From Allacma fusca (lineage: Eukaryota; Arthropoda; Collembola; Symphypleona; Sminthuridae): 64,000 nt of DNA. Positions 1 through 64,000 of this stretch are shown here, in pieces. A program made the position numbers and the translations under genes. The stretch spans positions 31,793,067-31,857,066 of the forward strand of contig OX359245.1 in the NCBI GenBank assembly GCA_947179485.1, written 5' to 3'. Every line of letters begins with the position of its first letter. Within the stretch, counting starts at the first letter, position 1. The notes beneath the pieces are model-generated. The model ran no database searches. It saw only the letters and a list, made by a program, of their open reading frames with translations, and had not been told where the DNA came from.

Positions 1-1350
1 CCAAGTCAAGCTCCACCCATGCGAAGTGTCACCACTCCAGGATCCGCCTCTAGAACGTTATCCCGAACCCCGGCAGGGAAGAAAGAAGGTGGTGTGAAGT
101 TACTTGAGATCACAGAACAACCTGTAGGATATGCGCTTGCTAAGCGGAGGAAGAAGATGCAAGGTACAGTTATTGAAATAATATCTAGAAAAGTATCTTA
201 TAGATTATCAGAAATTATATTCTTTTTTAATTGTATTCTGAATATTTTTGATGTTCACATTTGTTCTGCAGAAATTGAAGATTCGAAGAAGTCGGTTTCG
301 CAAGAGGAACCCGCACCGCCGGTTAATGAAACTCCAGACTACGCTGCAGGCTTATCAGGTACTGGAAGATCAGCATCACCTCCACCGCCCGCTACTCCGC
401 TTCCTTTGCTACCACCACCAACACCGTCACCATATGCACCGCCACCAACCCCACAACCTTTGACACCATCAACCCCCACACCTCCAATAGCCACACCCTT
501 CTCAAGAGCAAATTCCATTCCTGATGGTCCTCCACCAACGCCTAATCCCCAACTTCCGACGAAATCAGAGCCGTCACCGCCGGCGCCAGTACCTGTGGTT
601 ACTCAAGCGCCAAGTTATCTTCCTGTTGCTGTCACTCCTGCTGCAAATCCTGCTAGAAAGGTAACAGCTGTTCTGTAGTTATTTAGATTTCATATTTTCT
701 CGAACGATAATTTGGAATCTCTATTCATAATTTTGATTTATTTGGTTTTAAATGAACACTTTTAATTACAGGTTCAAACCCAAGTCACTCATCAGACTAT
801 GACCAAAACTGTAATTTTGCAAGTACCGACAAATCCAACCCAACAAGTTGTCACACTTTCAGTGAGTTTAATGAATACATATTTACTATATGCACTTCAC
901 AAGCATTTGTAGATAGTGTCTAACAATCAATGTTTGGAATTTTAGAAAGAGTTGATGGAACAGGCACAGGAGATTTTCCGAACTGCAAATAAAGCTACTA
1001 GGCCAGAGAAGGAGCATATTCTGAAGTTCATGGCTGGGACACGAGGTGAATTTGGGATACTAAATTACATTGCCAAATTTGCCAAAGAAAAAATCCTAAT
1101 ACAATCAAATTACTTTTTCATAACAAAATTGTATACTTTACCAGAAAACCCTTGCCCGGAGCTTGGAAGCATTGTGACAATAAAACTGAGTGAGCATGAT
1201 GAGCCAGCCCGTCAGCCAGACGGAGCCTTGGTTTCTATGTCTGTCGAAACTCACTTCCAAATGAACTACAACACTGGTGAGTGGAAAGTTATACAGAAAC
1301 CACCTAAAATGGATGCTACATTAGCGCAACAAGCACCGAAGTACCCTTAA
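1..1350 (+). CDS. Nelfa: NELF-A (negative elongation factor A), 3' part, 5 exons
   Basis: Exons: <1-163, 272-660, 772-861, 946-1045, 1145-1350 (stop 1348-1350); all introns are GT-AG and the reading frame joins across each. NELF-A is a subunit of the nuclear complex that holds RNA polymerase II in promoter-proximal pause. Exon 1 and the start of exon 2 carry GGVKLLEI and ETPDYAAGL, which match the middle region of animal NELF-A. Exon 2 then becomes a Pro/Thr-rich linker. Exons 4-5 carry the conserved C-terminal block: QEIFRTANKATRPEK, FMAGTR joined by splicing to ENPC, IKLSEH and FQMNYNTGEW. The 5' end lies outside the window, so the N-terminal half is missing. Introns 1 (164-271, 108 bp) and 4 (1046-1144, 99 bp) are both multiples of three without in-frame stops. 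Recognition is by remembered family sequence, not a database search. Confidence 0.93.
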
Positions 1351-2129
1351 TCGTTGTTCATGATTCATTTGAGGTTTTAATGCTTACAATACTAGTACCT
1401 ATACTTATATTTACCATAGTCGCAATTACTTGAATTCTTTTTAGGTATTGAGTGTTGACAGAAAACTCCGTTGATGTTGTGTTAATTAAACTTGTACAAC
1501 TTCAATCAAATGTATGTGTTGTTACTGTTGCAAACACTTAACTGTTCATAAAAAATGTTTTAGTATACACAATATAATTATAAATGTACGCATAATTGAT
1601 AAACATCAAAGCACACAAAATTGTATTGTCATTTTTAGTTAAATATGATTTCCCTAAAATTTCTGCATGCAATTGACATTTACCTCAAACTTAAATTTAG
1701 AAAGTGTTCTCTATTGTATCGCTGAAAGGGTGTCATGTTTATACACGGATATTGAAAACCCCAGATTCATTCTGAGTACGTCAGTACAGCCTCACGGTTT
1801 GGATTCCCACGAACGAAGTCCCAAAACGCTGATATGTGTGTAAATATGTAGATTCTTGTTCAAGCTCATTTAAAACGGTTTTAATACGCGGGTGGGAATG
1901 GGAATAGATAGAATGGCTTTGGCCTTTGGAAACTTTCTCAGTAGGGAATTTACATAGGCTCATTACATGACACGATCTGCTACACATGCTTACATACCAA
2001 CAAGGAGCACAAGTATATATGTATACTTACAATTCTCGTCTTTCTATTTGACTCCTGCATAAACAGCACCTCTGCCCGTACATGCAAGAAAATGTAGTTT
2101 CAACAAAACATGAGAAGAAAATTAATACG
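1351..2129. other. 3' flank of NELF-A, no gene seen
   Basis: AT-rich sequence downstream of the NELF-A stop. I see no conserved coding region on either strand, and a 68-codon minus-strand open frame (1987-1781) resembles nothing known. No exact AATAAA was noticed close to the stop, so the polyadenylation site is unassigned. Confidence 0.6.
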
Positions 2130-2339
2130 CGTCAAAATATCTTGGACTCAGGGTAACTTGGACTCAACGAAGGACAAGTCACCAGCCCTGCAGATAAACT
2201 GCTGATGTATTGTAAAAGTAAGCGCTAGTTGTATTAAAATAAACTAACATTCAATCAGCGTTAACGATACATTCATGTGAACCTTGAGATGAATAATTAT
2301 TCAAATCCCAGGGGTGGATTAATAAAATAATTTTTACCC

Positions 2340-3972
2340 TGGCTGTAACCGTCAAAACACCACTGTACCCATAGTAACCGGAGTTGTGCTCCGATCCGGA
2401 ATCTAATGTCACCAGTCGAAAGAGCATTCAAAACAGGAAATACTCATGGCTCACTTTTTCAAAATTCGAATTTGATGATTTTTAAAAAATCTGGAAATCT
2501 GGGTCCAAGCCAGAGATATACATGTTGGTACCCATAGTACCCGGAGTTGTGCTCCGATCCGGAATCTACTGTCACCAGTCGAAAGAGCATCCAAAACTGG
2601 AAATACACATGGCACACTTTTTCAAAATTCGAATTTGATGATTTTTAAAAAAATCTGGAAATCTGGGTCCAAGCCAGAGATATACATGTTGGTACCCATA
2701 GTACCCGGAGTTGTGCTCCGATCCGAAATCAAATGTCACCAGTCGAAGGAGCATCCAAAACTGGAAATATAGGTGGCTCACTTTTGCAAAATTCGAATTT
2801 GATGATTTTTAAAAAATCTGGAAATCTGGGTCCAAGCCAGAGATATACATGTTGGTACCCATAGTACCCGGAGTTGTGCTCCGATCCGAAATCTAATGTC
2901 ACCAGTCGAAAGAGCATCCAAAACTGGAAATATACATGGCTCACTTTTTCAAAATTCGAATTTGATTATTTTTAAAAAATCTGGGTCCAAGCCGAAGATA
3001 TACATGTTGGTACCCATAGTACCCGAAATTGTGCTCCGATCCGGAATCTAATGCCACCAGTCGAACGAGCATCCAAAACTGGAAATACTAATGGCTCACT
3101 TTGTCAAAATTCGAATTTGATGATTTTTAAAAAAATCATGAAATCTTGGCCCAGGCTCATCATTTACCTATTGGTACACTTTGTGGGCAGAGTTTTGCTC
3201 CGATTGGAAATATTATCACACCATTCGAAAGAGCATTAAAAACTGAGGCTCAACATGGCTCACTTTGTCAAAATTCGAATTTGATGATTTTTAAAAAAAT
3301 CATGAAATCTGGTCCCAGGCTCATCATTTACCTATTGGTACACTTTGTGGGCAGAGTTTTGCTCCGATTGGAAATATGGTAACACCATTCGAAAGAGCAT
3401 TAAAAACTGAGGCTCAACATGGCTCACTTTGTCAAAATTCGAATTTGATGATTTTTAAAAAAATCATGAAATCTGGGCCCAGGCTCATCATTTACCTATT
3501 GGTACACTTTGTGGGCAGAGTTTTGCTCCGATTGGAAATATGGTAACACCAGTCGAAAGAGCATCCAAAACTGGAAATACACATGGCTTACGTTTTCAAA
3601 TTCCGAATTTGCTGATTTTTAAAAAAATCTGGAATTCTGGGTCCAAGCCAGAGGTATACATGTTGGTACCCATAGTACCCGGAGTTGTGGTCCGATCCGG
3701 AATCTAATATCACCAGTCGAAAATGCATCCAAAACTGGAAATGCACGTGGCTCACTTTTTCAAAATTCGAATTTGATGATTTTTAAAAAATCTGGAAATC
3801 TGGGTCCAAACCAGAGATATACATGTTGGTACCCATAGTACCCGGAGTTGTGCTCCTATCCGGAATCTAATGTCACCAGTCGAAGGAGCATCCAAAACTG
3901 GAAATATAGGTGGCTCACTTTTGCAAAATTCGAATTTGATGATTTTTAAAAAATCTGGAAATCTGGGTCCAA
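2340..3972 (+). repeat. Left-arm tandem array, 164-bp unit, subfamilies A-B-A
   Basis: Successive units begin with GGTACCC or GGTACAC at about 2527, 2691, 2854, 3009, 3173, 3337 and 3501, giving a period of 163-164 bp with one shorter unit of about 155 bp. Subfamily A (GGTACCCATAGTACCCGGAG) occupies about 2350-3130 and 3560-3970. Subfamily B (GGTACACTTTGTGGGCAGAG) fills about 3130-3550. Both share the block AAAATTCGAATTTGATGATT, so they are diverged versions of one repeat. Open frames of 60-80 codons here merely follow the repeat period. Confidence 0.9.
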
Positions 3973-4339
3973 GCCCAAGATTTGTGATCATGTATACTAT
4001 AATAGTGCGTCGTCACTTACTTTCGATATGTGGTTATTCATTTCTGTTTTAGGACAAGCTAGAATCTTAATCAAATGATTTTATCAAGTAACCCACACCA
4101 CATGCCAAGTCGGGATAGGAATGAAATCTTGTGTGAGTTAATGTATTTGGGCCAATTTACCAGCGAGAACAAAAGTTTGGTCCATCTCGTCATGATTTGC
4201 GCGGAAAATCGTGCAGATGTTTTACATTTTAATTCGTGAGCAAAGGATGTACCCTGTCCAACTTAAATCTTCCAACGTGAATTCTCAGACAATTTTTAGT
4301 TTCGATAGTCGGTGCTATATTAGATGAATGCCACATTAA

Positions 4340-4640
4340 TTGCATGCGTTCTTCAAATACTGACCAATATTTGGTATCTTAGACTTTCTTAATCTACCTA
4401 CTTCACTTTAGATAGACCATTATTGGTCACTATTAGCATTTTCGCCTGAGAATGGGCAATACTGGACACATTTAGGTTTTTGGCCTGAGATTGACCAATA
4501 TTGGACACGACTAGCTTCTGGACCCCAGACTAACCAATATTGGTCACAATCGGTTTCTGGATCTCATACTAACCAATATTGGTCACAATGGTTTCTTGGC
4601 CATATATTGACCGAATTATGTAGTTGTTTCATTTCCCCAG
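4340..4640. repeat. Degenerate tandem repeat with palindromic core ACCAATATTGGT
   Basis: About six spaced copies (about 4362, 4423, 4490, 4530, 4570, 4606) of a motif based on GACCAATATTGGTCAC, mostly 40-60 bp apart. One more copy stands near 6615, just inside the other arm. The core is a perfect 12-bp palindrome. The rest of 4002-4904 has no visible gene. Confidence 0.7.
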
Positions 4641-4904
4641 TTTGTACCAAAATCGATGTCAAATTTGTAGGGGTCAAGCAGAATAACCAAAGTTGGAATA
4701 TTTTATGGTTTTTTAATTTAGCAGTTAGTAATTTCATGAAAAAATTTCCTTGAACGTTTTTAGTCTTCAAAATATTTCTGAAAGGTACGAATGTTGTAAA
4801 TCTGAAGGTTTCATAATAATAACAAATTTATAATGTTGCACTGTTCGCGGGAATAATACCATCGGGATTGTCGCGGCGGGATTAGCTCTGAACTCCATTC
4901 AGGG

Positions 4905-6549
4905 TCAAGTATTCAAGAACTTTTAGAGTAATTTGAACGTGGCCAAGTATTGCCGGAACAACTCTTGACTTGACCATGACTTGACCATAACTTGAGCATG
5001 ACTTGACCATGACTTGACCATAACTTGACCATAACTTGACCATGACTTGACCAGAACTTGACTTAGATTGTCAAGTCTTTTTCAAAATAGAAATAGACAA
5101 ATAGTATTCACACTTACAATAAAGCAAGCGCTACATTTATTATGATTTTTATTGGCGAAACACTAAATTATTAATCTGATGAAATACTCTTGACGTTAAC
5201 TACTGCATACAATTAATCGGCAAAACAGCAAATAACAATATTATTCACAATTCATAAGCTTCTAAAAAAATTTATTTACTGTTTCAGTTCGATGCTTTGA
5301 TGTCTTCATGTATTAGTTTTAGCCATCCTTAAGAGACTGCGAATAGTCTGCTAAGTTAGAAAGTATTTTAGGGGTAAGAACTTGAATTCCCATTGAATTT
5401 TACTACAAATAATAACAGCATGCCCTAACATTCAAGTTTGGATCGCTTCACTGAAAATCTCCATAGTTCAGCGTCCGCCCTGTAAATGAAAAAATCTGGC
5501 TTATATATAGTACAGCTATCAGTATTTGCAAATGTTAAATGTCTAAGAACAAATATTGTACTTGGATTAAAGCAATTTGATTAATTAACAATGCGTTTAT
5601 TTTTTGCAACAATACAGTACAACAATTGAACACTTGCTTTCATAAGTGCTGTTCCGAAATTTTTATATTCTTATTCTTTCGTCCACTAGGACAAGGGAGC
5701 GTTCACAAATGACGTCATCCAAAATACTGGTTTTTAGGCACCCAGTCACACACTTGTCATCAGACATCATCATGTGATAAAACGACGCACCCACCCGATG
5801 TAATGACGTCATCATCACCAGGACTGCACAATTGAAAATGCCCTGGGTTTTATACCTGCCTACCTAAAAATGCCCTCAAAATGTCTTAATTTGAAAATGC
5901 CTAGCATTTTGGGCATTTTCGGCAAGTAAGCAAGTCGAAGCAGGTTGAATCAAACTACCAAAACTAGTAACGGTTAAGCAAAAAAATCGTTGGTAACATT
6001 CGTCGGTTGATGACATCATCATTTGGTCAAATCCACCTACCACTGCGTCATCAACATCATCATCTCCCGTTAGCACCCACCCACTAATTTGATGACGTCA
6101 TTTGTGAACGCTCCCCAACCGTGGCTTTCCATGGATATATTGAATTGTAACGTAAAAAAATGCAGTTTAGACTAGACGAACATGCATGGATACAGAATCT
6201 CGGAGTAGCGACAACGACAATTTGAAGAAAAGAACGCCTATTGAATTATTTGACACCAAAACTTCGATATGCGTAACATTTCGTTACTTGAATAAGTACT
6301 TGAAGTACTCATGGTTCATGGTCAAGGATTTAAAAATTTTTTACTTGACCATGAACATGACTTGACTCTTAAGTACAACTTTTTGTCTTGACCATGATAA
6401 CTACTTAACTCCAAATCTCAGGGTCAAGTAAGTAAATAACTTGATCATGTCTTGAATGATCAAGTATTCATTATATTTTACTTGACCATGACCCGAACGT
6501 GACCATGACTAGAAATACTCATGGTCTACTTGAACTTGAGCCAGCTCTG
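4905..6549 (-). mobile_element. Older hAT-like copy related to 19347-20577, inverted, left end damaged
   Basis: Read in reverse, 19347-20577 aligns with this stretch: the same TTGACCATGA/TCATGGTCAA word arrays occur at both ends, with shared unique sequence between (for example near 5070-5130 and 5640-5690). The right end ACTTGAGCCAGCTCTG matches the terminus of the better-preserved copy. The left terminus is not recognisable and may be truncated. It is interrupted by the element at 5695-6115. Confidence 0.75.
5695..6115. mobile_element. 421-bp MITE with 24-bp TIRs and CAA target duplication
   Basis: The termini form a near-perfect inverted repeat beginning GGGAGCGTTCACAAATGACG, each with a TGACGTCA palindrome; two further TGACGTCA copies lie nearby. 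CAA flanks both sides (5692-5694 and 6116-6118). The related copy at 19347-20577 has an uninterrupted site here (around 19760-19780 in reverse), which supports a 3-bp target duplication. The interior carries a fragment similar to the GGCATTTT-type element at 28440-29562. The superfamily is not assigned. Confidence 0.8.
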
Positions 6550-6683
6550 ATGATAACTACTGGTTTTTTCACCTCACTATGATCAAAATTTGTTTAGGCC
6601 ATCACCTTGACCTTAGATTGACCAATATTGGTCACTGTTAGTATTATTATTTAATATAGTATACATGATCACAAATCTTGGGC

Positions 6684-8690
6684 CTTGATTTCAACATTTT
6701 TTAAAAAATCATCAAATTCGAATTTTGACAACGTGAGCCATGTTGAGCCTTAGTTTTTAATGCTCTTTCGAATGGTGTGACCATATTTCCAATCGGAGCA
6801 AAACTCTGCCCACAAAGTGTACCAATAGGTAAATGATGAGCCTGGGACCAGATTTCATGATTTTTTTAAAAATCATCAAATTCGAATTTTGACAAAGTGA
6901 GCCATGTTGAGCCTCAGTTTTTAATGCTCTTTCGAATGGTGTGACCATATTTCCAATCGGAGCAAAACTCTGCCCACAAAGTGTACCAATAGGTAAATGA
7001 TGAGCCTGGGCCCAGATTTCATGATTTTTTTAAAAATCATCAAATTCTTATTTTGACAAAGTGAGCCATGTTTAGCCTCAGTTTTTAATGCTCTTTCGAA
7101 TGGTGTTACCATATTTCCAATCGGAGCAAAACTCTGCCCACAAAGTGTACCAATAGGTAAATGATGAGCTTGGGACCAGATTTCATGATTTTTTTAAAAA
7201 TCATCAAATTCGAATTTTGACAAAGTGAGCCATGTTGAGCCTCAGTTTTTAATGCACTTTCGAATGGTGTCATAATATTTCCAATCGGAGCAAAACTCTG
7301 CCCACAAAGTGTACCAATAGGTAAATGATGAGCCTGGGCCCAGATTTCATGATTTTTTGAAAAATCATCAAATTCTTATTTTGACAAAGTGAGCCATGTT
7401 TAGCCTCAGTTTTTAATGCTCTTTCGAATGGTGTTACCATATTTCCAATCGGAGCAAAACTCTGCCCACAAAGTGTACCAATAGGTAAATGATGAGCTTG
7501 GGACCAGATTTCATGATTTTTTTAAAAATCATCAAATTCGAATTTTGACAAAGTGAGCCATGTTGAGCCTCAGTTTTTAATGCACTTTCGAATGGTGTCA
7601 TAATATTTCCAATCGGAGCAAAACTCTGCCCACAAAGTGTACCAATAGGTAAATGATGAGCCTGGGCCCAGATTTCATGATTTTTTTAAAAATCATCAAA
7701 TTCGAATTTTGACAAAGTGAGCCATGTTGAGCCTCAGTTTTTAATGCTCTTTCGAATGGTGTGACCATATTTCCAATCGGAGCAAAACTCTGCCCACAAA
7801 GTGTACCATAAGGTAAATGATGAGCCTGGGCCCAGATTTCATGATTTTTTTAAAAATCATCAAATTCTTATTTTGACAAAGTGAGCCATGTTGAGCCTCA
7901 GTTTTTAATGCTCTTTCGAATGGTGTTACCATATTTCCAATCGGAGCAAAACTCTGCCCACAAAGTGTACCAATAGGTAAATGATGAGCCTGGGCCCAGA
8001 TTTCATGATTTTTTTAAAAATCATCAAATTCGAATTTTGACAAAGTGAGCCATGTTGAGCCTCAGTTTTTAATGCTCTTTCGAATGGTGTTACCATATTT
8101 CCAATCGGAGCAAAACTCTGCCCACAAAGTGTACCAATAGGTAAATGATGAGCCTGGGACCAGATTTCATGATTTTTTTAAAAATCATCAAATTCGAATT
8201 TTGACAAAGTGAGCCATGTTGAGCCTCAGTTTTTAATGCTCTTTCGAATGGTGTTACCATATTTCCAATCGGAGCAAAACTCTGCCCACAAAGTGTACCA
8301 ATAGGTAAATGATGAGCCTGGGACCAGATTTCATGATTTTTTTAAAAATCATCAAATTCGAATTTTGACAAAGTGAGCCATGTTGAGCCTCAGTTTTTAA
8401 TGCTCTTTCGAATGGTGTTACCATACTTCCAATCGGAGCAAAACTCTGCCCACAAAGTGTACCAATAGGTAAATGATGAGCCTGGGACCAGATTTCATGA
8501 TTTTTTTAAAAAAGCATCAAATTCGAATTTTGACAAAGTGAGCCATGTTGAGCCTCAGTTTTTAATGCTCTTTCGAATGGTGTCATAATATTTCCAATCG
8601 GAGCAAAACTCTTCCCACAAAGTTTACCAATAGATAACTGTTGAGCCTGTGCCCAGATTTTACGATTTTTTGAAAAAAATTGGAACGTTA
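6684..8690 (-). repeat. Right-arm tandem array, about 12 units of 164 bp, subfamily B, inverted
   Basis: Twelve or so head-to-tail copies of the B unit in the reverse orientation to the left arm; the marker GTGTACCAATAGG recurs every 164 bp, for example at about 6819 and 6983. Copies differ mainly by alternating variants (CGAATTTTG or CTTATTTTG; GGTGTGACC, GGTGTTACC or GGTGTCATA). This suggests spread in blocks of two or more units. The last unit before 8690 is the most degraded. There is no subfamily A unit in this arm. Confidence 0.9.
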
Positions 8691-8830
8691 ACTGGAAGTT
8701 AACTCTGGGTACTATGTTTGTTGCAAGCTCATCTTGGTTCTACCACCTGCGTCCTTGCATCAGGCATAGGCTGGGTCGGGTACTTGGTAATATTTGAACC
8801 AAGATAGACTGAGTCCAAGATATTTTGACG

Positions 8831-9213
8831 GCTACAGAAAATTAAGCTGCAGTGCCTCATAGCGTTCCTGAACGTTGAAGAGGCAAAATGAACCAGGTAC
8901 ATTTTTCATTGAAAGCAAAATTATCTGCTTTAATTTTTATTAGAAAAAATGACCATACATAAGCATTATAAAAATAAATTAATAGATTAAATATAATTTG
9001 CTATGCATCTTTTACTTTTAGTAAAACTATATGTGTGTACATATATATAATTTTATTTTTGAACAAAAATGCATTCATTTCGTCCCTTCACTGCCGACAA
9101 GCTCGTAGGCTTCTCAAATAAGGCTTGTCCTTCTCAAATAATCCATGAATGAAGTAAATGCTCACACAATCTGATTTAACTCCAAGAAACAAAGGGTACC
9201 GGTTTTACTAATT
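8831..9213. other. Spacer between foldback element and receptor gene A
   Basis: No gene seen. Near 8876-8895 there is GAAGAGGCAAAATGA, a short relic related to the terminal words of the element at 23751-26378. Sequence from about 9080 onward begins to match block 2 (from about 22430), marking the left edge of the duplication. Confidence 0.6.
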
Positions 9214-11846
9214 TTACTTATTCTGAATGCACAGCATTGAGTAAGTCAGAATATATTGTAGTATCTGCAAATCAAGGTAAAAATAAGTAAAATATTTTAT
9301 TGCTCCCTTGAAATAAAAGTTGAGAAATTAATTACCATTCCGACGGAGTCTGGGGTCAAGCTCACAAACCTCCCCAAATTAGTTCCATGAATTCCAAAAG
9401 AAATATCATTCAGTATAACCCGGAGCTGAAATTCTGGCAACTCCAAAAGTAATTTCCCACTCAGAATTTTACGCATTTGTCGGCACTATAATTTAGGTTA
9501 AAAATATTCTTCCATTACAATTTAGGTATGCGTCTGATCCTCCACCATAAAACTGATTTGATATCATATACTATACTAGTATAATCTAGTAACTAGTAAA
9601 TGACTTCAAAATGCTTACCAGGATGCACGCTTTGGCAGACATCCTATAAAATAAGATGATTTGAAGGATGAAAAATGACATTGCAATTCGTGTGACTGTA
9701 TCCACATTCTGTCCAGTGAGTCCCATTGAATCTATCATTCCTCGCATGTGCAACGAGGTCCAAGAGACATTAGTCAACACAAAGATGAAATTATAAACCA
9801 TATTAAATTGATTTTTCGAGTGCTGTAGTCGTTTGAAATCCTCGTACAGTTTGTAAAACTATTCAAATTTAAATTAAACAAAAATATTTAATATCCTAGT
9901 ACAGAAAAAATATTTAGGAAAGTTTAAAACAGCCAAAAGTATTTACCTCTTTATGTGTCAATCGGGTAGCATGGGTTAAACAAGCCATAAATTCCTTTGT
10001 ATACAAATATCCGAAAACAGGAGATGCAAAGATGTTGGTCTCAAGAATGAAAATATATATAGTGTAATTGAGTTCAGTGATCATTGCATAAACTGAGCAA
10101 GCCGTTACAGCAGATGAATAATTGCTCACCCATTTAGGGAAACAGTACAGGGAAAAAAATTTTGTACTGTTTTTAAATGCCTCTAGAAAGTCCAAAAATC
10201 GAGTTTGCATGGTTGCGAAGAACCACCAGAGTATTGAATAGATCTCGACCAAAATAAACGCCACATATCCGAAGAATATCTGGTGAATTGAAAAGAAATA
10301 CAGTTCAAATATATAGAATAAATTAGTATTTTAAACATACGGTCCATACCTAATTCTAAGACCAGACAACTCTTACTATAGCGGACATGTTTTATTTTGA
10401 AAAATGGTTAATCCTACCATTGGACCCGTATACTAGCGCAGGTTTTACATATTCCCTACAATTAAATGGTAGAATATAAAGGGTGTTTCATATCCCTTTT
10501 CTCCTCCATATTGGTTGGAGTAACAAAAATAATATTGGATTTCCCCAATTTGTAGTAACTTATTTTCCAGATTTTATAAAATTTGTGTTATGGACCTCGT
10601 TCAATTTTTGCGGTCACAAGGGTCACAGATATGAAGTTCGAATTTTTTATGCATTGTGCATTGAGCAGGTCGTTCATTAAGGAATCTTGGAACAGCCCAG
10701 AACATTCCCAGCACTAATCACAAATATCGCTTTGTTGAGCATTATCGATATGACCTGTAACAAGAGAGAGAGCAAGGTTGGGAAAATTCACCTTCAAATT
10801 CAAAGATGCAGAAACGAGAGTTTCTGTTCTCAATATTTGTTCATGGACTTTCTGAAACATATTTTAGAAGGCAATGTTTGTGGTAGTTTTAATGAGGATT
10901 AAATTTAGCCAATATCGGCTTTTCAAATAAATAGGAGAATATTGAATCTAAGAAACAAATATTTTTTGAAAAATTAGTTCTTAAAATTTGCCTCAAATCA
11001 TAAATTTCATCTTTCTCACTTTTGCTGCGGTAGCTGAATTTCCACAACCTTGTTCTCTGTTCTGGCTGATCATGCCTATACAGTTCTGAAGGTACGGACC
11101 TGATAGATAGCTCTTAAATATTGTCTCTTAGAAATCATTACTGTAGTTATTCTTGTTATTATAAATTGTGTTATAAAGCGGATAAATTTTTTCAGAGAAT
11201 ATGTACGTTTTATAGTGAGAGTTACCGGGTTGTCTATATTTATTAATACCATTGGCTTGTTTGATACACTTCTCTGGAAGCATAAAGTTTCCTGCAACTG
11301 ATGTCCATAATTTTCTATTGTGCCGACGCGTCTCCAGTTAAAAAACAATTGGGCACTAGAATTCAGAGCAATCAACAACCTCGATCCTGTGTCCATATAA
11401 AATACAAATGTGGCGTCTGCAGTTCGCAAAGTATGGATGACATCTAGTAGTTCAATTCCAATCCGCCAGCATAAATTAAGTTGAAGGAGATGGACCAGAA
11501 ACTATCATTGTTTGAGAAAAGCCATACATATTTTAGCACTTTACGTATTTCATATATTACTTTTGCGCTGTGATTACCCAGAAGGATTTCTGATAGAATA
11601 ATCTGATCAGGACTGTCTTGTATTAATGTATATATTTCTTACCTTCTGGATTCGGTGACATGCTACAAAAGTATATTTATTCATACCAGAATTCCATACT
11701 AATTTAGAAGACGAATAAAATAATACGGATGTAAACTTCGTATAGAGTGACAATACCAATATGTAAGGATTGTCCCCTATGAATGAATTCAGTTTGTCGT
11801 TAATTTGTCGAATTATTTTATTCCGTTTGAACATTGAAAGAATCAT
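9214..11846 (-). CDS. Gustatory-receptor-like chemoreceptor A, 6 exons, 409 aa
   Basis: Exons on the minus strand: 11846-11643, 11501-11250, 10279-9947, 9858-9619, 9485-9336, 9264-9214 (stop 9216-9214). All introns are GT-AG and phase 0, and the six pieces sum to 409 codons plus stop, a normal length for arthropod gustatory receptors (multi-pass membrane proteins acting as ligand-gated channels). The last exon holds the family signature TYxxxxxQ (TYSMLCIQ, residues 400-407), followed by N rather than the usual F. Hydrophobic segments are visible in every exon, for example VAFILVEIYSILWWFF and IAMSFFILQIILFY. The long third intron-separated step (10280-11249) matches the intron of paralogue B, which carries a large insertion. 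Ligand unknown. A further small exon inside that intron cannot be excluded. Confidence 0.85.
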
Positions 11847-13203
11847 TTTGATTAATTTAAGCGGATGTAAGTTTTTGAGGGAAATGCCTCTTGTAAAAAT
11901 TCAGATGATAGTGGGATGGGAATTTCTTGTTGTAACACCCGGATTCAGTACTCATGGCAATTCCGCAGTCCAGTTATCTTACAACTACAGATTTAACTGG
12001 AAATCCGAGTGGTATTGTAAGAGTCCTTGGAAAACTCAACGTAAGTGACAGGTAATTTGGGCCCGACCGAATTAAATCCACTGTTATTTGTTTAATTGTG
12101 TGGATCGAGAAATGTACCATCTATGTATGTATGCCTTTGTACAATTTGTCTTTTCACAATTAAGGAATTCACACAAGTCAGTACGTCCTTTCTAACTATG
12201 GCAAATAATTTCTGAAGCATTTATTAAGTACGATCTGACCCTGGCAATCCGGTTATATACTAATTACTGATAGTTTGGAAATAATCATCCTGAATGTGAT
12301 TTCATTGTAAACATTTGTCTATTTTCCCATTTTGGTGCTAGGACTACAACAGTTGTGTATTTCAATGGGGACAATTATTTTCGTTGTGTAATGACTTATT
12401 TAATTACATGTTTACATCATCGGAAGTTTGGAGTCTGCGCAGCATTCCCTTGATTCGAATATAGCCTCTGTAACAATTAAAACTGATTGCAGTTGTAACA
12501 GTTGAGGATTATAAGAAATCTAGCATTTATAGGATATTTATAGTATATGCATTATCCAAATCGTTTCTTCCAGTACAATTCAAAGGCAACAGTTCAACCC
12601 GGCTTTTATAACGAAGAAAAACTTGATTGACTTTCGTAGTTAATTAGGAGAATGTGTTACAATATTTATTTCGAATTCGCATAATTATGGTATAGTATAT
12701 ATTATGTTTATCACAAGCTTGTACAAATATAAACATGCAGACATTAAAGGTATTTTCATGCTCTCGAATACTCCTCAATAAACAGATCAATTCAATTAAT
12801 GGGATCCCTCATTCTCATAAGGAGTTGGGCGTAAACAATCGGATATCAATGATTCTGAATAAGTTATATATGATTCTCGTTCACCCACGCATTAAAGTTT
12901 GAAGGCAAATATGTTGTTATAGTCTTCTGATTCATAGAAACGGATGTCGGGCATCTGTATAAAGTTCGTACTGGTCAGTACGGTACTTTACGTTTTCTGA
13001 ATTAGCATTGACCAGTGCCGCCCGTATAGCACTTGGTCTATACAGTGTATGTTGCATGTTGCATTACTGTTTCTGATTGTTTTGTGTAATGTTTGTTAAA
13101 CTTTTTGTTACCCTATGTTGTACTTCGCATTTGTTGTGAGGATCAGATTACGAATGTGCTCGCATGTGTAATGCAAGTTAGTAGGTCTAACTAAGTCCTA
13201 TTA
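11847..13203. other. 5' flank of receptor A, duplicated sequence, no gene
   Basis: No conserved coding sequence. This stretch aligns with 27796-28439 plus 29571-29800 of block 2. Near 12635-12650 it has the unoccupied form of the site where the element at 28440-29562 was inserted (TTAATTAGGAGAATG). Confidence 0.65.
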
Positions 13204-14659
13204 CAGGAAAAACTCGATATAACGGAATCCCAAGGGACCGGTAAAATTTGTCCGCTATACAAAATTTCCGTTGTATGCACATAACGGATTTTATCCGTTA
13301 TATAATTTCCGAAATGACAAACAAGGATGATTAGGAATATTGACTTAAATTCATCGAAATGCAACATGGAAACACCAGACTAATAATATAATAATTATTC
13401 AACTGTAGAAACATTGAGTTGATTAAATATAGAAGAGAATAAGAAATATAGAATACAATAATTTAATATTCATCGACACGCAAAAACTTAGTTATTTTTG
13501 CTGGGCTTTTATCGTTTAGGTCCATGTTTACGTGAATACTTAAACAATTTCTTCCAAATATCATTCACTCTGGTTGATGATAGAGCACGATCTTTGCATA
13601 AGTTGAGTTTGAGAGTTCCCACTTTTAATTTCAAATACAATACTTTTTCTCCTTTTAAACTCGGTTTGATTTTTCGGACATTTTAGAACTGTGAACAAAT
13701 TGCAAGACATAAATCCAAACTAATTAGATGAAACTCGCAAGTGTTCAAGAGTTCTTATTCATTCAACCAAAATGTATACATATGTAACGATTTGGTCTCA
13801 ATATGACCATTCATGCTACACATGATCGGCAAAATTTTTGAACTCGATCTCGCACTCAAGAGTGCTAGGAGTCTCTAAACGGAACTCAGAACTCACTCAG
13901 GAACTCCAATTCTGAGTCAACCAAGAGTTCGCACTCGCACTCATGAGTGACCATGCTGAAATCTTGAACTCAAACTCGAACTCAGGAACTCTCAGTAACA
14001 AATTAAAATTAGCGCCATTTCAAGGAATCCGCCAAAGAATAACGCTGAAGCCGTCCCCTGTACTGACGATAGCTCACATTTTTAGCGGAAACGAAATCAT
14101 CAAAACGCTAAATGCAGGCAAAATGTACTAAATTTGTAAGTGTTGATGGGACAACATGCATTCCTGTATGGAATATATGAGTTCCAAATACTGCCCTCAC
14201 ACTCTCGCTCAATGACTGTAATCTATTTTTATGGCACTCGGCCTCACAAACTGAGTTCTGGTCAGAATGCGGCGGGTCTCACAATTGGCACTCTAATTTT
14301 GAGTTCTGAGTGCGAGTTGAGTACGAGTTTTGCTCTCAAAACTCGTGAGTGCGCCGATCAGTGTGCTACATACATATATGAAACAAACGTTTGAATTGCC
14401 ATGGCTAACGATTACATGTTAAAGGGAACCAATAGACTATTTTGTAATAAATTTCCGCTTAAAATCCGTTATATGCATGCAAAATGTTTCCAAAGGGCTT
14501 CAAAAAGTGTCCGTAATAACTAATTTTCCGGTATACATATTTCCGTTGTATGCAATATTTTTAGCATTAGTTATATGGGAGCCTTGCCGGGACAAATAAA
14601 TCTGTCCGGTGTAACTAAATATCCGTTGTAGAGCCATCCGTTATATCGAGTTTTACCTG
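13204..14659. mobile_element. Pogo/Tigger-like non-autonomous element, TA target
   Basis: The termini are inverted repeats CAGGAAAAACTCGATATAAC and its partner beginning CAGGTAAAACTCGATATAAC, flanked by TA at 13202-13203 and 14660-14661. Both the CAGG start and the TA target fit the pogo/Tigger branch of Tc1/mariner. No transposase frame is visible. Extra copies of the CGTTATAT...CCGTTGTATGC words lie in the first and last 150-200 bp. The element contains a nested insertion (13821-14363). A smaller relative sits at 52904-53287. Confidence 0.82.
13821..14363. mobile_element. 543-bp hAT-like MITE nested in the Tigger-like element
   Basis: The ends pair as CA(C)TGATCGGC inverted repeats, one arm lacking a base. 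TGCTACA flanks both sides (13814-13820 and 14364-14370), a 7- to 8-bp target duplication. Both ends are filled with words of the type AACTCGCACTCATGAGTG. It is non-coding; open frames of 60-80 codons here follow the repeat words. Confidence 0.72.
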
Positions 14660-15727
14660 TACATTTAAATACGTTTAATTTTAGGAATGATTTTTATTAT
14701 GTATTCCTTTTTAAATGGGACTTGGCCTACACCAAATGTCTTTCTTTATTTTCAGTGTTAGCATTGTTGAGCTTTCCAATTATTGTTAACTCTAACTCTT
14801 TTCTGATCAATCCTATTTTGTATTATTACATTACCAAACCTTACCTCACCATCTTTGACTTTCCCAAGTAAAGTTCACTGAATTACATAATGGCTTATTG
14901 TTAATATTGAGTCCAGAATTCGGGGGATTGAATGTTTCTCAAGTGTTTGAAATGCTAAATTCAAAATCATTTGCCGCAAATTTCATGGGGGTTCATTTGG
15001 TTTTTACCTGTTCTTCCTAAACTGCGGCCTCAAAATAATTCCTTCCCAAATTGTGTGATTGCCTAATTTCAGCATACAATTTTTATTTATAACTGAACTA
15101 CTTTAAAAAAATTTATAAACTTTGCCATAAACGTTATTACAACCACAGCGTTCCGAAATATTTGTATGAACACCACGCGTCCATGAAAAAAATGTTTTGG
15201 CATCTTTCTCACTGTAGCTCTGGAATCAAACTTTCACAACCTTGGCCTCTGTAGTTACGAAATACCCACAATTTTCAACGTAAAGACCTGTTAGACAACT
15301 TTCTGGGAAGTAAATAACATTTCCTACACTATGGCCTCAAAAAATACTTGAGAAAACGTTTTGGATGGGGACAAAAATGTGTAATGTCTAGAAATATCAA
15401 GAAATCCTGACTATGCTTCATGTGATTGACTGCCGTGACCTCAATTCTTGACCCAGGTCAATGAAATGATTTTTTTTAAATCTAGAAAAGAATTTCCTTA
15501 AAAATCGGGGTACTGATAGATTTTGAGTAAAAGCTAATTAGTTTGAGATTGTTTACTAGCGTATGAATGAGCGTATAAATGTAGCTATACGTATGTTGTA
15601 TATGTATAGTGCTTCACAATTATACAACTATCTAAATAAGCCGTTAGGCATTTTTTGAACTACAGTATAGTCGGGTAGAAAATATACATAGAGAATTTCG
15701 TATTATGTACTTTCATGGCTTCAAAAC
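14660..15727. other. Spacer between receptor genes A and C, no gene seen
   Basis: AT-rich sequence without a recognisable coding region or repeat boundary. The last few hundred bases (from about 15450) resemble 33540-33770, the 3' flank of pseudogene D. Confidence 0.55.
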
Positions 15728-17533
15728 TCAGCGAATTGCAATTAGCAGAGAGGCCACGGATCTTACAACAAAATCTAAAAACATTGGCATTGACTCCCGC
15801 TCCATGGTATGAAAGGCGCCAGCTCTAATCCCAACCACAGCCAAGGACTCAACCTGTTTTTCAAAATGTTTCAGCTCATAAGAACCTAAATGTATCTTCG
15901 CATATCGTACCGATTCCCTCTTGATAGTTTGAAGTTTATCTGGTATGGAGAAGGCGTTCCCAAGAGACGTGTCGTAAAAGATGATAAGATACATTGCCAG
16001 GACCACCGAAAAAGCAGCCACTTCTTTTTGTTTGGAAAAGCTAGTGATGCCACTGTATCCACAAATGGTTGCAAAAGCCAAGCACACTATTTTAACCAAA
16101 TATGTTGTCCAAGAGTGACCATAGTTGAAGAGCCTCACTCGCAGTACTATTTTTCTGAAACGCAAGTAGCAAGCATTCAGATCGTAAACATCTCCACGAT
16201 TTCCTCTGTAATAATACAAGTATGGCTCCAATTATTTATATCCCCTTCATGTAGTAACTCCTGTCCTGCAACTTACTTACCTCAATTGAGTTATTTCGGA
16301 TCCCAAGGCTGCACACGTATTTTCAAAGAATACAAGCAGTTGTTCGCATATTACGGCAAAAATGCCGACGACTTGCTGCTGCAAAACAACTTCGTGCATC
16401 AAAAGAACAACGAAAGTCCCAGGGTTTTGAAGACAGCTTGGGAGCAACTGATAGATATGGACTTTGGTGCAAAACATTGCGGCCAAAGCAGTAAATGAAA
16501 TCCCGCTGGGTGGGATGAAATATGGAATGAGGATTGCAACATTTTTGCGGACCACGGAACTGGTGTTTTTGCCTGCAAAGTAAACAGTTATTTCTTAAAA
16601 AATCGACTTGCACACACCTGACGTTAAAACGCTTTTCCTGATACTACATATAGCTTATTGAAACGAACAGGCTTAAGAATAGAAGACACTTGATTCCCTA
16701 ATTTTCTAATAAATTTTCGGTCAACTTCAAAAATTAGCTTTATTATGGTCGAGGTCAAATTCTGTAAAAATTAGCAATGAAATTAATCAAATAAAGAATT
16801 TGCTTCGAAAGGTTTCAATTAATGTTTAATTTGAGAATTTAGCATGTTAGGAAGTCGTTTTTGCAAAAATTACACTTTGCGGGTCGAAAATTTTGCTTTT
16901 TTGGGGAGACTATTGCCACACTTCTGATAGTCTCATTATGAATCCAAACGGTTTTCAAAAACTTTCCCAATATTAGTTTCGTCAATTGAGTCCTGGCCTT
17001 AGGGGAAATCGTATAAAAACAAACATTTAAGAAAATCTGGATGGAAATTGACTACAAAACCTGGACAATGAAATACTTCCTAGCTCACTGGCTTTTGCGT
17101 TTGAAGTTTGTTGTAGATTTTTCTATGCATACAGTATGTATTACTTGCCTGTGGCCTGATAGCTGGAATCATTCTCAAATAAAGAATTAAATGTCACTGC
17201 GAAGAGTTCCGGTGTCTGGACAAAGAGAGAGAACGCACCCAGCAAAGTGATCACTAATGCCAGGCTGTTCATAACATGGAGAACCATATCGAGCTGAAAG
17301 GTTATTCCCGCTTTGGAGTGAAATATTGTTGAAAAGAGGTTGTAGTTGACAAGGCATGCTCTGAAGCAAATATAAAAGAAGAGGAGGTTCCAGATCTGTG
17401 CTCCTTTATCTTCCTTTTTCTTTATAACGGGCTCATGATTGCATTCGAATTTCACGTCAAATGGAATCAAATTCAATTTACAAAGAATGTCCACACATTT
17501 TATGTAAAGCTTCAGATCCCTTGAGGTTATCAT
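15728..17533 (-). CDS. Seven-TM chemoreceptor-like protein C, 3 exons, 381 aa
   Basis: Exons on the minus strand: 17533-17145, 16559-16281, 16205-15728. The splice sites are GT-AG and the three pieces sum to 382 codons including the stop. An in-frame TAG lies two codons before the ATG at 17533, so the start is firm. Seven hydrophobic stretches can be read, two in exon 1 (WNLLFFYICFRACLV; MNSLALVITLLGAFSLFV), two in exon 2 and three in exon 3 (LVKIVCLAFATICGY; VVLAMYLIIFY; FVVRSVASLLIAI). The topology suggests a receptor or channel of the gustatory/odorant type. The TYxxxxxQ signature is absent, so the family is uncertain: it may be a divergent, lineage-expanded chemoreceptor group. It is the tandem neighbour of receptor A, and the pair is duplicated as B plus D. 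Confidence 0.8.
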
Positions 17534-18944
17534 CCTCTAGAATTTCTATGGAGTCTTGTACATTCCAACATCCCTTGGGATATTTATTCTCAACATACAT
17601 AAATAAATATGGTTCTTACAAGTGGGGTCAGAAATATTTATGCACAATTCCGTTTATTACAGTGCAAATTTTTCTGATTAGAAGTGCACCTTTGGTGCTA
17701 GTCTTCAAAACCTACTTTTCCTTTTTGGAGGGCTGCTCATATATGTAAGGAGTGTATGTACTGTGTTGGAGAGAGTTTGAAGCGTGGTTGGTTATTTTGA
17801 AAATATTTAAGCCACAAGCAAAGTGTATAGAGTAAACGGGCAAGTGAAGCAATTACAAGCACAAACGCTTCGAAGAGTTCGATTTTATTGATTATATACC
17901 ATCGAAATTAAAATGTTTTGCTTAATATTTAATAATCTGGATAAGTAACTGACAACGGAAGTTATTACAGGTATCAATTGTTAAATGAAACAATTTAATT
18001 CCTTCAACGCGCATTAACTAATGGGAGTATAGGATTTAAGAATACGGAACCCTTCTCAAATCACTAGCTCAATAATCTAAGTAATCGGTAATTATGTGTT
18101 ATTATTATAACAATAATAATAATATACTCAACAAAACCTTTAAATACTGTGAAGGGCTAAGGCTGAATCCATGCAATAAATCATTATTACTATAGTTCTG
18201 ATTGATTATATTTTATTAATCGATTCGGTCCTCTACTACACTCTAGTACATACATTGAAGGTTATCACTTGGAGTTACAGCCACAGGTTCACAATCGTAG
18301 TTAATGGTGCTCAACAGGGTCAGCAAAGATTATAGGATAATGTTATTTAAAAAAGTTATTAACGGAAAATATGATTTACATATGGTTTTTGGTAAGAAAA
18401 CGCATCCATCGTTTTAATAAAATTAAACGAAAAAATCCGTGCACTGCACTGATTTGGGCAAACTTTGTTTGCATGTGCAGGAAAGTGAAACTTATATTTA
18501 AAGATTTTTAGTAGGGTAGGGAAATAGAGTTTGATTGTTATCTGTAAAGGACGCATGTCCATACGTCAATCCGTTGGAAAGGTATAGCAAATGCAAGATT
18601 TTTTGGTAATTGTATCCAAAAAATAATTTTCAGAGGTCAAACGGTTGACCCTGGGTCAGGGAAAATATCAAAAGGTACATCTAGAATGTATGTCCGATTT
18701 TTTGGGACAAGTCCCATGTCCGTATGTCATTCCGTTGTTGAGTTGTGCGACTCACAAGATTTTGTAGACGGACGGACGAATGGACGGTCTGACGGAACAG
18801 ACTCGTCTATAAGAAAGTTTCACTTTCTAAAAAGCGTTTTTACTACACGGAAACGAAATAAATACGGTTATTCTTGATATTTTAACATTAATGTCTACTT
18901 GTACTCCACCTACCAGCCATCAAATGAAATCTGTGTTCAATTTT
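17534..18944. other. 5' flank of gene C, no gene seen
   Basis: Up to about 17760 this aligns with 34560-34810 (5' flank of pseudogene D), giving the right edge of the duplication. Beyond it the sequence is AT-rich. A segment at about 18540-18800 repeats the motif CATGTCCGTATGTCATTCCG and GACGGACGGACG, probably a decayed repeat. Confidence 0.6.
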
Positions 18945-21215
18945 CAGGGTGCGTCAGCCCGCTAGTAAAATAGACTTTTCCGTACGTCCGTGTGTCCTTC
19001 CGCACGATATCTCAAAAACTACTGGACCGAATTCAAATTGTTTACTGACATTACTTGTGTCAAAAGTAAGCCTGAGTTCGTATTTGGCTGAAATCGACCT
19101 GATAGTTTTTGAGAAAAAAATGACTGTTATCTCTAGAATTAATTTTTAATTTAATTTTTAATTTAATTTAATTCTTTATTCAGGAATCTTTTCGGGCTGA
19201 GCCCATATCATCCGTACATTGCAAGTGTATTTGTGTTTGTAACAATCATATACCTTAATTTACTTAATCCAAGGAGGTGAGAGAGCAAGGTAACATAGAA
19301 GGAGAATATATCCCACGACGAACTGAAGGAGCACAAGCCTTGTGTTCAGAGCTGCGCTCAAGTTCAAGTAGACCATGAGTATTTCAAGTCATGGTCAAGT
19401 TCGGGTCATGGTCAAGTAAAATATAATGGATACTTGAACATTCAAGGCATGGTCAAGTTATTTATTCTACTTGACCCTGAGATTTGAAATCAAGTAGTTA
19501 TCATGGTCAAGACAAAAAATTCTACTTGAGAGTCAAGTCATGTTCATGGTCAAGTAAAAATGTATAAATCCTTGACCATAAACCATGAGTATTTCAAGTA
19601 CTTATTCAAGTAACGAAACGTTACGCATATCGAAGTTGTGGCACTATATATTTCAATAGGTTTTCTTTCATAATGTTATCGTTACTCCGAGACTCCGTAT
19701 CCATACATGTTCTTCTAAACTACATATTTTTGGGTTATGATTCAATATCTCTTGATATTGGAAAGCCACAGCTGTAATAGTGAACGAAAGAAAACGAATA
19801 TAAAAACTTTGGAGCAGCACCTATGAAAGCAACAGTGTTCAATGTTCGATTGTTGTATAAAATAAACGCGTTGTTAATCAATCAAGTTACTTAAATCCAA
19901 GTACTCTTTTCATTCTAAACAATTTAACATCTGTAAAACGTTAAACACTACCACATAAGCCAGTTTGTTTCATTAACAGGGTGGACGCTGAACTGTAGAT
20001 ATTTTCAGTGAAGCACAACCCAAACTTGAATGTTAGCGTAAGTAATTATTATTAACAGGAAAATTCAATGGGAAATGATTTACTTACTTCCAAAAGACTG
20101 TTTACCTTACAATTAGCAGAGACTATTCGTAGTTTCTCGTGATTGAAGGTTGGCTAAAACTAAAACACAAGACATTAAAATATCCAACTGAAGCAGCAAC
20201 TCAAAATTTACTTGGAGAAGCTTGACAATTGTGAATAATATTGTTATTTGCTAAGTTTTAACCATAAATGGTGTACTTGGTGTATTTTAAGTGTGAATAC
20301 TATTTTTCTATTTCTATTTTTTTAAAAACTTGACAGTTCAAGTCAAGTTCAAGTTCGGGTCATGGTCAAGTCATGGTCAAATCAAGAGTTGTCCCTGCTA
20401 TACTTGACCAGGTTCAAGTTACGCGGAAAGTACTTGAATACTTGACCCTGAATTTTCAAGTAATTGTCTGACCATGAACCGTCAAGTTCAAGACCGTCTG
20501 AAAAACCTACTTGACTGTCAGGGTCAAGTCAAGTTCAGGGTCAAGTTTGGGATTTACTTGACTTGAGCGCAGCTCTGCTTGTGTTTGCAGGTAAGCACAG
20601 GTCCAGTAGAGCCGAGGCAACCGTAATACCACTCACTCGGTTGAGTGAGCGTTAGTGCGCCCTGTATCCAGCCGCAACATCCCCCAGAACCCAACATCCA
20701 TCTCTCTCACTACTCACACCTCCGCAGCAGCAGGGGCACTGGGCTTTGCAGCCATTCCTCAACAATGGTAGTTGAGTACATTCAGTGCTGGACTACACCT
20801 GCTGCCCGGCATAGCTATAGATTGAGAATGAAATGTAAAGCTACAGATAGAGAGGGAAGATATGCAGACAAGGGAGGGGTCAAGGGCCGCCTCCAAACTT
20901 CATTTGCATACCGATAGTGTATAGGGAAAGATAGAAAGGACCTGAAATTATTTTGGGGTGAGCTAGAGTCGAAAGCCGGCTCTTCTGCAGCCTTACAGAT
21001 TCGCTACACCACCAGACCGCAGGCTCGGTAGTTATCTCTAGAATTACTGAATCGACTTCAATCCAATTTTTTGTGAATATTGCTTATGTAAATCTTAATG
21101 GTTATTGCTTATGTGGTTGAAATCGGCCCGATAGTTTTTTTCAAAACAAATCTGAAATTTTGAAAAAAAAACTCAAAATTCGTCCTACTTTGACGGCGGT
21201 AGCTGACGCCACCCT
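18945..21215. mobile_element. Possible decayed composite element around a hAT insertion
   Basis: CAGGGTGCGTCAGC near 18946 and AGCTGACGCCACCCTA near 21198 form an imperfect inverted pair. Inside, (AATTT)n-like sequence with TTCTTTATTCAGG at about 19140-19190 looks like the reversed tail of a non-LTR retroelement, and about 20590-21040 is a GC-richer segment of unknown origin. No intact frame. No target duplication could be recognised, so the boundaries are tentative. The clean element at 19347-20577 lies inside. Confidence 0.4.
19347..20577. mobile_element. 1231-bp non-autonomous hAT element, CAAGTCATGG arrays
   Basis: Perfect terminal inverted repeat CAGAGCTGCGCTCAAGT at both ends and a perfect 8-bp target duplication CTTGTGTT (19339-19346 and 20578-20585). 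An 8-bp duplication with a CA(G/A)NG start is typical of the hAT superfamily. About 250 bp at each end are dense in CAAGTCATGGTCAAGT-like words; the middle is unique. No transposase. An inverted relative occupies 4905-6549. Confidence 0.92.
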
Positions 21216-21505
21216 ACGCGGAGCCTCAAATTATCACGTATCGATGATTTTTACTTGTTCTTATGTGAATTGAACACTCAACCAAAAACAGTATTTTAAA
21301 AAACTGAAAACAATAACGAAAATAGGAATATTCTGACAAAATCGTATGATTAGCACAGGAAAATCAAATCATTTGGTATTCTAACCCTATACTGCTCAAT
21401 ATATACATACATGGAACGTTTCTCTGTTAGAAAATGAATGAAAATGTTAGAAATAGGCAATTCATTTTATTATTGTTGTAGGTTGTGGGGCCGATGCAAT
21501 AGTGC
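21216..21505. other. Short spacer, no feature seen
   Basis: AT-rich, with no repeat boundary or coding signal recognised. Confidence 0.5.
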
Positions 21506-22425
21506 GATCGCATTGCCAGTAGTACCAACATTAAACACGCTGTTCGAAAAAATCATACATATATGCAGAACTAATGGAACAAGTTAAAGACAAGCTATCT
21601 GAAAACCAACACGGTTTCCGAAGAGGATGATCCCGCATGGCTGCCTTTAGTAATTATTATAGTTTTCGCCACCAACGTACTCAAGCTTATCGATCCTTGC
21701 TACTTCAAAGTATTAAATGCATATTTTGATTTAATACAGGCATTTGATTCCTTCAATCAATATCAATTAATTATTCGTCTACGTGATAGATACCGTGTCA
21801 CTGGTCTACTGCTAAAGTTGGTAATTGGCTATGTATGTAAGTGAGAGACATTCTATTTATAAGCTTACCCAAGTATAACTCTTGTATGTATGATGTGTAT
21901 ACTGTAACAAAGTTTCTGCTTTTAGAATATCGTTAGTTTGTGGTCGCTAGACATAAACCTTTTATGGAAAAAATTTGTTTCTATTATTTTACCACGTAAC
22001 CAGTATAATATTATTAAAACTGTGGGTCCTTTTATTTATATAATATTTATTGTTGCTACTGTAGACAGCATTGATACGGGTGTATGTAATTTCCCCACAT
22101 TATGCTGACGATTTACTACTGTGAACAGGCCAAAATTTAGTGCAAATGTGGAGCTATTGGGGATTGTTTGCCAAAACTAAGAACCTGGTTCAAAAATAAT
22201 GATTTTAAAATTAACGTTGACCAAATCAAATGCAGTTGGTATAATCAAGTGGTAATATCAATGAAGATTTTGTTTTGGGTTGTGATTCTAACCTAAATGA
22301 ATAGATACACACGTTAAGTATTTTGGTACAAGTCACCGGGTGTTTATTATCATCATTATTATTTATGTTTTATCCTTACCTTGGTGTGATTTTAAACTCG
22401 CAATTTAAATACAAAGAGCATGTCA
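21506..22425 (+). pseudogene. Decayed non-LTR retrotransposon reverse transcriptase
   Basis: Scattered but ordered reverse-transcriptase motifs appear in shifting frames: LFEKII at about 21540, LSENQHGFRRG at about 21598-21630 ending in a stop, YFDLIQAFDSFNQYQLI near 21720-21775, the catalytic PHYADDLLL near 22096-22122, and YLGVILNSQFKYKEH at about 22377-22420. Their order matches the fingers-palm of Jockey/CR1-type LINE enzymes. Multiple frameshifts and stops show it is dead. It ends next to the left edge of duplication block 2. Confidence 0.85.
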
Positions 22426-22529
22426 GCTCGTCGGCTTTTTTGTCGTTCTCAAATATTCCATCAATGAAGTAAATGCTCACACAATCTGATTTAACTCCAA
22501 GAAACAGTGTGGTCCTGGTTTTACTAATT

Positions 22530-25500
22530 TTACTTATTCTGAATGCACAGCATTGAGTAAGTCAGGATATATTCTAGTATCTGCAAAAAATGGTAAAAAT
22601 AAGTTATAATATCTTTTATTGAAATAAATGTTGAAAAATCAATTACCATTCCGACACAGCCTGGTGTCAAGCTCATAAACATCCCCAAATTAGTTCCATG
22701 AATTCCAAAAGAAATATCATTCAGTATAACCCGGAGCTGAAATTCTGGCAACTCCAAAAGTAATTCTCCACTCAGAATTTTACGCATTTGTCGACACTAT
22801 AATTTAGGATAAAAATCGTCGGTTCTGATATTCCACCATGAAACGTTTTACTTTAAAGCGTATATTATATTACTAGGAAGTATAGATATAATCTAACAAT
22901 AAGTATAGTAAATGACTTGAAAATGCTTACCAGGACGCATGCTTTGGCTGACATCCTATAAAATACGATCATTTGAAGGACGAAAAATGACATTGCAGTT
23001 CGTGTGACTATATCCACATTCTGGCCAGTGAGTCCCATTGAATCTATCATTCCTCGCATGTGCAAGGAGGCCCAAGAGATGTTAATCAACACGAAGATGA
23101 AATTATAAACCATATTAAATTGGTTTTTCGAGTGCTGTAGTCGCTTGAAATCGTCGTACAGATTGTAAAACTACTCAAATGAAATTAAACATAAATATTT
23201 AATATCCTAGTACTAGTACAGAAAAAATATTTAGGAAAGTTTAAAACAGCCAAATGTTTTCACCTCTTTATGAGTCAGACTGGTAGTATGGGTTAAACAA
23301 GCCATAAATTCAGCTGTGTATAAATATCCAAAAACAGAAGATGCAAAGATGTTGGTCTCAAGAATGAAAATATATAACGTGTAATTGAGTTCAGTGATCA
23401 TTGCATAAACAGAGCAAGTCGTTACAAGAGGTGAATAATTATTAATCCATTCGGGATAACAGTACAGGGGAAGAAATTTCCTACTGTTTTCAAACGCCCC
23501 TACAAGGTTCAGAAATCGAGTTTGCATGATTGCGAAGAACCACCAGAGTATTGAATAGATCTCCACCAAAATAAACGCCACATAGCCCAAGAATATCTGG
23601 TAAGTTAAAAATATTAAATTACAGTTCAAAAATAGAGTATAAATTAGTATTTTAAACATACTATCCAGAACTAGTTGTAAAACCAGACAACTCTTACTAT
23701 ATTGGACGAATTTTTGGGAAGAAAAGCATTCCTACCATTGGAACAGTATATCGTCGGTGAAGAGGCAAAATGATCTAGGTGCATGATCGATTAGAATCAA
23801 AATGATCTACTTGCAGTTTCACTAAAGGCAAAATGATCTACTTGCATTGAATTTTAAAAGCAAAATGATCTAGATGCAGCTTTTCATAAAAGCAAAATGA
23901 TCTAGATACAAATTGTAATAAAACAATATAAGTAAACACATTCTAATGCCGGTGTACAAAAATGCGAGGGATTCAAAATCTTTTATATATGCATTTAATT
24001 CCCCAATGCCTCCATTTCTTTCTTTCAGTAACATTGAAAACAAAATGTTGTCAATTATGATTTAACATTTGAAAATGATTCCGAATGTTATGATAATGAT
24101 GATGATCGTAAAATACGATTTGAAAAAACTCCACGTTGAGAATTATTAAAGGGAAAACCAATTCAATGTGCACGCTAACACATGAGCTTACTGTGATTTT
24201 GATTCGTCTTTTAATTCGTTGATTTTAAAATAAATGAATGTTGCAGTTTTCGTAACTAAAAATGTATTAGATGCAATAAGTGAAATTAACTTTAGTTGCC
24301 GGAATGATCCTTAGTAATAGCAAACCCTTCAGAGAATATTAACCCACAACCCTAGGTCAATTACAGTCATGGTTAGCCCTTATAAGCCACGTGTCCTCCT
24401 TACAGATGCTATTTTTTACACAAAAAAAATAGACCAGCGCTTAGATCATTTTGCTTTTAAGAAAAATTGCATGTAGATCAGTGTTTAAAGAGGCTTGCAC
24501 CCAGTTAGAGCTACTTGTGGGAACGAAAAGTTTGATCCCATTCCCGAACCCGATCCCGAAAATCGGGTCATCAAGATTTTCGGACTCACACCCGAACCCG
24601 TTCCCGAAATACTGGGATCGGGTGCAGAAAAACCCAGATATTAAATATGGTTGAATCGTTGATCTCAAACCCGATCCCAAACCTGAAATCAGATACAATT
24701 TGCTCCCAATCCCGATCCCGAATCCCTGGAACCCGGACACGTTCCCGGGACCAGTGCCGTTAGTGTAAATCAATTTTTTCTTCACATTTTTATTGATTTA
24801 GCAATACCTATGCATGCGTACCATGCAACAATAGATTTAGGCATTATTGAAAATGGTCATCAAACTAAACGTCTTTTCAGCGTTGCCGAAAAAGCTGCAG
24901 GAAGACTGCTTAAACGATTCCCACTATGAGTTTTACAATGACTTTCATCTTGCAAGTTAGAGTAGGCGGAAATCACTACTGTGCGATACCAACTGACAAT
25001 GTGCGAAACGGCTCGGCTGAGTTCTACTTCCCCGGCCACAAAATTACCTTCCACCGTCCACCAGGATTTCCACCTTCCACTAGACCTTCCACTTGACATT
25101 CCACTTGACATTCCGCCAAAATTTTACAGATTTTTTACCTTCCTGATCTTTGCCTGTGTTAATTAATATAACCCTCTGTGTTCTGGGGAGTGAAACACAA
25201 AGTGCGAACTGGAGATAGTTAATGCGTTGCCCCCTGAATGCGAGTATTCAAACCGTAAATCCGCGTTTTAATTTATTAGGTAAAGTAAGGTGCAGTGCTA
25301 AGTTTTTGTCTTACCATTAATCGTTAGTTGTTACGGAATTTGCTAAAAACGTTTAAAAAATTTTGTTCAAAATCAGTTCATCGGTAAGTATGGCAACTGA
25401 TTGTGAGCTCTTTCGAATCACGTGGTTTTCCAGTGGTTGATTTTTATCAGTCCTTTGACATAATTCTACACAACGCCATCGAAATCTGACTATCATAATT

Positions 25501-27795
25501 GTGCATATCATGATTTTGTAACAGTAACCTGTTTCCTCAAAGGTACCCTGCAATTTTATAGTGAATTACACGAGTTAGTTTTAACTTAAAACAATCAAGT
25601 GTTTTAACCTCCGTGTTAATTTTAGGAATAAAAAATGCGAAACATAAGTTAACACACCGAAATTAATCCAAGACTGTCATTTTCGGATGAAAATCAGGCA
25701 CTATCTTCGGCCATGCAGTAACTCGTGTAGGAAGGCAATACAGTAGGTGGAAGGTCAGGTGGAATGATCAAGGCGAAGGTGGAAGGTTAGATGGAAAGTC
25801 TGGTGGAAGGTCAAGTGGAAGTTTGGTGGGAGGTGGAAGTCTGGTGGAAGTTACTTATGTATTATATTTTTAATATGCGGGTGAGTGGAAGGTGGAAGGT
25901 AATTTTGTGGCCGGGAAAGTAGAACTCAGCCAACGGCTCAAGTCGCTTACGTAAAATTATCATCTCAACACTTTATCGAGGGAAGCCGTGCATGCTTCGT
26001 ATTTTTTTCTCCGGTAGATGGATGCGTAGTTCCCGGGGACGTGAAGCGTGTAACGGGTGTAGGAACGAAGATGTTCTCGGTTCCCGACGGGAACACAAAT
26101 ACCTTCATCAAGCTTGAACCCGTTCCCAAACCCGGTCCCGATCCCGAAATCCCGGGTCTGCTGTTCATGTTCCTGAACCTGGTCCAAAAGTATTTGGGAA
26201 CATTAATTAGACACCCGAACTCGAACCCGTTCCCGATCCCGAACCCAATTCCCGGGTGTATCCCGATCCCAAAAGTAGCTCTACACCCAGTTCATTTTGC
26301 CTTTAGGGAAAAAGTTATGTAGATCATTTTGATTCTAATCGATTATGCACCTAGATCATTTTGCCTCCTCACCGACGATATCAACGTAGTAACTATATAT
26401 TACTGACAATTATAGGGAAGTAATGGTAGTAGATATATACAAGGTCTTTCTTTATATTTTTTGTTATCCAATGGGGAGTAGCTAAAAAAATTTTGATACC
26501 CAATTTGTAGTCAACGCTTTTCCAGATTTTTTAAAATTTATTTCCTTGATCTCGCTGAACGTTTCCGGGTACAGCGATAAAGGATGTGAACCAAAGTCTG
26601 AAATTTGTATGCGTTGGCATTAAACAGTTGTTCATTCAGGAATCTTAGAACAAACCTGAAAATTCCCTTTACTAATCCCACATGTCGCTACGTTGAGCAT
26701 TCTCGATCTGACGTGTTGAAGAGCAAGGCTGGGGAAATTCATCTTAAAAATCAAAGATTCAGAAACGAAAGTTTCTGATCTGAATAATTTTTCATGCACT
26801 TTGTGAAAAGTATTTTGGAACGCTGTGTTTGTAGCAATTTTAATGAGGATTCAATTTAGTCCAATGTCGGCTTCCCAAAATAAAAATTGCGCTCAGAAAT
26901 CAAATAGCTAAATAAGTAAATATTGAAACAATGATAAATTATCCTTTGAAAAATCAGTTCATAAACCTTTTCGGTTCGTCAGACATTTTAAGTTTCGTTT
27001 TTCTCACTTTAGCCGAGGAAGCGAAATTTCCGCAACCTTGTCCTCTATTCTCACTAACGTAGTTTATACCCACAGTTCCGAAGGTAAGGATCTGTTATAG
27101 ATAGCTCTTAAAAATTGTTTTATAAAAGCAGAAGAATTTCCTGATAGAATATGTACGTGTAATTAATAGCTAGAGTTATCGGTTTACCTGTACTGATTAT
27201 TACCATTGATTTATTTGACACACTTCTCTGGAAACATAAAGTCTCCTGCAACCGATGTCCATAATTTTCTAAAGCGTAGACGCGTCTCCAGTTAAAAAAC
27301 AATTGGGCACCATAACTCAGAGCAATTAGTAATTTTGTCCCTGTGTCCATATAAATTATAAAATTGGCGTCTGCAGTTCGTAAAGTATGGGCGACATCTA
27401 GGAATTCAATTCCAATCCGCCAGCATAAATTAAGTCGAAGGAGCTGGACCAGAATCTGTAATTGTTTGAGATAATTAACAGTAAATGTTTTAACACTTGA
27501 CGGATCTCATATTACATTTGCTGGGAATACTCAGAAGGATTTGTCATGGAGTAATCTAATCATGACTATTTTACGTCAATATGTTTCTTACCTTCTGAAT
27601 CCAATGACATGCTACAAAAGTGTATTTATTCAAATCAGAATTCCATACTAATTTAGAAGAGGAATAAAATAATACAGGTGTAAACTTTGTGTAGAGTGAC
27701 AATACCAATATGTAAGGATTGTCTCCAATGAATGAATTGAGTTTGCCGTTAATTTTTCGAATCATTTTATTTCGTTTAAGCATGGAAATAATCAT
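22530..27795 (-). CDS. Gustatory-receptor-like chemoreceptor B, 6 exons, 409 aa
   Basis: Exons on the minus strand: 27795-27592, 27455-27204, 23596-23264, 23170-22931, 22796-22647, 22580-22530 (stop 22532-22530). Each exon has exactly the same length and phase as in receptor A, and the protein is again 409 aa; exon 4 differs from A at roughly one residue in seven. The C-terminal TYxxxxxQ signature (TYSMLCIQ) is kept. No stops or frameshifts are visible, so the gene is probably functional. Intron 2 is 3.6 kb against about 1 kb in A because a nested set of three transposons (23751-26378) lies in it. That could affect splicing or expression, but the exon borders are intact. Confidence 0.85.
24506..26283. 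mobile_element. 1778-bp non-autonomous hAT element, CCCGATCCCG arrays
   Basis: Terminal inverted repeats TAGAGCTACTTGTGGGA and TAGAGCTACTTTTGGGA, with a perfect 8-bp target duplication CACCCAGT (24498-24505 and 26284-26291). About 220 bp near each end are GC-rich arrays of CCCGAACCCGATCCCG-like words, in sharp contrast to the AT-rich surroundings. It is nested in 23751-26378 and itself contains 25015-25931. Non-coding. Confidence 0.92.
25015..25931. mobile_element. 917-bp hAT-like element, GGTGGAAGGT arrays, third nesting level
   Basis: About 40-bp terminal inverted repeats starting GGCTGAGTTCTACTT, with a perfect 8-bp target duplication AACGGCTC (25007-25014 and 25932-25939). Both ends hold ACCTTCCACC / GGTGGAAGGT words, about ten on the right. 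No coding sequence. The GG start is unusual for hAT, but the 8-bp duplication fits. Confidence 0.88.
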
Positions 27796-28439
27796 TTTGA
27801 TTAAGTAAGATTTTAAAAGAAATGTCTCGCTGGAAATTTCGGTTGAAATCCGAGTGGTATTGTAAGAGTTCTTGCAAAACTCAATGTAAGTGACAGGTAA
27901 TTTGGGTCCGACCGAGTTAAATCCACTGCTATTTGTTTAATTGTGTAGATATGGAAATGTACCAGCATGTAAACTTATATTTATATTATTTGTCGTCTCA
28001 CCGTTAAGGAATTCTCACAAGTTAGTACATCCTTTCTAACTATGAAAAAATAGCTTTTATAGTGATTATTAAGTACGACCTGTCCCTCAGTCCGGCTATG
28101 TATAATACTGTATGAGAGTTTTGAGTATATACTAGTGCTACTGCAGTTCTGTGTCTACCTGAATGGGGAAATCACCTACGTGGTGTAATGGCTTCTATAC
28201 ATGTTACAGTCATCGAAAGTCTGTAATCTGCGCAACAATCTCTTAATTCGTACTCTAAATTAACATCTGATTAAAATTGATTTCATTAGTAACAGTTGAG
28301 AATTAGAGATGTAACAGATGAACAAGGCCAGGTATATATACATAACCAAATAGTATTTTCCAGGACAGTTCAAAACAATCAGTTAAACCCTGATTGTAAA
28401 CGACGAAATAGTTTCATGACTTTCGCAGTCCATTAGGAC
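27796..28439. other. 5' flank of receptor B, duplicated sequence
   Basis: Aligns with 11850-12640 upstream of receptor A. No independent gene or promoter element could be singled out. Confidence 0.6.
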
Positions 28440-29562
28440 CAGGGTTGCACAATTGAAAATGCCATGGCATTTTCGGCATTATGCCTGCCCAAAATGCCCT
28501 GGCATTTTGGGCATTTTCATTTCATGGCATTTTGGGCATCTATGGCACTTTGGGCATTTTGGGCATATTCAGCCTAGGGCAGGCGTTTTCGGCATATTCA
28601 CTCCAATTTTTTAAATATATGACTTTAGCTACCTGCTAATTTTGCAAAATAAGTCACAAAACAGTATGTTGAAAATAATTTTAATATTCAACTGGATTAC
28701 ATGATAAAATTATAGAAGCAAATTGTTACCAAAAAGGTTGAAACCTGGAATCAGTTGATATAGACATATTTATGGAAAAATAATAATAATTATTCTATTT
28801 TCCTTATTTTGTTGTAAAAATTCGCTTGTACACCGTGTCTGTAATTATGATTTAGATTTCAAGAACAAACATATTCGGGCAAAGATGCAACAAAAAGATA
28901 AAATAGTTGTTAAAAGATTAACAATATCATTGTTTGGGAGCTTCAAAACTCGTCGTCATCTAAATGTATTTATTGTTACATTATGAACTCCTAGAATTAT
29001 TACACTGGTTTTCTACGGCTGATTAAATGCAGTTTTCAAAGTCGACACAAAATTTGCCACGGAAGCTCCAAGTTTTGACATATATTATAACCGTCGCATT
29101 GTATCTAATGAAAGTGTAAAATTTTTTATACTTTACAAGCCATTATCAAAATACGGAATTTATGCTGGCACTGTGCAAATTGTTCTTTCCAAATCCAAAA
29201 GTTTTTTTAATGTACAGCGTTGAAGGTTTGCAACCCCGTTGGGGCTTATTAAAATAGCCATTAGGGAATTAGACGAATTAAATTCTTTTTTTTAAATCAA
29301 GTATAACATTTTCTAAAACTGGATGGGTTCGATTATACTACGAAAAACTCCCTTATATTCGCTAAACGATTTATACTGGTCATAGTGTATAAGTTTCTAT
29401 AAAAATGCCCAATATGCCCAAAATGCCTGCCGAAAATGCCCAAAATGCCGGGCATTTTCAGAGTAAGGCATTTTCAGGGCATTTTCGGCGTTTTGGGCAT
29501 TTTCAGGGCATTTTCAGGAGGGCAGGCATAAAACCGAGGGCATTTTCATTTGTGCAACCCTG
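28440..29562. mobile_element. 1123-bp non-autonomous hAT element, GGCATTTT arrays
   Basis: Terminal inverted repeats CAGGGTTGCACAA / TTGTGCAACCCTG, with a perfect 8-bp target duplication ATTAGGAC (28432-28439 and 29563-29570). Both ends carry dense AAAATGCC / GGCATTTTGGGC words. The middle is AT-rich and non-coding. The paralogous flank near 12640 is unoccupied. A fragment of a related element lies at about 5820-5930. Confidence 0.92.
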
Positions 29563-29570
29563 ATTAGGAC

Positions 29571-29939
29571 GATCTGCTACAATATTTACTTAGAACTCTC
29601 GTAAATGGTATACACGTTGTGTTTATAATAATGCGTATACTTATCTCAACATGCAGACATGTAAGCCATTTTCATACACTAGAAAGCTACTCAATAAATC
29701 ATCAGAGCCGTGTTCAAGCCAAGTTTTAGAGAACTTGGCTTGACATAAACATTTATGGATGTCAATTATTCTGAATAAGTTATGATACATATGACCCCAA
29801 TGCGAGAACCCGCCTTCTTAAAACTATCTACCTGATTATAAGGCTATAATCAAAATCTACCTAATTTCGAAATTATAATCAATATCTACCTGAAATTATA
29901 ATTAAGACGCCAAGGAAGTATGTATGCCGGTCAATAAAT
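29571..29939. other. Spacer with short repeats, end of duplicated flank
   Basis: Homology to block 1 continues to about 29800. A small hairpin (CAAGCCAAGTTTTAGAGAAC and its partner) lies near 29715-29750. About 29825-29905 holds two to three degenerate copies of TATAATCAAAATCTACCT. Confidence 0.5.
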
Positions 29940-30675
29940 ACATACATGTCATTCCATTTTGCTCAATTTCGTCTTCCACTTTATTCTTCATCCGGAAACC
30001 AAGCGTGTACAGTTTCGGCTATATGCTTCGGGTCGTTGCCCTACTGAAAAATTAATCAACTGAAATTTTTTAATGTCTTCGCAGATTTCTTCTGATGATT
30101 CTCGAGGTTGTATCTCGAGATTATTCGCCTTGGTTTGAATGTTAGCAAGATTTCTTACGCTTTAGCAGTAACGCAGACCCATAACGTCATTGAAACTAAA
30201 AATAAGCATGTGTTAAATTAATGCGGATAAGGTGAAATTTGAGAGTTGCACTGGACAAGTAATCTCATCTGTGTTTCACTGTAGACGTGATGCACCCTGT
30301 CTTTAGTTCTTCTCCTGGGCGTCTCCAGTCTCCACACTCGCGGCTGTCCTTTGGTGCCAAAAATGCAGAATTTGAACTCATGGGACCAGAGGCATTTGAC
30401 CCAGTACATACATGGGGGCTACTCGCGAGTGACGAGTGCACTCAACACACTCCTACTCACACTCACAGGGGAGTAGCAAGGTAAAGAGTAGGAGTGAAGG
30501 CGCCAAAAACTTCGTGAGTTGGAGTGGTATAAGTCGAAGCATAGAAAAAGAGTAGGAGTAGGAGTAGCTTGCTTTGCTACTCACTATTTCTCTTACCATT
30601 GTATTAATCGCATAAAGCTAGCATTGCCACGCTAAAAGATTGGCGGATACTTCGAAATATTTCATAATTTTAAAC

Positions 30676-32260
30676 CACTGCTGCCCTAGTCTAGTCAGAC
30701 TTGACTAGGAAAGTCTAGACTTGACTAGACTAGGAGGCAAAAAGGAAGTAAAAGAATAGACTTGACTTGACTAGGCCTGCTGTTACTATTATGTGACTTG
30801 ACTAGAATAGACTAGGGCGACTCGCCAAAACACAGGACTTGACTAGACTTGACTTGCATGACTTCATGGAAATGCTAGTCAAGTCACAATTACTTGAGGC
30901 TCCCTTATGTAGCTGAAAATCAAAGCTAGAAAGCCACCGTGAAATTCCAGTGTACACGAAATGATCATCGTAAGTACCGTTTGGTATGATTAAGTATATG
31001 GCTTCGTTTCGAAAGAACAAAGCAAAAAAATTTCTACTAGGTACGTAAAGTGTTTAGGAACATATTACAATTTATTCCTTAACAGTGCAATTTATCATAA
31101 CGATAGCTGGGATACATTTCCCAAATTACTTTCTATAGTTAAAAGAATTAATTTTTTGAAAAACATTTTTTTATTAATACTTTCAAATTGCAACTAAAAT
31201 GAAAATGACATACCTGGTACTTCTTTCTTTAAACCAAAACCCCACCCCAAACCAAAGAACCAATCTTTCTAACGTGCCCTTTAACATTGTTTTTTCTTAT
31301 CATTACATTAGAAGAGATCATTCTTCCCAGGGCAAACATTATTCTGGCAGGGAAAATCACCAAGGAAAGGGATTCCTTTTTGAGGACAAGGATAGTCAAA
31401 TTTGTTGGCCTTTGAAATGAAAATCCCTTGACAGGGATTTTCAATTTTTTGGCGTGTTTCAGGAAAATTAGGCTAGGCAACAGGAATTTTTAGATTGTTT
31501 GACTTTATTTGACAGGAATATAACGTCTTCTATGGACATTTTTGTTGTCAACAGGTATTTTGAAAATCGCTGACCTTTGTTTCAGCAGGATATTCAGAAA
31601 TGTTCTTCCAGGGAAATTTAAAAAAATTCGACACCTGGGCACAGCCTACTTCAAATTGCACTACTTGCACCGGGTATTTCCCCTGGTGCGTCCCAGTGAA
31701 AATTTCGTATAATATACCAGAAAATATCCCACTAATAAATCCGTATATATTAGATAAAAACGTTTACCCATAAATTGTTATAAAGCCCTATTTTCTTGGA
31801 AAAATTTGATTCCGAACTTGCGATTAAAGTTGCAAAAACTAACCAATTTATTAAATTGACAATTGTTGATAGTGCAAAAATCTTACCGAGCATTATTTTT
31901 GATTGATGTAAACTACACGGTGTTTCACATCCTTACATCGTTTGATGCAAATAAAACGAACTGGTTTTTTGATAGAGGTACTTGCTAAAATCTGAAAATT
32001 TTGAACTGTACGATGCTCAAATTTAGAAAAATAATATTTTTCATATTTTGTTAATCAAAATGAAGGAATTTTTAGAAAAATACACTGACTAGGGGAATTG
32101 ACTAGACTTGACTAGAGAATCAGCTGCAGAATCAAGACTAGGACTAGACTTGACTATTGCTAATTAAACGTACAGCTGACTTGACTAGACTTGACTAGTT
32201 GCGGCTCTAAACTTTAAAGACTAGACTAGACTTGACTAGGTAGGTTGGCGGGCAGCACTG
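30676..32260. mobile_element. 1585-bp non-autonomous hAT element, GACTTGACTAG arrays
   Basis: Terminal inverted repeats CACTGCTGCCC / GGGCAGCACTG (one mismatch) and a perfect 8-bp target duplication TTTTAAAC (30668-30675 and 32261-32268). Both ends are arrays of TAGACTTGACTAG (about 30690-30860 and 32085-32240). The middle (30900-32080) is AT-rich and non-coding. It is nested in 30405-33226. Confidence 0.92.
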
Positions 32261-32479
32261 TTTTAAACAAACAATCGTGTGCAATGCCGACTTATGTACA
32301 AGCCATGCATTGGAAGACAAAATATGTCACAGATTAGAAATAAATCTTGAGCATACTTCCAGGCGTTGTTATTATTAATAGTCATTTATTGTAAACTTCG
32401 TCGGTATTTGTCATTGAATTTTGACTATAAAATTAAATTGAACTATTTTGTGCTTAGTATTCGCTTTCATAATTATAAG

Positions 32480-33018
32480 GAAAATTTTACTTCATTCGAC
32501 TCGTCCCTCATAATTATATATTGTATGCATTCTTGCATGCGCCAAAGACACACTTGTTTAAAGCAATGAAGCGAAATGATTCGCGGGAATCTCGTCGCTC
32601 AACAACCGTTAATGACTCCGTTTATTCTGCTCACAGTTTTAGACACGCATCTACATCTGCGGCAGCTCGAAGGGGCACAAGCATAGATCAAATTCGAATG
32701 AAGTAAAATTATACGATTAAACGAACTTACCTGAAGTTCGATCGTAATTTTACGAATGAAGACTCGTCCTGAATAATTACTCCCACCCAATAATTTGTCC
32801 CCACCCAAGTGACAAAATTCAGCTTTAAAATAATGACGGTTGTTGAGCGACACGGTTAAAGCAGAGATTCCCGCGAATCATTTCGCTTCATTGCTTTAAA
32901 CAAGTGTGTCTTTGGCGCATGCAAGAATGCATACAATATATAATTATTCAGGACGAGTCTTCATTCGTAAAATTACGATCGAACTTCAGGTAAGTTCGTT
33001 TAATCGTATAATTATTTT
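32480..33018. repeat. Imperfect palindrome with a third copy of one arm segment in the loop
   Basis: Segment X (32510-32612) recurs inverted at 32836-32946. Segment Y (32706-32780) recurs inverted at 32938-33018, and a degraded direct Y precedes X at about 32481-32510. This gives Y-X ... Y ... X'-Y' with prime for inverted, i.e. a palindrome with an extra Y in the loop. The X copies are nearly identical apart from an extra 12-14 bp in the right copy. Apparent open frames here are by-products. Confidence 0.75.
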
Positions 33019-33769
33019 TGTCTTAATATTTGCAAATATTTCGGTGAAAACATTGAGTAACTCACGAGTGGTGAGTAGGAGTTGTGAGATTTGAAGTTAG
33101 CGCTGAGAGTAGGAGTAGGAGTTTTACATTCTCAGTAACACTACGAGTGGGCAAGAGTAGGAGTGGTGGATTTTTTCTCTATGGGAGTGCGAGTGTGAGT
33201 GCGAGTGGGGAAAAAACCTACATCTATGACCCAGTAGTAATCTCCACATCATGAGTGATTTCTTGGCCAATCCCTTTTTTATAAACATTCGTTTTGTTGA
33301 GTTAAGATTCTTTTGGGATTTTCTTCCGCTGTGACAGACTTCTTTTAGTCTTCGATTTACAGTATTGATTTATTATTTGGCGGTCAATTAAATTTCAAAT
33401 TAAATTAAATCCTTGCATACCCAATCTCAGAGCCCATGCCCACTTTCGGAAAAAATTGCCTACCCATATACGTGCCCAATCTCGGAGTACGTGCCCTTTT
33501 TCGAAAAAATTTGGTTCATGCCCACTGTGGAACTTTTTTCACCCCCTGCTACACCCTGGTCATTAAAATGAATTTTTAGCTTTCTAGAAAAGGATTTGCT
33601 TGAAAATGGTGTAATCGTATATTTTGTGTAATATTCAATTAGTTTGAGACTTTTTGCTACCGTACGAAATACGTTCAAATGTACCAAGGGCATCACAATC
33701 CTCCAGTCTAAATAAGATATTAGATATCTTTTTTAACTGTAGTGTGGTGGGGTTTAAGCAGTGAATTAA

Positions 33770-34605
33770 AATTAGCAGAGAGACCACGGAACTGGCAAAA
33801 AAATTTAAAAACATTGACATTGACTCATTAGTGACTCATTGACTCCATAGTATGAAAAGTGCCAGCTCTAATCCTAACCATAGCCAGGGACTCAACCTGT
33901 TTTTCAAAATGTTTCAGCTCATAAGAACCCAAATGTATCTTCGCATATCGTACCGATTCCCTCTTTATTGTTTGAAGTTTATCTGGTATGGAAAAAGCGT
34001 TCCCAAGAGACGTATCGTAAAATATGATTAGATACATTGCCAAGGCCACGGAAAAAGCGGCAGCTTCTTTTTGTTTGGAGAAGCTAATGTTGCCACTGTA
34101 TCCACAAATGGTTGCAAAAGCCAAGCACACTATTTTAACCAAATATGTTGTCCAAGAGTGACCATAGTTGAAGAACTTGAAGTAAGTACCATTTTTCTGA
34201 ACCGCAAGTAACAACCATTCAGATCGTAAAAATCTTCCCGGTTGCCTCTGTAATAATACAAGTATGCAGGGCTCCAATTAATATTTGTAACTCCTACCTT
34301 GAAGCTTACTTACCTCAGTTGAGCTATTTCGGATCCCAAGGCTGCACACGCATTTTCAAAGAATACAAGAAGTTGTTCGCATATTACGGCAAAAATGCCA
34401 ACGGAATTGTTTTGGAATAAAGTATTGTAGTCAAGTGGTTGTAGTTGACTCTTAAGCAAATATAAAAGAAGAGGAGGTTCCAGATCTGTGTTCCACAATC
34501 TTCCTTTTTCCTTATAACGGGCTCATGTCTGCTTTTCCACGTCAAATATGGGATCAAATTTCATTTACAAGGAATGTTCACATATTTTGCTTACAACTTA
34601 AGTTC
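33770..34605 (-). pseudogene. Broken paralogue D of seven-TM gene C
   Basis: Reading the minus strand, an exon-1 remnant (about 34605-34405) is joined directly, at about 34401-34404, to the second half of exon 2 (ending at the donor 34314). The rest of exon 1, intron 1 and the start of exon 2 are therefore deleted. Exon 3 begins at the conserved acceptor (34247), but has lost one base about 45 bases in, before the conserved FNYGHSW stretch, which shifts the frame. Near its end a further insertion/substitution introduces a stop after HTMES. The start region also has an in-frame stop. Between these breaks identity to gene C is high, so inactivation is fairly recent. Confidence 0.85.
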
Positions 34606-36589
34606 CCTTGAATTTCTTTGAAATTTTGGTCGTTCCAACATCCCTTGGGGTATTTAACCTTAACTTGAATAAATACGTTTCTTACAAACAGGGTCAGAAA
34701 TATTTACGCACAATTCCGTCTATTACAGACAAATTATTCTTATTGAAGGGGCAAATATGGAGCTTTTCTTGAAAGGATACTTTTATAATTTGGAGGGGTG
34801 CTCAATAAAAGGAGCGTCGACGAACTATAGTGACGCAGAGCATCAAGCCGAAGCCCTAATAATACCAAAGAATGGGGAAATTGTTTCCAACTAAAGATAT
34901 GCGAAAGTAAGATGTCATTTAACATCAGCGACGAATATTACTGTACGGCCACTCAGTCCTGTTTCACAAAGACCCTTGGAAAGCACTTTTCGAGAGGTTG
35001 CGATTTAGCAGTCACTAACCCCGGACCTTGCCCTTATATTCAGGATTATCCGCCGGAACAAACGATACTGACCAACTCATTGTGAGTTGGTCAGAAAATG
35101 ATACATACAGCCCATAGTCAAGTTTGCACCTGTGCGCCACTGACGGGAACGAGTTCAGGGTATTGTAATCGGTTTGCTGTGCACCATGTCTACATTGTAG
35201 TAGACAGGTAAAAGCTTGATTTCCAAGAATGGAATTGTATGTGGAGTGAGTATACAAAAGAGTTATTTTCCCATCAAACTTTCTTACTTTTTTACAACGG
35301 TTTCTTCATTACCAAAAATAATCCCTTGCTTACTCTACAATTCAGATATGTTCAGTCATCGAAGGGTATATAGCCTTCAAAGTAGGTGACATATTGAAGG
35401 CGGCCGACCGATTTGTCAGCCAATTGAAGGAATATGGAAGGTAGGCGGAATTTTTTTCCGAAGGTTGGGGGAAGGATTCATAAAATCTACCAAAAATAGT
35501 AAGCGAAGGATGCGCAGGTTAGAAGTAATTACCTTTGGATGTATTGTAAAGATTTTATGAGGATGATGCCTTATATGCATGAAACACAAGGGAGAAGTGT
35601 GTGTTGTTAAATATTTGTATGAACTTTCATTCACCAGATTCATATGTGATGATGCTTTTGATAAAGCTACTTCGTTTTTTAGATGTAATTATGTTTTGAT
35701 ACCATTTGAAAATTTTCACAAAATGATGACTGTAATTGAAGGAAGGTTTTTTTTGGAGGAAGGCTGAAAAGGGGAGTTGAATTCATTTAAAAGTTAAAGG
35801 ATTACTACAATAGGAAGGGATATAATATTAAAGGCTTCATTCATTGGTAGGAAGAAGGAAGGCATTTTTTATAAATTTAACTTTAAAGGCTTGAAGGAAG
35901 GTTATTTCATTCGGACATCTCTGCTCTATTCTATGTACCCTTTAATGGACAATTGTCACACAAAACCTAAACAAAAATCAATGTATTGAATGCAAATAAG
36001 GTTTTTTGAAGTTTGAGAATGTGATGATGAAGATCTGATTTTTTTTTGATGGGTCGGTACGGTCACTTGTAGTTGATATTTTAGTCATGGGTAAGAATTC
36101 GAATATTGTATATCATTTTCAATGCTTATTGTTTTTAATTGCTGTGCAATACTCTCAGTCGCTAAGCTTACTCGTTAATACCAAAGGAAATATCTTTACG
36201 AGAGGTTGTACTAATCAGGGATGGGAATGCATTATTAATCTGGGATTAATTTAAACCAGGACTACAAAATTTAAGAAACTATTAAGAAATAATTAATTCC
36301 AAATCCAAGTGTTAGGGAAACTTGAATATAATTCTTACTCCTCAATGCCTGGTCATTGCTTTTATTTTAATATATTATTCAAATCCAATTATTTACATGG
36401 CAACGAATTGATTCCCAATCCGAGTCCAATACTTGGTGAATTATTTGGTGAATCCTAATCCCAAAATCCACTGCTGTCAGTAGTGGATAGGATTGGATTA
36501 ATTATATTTACTGCTATGTCATTGCTACATTTTTCTCTCATTTTTCAATGCAATAATGCATGCTGGGGGAAAATTTTTAAATTGCACTG
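34606..36589. other. Intergenic; possible weak hAT-like repeat at 35345-35924
   Basis: Up to about 34810 this is duplicated flank of gene D. CAGATATGTTC near 35345 and GGACATCTCTG near 35914 could be decayed inverted ends of an element rich in GAAGGAAGG words (35390-35900), but I could not find a clean target duplication. About 36220-36490 has several AATCC/GGATTAAT words. No gene recognised. Confidence 0.4.
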
Positions 36590-36700
36590 AGCAAGTTTAT
36601 CTCCTCCCTGTTTTACAGTAGGCTTCATGCAACCTGGCTTGGCTTTACCTCTTCTCTTGGACGTCTCCAAACTTAGGCGCCAAATAGGCGCTGTCCGAGG
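36590..36700 (-). pseudogene. Short Tc1-like transposase relic
   Basis: The minus strand encodes CMKPTVKQGG, matching the Tc1-family stretch that follows the WRRPGE motif, with an RRPRE-like degraded sequence before it in another frame. Only about 110 bases are recognisable. It appears independent of the relic at 29940-33380. Confidence 0.6.
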
Positions 36701-39700
36701 TTCACACATCCCCCCCAAATTGTATGGATGTGTTACAATACCGATTGGTACGAGTCGCTCAAATATTGCTGACTGTGCATTTTAATCTTAGTTACATAAT
36801 TTTCTTAATTTAGTTAGCTCAGCTGCATTCTATAAAGTCTTAAACATTAACTAATTGAATTAAATTAACCTGATAATGTTGACCAGGTTTGACAGATATA
36901 AAAGTTTAAATCTCAGTTTTCGAGGTTTTGTACTTGAATTGAAAATTAATTACAGTCTGTGCGCTGAACGTGGTTCAGAAAGTTTTCTTGTGACGTGATA
37001 CCTCAGAACTTATACAAATACATGGATGTTCCGTACACATTTCTTAAGTTTTGAGAAGTGACGAATATCTAAAGTGGGGAACTTTCGTTCAATAAGTTTC
37101 CCTCCGCTAAAGGTAGAGTCCCTATTAATAGTAATTACTTCTTTGTTAGAGAAAGGTTTAATGACTATAAGTTTAAGCCAAAGTATTCCCTGACATTCAC
37201 AATGCCATATTTTGCAGGACAAGTTGGAATTATATTTGTTTTTTTTTCCTACAGAAAACTAAATTTGCTTATAAATTTGACATGATTATTTTTACAAGAT
37301 ATCCATACAAAGACCTGCTCGTACTCGTCCACCCCAGAATAACTTGGTCCGAAAGTAAACATTGTGCTGAGTCAGACTTTTCAAAAAATATTGGATGAAT
37401 AAGGGACGAATATCCCAGTTTATTGTTTGAGTTATTTTAGAAAGATTCATTTTGAGCCAAACTTAAAATGAAAGTTTTCCTCTGCATAATGTTTATTTGT
37501 GACCAACACAGTTTAGCTCCACTGTTTAATCGAACGAGTGACTCAAAGTTAGGGAGGAAAAAAGCGTTTATCCCATTCCTGTGGTGATAGGAAATGCATG
37601 AGTTCGGAATATATTGTCTATTCGGCTCGTTGGGAAAGTGAGAAGGAGAAGGCTAATATTTCCGATCGAGATAGGTGCAGTCATCTCATGAACTTTTACT
37701 AAACTCAAGAGGGAACAAAATATCTCAAATTAAAACTAATAGTAAAGCACTGAAAGGATTGAACTTATTTTAATTAATTTGTATGTGCCAGTTTATGGAG
37801 CTTTTAGCTGTGTATATATTTTTTTTTACTAATTCCTGCTTCACTCTTTATAGCTCTGAAATAGGTCTGAAATATACAATTGGCCGGAACCTCTTTGAAA
37901 GTCTTTTAAACTTGTTGAAACAAGCATCTTACTTATGTATTATATAATTATCTAAATACAAAATTTTAGATAATTATCCGTTTTTCCGTTAAAACAAATT
38001 TTGACTTTGCTGATTGCTACACTTCCTTGAACCCTGTGTCGAGAGATTCCAAGCTACAAGAATGAAATAAAGGTTTGATTCTTTCGTGCAGTTAATTAAC
38101 TAAGTTAAATCCTGACAATGAACAATACACCCAGTAAGTGAACAATGAACACAAAGTGTCTTCATTGTGTCAGGATGCGCTGATTAAAACGTACATACAT
38201 ACATACATACTGTTGGCTAGATTTTATGAGATACCATTTTCATTTCGTACCCCATGCTTTTTAAATGGGATCACTATTGAAAATGGTACTTTTTAGAAAT
38301 TAGCCAACGGTATGTATGTACATATGATAGGCATAATGGAGAGGAATGACTTATTGGGGCATTTTGCTAAATTTAGCGCTTTTTAGAGTATCGCGTAGTG
38401 CCCTGCAGATTTGATGTAATTACTTATATGTTCCTAACAATTATATACGTAACGCTAGCGCCCCTTATCCACCAAAATATGTACATTTGGTGTTTAATAA
38501 TTATTGTACTTTTACAATATAATCTAATAAAATTATTGCTTCAAGTACGGCCGTACTTACCCTCGCAAACCCCTTTTCTCAAATCTCAATTGTATTTCAA
38601 AGGTCAATTGAATAATTTCAGTACACAAATAGAAACAAGTATTCCTACAAAAAAAATATTGCTCTTCGTTACGAGCTATTTTATAGTCACAGATTAGAAA
38701 AGACCTAGTTACTTTAGATTTTGTCCTCAAATGATCAATGCGCCTAGATGCACTTCATTACAAAACTATTTTCATCTTAATTATAAAATTGTCCTGTCAC
38801 ATAATTAGAATCCAACAATGACTGCTCTCACAAACTAGCGTCTTCATTTATTCCTCCTATATCTGGCACAAATCAATGATTTTTAGTATTTGAATCTTGA
38901 TATCCATGACATTCTAAAAGATGTGGACTATTACAGAAATATTGCCCTATCATTTCTCTCGTCTTATTTTCCATCTCATTAGGTCACTCATTCTTGTGTT
39001 CGTAAATCTGCCGTAGATAAGGAGGGAAATGGTCCCAGTAATTAGAACCATTTTTCTGATTGTGAGGATCTTGCAGACAGTTGATACAATAATAATAATT
39101 ATAAAAAGGATCTATTTTGCAGTAATTAAATATAATCTATACTAAAATATTACATTGACGAAAGCTCCAACGTATAATGAAACCCAACTTGGTAATACAA
39201 TAATAAAACTAGCTCTAATGACAGAGGGATATTTGCTTCCATTGACAATATTAATTTAAGGTAATTACATTTGAGTACATATTTAAAATAATAGAGTTTC
39301 ATGGGTACATACATATAACGCAATAATTATAAACTTAAAGATGTTTCAATGTATGCACAAGAAATAATGCTTTTGTTTACCTAACATTTAACAACTCAAT
39401 TATGAAGAAATAGTGTAAATATGTACATAAAGGTTAAGTTGCTAAAATATTGCAATAATTGTTCCAATGCTTTTCATTATTTCTATAAATAAGGTACCCT
39501 AATGATTTTCTCTTATCAGGATTCCCTATACTAATGATTAAGCCAGCAAGTTTGTAAATATCATTAATTGCAATCCATTTCAACTGTTGCGTTACTCTAA
39601 AAATTCGAAATCAACTTTTATTCAAGTAAAGTAGATAATTACTTTACATCAAATCCAAAGTGTAACGGTCAAAGGTCATTGAACAAGACGCAAATGTAAT

Positions 39701-39893
39701 TACACATCCCTTGAAGTTGAGATTCGAAATAAAAATACACAATTTTAAACTTTGCAAAAAAAAAAAAAAGTTAAATAACAAATAAATTGAACTCTATTTT
39801 CTTCTCTGACAATTATATTGCGAGAGACCACAATGTAATCTAAAGTGCTGTATATTTAATGAAGCTGATCAATTCTACTTCTTCAAATTTCAG

Positions 39894-39974
39894 AGTTGCC
39901 ATTTGACCCAGAATTATTTATTGTGGACGTTGTTGTGCCTTTACCTCACAGCGGCCAATGTGCTATTTCTGGGA
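39894..39974 (+). other. Candidate isolated internal exon
   Basis: Preceded by a good acceptor (CTTCTTCAAATTTCAG) and followed by the near-perfect donor GGGA|GTAAGTAC. The 81 bases between are a multiple of three and open in one frame (LPFDPELFIVDVVVPLPHSG). I do not recognise the sequence and see no partner exons within the neighbouring kilobases, so this may be chance. Confidence 0.22.
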
Positions 39975-42264
39975 GTAAGTACAGCCCTCACGAATAGAAT
40001 AGAATATATAGTGCCAGCCGGAATTCTATCCACAATAATTTCTGAGATTTCCAAAATTACCCAAGTTGACATATACGTCAATTGACAGAGTCATATCATA
40101 TCGGTAATAAATAGAAACTATACACACACAACTCCTGAAACTTGTTAGTCCAGTACTTTCATCCTGATATCACCTGATTGTGTGAGGTTTCTTGGCATTC
40201 CTACACATTTCCCCAGCAAGTTTTGCATAAAGTTAATCATTCTTGTGGATTTTCCTACGGTGTTTATGCATTAATTAGCTCTCCTACGAGCCAGGTGTGT
40301 CAATATTAGTTCATTGCTTCCTACAGGATTTTTTTTTGTATTTATGTATATTTTTCTACTTTTGCAAGAATTGGGTAAAATCAGCAATTCAAAGTACTTG
40401 GATTTTTGTGCACTGCATTACAAAAACCCTAGAACCCAAGAAGGCTCTGGCACAATTCAATATTAGTCTTGCATCTCATCATTATTATAACCCCACTGGC
40501 TGGCTCTCAGACTCTCTCCGATTGTTTTAATGTTGGGGGGAAAACCTGAGATGTTAAATTCATTATTTTTTTCGATACCATATAAACGATTGCATGTAAG
40601 CAGAGATGTGATTTTGTGTCAACATCCTCCCTATATGTATATACATATGTGTGGGATCCCCTCCTATAGCATTACAACAATGTTCGAATGAACACAACAT
40701 ACATATACGCTTATAGCATACATATACATAGATACTTACCGTCGCAAAAACAAATAAAGCTCCATTTAATGTACACGCAAACATAAGGAAAAAATACACA
40801 TGTGTGTGTGTGTATTAAATAGCACGCCTTAAAAGAACAATACGCGTTGTGGATACAACCTGTCAGATCATATTTAAAAGACACTAAACCAAACTTTATT
40901 ACTCAAGCATTAAAGAAATAAACAAATCTCCTTTTCTCATGTATAGCATATGTATGTGTCTCTATAGAGAAATGGATGAGAATGCCGATCAAGTTATTCC
41001 TTGGGACGAGAGAAATCTATATATTATTCTTAACCCCATCCGAACAAATTTACTTTATTTATTTTTTTATCACACATTTATTTAGCAAATGTAGCATTTT
41101 GTTATATAGGAGCTCTATCACGGGAGTAAAATCACTCTCACATTTTCCGCTTGACTATGAATGGGACCACAAGGTCAATGCTAAAAAAATCCCTAGTTTA
41201 TTTCATTATGTTCATCAACTTTTATTATATATAATTATATATGTAGATACATATGTGACAGGTGTGAAAATCTTTTTCATATGAGCAAGTCTACAAATAT
41301 CTACAAGATATCAACTTCTATAATCTCTAATTAATCGTGTCGTACAGAATGGTCCCTCTCAGGCGGAACTAATAAACACCTTTTACCTCAAATTCCTACT
41401 TCCACTCGTGGAAATGGTTCCGGTTCGTGACCAAACCAATATACGATTATTGGCTTAGGGTTTGTGCAATTGTCTGCCTGACTGCTGATATAATTATTAT
41501 AAAAATGTAAAGTAACTCCTAGGGATGGGAATTATCAAGGATGTTACATATCCTCAAAGAAATCTGAACATGGGAATCATTAACAGACACAGATTTTTTT
41601 TTGTCGTCTTGAGCTGGTATAAAATCCTAAAGAAACTGACATTTGAGGGAATTGAATTGTTAGGTTGCCAATAATGAGGAAAGTTTTGTCGTAATTTCCT
41701 TTTCCTTTTTGCTAAACTTAAATTCTTCAAAATGCTCAATTGATAGAGACTTATTCATATATGAACTTCTGTACCTACACAAGGGTTTCGTTTCCTATGT
41801 TCTAAAGCATACTTACAAAGTCTTATGGGGCTCCTCTGTGGAAAACTTTCTACTTCAATACATCGTATAGACTTTCAACCTCTCCTTCACTCTAGTGTTC
41901 ACTTGTGAGCCAGCAACTGTTGAGGACTCTCCTGTCCTTCAAATCCGGACGGATTTGTTAACTTGGTTAATTTTTCCCAGCGTTGATCTCCTGACAGAGA
42001 GCTTATATTTGCACTTGAGGGGAATCTTCAGTGAGGGCTATTATTGCTGTTCGCTGACCCAACCTGTTTGCTTGTTTATTTGTTTATTACTTTTATTATT
42101 GTTTATTAGCTCGGGTTGGAAGCATATAATGGGGCTAACTTAGGACGACAAGAATTTAAGTGCTTTTTTCTAGTTTTTTTAATTTACGGGGTGAAGTGAT
42201 ACGGAATTTCTCCAGAAGATAAATTACATATACAGATAGTTACTTGTGGTCAAGCTCTTGTAGA

Positions 42265-42270
42265 TATAAA
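42265..42270 (+). promoter_or_regulatory. Possible TATA box
   Basis: TATAAA about 95 bases upstream of the ATG at 42365, consistent with a short 5' leader for the intronless gene downstream. Position is the only support. Confidence 0.35.
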
Positions 42271-42364
42271 AAAGTGACAAATTCTTACAACTTGTAATAA
42301 TTTTTGTGGTTCATAATATCTCAATCATCAGACTGTATCTATAATAATTACTGAAAATACAAGG

Positions 42365-43339
42365 ATGAGATCCGCAGTGGTACTTATTACTTGTATGCTC
42401 TTGAGCTCAAGTTTTGGGGATTGGATGAGAGCTAAGAGACAGTTGTTTCGGGGGGACATCCCTAATCCACGTCATCGTCCTCTGGATGGGGCATTCCATC
42501 AAACTCATAAAGTCTCGAGGGATAGGTACGGGAGACATTTTAATATCCGTCAGAATAATCACATTGGGGAGGACCTGGGCCGTCCTGTGAGATTAGAAGG
42601 GGATGATGATGATGCTATGAGAGGATTCCCTCCGAGTCCTTTTGACCACGGGGGTGGATCTTCTTCTTCTGGAGGAGCTCAGGTTAACGTTCCAGGTTCA
42701 GGGGATTCTCGTCCGCAAGGGGAATCTCACAGTGCCCCATTAAAGATCCCTTATAGTGGTCCTCGGATCGTCCCTTATAGTAGTGACTCCAACAGCTCCC
42801 CTTACAATAATGGTGATGGTTCAAGTTCCTCCTATAGTGACTCTCCCAATGGCCCTTATAACGAAGCTCCCAGCGATAGTAGCTACAATGGCCCTTACAG
42901 TGACGATTCTCAGAGTGCCCCTGAGGATCCCCCGCATCAAGTAGTACCGGAGCATATCCCGATCGTGACCCATGTCCCACAGACCATTTCTTTGAACATC
43001 CCACTCCATTTGAATCCCAATGGTCCTACGAAGATACATTTCCCGCCGCCACCAGGGGGCAGTCAAGAGATTCAAAGTGTGCCCTTCCATGACGTGACCC
43101 CTTCAAATGGTGGGGAAGAGTCAATGAGTCCTGAGACCCAGGATGGGATTCGTTACCCGAGAGTGACCCCTTTGGAGTATCATGGTCAAACCAGTAGCCG
43201 GAATGACCTGGAGGATTCGAATATTGAGAAGCACTTGACATCTTTATGGAAGAGCAATTACGAGAAAAATACTCCTTCCTTCGATGGGGAATTCCCAAGA
43301 CCTTTTAGCTACATGTTCCAACAGAGATTTTATAGATGA
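42365..43339 (+). CDS. Predicted secreted Ser/Pro/Gly-rich protein, 324 aa, single exon
   Basis: One uninterrupted frame with a clear N-terminal signal peptide (MRSAVVLITCMLLSSSFGDW), followed by a dibasic site RAKR at about residues 22-25. That pattern suggests secretion and possible pro-peptide cleavage. The body has no recognised domain. It is low-complexity, with an acidic DDDD run near residue 80, then repeated NGPY/SSPY/SGP-type motifs (about 125-185) and a Pro/His-rich stretch (about 185-235). The C-terminus FSYMFQQRFYR is less repetitive. Codon use is far less AT-rich than its surroundings, supporting real coding. An AATAAA lies 245 bases after the stop. It could be a cuticle, silk-like or glue protein, or a peptide precursor; no function is assigned. 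Confidence 0.72.
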   Translation: MRSAVVLITCMLLSSSFGDWMRAKRQLFRGDIPNPRHRPLDGAFHQTHKVSRDRYGRHFNIRQNNHIGEDLGRPVRLEGDDDDAMRGFPPSPFDHGGGSSSSGGAQVNVPGSGDSRPQGESHSAPLKIPYSGPRIVPYSSDSNSSPYNNGDGSSSSYSDSPNGPYNEAPSDSSYNGPYSDDSQSAPEDPPHQVVPEHIPIVTHVPQTISLNIPLHLNPNGPTKIHFPPPPGGSQEIQSVPFHDVTPSNGGEESMSPETQDGIRYPRVTPLEYHGQTSSRNDLEDSNIEKHLTSLWKSNYEKNTPSFDGEFPRPFSYMFQQRFYR

Positions 43340-43583
43340 GGGGGCTCCAACTTCCCCCGGAACTGTACAGGACTGGATGCCAACTTGATTTAGTCATTTT
43401 TGTCAAACTTGAAAAAAGTCTTCGGTGATAGATTTAAAACTTGATTAAAAAATATGTGCAATTTAAAGAGATGTTGCTTGATACTGTATGTACTTGATGG
43501 ACATTTTGTTAGAAATTTTGTTAAAGATTATATAGTTTGTTGTACATACTTAATTACCTTAACTGTATGTATCATATTTTGTG

Positions 43584-43589
43584 AATAAA
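43584..43589 (+). terminator. Polyadenylation signal AATAAA
   Basis: AATAAA about 245 bases downstream of the stop of the secreted-protein gene, in TTGTGAATAAATTACTCC. Likely its 3' processing signal. Confidence 0.5.
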
Positions 43590-46142
43590 TTACTCCCATT
43601 GATTTACTACTACACTATACCTTCAATGGTGTAGGCTTGTTAATGAGAATCAAATGTTGCTCAGTTTAATTCCGAGTGCACGATTTTATTTTACGGTTGA
43701 TTCAATTCCTGATAACAAAAAATATGTTTTACAAACTTGCATAATTATGCGTACAATCCCTTGAATAAAAAGAATATGGGAATGACGAGGGTTCACTGTT
43801 CCTAATTAACTCTTGAGGCTTGATGTATAATTTATTTTTGTTAAATATAACAAACATTATTTGTAAGAAAGTCTGATTTTTTAAATAGCATTGGTAGAAA
43901 TACATAGTATGTAAGCCCTATTGTGAGGGGTCTTCTGGAGCTAGTTTTCACACCTAGCACCTCAGGGATTTACAGCAATGTAGCATTTGGTAAACTTGTT
44001 TCCTGGCAATGGATGTACTCCCAATATTAAACCTTTTAAATTAAGTGAAAGTATTTTCTTTTTGTTTTACTGGGACAAAGCACAACTATAGTGCACTTTC
44101 TTGAATTATTATTGTTGTGACAAATGTACAGGCATACATACGTGGGCACTTTAATAAGCTTTGTAATTTCAAATCTATTCTCGATTTTGCCTACTCAGTT
44201 AAAATGAAGTTTCACACGAACGTTCAATTGGGCTCTGAAAATATCTTCGACAATATTTTAACTCTCGAACTCTCGATGAGCAAATCAAATTTAAAGTCAT
44301 ATATGAAAACACGTCTTCCACGTGCACTTTGTTAGTTACGTAATGTAACTAGAGGAACAAAAAAAAAGTTACAGTGAAAGCTGAGACGAATTGCTTGTAC
44401 ATATCCGGTCGAAATCTAATATGGAGGCGTGGAAAAATTTACCGCAGGAAGTGAAACAAAAATAATTTGATGACAGGAAAGAAAATTCTTCCAGTTTCAC
44501 ATTTTTTGAGATTAAATAATTACTTGTGTTAAAGTACATAAGCTTATTTTAGTATAGGGGAGAATAATTATTTCAGAAACAGGTTTGCTGTACTAGCATA
44601 GATTAACTGTGTGTAAGTACATAAATGCACATATGGATATTAATAAGGAAATGAAAAACTCTGCGTACATCTGTCAGTATGTGATCTTCTCACTTATAAC
44701 TCTGTCTTATGAACCCTTGATTTTAATTGTGTGCTCCTCTTTTTCCCCAGTTTTAAATCTGATTCAGGTCTAAATTTATTCCCTGCGGTAGGTCAAAACT
44801 TATAACCTGGTCCACATCAAAGGCTTAAATGTTGCTAATGCAAAAAGCTTACATCAATATTACAAGGGACTACGTGTATTTAATTACCATTTGTTAATCT
44901 TTTGTGTATGAGCCTACTCGCAAATACAATAAAAATATACATAATGACATACAATAAGCTTACATCATCTTTGGATTCTATCAAAATGTCCACCAGAAAT
45001 GGCCCAAATATTAAAGCACCTGGTTCATTGGTCCATTGTCTAAAGATTTGGCAAATCAGTGTATTTTCAGAAATCTATCCAGTTGACCTAAACGTGACAT
45101 ATGCACAGGCAATGCTTAATGGCATTATAAATCTATAACCTCTAATGTGTATGTTCTTCCGAAATCCCGTGAAAGTATTTGTATGAAGTAAGACAAAGAT
45201 TCTTAGACACGGATTTTCTGATTTCAATTTCTTATACGAAGTCTAACGGAAACTCTCGTTAAAAATGTATACTCTAAACTACAAACATTACAGGGGTCAT
45301 TACATCCATATAAATTACATACATTGTATCAGTGTCAATATAGGTTTCACATTGCTAATCACATTTCATTAAAACACTTTATATTGCATGAGTATATATG
45401 TAACTTCCCAATGTAAATTAAGGTTACTATTACGGCCAATTTGCAATCATTAGTGTTCATTAATTTGAGCGCTGAATGAAATGGGAACGGTAGGAATCGT
45501 CAATGTCAAAGTCAGGAAGAGTACGTTGGTCAAGTGTAAAGAGTAAATAACTGCTTGTAAGGTTATCATTATTAGTTACATGTATTCCATATGATAAGAG
45601 TATTATTGAGTAATATATGAACATAATTAAGTATCCATAACACAATTAAATCACATACATATTTTATAAGTAATTACACATTACATAGATATGCAAGTAC
45701 ACATGTTCTAATGGATGTGAATACCATTGAACCTCAATGGGAAAACCTTCCCTACAATCTTAATCACAGTCATATTGCTATGCTGTTAAGCTTTCCAAGT
45801 AATCTCCACATATGTTATATTCCGGAAGTTCTACATGATAAGGGAAGGTCAATACTTAATATAATTACTGTACAATAACACAATAGATATAGATGTACGA
45901 ATCTGTAAATATTTGTAAAACCTCAATAGAATAATTTCATAATTGTAAGTATACAATCTACAAGTAACCAACCGTTTCATTACTTTTAAAAGCAGATTAG
46001 ATTCCATTTTAACAGCTACCTCTGTACTTACACAGTTTGCAGGTGCATAAAAACTACCTCATCCTTAAGCTAAAAATGTAACCAAAAAAACTTAACATGT
46101 TGGGAAAAAATGTTGTTATGTAAGTAATTAAGTAATAACGAC
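43590..46142. other. Intergenic, no gene seen
   Basis: AT-rich, with several open frames of 60-80 codons that look like chance (no conserved motifs, no splice support). This also includes the 3' flank of the Argonaute gene on the minus strand. Confidence 0.55.
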
Positions 46143-49100
46143 TTAAATAAAATGCATGGGGTAACCTTTTGCACAATCCAGCTTCTCACGTTTTTCCAAT
46201 TCTCTGTTCAATTTCTCCGGATTCGAATAGAACTCGTCCCTGGTTCAAAGAATGAATTGTTAAAAAATAAATATAACAGTAATACAAAATAATGTAGATA
46301 ATTATCGAGCCTTTGTACAAATCTTACCCCCAGCCTTGACACAGAGCCTCTGCCCTTTTAGCGGCCCAATGAGCGTAGTAAGTCGGTGCGGGGATTTTTA
46401 CAGATTGAGTACATCGAGCATACATATGACACATGTAGTATGTTAGGGTCTCAATCTCATTCATGGAGAAGTTCGAGTCATCCCAAAGAACTTGATAACG
46501 GGTTGGACGACTGGTTCCCTGCTAAAATTAATTAATTTTTATTTTCAATAAAAATACCACCATAGCTATAATAACCCATGAATGAGCCCTGGATACATAG
46601 CTTTAAAAAACTGATTAGCTTGTATATAGAATAACAAGCCTATAATTACTGTGATCTATAGAATATTAAGGAACGTACCAATCGGCCTTTATGCGAAATC
46701 AAGTAAAAATCCGTAGTGCCACAGCTCACAATATCTTCGTCCACAACCGTTCCGGCTTCCGGATTGAGGTACTATTAAAAGAAATTAAATTAAATGAGCT
46801 TTTGTTTTTTGAAAATCCACTCCACGTCTACTTTCGTTCATTGTGTGGAAACTCTTGGTAGCACATATAAATATTATGATACAAGTTTAAAGAGTAGGAT
46901 TAACAACGAAATTATTTACCACTTCAGGATTTTCGGGATCACGAACGAAAAACCTAGTCTTATGCCTCTTTTGTACGACCAAAAATGTGATTTGAGGCTT
47001 AAAACCTTTCCAAGTATTGCAAGCTTTGCGGATTGCCGTCAGTTCCACTTGTAGAACCTGAATCAAAAATACGCATAAAAATTAACGCCGCTCCTATTAT
47101 TCAACCCCGAGAGCTCAAGGGAATTTATAAAATTATCTTAAGAGAGAAACAACGATTTCTCACCTCATCAAATTGGGAGTCACCAACTCCATCCCGGAGG
47201 TAAATAATTTTCAGAGGAAACATTCGAGCGTTGTGTTGGAAAGCCAGAATAAATTTTTTAACAATTTCCTCCAGATTTTGTATTACTTCCGCTGAGCCCT
47301 TCCCACTCTGTTTCTGGGCCTCCACGTGCATCATGTAAGGCATCCCTGTTCTGTCAATACTGGCACTCACTCCAACGTAGCTAGGAGGACTGTTATCAAC
47401 GCCACCCTATTTCAAGAATATAATTTCTTTTGTAATTCAATTTAAAATATTAGCTTATTTAATTTTAAGCGATTCGAATTATTACCACAATATTTCGGGA
47501 GCCAGGCGGAGGATGGGATACATCTGCCCCTAATATCATTACAGGATAATCCAGGAGTTTAAAGCTCCCAGGGAAATCCGGATTTTCAAGGACTAGGTGA
47601 TTAACATGACCTAATTTGGAGTTGATTTCTAGTAAAAGATTCCCCATGATTTTGTCCCAACCATTAGACTTTTCCACATTAATTTTGACGATACATTGCG
47701 TTAAGATGCCCACTTTCAACTCCGCAGCCTGCTTCACTTGGTTGTAATGAGGTGAGCCTTTTTTGTTGATAATGGCCAGCACAAAAGAGTCAGAAGCACT
47801 CAGGCTGACTTTAATCTTCTTAAACTCGTCCTCAAGAAGAGCAACGTTATTATTTTCATAGCCAGATTTCGACTCTAATTTGACGGGGAAAATGCCGATG
47901 GGTGCCGGGAGAATCATATTTTTTGTGGCAGCTCTGTCCACCAGTGTTTTGATAAATTTGCTGTTTTCAAAAAAATTCAAATAAAAATCAATAATAAAAT
48001 ATTACTGAGAATGAATGAAATTGTAAAAACTTGCGTAAATAGTGCCTCGTACAAAATCACAAGGAACATCATTACTTTAAAAATTTATCCGTAAGGTCTG
48101 TAGCATTCAAAACCGCCCAAGAATTAATTTTGCCAGAGTCATGTAAAGAGAATTTATCTTCCTCATTAGTTGTCCAAATATCCCATTCCCCATTTTCCGG
48201 TTGTATTAAAGCAATCTTCTTGGAGGAAGGTTCCTGCATGTCAAAAATCCGCAAAATAATAAAACTGGCCCTTACTAAATCAATATTCAAAGTCGAAATT
48301 TGGAAGTAGTTATTTGTAAATAAATGTACATTTAACTTTGAACCATAAGCCAACGTTGGTGAGGCTATCTTCCTCGCTTTAATTTCGTGCATACGTGAGG
48401 GTTCAAGAAGTTTGACTCCATATTCTCCGAAGACGGATGCGCCTTCAAGGCTCAATTCTGAAAGCTGATAAAAATTAATTTCGAAAATTTGATACAAATC
48501 TTCTATAAAGTCTTTAATGTACCTCTAGTAAAGGCATAATAATTCATACTACAATTTGTATAGGATGTATATCTTACTGCTTCATTAATGCCTTGATGCC
48601 TTTGGGTAGGGGCTAGTCTTTTATTATAACGCCCACTTGATGAGGCAGACTGACTGAAAGGCTGAGCCAGTTTTACAGTGCATAGCTAAAATTAAGAAAA
48701 ATCATATGCAGTTACTGATTTGATTTGAGATTTTTGGAATTCCATTGCATTTACAACGTTGCTGGTTCTATACCTCAACTGGGATCTCGGCCTGGTCTTT
48801 ACCAGCACACTTCAAAACAGGCCCGTTCGGGTACTGCAATTTAATTCCTTTTTTGGAGTGGTGCTCATAAACGCTCAAGCTCTGCTCGTCCATGATATTT
48901 CGAACAAGGATTTTTGAGGCTGATTGAGGGCTAATTCTCTGGATGACTTTGCAGTACGTGGTCCCATTGTCAGATACAGGGTAAATGATTTTCATATCTG
49001 ATGTAAGAAAAAATTTTAAATTCAGTTAAGTAACATATTTCGCATGATATTTGAACACAACTGCATAAATCGTCAGAGAATTGGGGTTCCCAAAAGAATC

Positions 49101-50998
49101 TAATGTTTTCTTTAATACATTTTTATTACTTTCTAAAAGTTTGGAAGCATCCCGCCTATCATCCTCAGACCACGTCCTCAAATCGTCAGCTATAAATCTA
49201 GTATCCTTCCCTTTAGCTCGTTTGAAGTAATCCTTTATCACCTCCGAAACTTTAATGCTGGAGTAGGCAGGAATCCTGTTTACTGTAAAACAATAAATTA
49301 TCCTCAATATACCATTTTTTTGAAAGAATAATAAAATGTTTTCAAAACAAGGGAAGTTACCATCAATATTGATGAAGAATTTGTTCAATCCATTAGTCAA
49401 ATTAAAACTTGCTTTGAATCCTTTGAAAGCAGAAAGTTGAGAATCATCATGAATCTTTTCAGGGCGGCGCTGCAAATTAATAAAATCCGAGCCCAGGGAA
49501 GTGAACTTCTGGAGCATCACAGAGCGCAACATGGTATTTAACATTTTCTCGGTTTTTCCCAAATCCCTGGAACAATTCCAGCCTGGCATGATACCTTCCT
49601 TTGCGATTTTGATATGAAAGGTACACCCCATTTCTTCATCATGACCCTGCAAATCCTGTCCGTGAATTAAAATGTACTCCTGGTGAAGATTAGATAATTG
49701 TTTCGCTGAAAATATTTTACTGGAATAATCCGTGAACACTCCGAAATTGTTATTTTCTTCATTAAATCCAGAAATTAATTTCGTTATAACAGCCACCCGG
49801 AGCTTCTTCGGTATCATTACATAATTTTTGTTCCCCGCCTCCCGGTTCATTTCAAAACTGTAGCAATGTAAGTTTGGAAAGTTTTCAGGTATTGAGATAG
49901 CAAAGTGGTTCGCCAAAATGTCAATGGTTTTTACGGAGTTTGGGTCTCCGGGATGCTTTCGCGCAGGGATTTTCAGAGGTTCTGTTGACAAAATATCCCA
50001 GGTAGACTGTTCCGACCATTCTGGAAACTCACTGAGACAAGGGATGTTTCTTTCTTCAAATTTGATTGGTGGTTGCAAGAGCTTCGGCTCTTCTGGACTA
50101 TATTCCCGCTTCCCGATTCCAACAAATTTTTGGCGTTTAGGGGTTTTCTCGTGACTCTGGTGTGGTGCACCCAGTTCAGATGTTTCCTGCTGAGGATAAA
50201 AGTTGGGTTTTTCAACTTGTGCCTTTGAATTTAAGTTTGGACGCTTTCCGCTTGAAGGTAAATTCCGGCGCTGGTCCTGTGGAGGGTTTATATCATAATG
50301 GGCCTCGTCGCTTGAATGATAGTACGGCGTATTTGGATATGGGTGTCCATTAGAAGGAGAAAAATTTTGAAACGTATCACGGTAGAAGTTATTATGACTG
50401 GTTTGGTCATATTGGTTCTGTTGATTGGAATAGAAATTTCCTGGTGACCCTTGTCTGGGCATGGGTTGGGTCATTGCACTAAAACACCTCTGTGGCTCTG
50501 TAGGGTGGTAAAAATGACCTGAGGGGTCCAATGGTAACGACTCGTAAGGCATGCGAGGCATGTGGGAGGAGTTTTGTTGCTGAGGAAAGTTTCCACCGTT
50601 CCACATTTCCAAGGAAGCAGAATTCTCTAGACCCATTGGATAATGGTAATTACCATTGGCTGGATTGAAATTCTGATTATAGTAGCTTCCACCAGAGGAC
50701 GCTGAGGAAGAGCTCCCATCGCTGCTGTAGCCTTGATATCTGGGATTGTCTATTAAAAGCAACAGTTATTACAACATTTTTCTTAAAAAATATCGAGTAA
50801 AAATTAATAGATTATTAAATAAATAAATTATGTATAAGCTTATTGCTATACTTTACATTACTTGAATTATTCGGTTCTGTTTTATATTTTTATAGTATAT
50901 AAAGCGTTCAGAACTAAATGCAGGTTTATGATAAAGTTAATATATTTTTAAAATATAATTTTAATTCCAATATAGCTAATTAGAAACTCACGAGCCAT
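46143..50998 (-). CDS. Argonaute protein, 13 exons, about 1169 aa, catalytic tetrad present
   Basis: Exons on the minus strand: 50998-50992, 50749-49361, 49282-49035, 48997-48774, 48685-48578, 48464-48330, 48233-48076, 47960-47486, 47406-47164, 47057-46920, 46771-46679, 46521-46328, 46239-46143. Argonautes bind small RNAs and silence or cut target RNA. Residues 1-235 are Gln/Ser/Asn/Pro-rich and disordered, as in insect AGO2. The N and L1 regions follow, then PAZ (about 540-660, ending [14 protein letters not shown]), MID (VVQKRH in the small-RNA 5' pocket region) and PIWI. The DEDH slicer residues are all seen: D in GADVSHP (about 903), E in AEVIQNL (about 955), D in LRDGVGD (about 986) and H in APTYYAHW (about 1124). 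The tiny first exon encodes only ATGGCTC. One oddity: between exons 3 and 4 no GT-AG choice keeps frame (see findings). AGO2-like is inference from the N-terminus. Confidence 0.95.
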
Positions 50999-52730
50999 TC
51001 TGTTCTGTTCTCAGCTCAATTTTGACAGTTCCAAAGTAAAAGGATGTGTTTATTTATCAGATTTATTGTTACGTATTGAGGGAGGCGAGACCTGCAGCCC
51101 TTTTTCTATCTAATTGTGTTCTGCGGACGACAGAGAAAAAATTGCTTTCCCTTTGCCTTTTATTTTGTGACATTTCTGTACGTACGGAATGTACGGATTC
51201 GGTCATTAAATGTAAATAAACAAAACGCATTTTGTAGTGAGAAAATCGTTCGTACTATATTTATTTGAGTTTTTTACCATTCAAATCTCATGCTTTTTAA
51301 AAGGAGATCTCCGCATGTGTGTTTTATTAAGTTTACTCTTGTCTGTCCTGTCAGATAGCTAAAAGAGCAGCTAAACACAGGCCGATTTACCAGGGTTGAC
51401 AACTCTTTCACTTGTTGAACTTCAAAGTCTCTTGCGTTGCCGTAAAATCTCACTCTGTAGAATCATCCTCATTGACACCCAGGGCATCCCACGTTTAGTG
51501 TGTATTAACCGGGTAAATATCATTACAAATTACCAGCTCTGAGATTTAGTTGCTGTAAAAAATCTACTGGTTGAAATGAGCTTGAAGAAAATGCGAAGCA
51601 CTGTTTTGTACCCAGCTGGGATGGGAAAATGTTCGAAGTTTCTCAGGAATTTAGAATATCTCCGCAATTTATTTACTGCAATCCGATAAACTTCATAAAA
51701 ATTCCCGGCATTCGATTCCCGGATTAATTTTTCTGAATCTTTAACGCGTCTTGTAAGATTCCCTGAACATTTGCCAAACTTCTGGGAAGGCACTTGTTTA
51801 GTCGCGATGTTTCTGCAAATTTTGTTCTAATATTTCCTTAAATTCTCACAAATTTCAGAATGTTATGATCAGAAATATTTCAAGCCTTTTCTGGAAAAAA
51901 TTGTAGTGAATGGTTGCGGCAATACTATTTAAATGGGGAAAAACAGGTAAAAGGGCAAGTTAATAAGGGGCAAAATATTCAAACTACAAAACGTCCTACA
52001 CAATTGCACACTGCCAGCATTCCCGCGGATACCTCATTACATTTAAAGATTTCAGGTAAACTAGGAACAACTTCTGCCTTGCCTTCTTCCAGCTCTTCTT
52101 GTTTCCTTTTCCCTAAACCCTAACCCTAATGCTCTTGAATTGACTGACACTGACACAGTAATAGTAAACACTAAAACCAGTGAGTGACAAAACTCACGAC
52201 GAAAACTTCGACTGTCTTTTTCTTATTTCTTTTTGTAGGATTCCTGTATCTAAACCTATTCACTTATTTACACCTGGAAATTTTAAAGCTAAGCATTTGA
52301 CTGATTAAATATTTATTATTCCTTACTCCCAAATACTCCCAACAATAAAAATTGCCCATTTATACCTTCTTACAAGGTTAAGGTCTGCCGTGTCATATTA
52401 TAGTCATTCGTCAGGAAATTACAAATATTGTATTTCAGTTGGAGTAACCACAAAAATGCCTTATTTTTTATATGGATGATTATAACTAAACTAAATATTC
52501 TTGTCCCCAGTCTCTACTTCTGAAATTTGAAAGAAAAAAGTTTTTGAGAAACAAGCAGCACGAAATCACGGGGAAAAACTGGATCATAATTATTGCAAAA
52601 AATAAATAAATATGGAGCGGGAGCTTGTATAGGGACGCTGTAGAAATATTTCTGAAACATTTGGGTTTGAAAGGAGAGGTTTTTTAAGAGGCTGAGAATC
52701 TAAACTCTAGTTATAAATTGAAAGGGAAAC
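50999..52730. other. Divergent intergenic region between Argonaute and the zinc-finger gene
   Basis: Holds the promoters of both genes, but no core element was identified. No coding region seen; an 87-codon minus-strand frame (51793-51530) shows no family resemblance. A short telomere-like tract lies at 52113-52131. Confidence 0.55.
52113..52131. repeat. Short interstitial telomere-like tract
   Basis: CCCTAAACCCTAACCCTAA: three imperfect copies of TTAGGG on the minus strand. It is too short to decide between chance and a relic. Confidence 0.4.
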
Positions 52731-53611
52731 ATGTCAAAGTCCGAAGAGAAAAAGTTCCCTTGTAAATTATGTCAAAGGTCATTTATGCACAAGCAGTCCT
52801 TGGATATTCACATGAGGAGTCACACAGGTATGCAATAATTATAAAAATAAATTATTGCATTAAATTTAATGCAAGTAATATATAAATTATTATTGATTCT
52901 GTACAGGCAAATCTTGACATAACGGAAGGTCTGGGTACGGCTGAATTTTTTTTGCTGTTAAAATTTGTATGACAGTCAACCCATAAAGGGAGCAAAATTT
53001 TAAGCACTTTTTAAGGGCATGTGCTTATAAGGATCTTATTAAGAAATAATCTTAAAGACAGTATATTTCGAAATTTTTTACTCAGTGGCGTCAATTATTT
53101 ACACAGTGCTTTCTTATGATAATGCTGACAAGGGATACTTTTTATGTGACACAAAATTTTAGGCCTGTGCGAATCCCTCATAGGGAGCGTGCTTAAGTGA
53201 GTGCTTAATACCTGGAGACGAAACGTATTCTGTCTTTTGTAGGCAAATATCCAGTATTTAGTAATCCGTTATGTTGAGATTTGCCTGAAATGATATGTCA
53301 AGTGACAATGGTACTTATTGCAAGGAAATCATTTGTTTGACTTGAAATTACTTGAAGGTGAACGTCCGTTCAGTTGTGCAGACTGTGGTCAGACCTTTGC
53401 CCAAAGAGCGACTTTGAATCGTCACCGGAGAAGAGTTCACCTCCCGAAATCTCAAGAATGTACTGAATGTGGGAGGAAATTCGGATGCCGGGACTACCTC
53501 CTCAAACATTTACGTACCCATACGGGAGAACTGCCATATGCTTGTAGCAAGTGTGACAAGCGATTCCGGGATAAAAGTGCACTCAATCAACATTCCCGGA
53601 GTCATAAATGA
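52731..53611 (+). CDS. C2H2 zinc-finger protein, four fingers, 116 aa, 2 exons
   Basis: Exons 52731-52827 and 53358-53611 join in phase 1 to give 116 residues and a TGA stop. Four consecutive C2H2 fingers fill nearly the whole protein: finger 1 (FPCKLC...HMRSH) is split from the TGEK-type linker by the intron, finger 2 begins FSCADC, finger 3 ECTECG, finger 4 YACSKC. Linkers HTGERPF and HTGELPY are canonical. This implies sequence-specific DNA (or RNA) binding in the nucleus. There is no KRAB, BTB or ZAD domain, so it may be a truncated member of a larger family, or the annotation may miss further 5' exons. The acceptor (ACTTGAAG) is weak in pyrimidines. The intron contains a Tigger-like MITE. 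Confidence 0.82.
52904..53287. mobile_element. 384-bp Tigger-like MITE inside the zinc-finger intron
   Basis: Inverted ends CAGGCAAATCTTGACATAAC and CAGGCAAATCTCAACATAAC; TA precedes the left end but the right flank reads AA. The CAGG..A.CT..ATAACGGA pattern is shared with the ends of 13204-14659, so both belong to one pogo/Tigger-type group. Confidence 0.75.
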
Positions 53612-54323
53612 TCAAAACAGAAACCTGTGACTGATGGGTAGTCAACATGGGACAAACCCAAGTCAAGATAATTTAAAGATCACTACATTTAATCCTAAAA
53701 TAATGCCGCACTGAAAAAATTTCTAAATAACTGGAAGAAGCAAGTTTCATTTGCTGTGCAAAAATTTGAAAGCTTTGCGAAAATTTAATATGTACCCTTT
53801 GCAAGTCTCATAAATTGTAATAATTATACCGGTAGATACATAGTACGTAGTAACATTTTTACGGGTATACTAATACAATTGTAATAATAGGCTATCTGTT
53901 TTAATGCTACTTTCCTCACGAAGACAATTATTATTAAATTTACAAAAAAAAACTACATGCTTGTGATAGGATTTTTAATGCAAATCCAAAAGTTCTGTGT
54001 GACCTGCTGGGATGTAATATTTATAAGTGATGAACCTCACCTATGTACCTTTTAGATATCTATATATGTATATATATATTCCTCACTGCGACATTGCTTG
54101 ATATTCATTCTGTATAGTGTATAGGAAAGGAGCTGAAAAGGGCTGAAATTGTTTTGTTTTTGCTTACATGTTCTATTTGAAATGCAAAATGAAAAAATAT
54201 ATAATAAATAATGCAATATTAAAATATATGAGGAAATTCTCAAATTATTTAATTTGTAAAAACATAAATAGAAAAACGAGTGCATTTTTGCACTTGAATA
54301 TGGAAGAAATTCATTTCTTCTTT
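53612..54323. other. Convergent 3' region between zinc-finger gene and INTS8
   Basis: Very AT-rich; the two genes end towards each other here. No exon or repeat recognised. Microsatellite-like (TA)n at 54058-54080. Confidence 0.55.
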
Positions 54324-57300
54324 TTATACAAATATATACATTCTGGCTAAAGTTCGCATGAACTGAGATTTTCGGAGGATCATAGCTTCCCGTTGAATCT
54401 CCTCATTGTTGTTTGAGTTAAGTTCCAGCAAGCCTAACAGTTTCACCTGGAATTTTAATAATAGATTGAACATAATTAACTCGATTTATAAAAAAATAAT
54501 TTCTTAATGCGGACAGAGCTGCGCTGACGTTATGACAAGTGTAAATTCAAGGTTCACAAAATTTAATTTAGGAATTTCATGTAAACACAGCTCTGTCGTG
54601 ACTATGTACATTTGTTGGAATGAGATATAAATTACTGCTTCTTGTCGCTTCTTAGTTTCATTGCGTTTTGTATGGAGATTGACCAAGAATTCTAAAATGG
54701 TTAGGTCCCATATGAAACCATACAAAGAGTCAGAAGCGTCTGAAGAAACTTTTTCCTGTGCCATACCAAAAGCCACATTGTAGTCAACGTCAGTTAAGAA
54801 TTGACACAGTAACATCGCCTAAAAATATAAATAAATACATTTATGACAATTACACCGTAAAAATAAGTGGTTTAGGTTCTGACTACTAGAGATACATACC
54901 TGTGTGAAACACTGAAGACCCTCGCAGCATTTAATCATTTTTCGGAACAAAGCATTATCACCCCAGCAAGGGCACACGGTTTTTTCAAAGAAATCAGTGC
55001 TGATAGCCAGATATTCTACGTAAGACTTCATTGCTAAGGCTGGTGAACCAGAAGCTAGATGAACATCTCCTAAACATTTTAGCCACAGAGTTTCCTCACT
55101 TCGGATTAAAGCTAGTTGGAGTAAGTGAAAGAGAAAGTCTTGAACTTGGTGAATGTTCAATTTGGAACTGCCAGAGATACGGGATTTCAACTCTATCGAA
55201 GAGCCGGTTGTGATTGTCACACTAGAAGAATTAAACCAATATATATTTTTATTTAAGTACCCGTACAAGAACTGGAATCATAAAACCATGGTTGTTATGA
55301 GGATACTAACTCGTCAATTATATTTGGCCAGACATGTAAAAGATCGGCTTGTATCAGAAGAGCCACGTCATCAAGAATATGATTATGTAGTCGGGAGAGA
55401 AGTGAAACAAAAAGGGAGATCACTGTCAATGAGCAAGCTCGGTCTAGAACCCACAGCAGCGAAGATTTATTTGGGAGGATACCTTCTTTCCCAACGCGTG
55501 GTAATTTTGCTCCGGTTGAGTTCATGCAGACTGGGAGAACTATACAAAATAGAAACAGAGTACTATGATAAACGATGACGCACAAAAACTTTCGTCGCTA
55601 CTTGATCAACATAAGTCATCTTATGAGATTGTACATACAAATTATCGCAGGAAACCTAGATTTTTCTGACAAATTAAACAAGTTTAACTTTATATAGATA
55701 CAAAACTCATATCATTTACCTGTAGACCATAGCTCACGATAATTCGGAGACACATCCTTTTTTTCCGTCACATCCCTGCAAGCTCTTGCAAGCAGTCCCA
55801 GGAATTCAACAAAGGGCCACCTGAAAATAAGTAGGAATTGTGTTAAAACATTTTGTAAGTAATTATCTATAACCAAAAAAATATACTGCTAGTTCAAACA
55901 GTGTACCTTTTCCGGCTGTCTTCAAATTTGATTACAAACTTAAACTCTCCCAAGTTAATAAAAGCCATTAGAATGAATTCAACTATCTCCGAGCGGGGAT
56001 TGACTTCAGAAGAAGGATCTTCCATAAACCTAATGCATTCCCTGCATCTCTTTACCAGATCCTGGTTAGTATTAGGGCTTGCCGGGGTCCAAGTAGAAAA
56101 GAGTTCTGTGATATCAATAAGTAAAACTTCCCAGTCCAGCATTTGGCCCAATTTACGAACGTTATATTGATTGAATCCCCAGGCATTCACACCCTGTAGC
56201 AGAGAGTCATCAAGCTCTTTTTTGGCTACATCTAACGCCTGCCGGGCTTGCGAAAAATTCTAGAAACCCCAAAAGTAGAATTACACGTTGTACATGTTTA
56301 TTCCATCTGTACACGCTTGTATAAATACATCTTTTAAAACCCCGTACCTTAAGGTTGTAATGTTGTTTTGATTTGGCGACTAATACTTGAACGAAATCTT
56401 TCAGGGCCCCTGCCGGAACTTTTTCGATGGCATGCTGCAGTGGTAGAGGTAACTCCCATTCCATGAATAGCTTTCGTACTACTGAACAACCCATAGCTAA
56501 ATTATTTAGACGAACCACAAGTTCTTTGATTTGTTTGTAGTCCGAAATCTCCAAAAGCTTTCTCTCACAATTGAACATTTCCAGTTGCTCTTGGCCCACT
56601 ATACAAAACATAACCTACATTTTAGAATTTACAAGGTATGTCTTCCAAGAATCACATGCCCTAAAAGTAATTATATAAAAACAATTTTATTTTCACATTT
56701 TACATAGATTTCTCCAATGCAAAACAAAAAACCAAACATTACCAAGTGGATCAGGGTCAACAGGGATCTTGTTCGGATCGAGCGGTAGCAGCTCCTCATC
56801 ACTATCCAATTCTTGGATTTCCATATCAACCCCATCCTCCAGCTCTTTCTGAAAAACTCCCTCAATCTTCTCCCAATGTCCCAATTGTAGCCATTTTGAT
56901 ATTTCCAGAGTGGTGCTCTGTACCAAATTCGGTAGCAAAATTGGTTTCCTTTCCACCTTCTTCAGTCCAACAGAAGCTAAGAACCCATCGAGCTTCGCTT
57001 CAGAAATTTTGAAATAAGGAAAATTTTCCACTGGTAAATTCTGAGCCTTAAAATGCTTCTTCGCTTCGTCATTCTTGCCTTCATACAATAAATACACCCC
57101 TAAGTCCACATGTATCATGGATTTGAAAGCCTCCACATTAATTTCATTCCCCAAAGACCAGTTTGGGACCGTCCCTGCAAACGTGTCCACTGAAGGTATA
57201 AGTATCGATTTTTTCGAAGTTGATTCTAAAGCGTCCAGCAAAAATTTTACGGATGTTTCAGGATTTAAAGTTTTCACTATCGTTTCTGCTATTTGAACTG

Positions 57301-58236
57301 GATCTGGTCCCTGTAAAACCCTACAAAAATCCCATCGATGAAAAAAAATAAAGTTTAAACATATTTACATAGTTTCTTAGCACTATTTATTAATTCCAAA
57401 AATATTCTTCATCTCCAATGACTTACATGGGATTCAAAGGTCGGAAGTGAACTCGAGTAACTTTATTTGACTGAATAGTTCTGAGAACCCAGCGGTGGTA
57501 CAGGCAATGCAGGAACTTGTCATTCTTTGATTCCTCACTCAAAGCCAGGATGTGGTTCATTAAAAAGTTTTGCAGCCCGATTTGCAATCTTAAAATAATA
57601 ATTTAAAATTATAAACCACGCTTATGTAAATAACATGTATTTCTCCAAAAGAAATAACTTTCGCTTAATCACTGTTTCAACTTTTACAGAGCCAGCAAGT
57701 CCTGTCACCCTTTTATTTTTAGCTTTATTTTGACTCTTACTTCGCCAAAGAATCAAGGTCCCAATCCAAATGTGCAGCGACTTGAATGGCCATTAATTTC
57801 AACGTCCGATTCTTCAAACTCCTCGAAGCTTTCAAAAGGGAATCGGTGGGCTCCACTAAATTTGGATCCGAAGGTGCTTCCGTCCATTTGTCCGCGTTCA
57901 GTAAAAACTGAGAAATTAAAGTATTCGGGGACGGATCTCAAAAAAATTAATGAAAATAATTCCCAAATTAATACACCCATATTTTCTTTAGTATTAAATA
58001 TTACACCTACATAATTTTTACACTACACATTTACATATTGCACATTAATAATAGTACAAATACCTACAATTTACAATTAGAATAAAACCCACACAAATTC
58101 CAGCAATTGAAAACTCTGGAAATAATTTGCCCAAAAAATAAAAATACTTACCCGGGTCAGGTTTTTGCAAATGCTTGACAAGAAGGCTCCGATTTAGAAT
58201 AAAATCTAACCAGGACAATTCGGTATTGCTCTCCAT
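54324..58236 (-). CDS. IntS8: Integrator complex subunit 8, 11 core exons, 878 aa
   Basis: Exons on the minus strand: 58236 (ATG)-58152, 57936-57741, 57588-57427, 57320-56743, 56598-56348, 56259-55907, 55820-55720, 55539-55307, 55271-54900, 54818-54636, 54446-54324. All join in frame: 879 codons including the stop. INTS8 is a scaffold of the nuclear Integrator complex, which cleaves nascent RNA at Pol II and recruits PP2A. Matches to animal INTS8: KHLQKPDPDPSP near the start, RTLKLMAIQVAAHLDWDLD, HRWVLRTI, the IRMIKCC-like FRKMIKCCEGLQCFTQ followed by LLCQFLTDVDYNVAF and FIWDLTILEFLVNLHTKR, and a C-terminus FMRTLARMYIF. The second half fits TPR-like helices. Oddities: a 35-nt intron (55306-55272), and a possible longer N-terminus from an exon at 58617-58331 joined to 58249 in frame, giving 978 aa (human about 995). 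Confidence 0.95.
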
Positions 58237-58330
58237 GCTTGAAGTTCTGCTACAAATTAAAGTGACATTGTATATTTGATTAATTGTCTGTGAAACAAGT
58301 AATTTATAATTTTTTAGGAAATTAATTTAC

Positions 58331-58617
58331 AGTAAAGGATGAATGCGGTTTAAGGGGAATTTTTGTGAAATCTCTACTTCTTTATCCTTCAGCGTCAATT
58401 CTTCCACTTCTTCGTTCTTCACTTGTTCCTCTTCGGAGGTCGGGTCGGATTCTGTCTGTGTCCCGGAAAAAAATACAAAATGCAACTTTCCCGCGCGAAG
58501 CCCAACTCTGCTTTTAGACGTTCCATTAAATTCTTGATTTACTTGCTCCAGTGCAGAGATGCGAACCACATTTTCGTTACGTAACGTTACACTTAATATA
58601 GGCTTTGAAATTGACAT
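58331..58617 (-). CDS. Possible N-terminal exon of INTS8, or a separate short frame
   Basis: An open frame starting MSISKPILSVTL and running 95 codons into a GT donor at 58330, rich in Glu near its end (TSEEEQVKNEEVEEL). Spliced to the acceptor before 58249 it reads in frame into the INTS8 start region. It does not resemble the known INTS8 N-terminus, so translation may instead begin at 58236, with this exon belonging to another transcript. Confidence 0.45.
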
Positions 58618-59124
58618 TAATTATCACTACGTTACTAAATATTGCAGTACAAATTCAGCGTTACCATTCCGTTACTACAAAACTGCGCTAATACCAATAA
58701 CGCGTTTCCAATAAAAAATATAATATAACCGTTACTTTCCGTTATGGTTATAAAATCGCAACTAAAATGTCAAATAACCGGTGTCGCTGGGCGGAATTAC
58801 TATCGCGAAATGGTCATTAGAGTTTAGCGTGCCCCATGTGGTTTGACTAAGATACCAAACTGTCAGGAAACTCAATAATTAAGCAAATATCAAATGGAAA
58901 AATAAGACTAAATTGACAACTATTCGCCTGTAAGCATTTCTAAATTAAGTGGAGTTTTTGTAGTAATGCAAGAAAGGTAAATCTTTAGAAATTATAAAAA
59001 CGTATGACTTCTACTTATTTTGTTATATTTTGGACTTGATTAGGATTTGCATAAAAATTATCATCTATACTAATTAAATTGCTATCATTAGAATTAAAAA
59101 TCCGGATTTCTTGACATGATAATG
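58618..59124. other. Upstream of INTS8, no gene seen
   Basis: AT-rich, with several GTTAC/GTAAC words near 58560-58740 (for example CCGTTACTACAAAAC), perhaps a decayed repeat. The INTS8 promoter must lie here or just beyond. Confidence 0.45.
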
Positions 59125-60667
59125 CAAAGCTGGGCGAATACCCTACATGTATGCCTACAAGTAGGCAAAATTGTAGGCTATGCTCAAATTTTCACATATT
59201 TTGTAGGTATTTGTATGTATAGGCTGCTTATTTTGAGGGAAACATATATGCAATATATGTATGCTGGGAATAATCAGCACGTACCTACATAAAAAAGGTA
59301 GGTACTCAAGCATGAAAATGTAGGTATGTATGTTCGAATCTTTCGTATTCCAAAGCGCTGAATAAAAGACCCATCTAGATTTTCTTTCACGTGTTTTTTT
59401 TACTTTTGTTTACCTGCTGGAGTGCAAACGATTTCAATTCGTTTGCAGTAAGTTTATCCCCTTCCAAATAATGTGCAAAGTGAAAAGTAGATTCGACATG
59501 AGAATCAGTCAATAAATTTATTGTCTAAAATGTCCGTAAATACAGTCTTCGAAATAAGAGCAAAATAAATTTATTTTTATTAAGTAGCGCACAAAACCTT
59601 GTTGAAACAATATCTGAAACTTTTCGAAGGTAAATTTAAAAAATGTGACTTGAACGAGCATTTTCATTGCCAACTATGTATGTATTGTTTAGTTTTGAAT
59701 TAAGAGGATTGGGTAGTTACGCAGAGAATAAACAAGCGAAAAGCAGTATGACAAAGGAGGTAGTTTTAATTGGTGTCACAGAGAATAGAACCACAGTGGG
59801 TAAGTTCCGTGGAGGATTTTTTTCGCTAGACCAAACACCCGTTGAGAAATCGGTGAAATTCGGTTTTTTTGGTTAAGCCGGAATTTCTCAGTAACCACTT
59901 GTCAGATTTTCACGATGTTTCGTGCCATGTGTAGAGAATGAAGTGCTCTAGTGCAGCATTGCAGCTTTTTTGAAAATTTGGCCAAAATCAGAAAAAAATA
60001 GTATTTTTCAGCGTTTTTTACCTCAAAGGTGCAATAACAGGGCGAAATATTAGACGATAAATACACATGTTTTCTGATTTTGGTCAAATTTTTAAAAATG
60101 CTGCACTCGAGCACTCCATTCTCTACAAATGACACGAAACATCGCGAAAATCGGACAAGTGGTTACTGAGAAATTCCGGCTTAACCAAAAAAACCGAATT
60201 TCACCGATTTCTCAACGGGTGTTTGGTCTAGCGAAAAAATCCTCCACGGAACTTACCCACTGTGGTTCTATTCTCTATGACACCAATTAAAACTACCTCC
60301 TTTGTCATACTGCGTTTTGCTTGTCTATTCTCCGCGTAACTACCTATTGTAAATAACTTCAATTATTGCATGCGTAATTTCATTTTAGTTTTGCAGGTAT
60401 GGTTCAATAACGACAAAGAGGTATGTTGGTTGTAGGTAAGGACTAATCTCGGGAGTGATGTATGTAGGTTGTAGGTAGCGAAAAATCTAGGGAGTGATGT
60501 ATGTATGTAGGTTATAGGTAGGGTTAACTCTCGGGAGGGATGTATGTAGGTTGTAGGTAGGGTCAAGTCTCGGGAGTGATTTATGTAGGCTAAAATGTAC
60601 ATAGGTTGTACATAAGAATATAAAAATATGTAGGTTTTAAGGCATGCGAATACTTTGCCCAGCTTTG
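59125..60667. mobile_element. 1543-bp non-autonomous hAT element, TGTAGGTTGTAGG arrays
   Basis: Terminal inverted repeats CAAAGCTGGGC and a perfect 8-bp target duplication TGATAATG (59117-59124 and 60668-60675). Words of the GTATGTAGGTTGTAGGTA type fill the right end (60415-60640) and, more degraded, the left (59150-59340). It contains a nested 633-bp palindrome. Non-coding. Confidence 0.92.
59712..60344. mobile_element. 633-bp foldback palindrome (long-TIR MITE)
   Basis: Two arms of about 280 bp (59712-59995 and 60070-60344) are inverted copies with only scattered mismatches, around a loop of about 75 bp. The ends read GGTAGTTACGC. ATTG occurs at the left flank and TATTG at the right, but no clean target duplication can be fixed. 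A transcript would fold into a long hairpin. Confidence 0.88.
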
Positions 60668-60675
60668 TGATAATG

Positions 60676-61011
60676 AGTCTGGTTTAGATTCGAAACGCTT
60701 GACTCACGTCACATTCAAAATACATAGGAAGGTTCACGTTTGGTTTTATTAACATTTAGAGTTTAAAAACAATAACATGAGTAACATTGCTTGTCATTTT
60801 AAAAGTTTTAGCCTCTAGCGCACATAGTCCGGAATAGTGGCCTTCCTTTACAAAAATCCTGCGCCTGAACCTGTTCCTGGATCCATATAACGGGTACTTT
60901 AAAATTGTTTACCTTTACATGAACCTTTACCGGGACTCAGAATTGGTTGTAACTAATATTCCACACTGTAAGAAAATTAATCGTTGCAAATTTCATGATA
61001 ATCCCGGATAC
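60676..61011. other. Spacer with a fragment of the GTACC-type repeat
   Basis: About 60860-60935 (CCTGAACCTGTTCCTGGATC, CCTTTACATGAACC) resembles the arrays in the next element, probably a fragment of a related copy. Otherwise AT-rich with no gene. Confidence 0.5.
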
Positions 61012-61960
61012 CAGTGTATCGCATGGGTACAAAAATACTGTACCTGGACCTAAACCTGGACCCAAATAGTGGGTACCGGCAAAAATCGTACCCAAACCCG
61101 TACCTGAATAAAAGTACCCATTAAATAAATGTTGGTACCTGGACCTGATTATTTTGCAAGTAGTGTGTACCTGCACCTGAATTTTACCCGTACCCAAAAT
61201 ATACCCAATATATGAACCTGTACCTGAAACATTTTCCAACGTACCTGTACCCAATCAGGTACTTTAAAAAGAATTACTGTAAACGATTCAACATGATGAC
61301 ATTCATTGATTTACATCACAGCAGTTACAAGCTAGACGAAATTCTGCCTCGTCATAATTTTTGCAATACTAGACATCTTAATGGAGAATGGAGCTATAAC
61401 TTCTATAACATCTGAGGTATTGCCATGTCCAATTAAATCTTCCACTTCTAGGTCATCCTCCATAACCACAATATCATTTAACACCATTTTTACTGAATCA
61501 CACATGGAATTTGTAATTACACGAACTTATTGCTGGCACGTTGTGCTAAGTCAACCATCTCTATTGCATAAACGTATGCTTTTTCAAAAATTGCGATGAA
61601 ATCCTGAAAACACGCTGAATATCAAAACAAACCTGTAGGTCGGAGAGTGAGCCATATACTACACTAGATGCCTCGTAAGATGGATTTCTGTTTGTAAAAG
61701 TACCCATATTTGCAGGTATTAGTTTGTCAGGTCCAGGTATATTGAAAGCTTGTACCTGTTCCTGTCAGGTACAACCCAATAAATTCCAAGTTTGTACCTG
61801 TACCCAACACCTGGTTTTGTACCCAAATTTTGGGTACATGTAGCTAGTACCCATAAAGTACCCATTCAGTTTGAGTACTTATACAGAGTACCCATTTCGG
61901 ACCTGGACCTGTACCTGTACCCAAATACTCAGGTACTACCCGTACCCATGCGATGCACTA
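61012..61960. mobile_element. 949-bp non-autonomous hAT element, GTACCTGTACCC arrays
   Basis: Terminal inverted repeats CAGTGTATCGCATGGGTAC and TAGTGCATCGCATGGGTAC (two differences), flanked by CCGGATAC (61004-61011) and ACGGATAC (61961-61968), a 7-of-8 target duplication. Both ends consist of GTACCTGGACCTGTACCC-like words. Middle unique, non-coding. Confidence 0.85.
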
Positions 61961-61968
61961 ACGGATAC

Positions 61969-62974
61969 AGTAAACTCGAAAACCTACCTTAAAATATGCT
62001 GCAAAAATAGTTGTGACCATGGTTAATACTGGGTGTTTTAATTTGTATACTGTTTAACAATAATAATAAACAATTGTTCAAAAACGATGCGAAACGGATC
62101 ACGAGTCTGAAAAAATGTTTAAGAAACAAACGTAGTTTTTGTAGCACGGGACGCCAAAAGTGACCATTTAATGCATTGCACAGATACTGCCACCTTTTCT
62201 ACCCAGCTCTTCTGTATGCACTCTTTTACGTTCAATGGTCAAGTATTTTAGTACTGTTCAAGTATTCCTAAAGAATTATTATACTCATATCACCAAACTA
62301 ATTAGGTTTGCAGCCATCTTATTTGTTAATGATAAGTATTTTTTTCATATTTTATAGCGAACACATGCAAGATTATTCAATTAGATTTGATTTATAAGGG
62401 ATCGAAATCCTACATTAAATAGCATTTTGGGACCTTTTTTGTTGACCAATACTGGGTGGTTATTAATCTGTGCAATGTAGTAAAAGTAGGGTAGCAGTGC
62501 TTGCTGCCTCATTAGTTATTAGCCCATACAAAAGAGTTGCTGAACAAAGTATTCGATTCCTTAATTTTGTAGCAAATTCTTATCCAGTTTATATAATATA
62601 ATATTTGCAATACACTACACTGGTGATTTTCGATATTTTGTATTTCCAAAACTACGTCATCCTAAACAAAGTTACTTTAGATTCGTGATGTACTCAATAT
62701 TCCCTTTACATAAGATTTCATTAAAATTGTATCAAGTAAATTTGTTTAAATTTATGTAAAACAAAAGCATAAACATATTTACGAAAATGCAAAGTCTACG
62801 ATCCAAGGGGTATGGGGCATTATGAAATAAAAGGATATTACGAGCATGACAAAAATTCAAATGGGGCTCACGAAATAATAAATTTGTGTTGTGCTCAACA
62901 CAGCACATATTGTAGAGTAGGCAGGCTGCTTTCTTCATTTTACGTTTCCATAAAATAACCCAAATATTTAAGGT
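61969..62974. other. Intergenic, no gene seen
   Basis: AT-rich, with no repeat boundary or conserved coding frame recognised. Confidence 0.5.
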
Positions 62975-63165
62975 ACTTGGACATTAGGTCCAGGTATTTC
63001 AGGCACTCGTACCTGTACCTGATGGAATCGATTCAAATAGGTACTCTTCCTTACCCGTTCCTAACTTGTACATATTGTACACCCAGAAAGTATCCACCAT
63101 GTTTGGGTACACAACATTTATGCACACATTTTGTACTTGGACCTGTATCCATGCTGCACAGGGTG
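62975..63165. repeat. Fragment of a GTACCTG-type hAT relative
   Basis: Words such as GTACCTGTACCTGATGG and GTACTTGGACCTGTATCC occur here. The right edge (GTATCCATGCTGCACAGGG) resembles a degraded terminus of the 61012-61960 element. No partner end was found. Confidence 0.55.
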
Positions 63166-64000
63166 ACACCAAATTGTGAAGCATATTGCAGCCATAGTAA
63201 GAGAGTGACTCAGCAAATATTTGAACGTGGCTCAAGATTTTCTAAGTGTTTTCAATGACCTAAAGTCAATAGTATTTGAGGTCGGATGGATCAAAATCGT
63301 GATAAAGATGACTGAATGTCTTGGGATTTCGGGTGATACAAATTATCATTAGGTCATAATTTTCTTTATTGCTTAATTTTATGGGCTTTAAAAACAGTAT
63401 CTGAGGTACAAAAGTGTTATAAACAGAAAATCTGGAACAGCATTTCCAACATACATTCTTGTGAAGTGGATTTCGAAGGATAGTAAAATACTACCAAAAT
63501 GGAATTTATTGCAGATGCCAGTTTCCATTAACTGTAGTATGCGTTGCTGGATGTTACATATGCGAATTTTTTAAGGATTTTAAAGTCAACAGCTTTTTAT
63601 TCTCGCGAAGTTTTTTGCACAATATATTTTAACTTTCGTTCAGTGGGAATTCTATTGCCTTTCCAGGAAGGTGTTTGATAGGTATATACAAATAGGTTAA
63701 GAATTGTCAGCAAAAAAAGCCTTGAAAATGATGTAATAATGAGAATCCTTCGCTACGAGCAAAAGTGAGAAACACGGAGAAGGAAGTGTTACGTATCAGT
63801 ATGCATAAAAGCCATACTGTAGTTGTAGTGTAATGCAGCAGCGCATATGTCACACACAAGCTAGTAGGAAAATGCTATACGAACATTAGCGCTAAGAAAG
63901 CGAAAGGGTAAATCCAAACAAGCTGAAGTTAGCTCAAGATGAAGACAATTTTCAAAATCATCACTAACAACTAAAGTTTAGCTACATGAGCCTTTCAGAA
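63166..64000. other. Window end, no gene seen
   Basis: No recognisable coding region, RNA gene or repeat boundary on either strand. Confidence 0.5.

Follow-up and report, generated by a model that had tools for sequence, protein, structure and literature searches.

Why should at least nine transposable elements in one short stretch of a springtail genome each carry a dense array of a different short word next to its ends? The stretch, here called the window, comprises 64,000 nucleotides of Allacma fusca DNA (contig OX359245.1, positions 31,793,067 to 31,857,066). An initial annotation described nine hAT-type elements (E1 to E9) and put forward either a divergence race between transposase and binding site or amplification of the words as satellites. 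Our best reading is that the nine are short non-autonomous DNA transposons and that most, if not all, come from separate hAT families. Judged from sequence, it is very probable that they are MITEs drawn from many hAT families and that their subterminal words, putative transposase binding sites, have diverged together with the transposase.

Boundaries and superfamily of the elements

We scanned the window de novo for exact 8-bp target site duplications (TSDs) flanking terminal inverted repeats (TIRs) that matched at 10 or more of 11 positions, with a span of 300 to 3,500 bp and two 164-bp satellites masked. Six of the seven matches were E2, E3, E4, E5, E7, and E8 at their exact coordinates, and the seventh was an inner fold-back (32518 to 32939). 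No match was found in any of 20 Markov shuffles, which were scanned at length 8 only. In the real window, other TSD lengths gave 59 matches (length 4), 7 (length 5), 13 (length 6), 2 (length 7), 1 (length 9), and none (lengths 10 to 12). All seven length-5 matches were pairs other than the listed elements, while among the 12 length-6 matches listed, 6 lay in the fold-back and 5 were one-base shifts of the same elements. The bounds of E6 are 30407 to 33228, with a perfect TSD (ACCCAGTA), its ends having first been placed two bases off. The TSD is imperfect in the window copies of E1 (7 bp) and E9 (7 of 8), so seven of the nine window TSDs are perfect, as first stated. The proposed set of nine elements with paired ends and 7- to 8-bp duplications was thus upheld, six having been re-found exactly and E6 two bases off. 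All nine are multicopy in the A. fusca genome, and other copies of eight families have the same fixed ends and mostly perfect 8-bp duplications of the hAT kind, as had been expected.

E1 (13821 to 14363), a non-autonomous hAT element with the word CGAACTCA, reads CACTGATCGGC at its end in other copies. Its ends are common to all 40 scored copies, 38 of which begin at query base 3, and the TSD is perfect in four of five other copies (one read by eye). E2 (19347 to 20577; word GGTCAAGT, TIR CAGAGCTGCGC, TSD CTTGTGTT) is a non-autonomous hAT-type element found at full length in 30 of 40 scored genome copies, with a perfect TSD in 10 of 10 other copies. As 28 of the 30 are 99 to 100% identical, E2 is probably among the families that moved recently. 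The left half of E3 (24506 to 26283; word CCCGAACC/CCCGATCC, TIR TAGAGCTACTT, TSD CACCCAGT), which hosts E4, was found in 40 of 40 scored copies; three of five copies have a perfect TSD, and the other two lack the right end in the stretch examined. E4 itself (25015 to 25931; word CCTTCCAC, TSD AACGGCTC) has an exact TSD in three of five other copies, one base-offset in a fourth, and none in the fifth.

E5 (28440 to 29562; word GGCATTTT, TIR CAGGGTTGCAC, TSD ATTAGGAC) has an empty site (ATTAGGAG, 12643 to 12650, plus strand) in a gene paralogue within the window. Both ends and a TSD with at most one mismatch were found at 28 of 30 E5 loci, the window copy counted, and the TSD was perfect at 26; L034 and L057 failed the end filter. 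E6 (word GAGTAG(GAG), ends CATA.ATG) hosts E7; its left end was scored in 40 copies, 34 of which begin at 30407. E7 (30676 to 32260; word CTAGTCTA/GACTAGAC, TIR CASTGCTGCCC, TSD TTTTAAAC) is full length in 25 of 40 scored copies and has a perfect TSD in four of five others. The same TSD fraction holds for E8 (59125 to 60667; word ACCTACAT, TIR CAAAGCTGGGC, TSD TGATAATG), with one mismatch in the fifth copy; a fold-back nested in E8 (59711 to 60344) is absent from the other E8 copies listed. Finally, 37 of 40 scored copies of E9 (61012 to 61960; word CCTGTACC, TIR YAGTGYATCGC, TSD CCGGATAC/ACGGATAC) reach both ends within a base, and the TSD is perfect in five of five other copies.

Three features had been overlooked. 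A second, older E2-type copy (4897 to 6549, minus strand) has lost one tip and contains a nested 0.42-kb element; its likeness to E2 is 85% in the outer 0.4 kb and 74% inside. A tenth element (23752 to 26377, ends approximate and set by eye), with a TIR of about 60 bp and the word ATGATCTA, houses E3 and, with it, E4; we refer to it as the GATCTA element. An end fragment, CAGAGATGCG (58554 to 58860, plus strand), carries GTTAC words and by eye resembles the 3′ end of transposase locus L022.

The TIRs of hAT elements are short and of the CAGNG(N)TG type. By eye, this pattern fits E2, E5, E7, and E8 and loosely fits E1, E6, and E9; E3 starts with TAGAGCTAC and E4 with GGCTGAG. The T2 and A7 positions of the target pattern nTnnnnAn are matched at 17 of 22 positions for E2, 10 of 10 for E7, 8 of 10 for E9, and 5 of 10 for E8, and the target preference of E5 is nnTATAnn. 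No hAT dimer domain (PF05699) was found in the 79 frames scanned of the window's 122 frames of at least 75 aa. The claim of hAT type is supported by the 8-bp duplications and, for E1 and E7, by the match of E1 to a transposase-bearing family and of E7 to a sister element; for E4, hAT membership is only putative. Some of the nine, above all E4, could instead be members of a different superfamily that also makes 8-bp duplications, a reading that we consider possible but the less probable one. E4 begins with GGCTGAGTTC in a 47-bp TIR, and its duplications fit nTnnnnAn at only 1 of 8 informative positions. The GATCTA element, moreover, has the same style of array yet lacks an 8-bp duplication, being flanked by TA or ATAT (by eye). 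Against this stand the 8-bp duplications of E4 and the others and their shared subterminal architecture.

Subterminal word arrays

For each element we counted the best 8-mer, allowing at most one mismatch, in the terminal 300 bp or less, in the interior, and in 500-bp flanks. The terminal regions held 12 to 24 occurrences, compared to 0.14 to 0.59 expected (the word was picked as the best one, and the expectations are uncorrected for this), while the interiors of E2 to E9 held 0 or 1 and each 500-bp flank 0 to 3. E1, which is too short for the 300-bp split, has 14 words in all (0.33 expected): 7 and 5 fall in ends of 170 and 120 bp, and the 253 bp that separate these ends hold the other 2. With a different word in E6 that counts 11, each of the nine elements repeats a single word 11 to 24 times near its ends and seldom inside, in agreement with the dense family-specific arrays first described. 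The repeated cores, however, are only about 6 to 8 bases long, rather than up to 18. In an unbiased 6-mer scan of the window, nearly all array peaks fell in element ends; the remaining peaks marked the second, inverted E2-type copy, a 164-bp satellite, the tenth element (23.7 kb), and positions at 42.7 and 58.5 kb. Word spacing followed no common helical rule across families, E7 having 10/31-bp spacing and other families differing.

A short word repeated in the outer 200 to 300 bp at both ends and rare inside is the pattern of transposase-binding subterminal repeats. Satellites would form head-to-tail arrays independent of the ends, whereas the words in the window are confined to the ends in mixed orientations, and the other copies read have fixed ends with 8-bp duplications. 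On the interior and flank counts in the window, we rejected satellite amplification as the main explanation of the words.

Array length does vary. Indels in the E5 arrays measure 7 to 35 bp, compared to 1 to 10 bp (mostly 1 to 5) in the interior; the right array of the second E2-type copy is longer by several word units, and several E4 copies have additional sequence in the right array. We also compared shared and singleton variants among E5 copies, leaving out L042, which has the same TSD as L041. The ratio of shared to singleton variants was 15:37 in the arrays, compared to 105:79 for the interior (p = 5e-4), a depletion of inherited variants in the E5 arrays. In a second run that dropped five further related copies, the difference weakened (p = 0.013), with the left array alone not significant (p = 0.135). 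Singletons per kb-copy numbered 6.0 in the left array, 3.4 to 4.0 in the interior, and 2.8 in the right array; the left-array excess may come from misalignment.

Transposase-bearing elements and their words

Elsewhere in the genome, five of eight stretches tried, representing four families, contained a PF05699 element bounded by a perfect 8-bp TSD and a TIR of at least 10 of 11 matches; in every one, both ends carried the element's own word. Seven of the eight had been picked for arrays already seen and L017 for its long frame. The words include CGAACTCA/TGAGTTCG (L018 and L023), GAAGGAAGG-type (L008), AAGGCAAGG-type (L010), and CGGATA in L024, with 23 copies compared to 0.43 expected. L017 combines a dimer domain with a nearby BED match but lacks both an array and a perfect TSD with a TIR, and L005 likewise lacks such a TSD. 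In the bounded elements, the sense-strand frames that reach 90 aa run from 94 to 351 aa.

The ends and word of E1 match the transposase elements L016, L018, and L023. The E1-L016 end alignment scored 29.0, compared to a maximum of 19.0 in 60 shuffles, and the last 300 bp of L016 contain five E1 words, a count reached by none of 300 shuffles. E7 aligned with the ends of a sister transposase element, L081, at 47.0 compared to 19.5, with eight words (0 of 300 shuffles). The E8 tip CAAAGCTGGGCAAA recurs, letter for letter, on the 3′ side of transposase domain L077, its only match; L077 has no word array, and on recount its single word was reached by 79 of 300 shuffles, reducing a supposed partnership in ends and words to the tip. 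Among the transposase loci compared, we found no partner for E2 to E6 or E9. Neither the E6-L014 pairing nor L022 rose above shuffles. L010 was rejected as a partner of E2: its ACTTGA words belong to an E2-like insertion beyond the element end, and the word of L010 proper is AAGGCA. L011 to L013 share only 59% likeness with E9, have an array on the 5′ side, and lack a perfect TSD with a TIR. Of the anticipated intact transposase genes flanked by the same words, the shared words were borne out by the E1 family match and the E7 sister; intactness was not, with frames of the lengths given above.

An initial genome search gave 860 dimer-domain candidates. Arrays lay 3′ of 23 of 30 dimer-domain loci, 5′ of 5 of 30, and in 19 of 60 E5 flanks of 1.48 kb (23/30 versus 19/60, Fisher p = 1e-4, with loci of one family not independent). 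At the level of families, 18 of 31 sampled hAT transposase families had an array no more than 700 bp 3′ of the domain, and 13 of 31, L077 among them, had none detectable over that distance. With arrays at 18 of 31 transposase families and 19 of 60 E5 flanks, the original impression that their density in the window is unusual is not supported for this genome. Of 72 BED matches, 25 shared a strand with one of the 150 scored dimer domains and lay up to 10 kb away on its 5′ side; none lay on the other side or strand. A genome search placed a partial BED match inside the bounds of L024; among 20 frames from five transposase regions, none exceeded the BED cut-off and one was weak (E = 0.09).

We then compared words among 18 transposase families. 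L010 was omitted as a representative because its ACTTGA words belong to the E2-like insertion. The word cosine was 0.18 in 25 pairs with at least 50% dimer-domain identity and 0.048 in 128 pairs (permutation p = 5e-5); a repeat of the test gave p = 2e-4, and removing pairs of 70% or more gave p = 0.003. In a control stretch, the cosines were 0.135 and 0.108 (p = 0.22). Possible graded series are CGGATA, TCGGAT, and TCGGTT, or TGAAGG, GAAGGC, and AAGGCA. Close similarity of the transposases did not always go with similar words, as in L009/L015 (78% identity, cosine 0.00), L081/L085 (69%, 0.07), and L014/L016 (64%, 0.03). In four related pairs (L007/L008, L008/L025, L024/L084, and L084/L087), the arrays are still partly alignable, and some of the word likeness is therefore plain common descent. 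Of the proposed divergence race, the co-divergence of word and transposase is supported statistically, but a race is indistinguishable here from slow joint drift.

These results bear on two further explanations. Slippage and post-excision gap repair could passively amplify tip-adjoining sequence into functionless satellites, as the unit-sized length changes in E2-type, E4, and E5 arrays might suggest; we consider this improbable, since the same word occurs at both ends and rarely inside, words are alike between related transposase families but not in the control stretch, and inherited variants are depleted in E5 arrays. Slippage may explain how arrays grow without explaining why they are retained. 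That the words serve host proteins or promoters is most unlikely, as family-specific words tracking transposase lineage would require a separate host protein per family, and arrays occur at both ends, also in MITEs with no transposase frame.

Under the preferred reading, of MITEs with transposase-bound words, each hAT family would have a form that carries the transposase, and this enzyme would bind a short word that recurs many times over the outer 200 to 300 bp of both ends, presumably through an N-terminal BED-type domain that confers family specificity. MITEs would retain the tips and words of their own family and, because they do, would be moved by its enzyme. Binding at several copies may concentrate a multimeric transposase locally and tag the ends as belonging to it. 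The words would shift step by step while the transposase lineages diverge, and arrays would grow or shrink through gain and loss of word units.

Comparison with known systems

Ac/Ds of maize resembles these elements in its 8-bp TSD, 11-bp TIR, and many AAACGG hexamers, bound by the transposase, in the outer 200 bp; short Ds1 elements share only the tips and a few hexamers, much like the MITEs here (as described in PMC3260210). Ac/Ds, however, is one family with one word, while in A. fusca a single genome contains many families whose words differ. In Hermes of Musca, a BED finger binds subterminal AAG(T/C) motifs, with 17 at one end and 14 at the other; about 220 bp are required at each end, and the target preference is nTnnnnAn (according to PMC10368747). 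That motif has four bases compared to six to eight here, where a BED domain is putative for most families. Herves of Anopheles has an eight-base motif, CGATTCAT, that is subterminal at both ends and bound by the transposase, and its authors state that binding regions vary between hATs, securing specificity (PMC3143072). Herves is nevertheless a single family, with no series of related transposase-word pairs as in A. fusca. Galileo, of the P superfamily, has multiple transposase sites in long TIRs, similar to the arrays here (as reported in PMC3688188), but its transposase has a THAP domain, whereas the loci here were found by the hAT dimer domain.

Subterminal binding sites are thus already known as a hAT trait; what is new is the occurrence of many parallel transposase-word lineages in one genome. 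In the literature searched, with Repbase and subscription papers outside its scope, we found no report of the words of hAT families co-diverging within one genome. We give an even chance to a broader picture, in which about 18 hAT transposase lineages share one genome, nearly each with its own word drifting stepwise with the protein; the word would be a putative address that blocks cross-mobilization, array turnover would proceed one unit at a time, and the series would be dense enough to read how DNA-binding specificity changes and how MITEs track or switch masters. How a transposase and its end sequences change jointly without loss of activity is an open question, usually studied family by family. 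The parallel hAT families of A. fusca, some of them probably mobile in the recent past, would offer a natural protein-word series for the study of specificity, cross-mobilization, and array turnover.

Elements and word arrays in the window and their copies

The genome searched was the 392.74-Mb assembly (91 contigs), in which the window is C1:31793067-31857066. A scan of the window, satellites excluded, for exact 8-bp target site duplications adjoining inverted ends (at least 10 of 11) gave seven matches, against none in 20 shuffles of the window; one was an inner fold-back, and the other six were among the nine hAT-type elements (E1 to E9) of the initial annotation, at the same coordinates. 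Reading of the flanks places the E6 ends at 30407-33228, not 30405-33226, with a perfect duplication (ACCCAGTA). E1 has a 7-bp duplication, and that of E9 matches at 7 of 8 positions. The reported arrays, clusters of one short word near the element ends, were confirmed both by word counts and by an unbiased 6-mer scan, which returned the same arrays and a few others. Each element's best word occurs 12 to 24 times in its ends, 0 to 1 times in the interior of E2 to E9 (twice in the middle 253 bp of E1), and 0 to 3 times per 500-bp flank.

The expectation that fixed ends and 8-bp duplications would recur elsewhere in the genome held for most copies examined of E1 to E5 and E7 to E9. For copy counts, the best 40 candidates per search were scored. 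E2 was full length in 30 of these, 28 of the 30 being 99-100% identical, and the duplication was perfect, at exactly the window ends, in all 10 other copies checked. Both ends of E9 were reached to within a base by 37 of the best 40 (perfect duplication in 5 of 5 other copies), and 25 of the best 40 for E7 were full length (4 of 5). All of the best 40 for E1 have common ends, 38 beginning at query base 3 (perfect duplication in 4 of 5 other copies checked), and 34 of the best 40 for E6 begin at 30407. The duplication was perfect in four of five other E8 copies, with one mismatch in the fifth; in three of five for E4, with one more offset by one base and one without; and in three of five for E3, whose right end was not found in two. 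Thirty E5 loci were read, including the window copy: in 28 of them both ends were seen and the duplication differed at no more than one position, with 26 perfect and 25 distinct. The density of this architecture in 64 kb had been called unusual; because 19 of 60 flanks of E5 copies (1.48 kb each) contain an array, such crowding is not unusual for this genome.

E5 sits in one of two paralogous gene segments (22.4-29.8 kb; 22440-29783), and the other (9.1-12.9 kb; 9125-12867) has the uninterrupted site with a single target copy, ATTAGGAG at 12643 versus ATTAGGAC. The simplest reading of these sequences is that E5 inserted into the second segment after the duplication. By our reading of the frames the segments may be receptor-like genes; a domain search gave them no family match. 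Further duplicated segments (15451-17783 and 33553-34848), also receptor-like by our reading, are, like the first pair, useful for empty-site comparison.

Two arrays of a 164-bp satellite in opposite orientations (2365-3975 and 6687-8677) flank a 2.7-kb region holding a second E2-type copy (4897..6549, minus strand), making a large inverted structure. That copy contains a 0.42-kb element (5695-6115; terminal inverted repeat GGGAGCGTTCACAAATGACGTCA), which itself holds an E5-type end fragment (5809-5924). A three-deep nesting begins with an array-bearing element at 23752-26377, which has ~60-bp terminal inverted repeats, the word ATGATCTA and, by eye, a duplication of TA or ATAT: E3 lies inside it, and E4 inside E3. 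From this outermost element, the array habit appears to extend beyond elements with 8-bp duplications. Long fold-back palindromes lie within E6 (32498-33013) and E8 (59711-60344), the latter missing from other E8 copies among the matches listed. An Argonaute-type gene, with a Piwi match, also lies in the window, as does a frame that matches Integrator subunit 8.

Transposase-bearing elements and partners of the window elements

A genome search with the hAT dimer domain (PF05699) gave 860 candidates, with 150 scored matches among them. Eight loci were examined further: L005, L008, L010, L011, L018, L023 and L024, picked for arrays already seen, and L017, included for its long frame. A perfect 8-bp duplication with inverted ends was found around the domain at five (L008, L010, L018, L023 and L024) and not at L005, L011 or L017. 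The five bounded elements span 3339-4645 bp, L018 and L023 being one family, and all five, known from domain and ends and not as intact genes, have their own word at both ends. Array-flanked transposase elements of the kind anticipated are present here as domain-bearing elements. Frames of L018 and L008 matched PF05699, and a 351-aa frame of L024 had a sub-threshold hAT RNase-H match. No BED domain passed the cut-off in 20 frames scanned; in a genome-wide BED search, a partial match fell inside the L024 bounds, and 25 of 72 matches preceded a scored dimer domain by at most 10 kb, with no case of the reverse order or of opposite strands. L061 (C5:29100861-29106861), where a 566-aa open frame carries the dimer domain, with a BED match upstream, and for which no array and no perfect duplication with inverted repeats was found, is perhaps a domesticated gene. 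A dense CTCAAA satellite lies beyond the end of the L023 element (C8:35680209; duplication TTTGAGGC), which possibly inserted into it.

Judged by ends and word, the partner of E1 appears to be L016/L018/L023. In both complete elements, L018 and L023, the top-scoring word is that of E1, CGAACTCA, or its complement. It occurs five times in the last 300 bp of L016 (reached in 0 of 300 shuffles), whose end aligns with that of E1 at 29.0, whereas shuffles reached 19.0 at most. A perfect 12-base E1 end match used sequence taken from these elements and hence is not independent. For E7 the match is a sister, L081, with GACTAG/GAATAG words (end alignment 47.0 versus 19.5 in shuffles; eight words, 0 of 300 shuffles). 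L077 has the same 14 of 14 tip bases as E8 (33.5 versus 21.5 in shuffles), but with no array and a single E8 word, a count equalled in 79 of 300 shuffles, it is a relative by tip only. L014 aligned at 21.0 with E1 (shuffle maximum, 20.0) and 17.5 with E6, scores too small to call it a partner of either. L022 was not above shuffles for any of the nine window elements; by eye, a GTTAC-word end fragment at 58554-58860 resembles the 3' end of this transposase locus.

Words, transposases and array turnover

For the comparison of words with proteins, 50 loci (30 + 20) were grouped into 31 families, with 85% identity of the dimer domain as the cut-off; in 18 families an array lies no more than 700 bp from the domain on its 3' side. 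The likeness of array 5-mer spectra was 0.182 in 25 related transposase pairs versus 0.048 in 128 others (permutation p 5e-5; repeat, 2e-4); a control stretch gave 0.135 versus 0.108 (p 0.22). The result was stable with 4- and 6-mers, with identity cut-offs of 0.40-0.60 and with the closest pairs dropped (p 1e-4 to 0.015), and the rank correlation across all pairs was weaker (0.29, p 0.011). One word series runs CGGATA (L024), TCGGAT (L084), TCGGTT (L087), and another TGAAGG (L007/L008), GAAGGC (L025), AAGGCA (L009). Counter-examples are L009 versus L015, L081 versus L085 and L014 versus L016. Common descent of sequence contributes to the likeness, since arrays in four related pairs still partly align.

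Variation within arrays was measured among 28 E5 copies. Substitution rates were 0.0146 in the left array, 0.0233 in the interior and 0.0040 in the right array; length changes were 7-35 bp in the arrays and 1-10 bp, mostly 1-5, in the interior; and singleton variants per kb-copy were 6.0 (left), 3.4-4.0 (interior) and 2.8 (right). Shared variants were depleted relative to singletons in the arrays (shared:singleton 15:37 versus 105:79 in the interior, p 5e-4), also without related copies (10:42 versus 69:114, p 0.013; right array p 0.021, left p 0.135). This depletion is what would be expected if copies with damaged arrays left fewer descendants, although some of the left array's singletons could stem from misalignment. 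In the second E2-type copy the left array is nearly gap-free, and the right has extra units.

Relation to known hAT systems

Binding to short subterminal repeats has been described for the transposases of Hermes (PMC10368747), Ac (PMC3260210) and Herves (PMC3143072), and the Herves authors write that the bound regions vary between hATs, ensuring specificity (PMC3143072). Our literature searches on hAT subterminal repeats listed no one-genome series of related transposases with related words. The repeated words of the window elements are putative binding sites. Because transposase binding occurs in all three systems, at regions that differ between hATs, the window arrays are most likely the same device, with one word per family.
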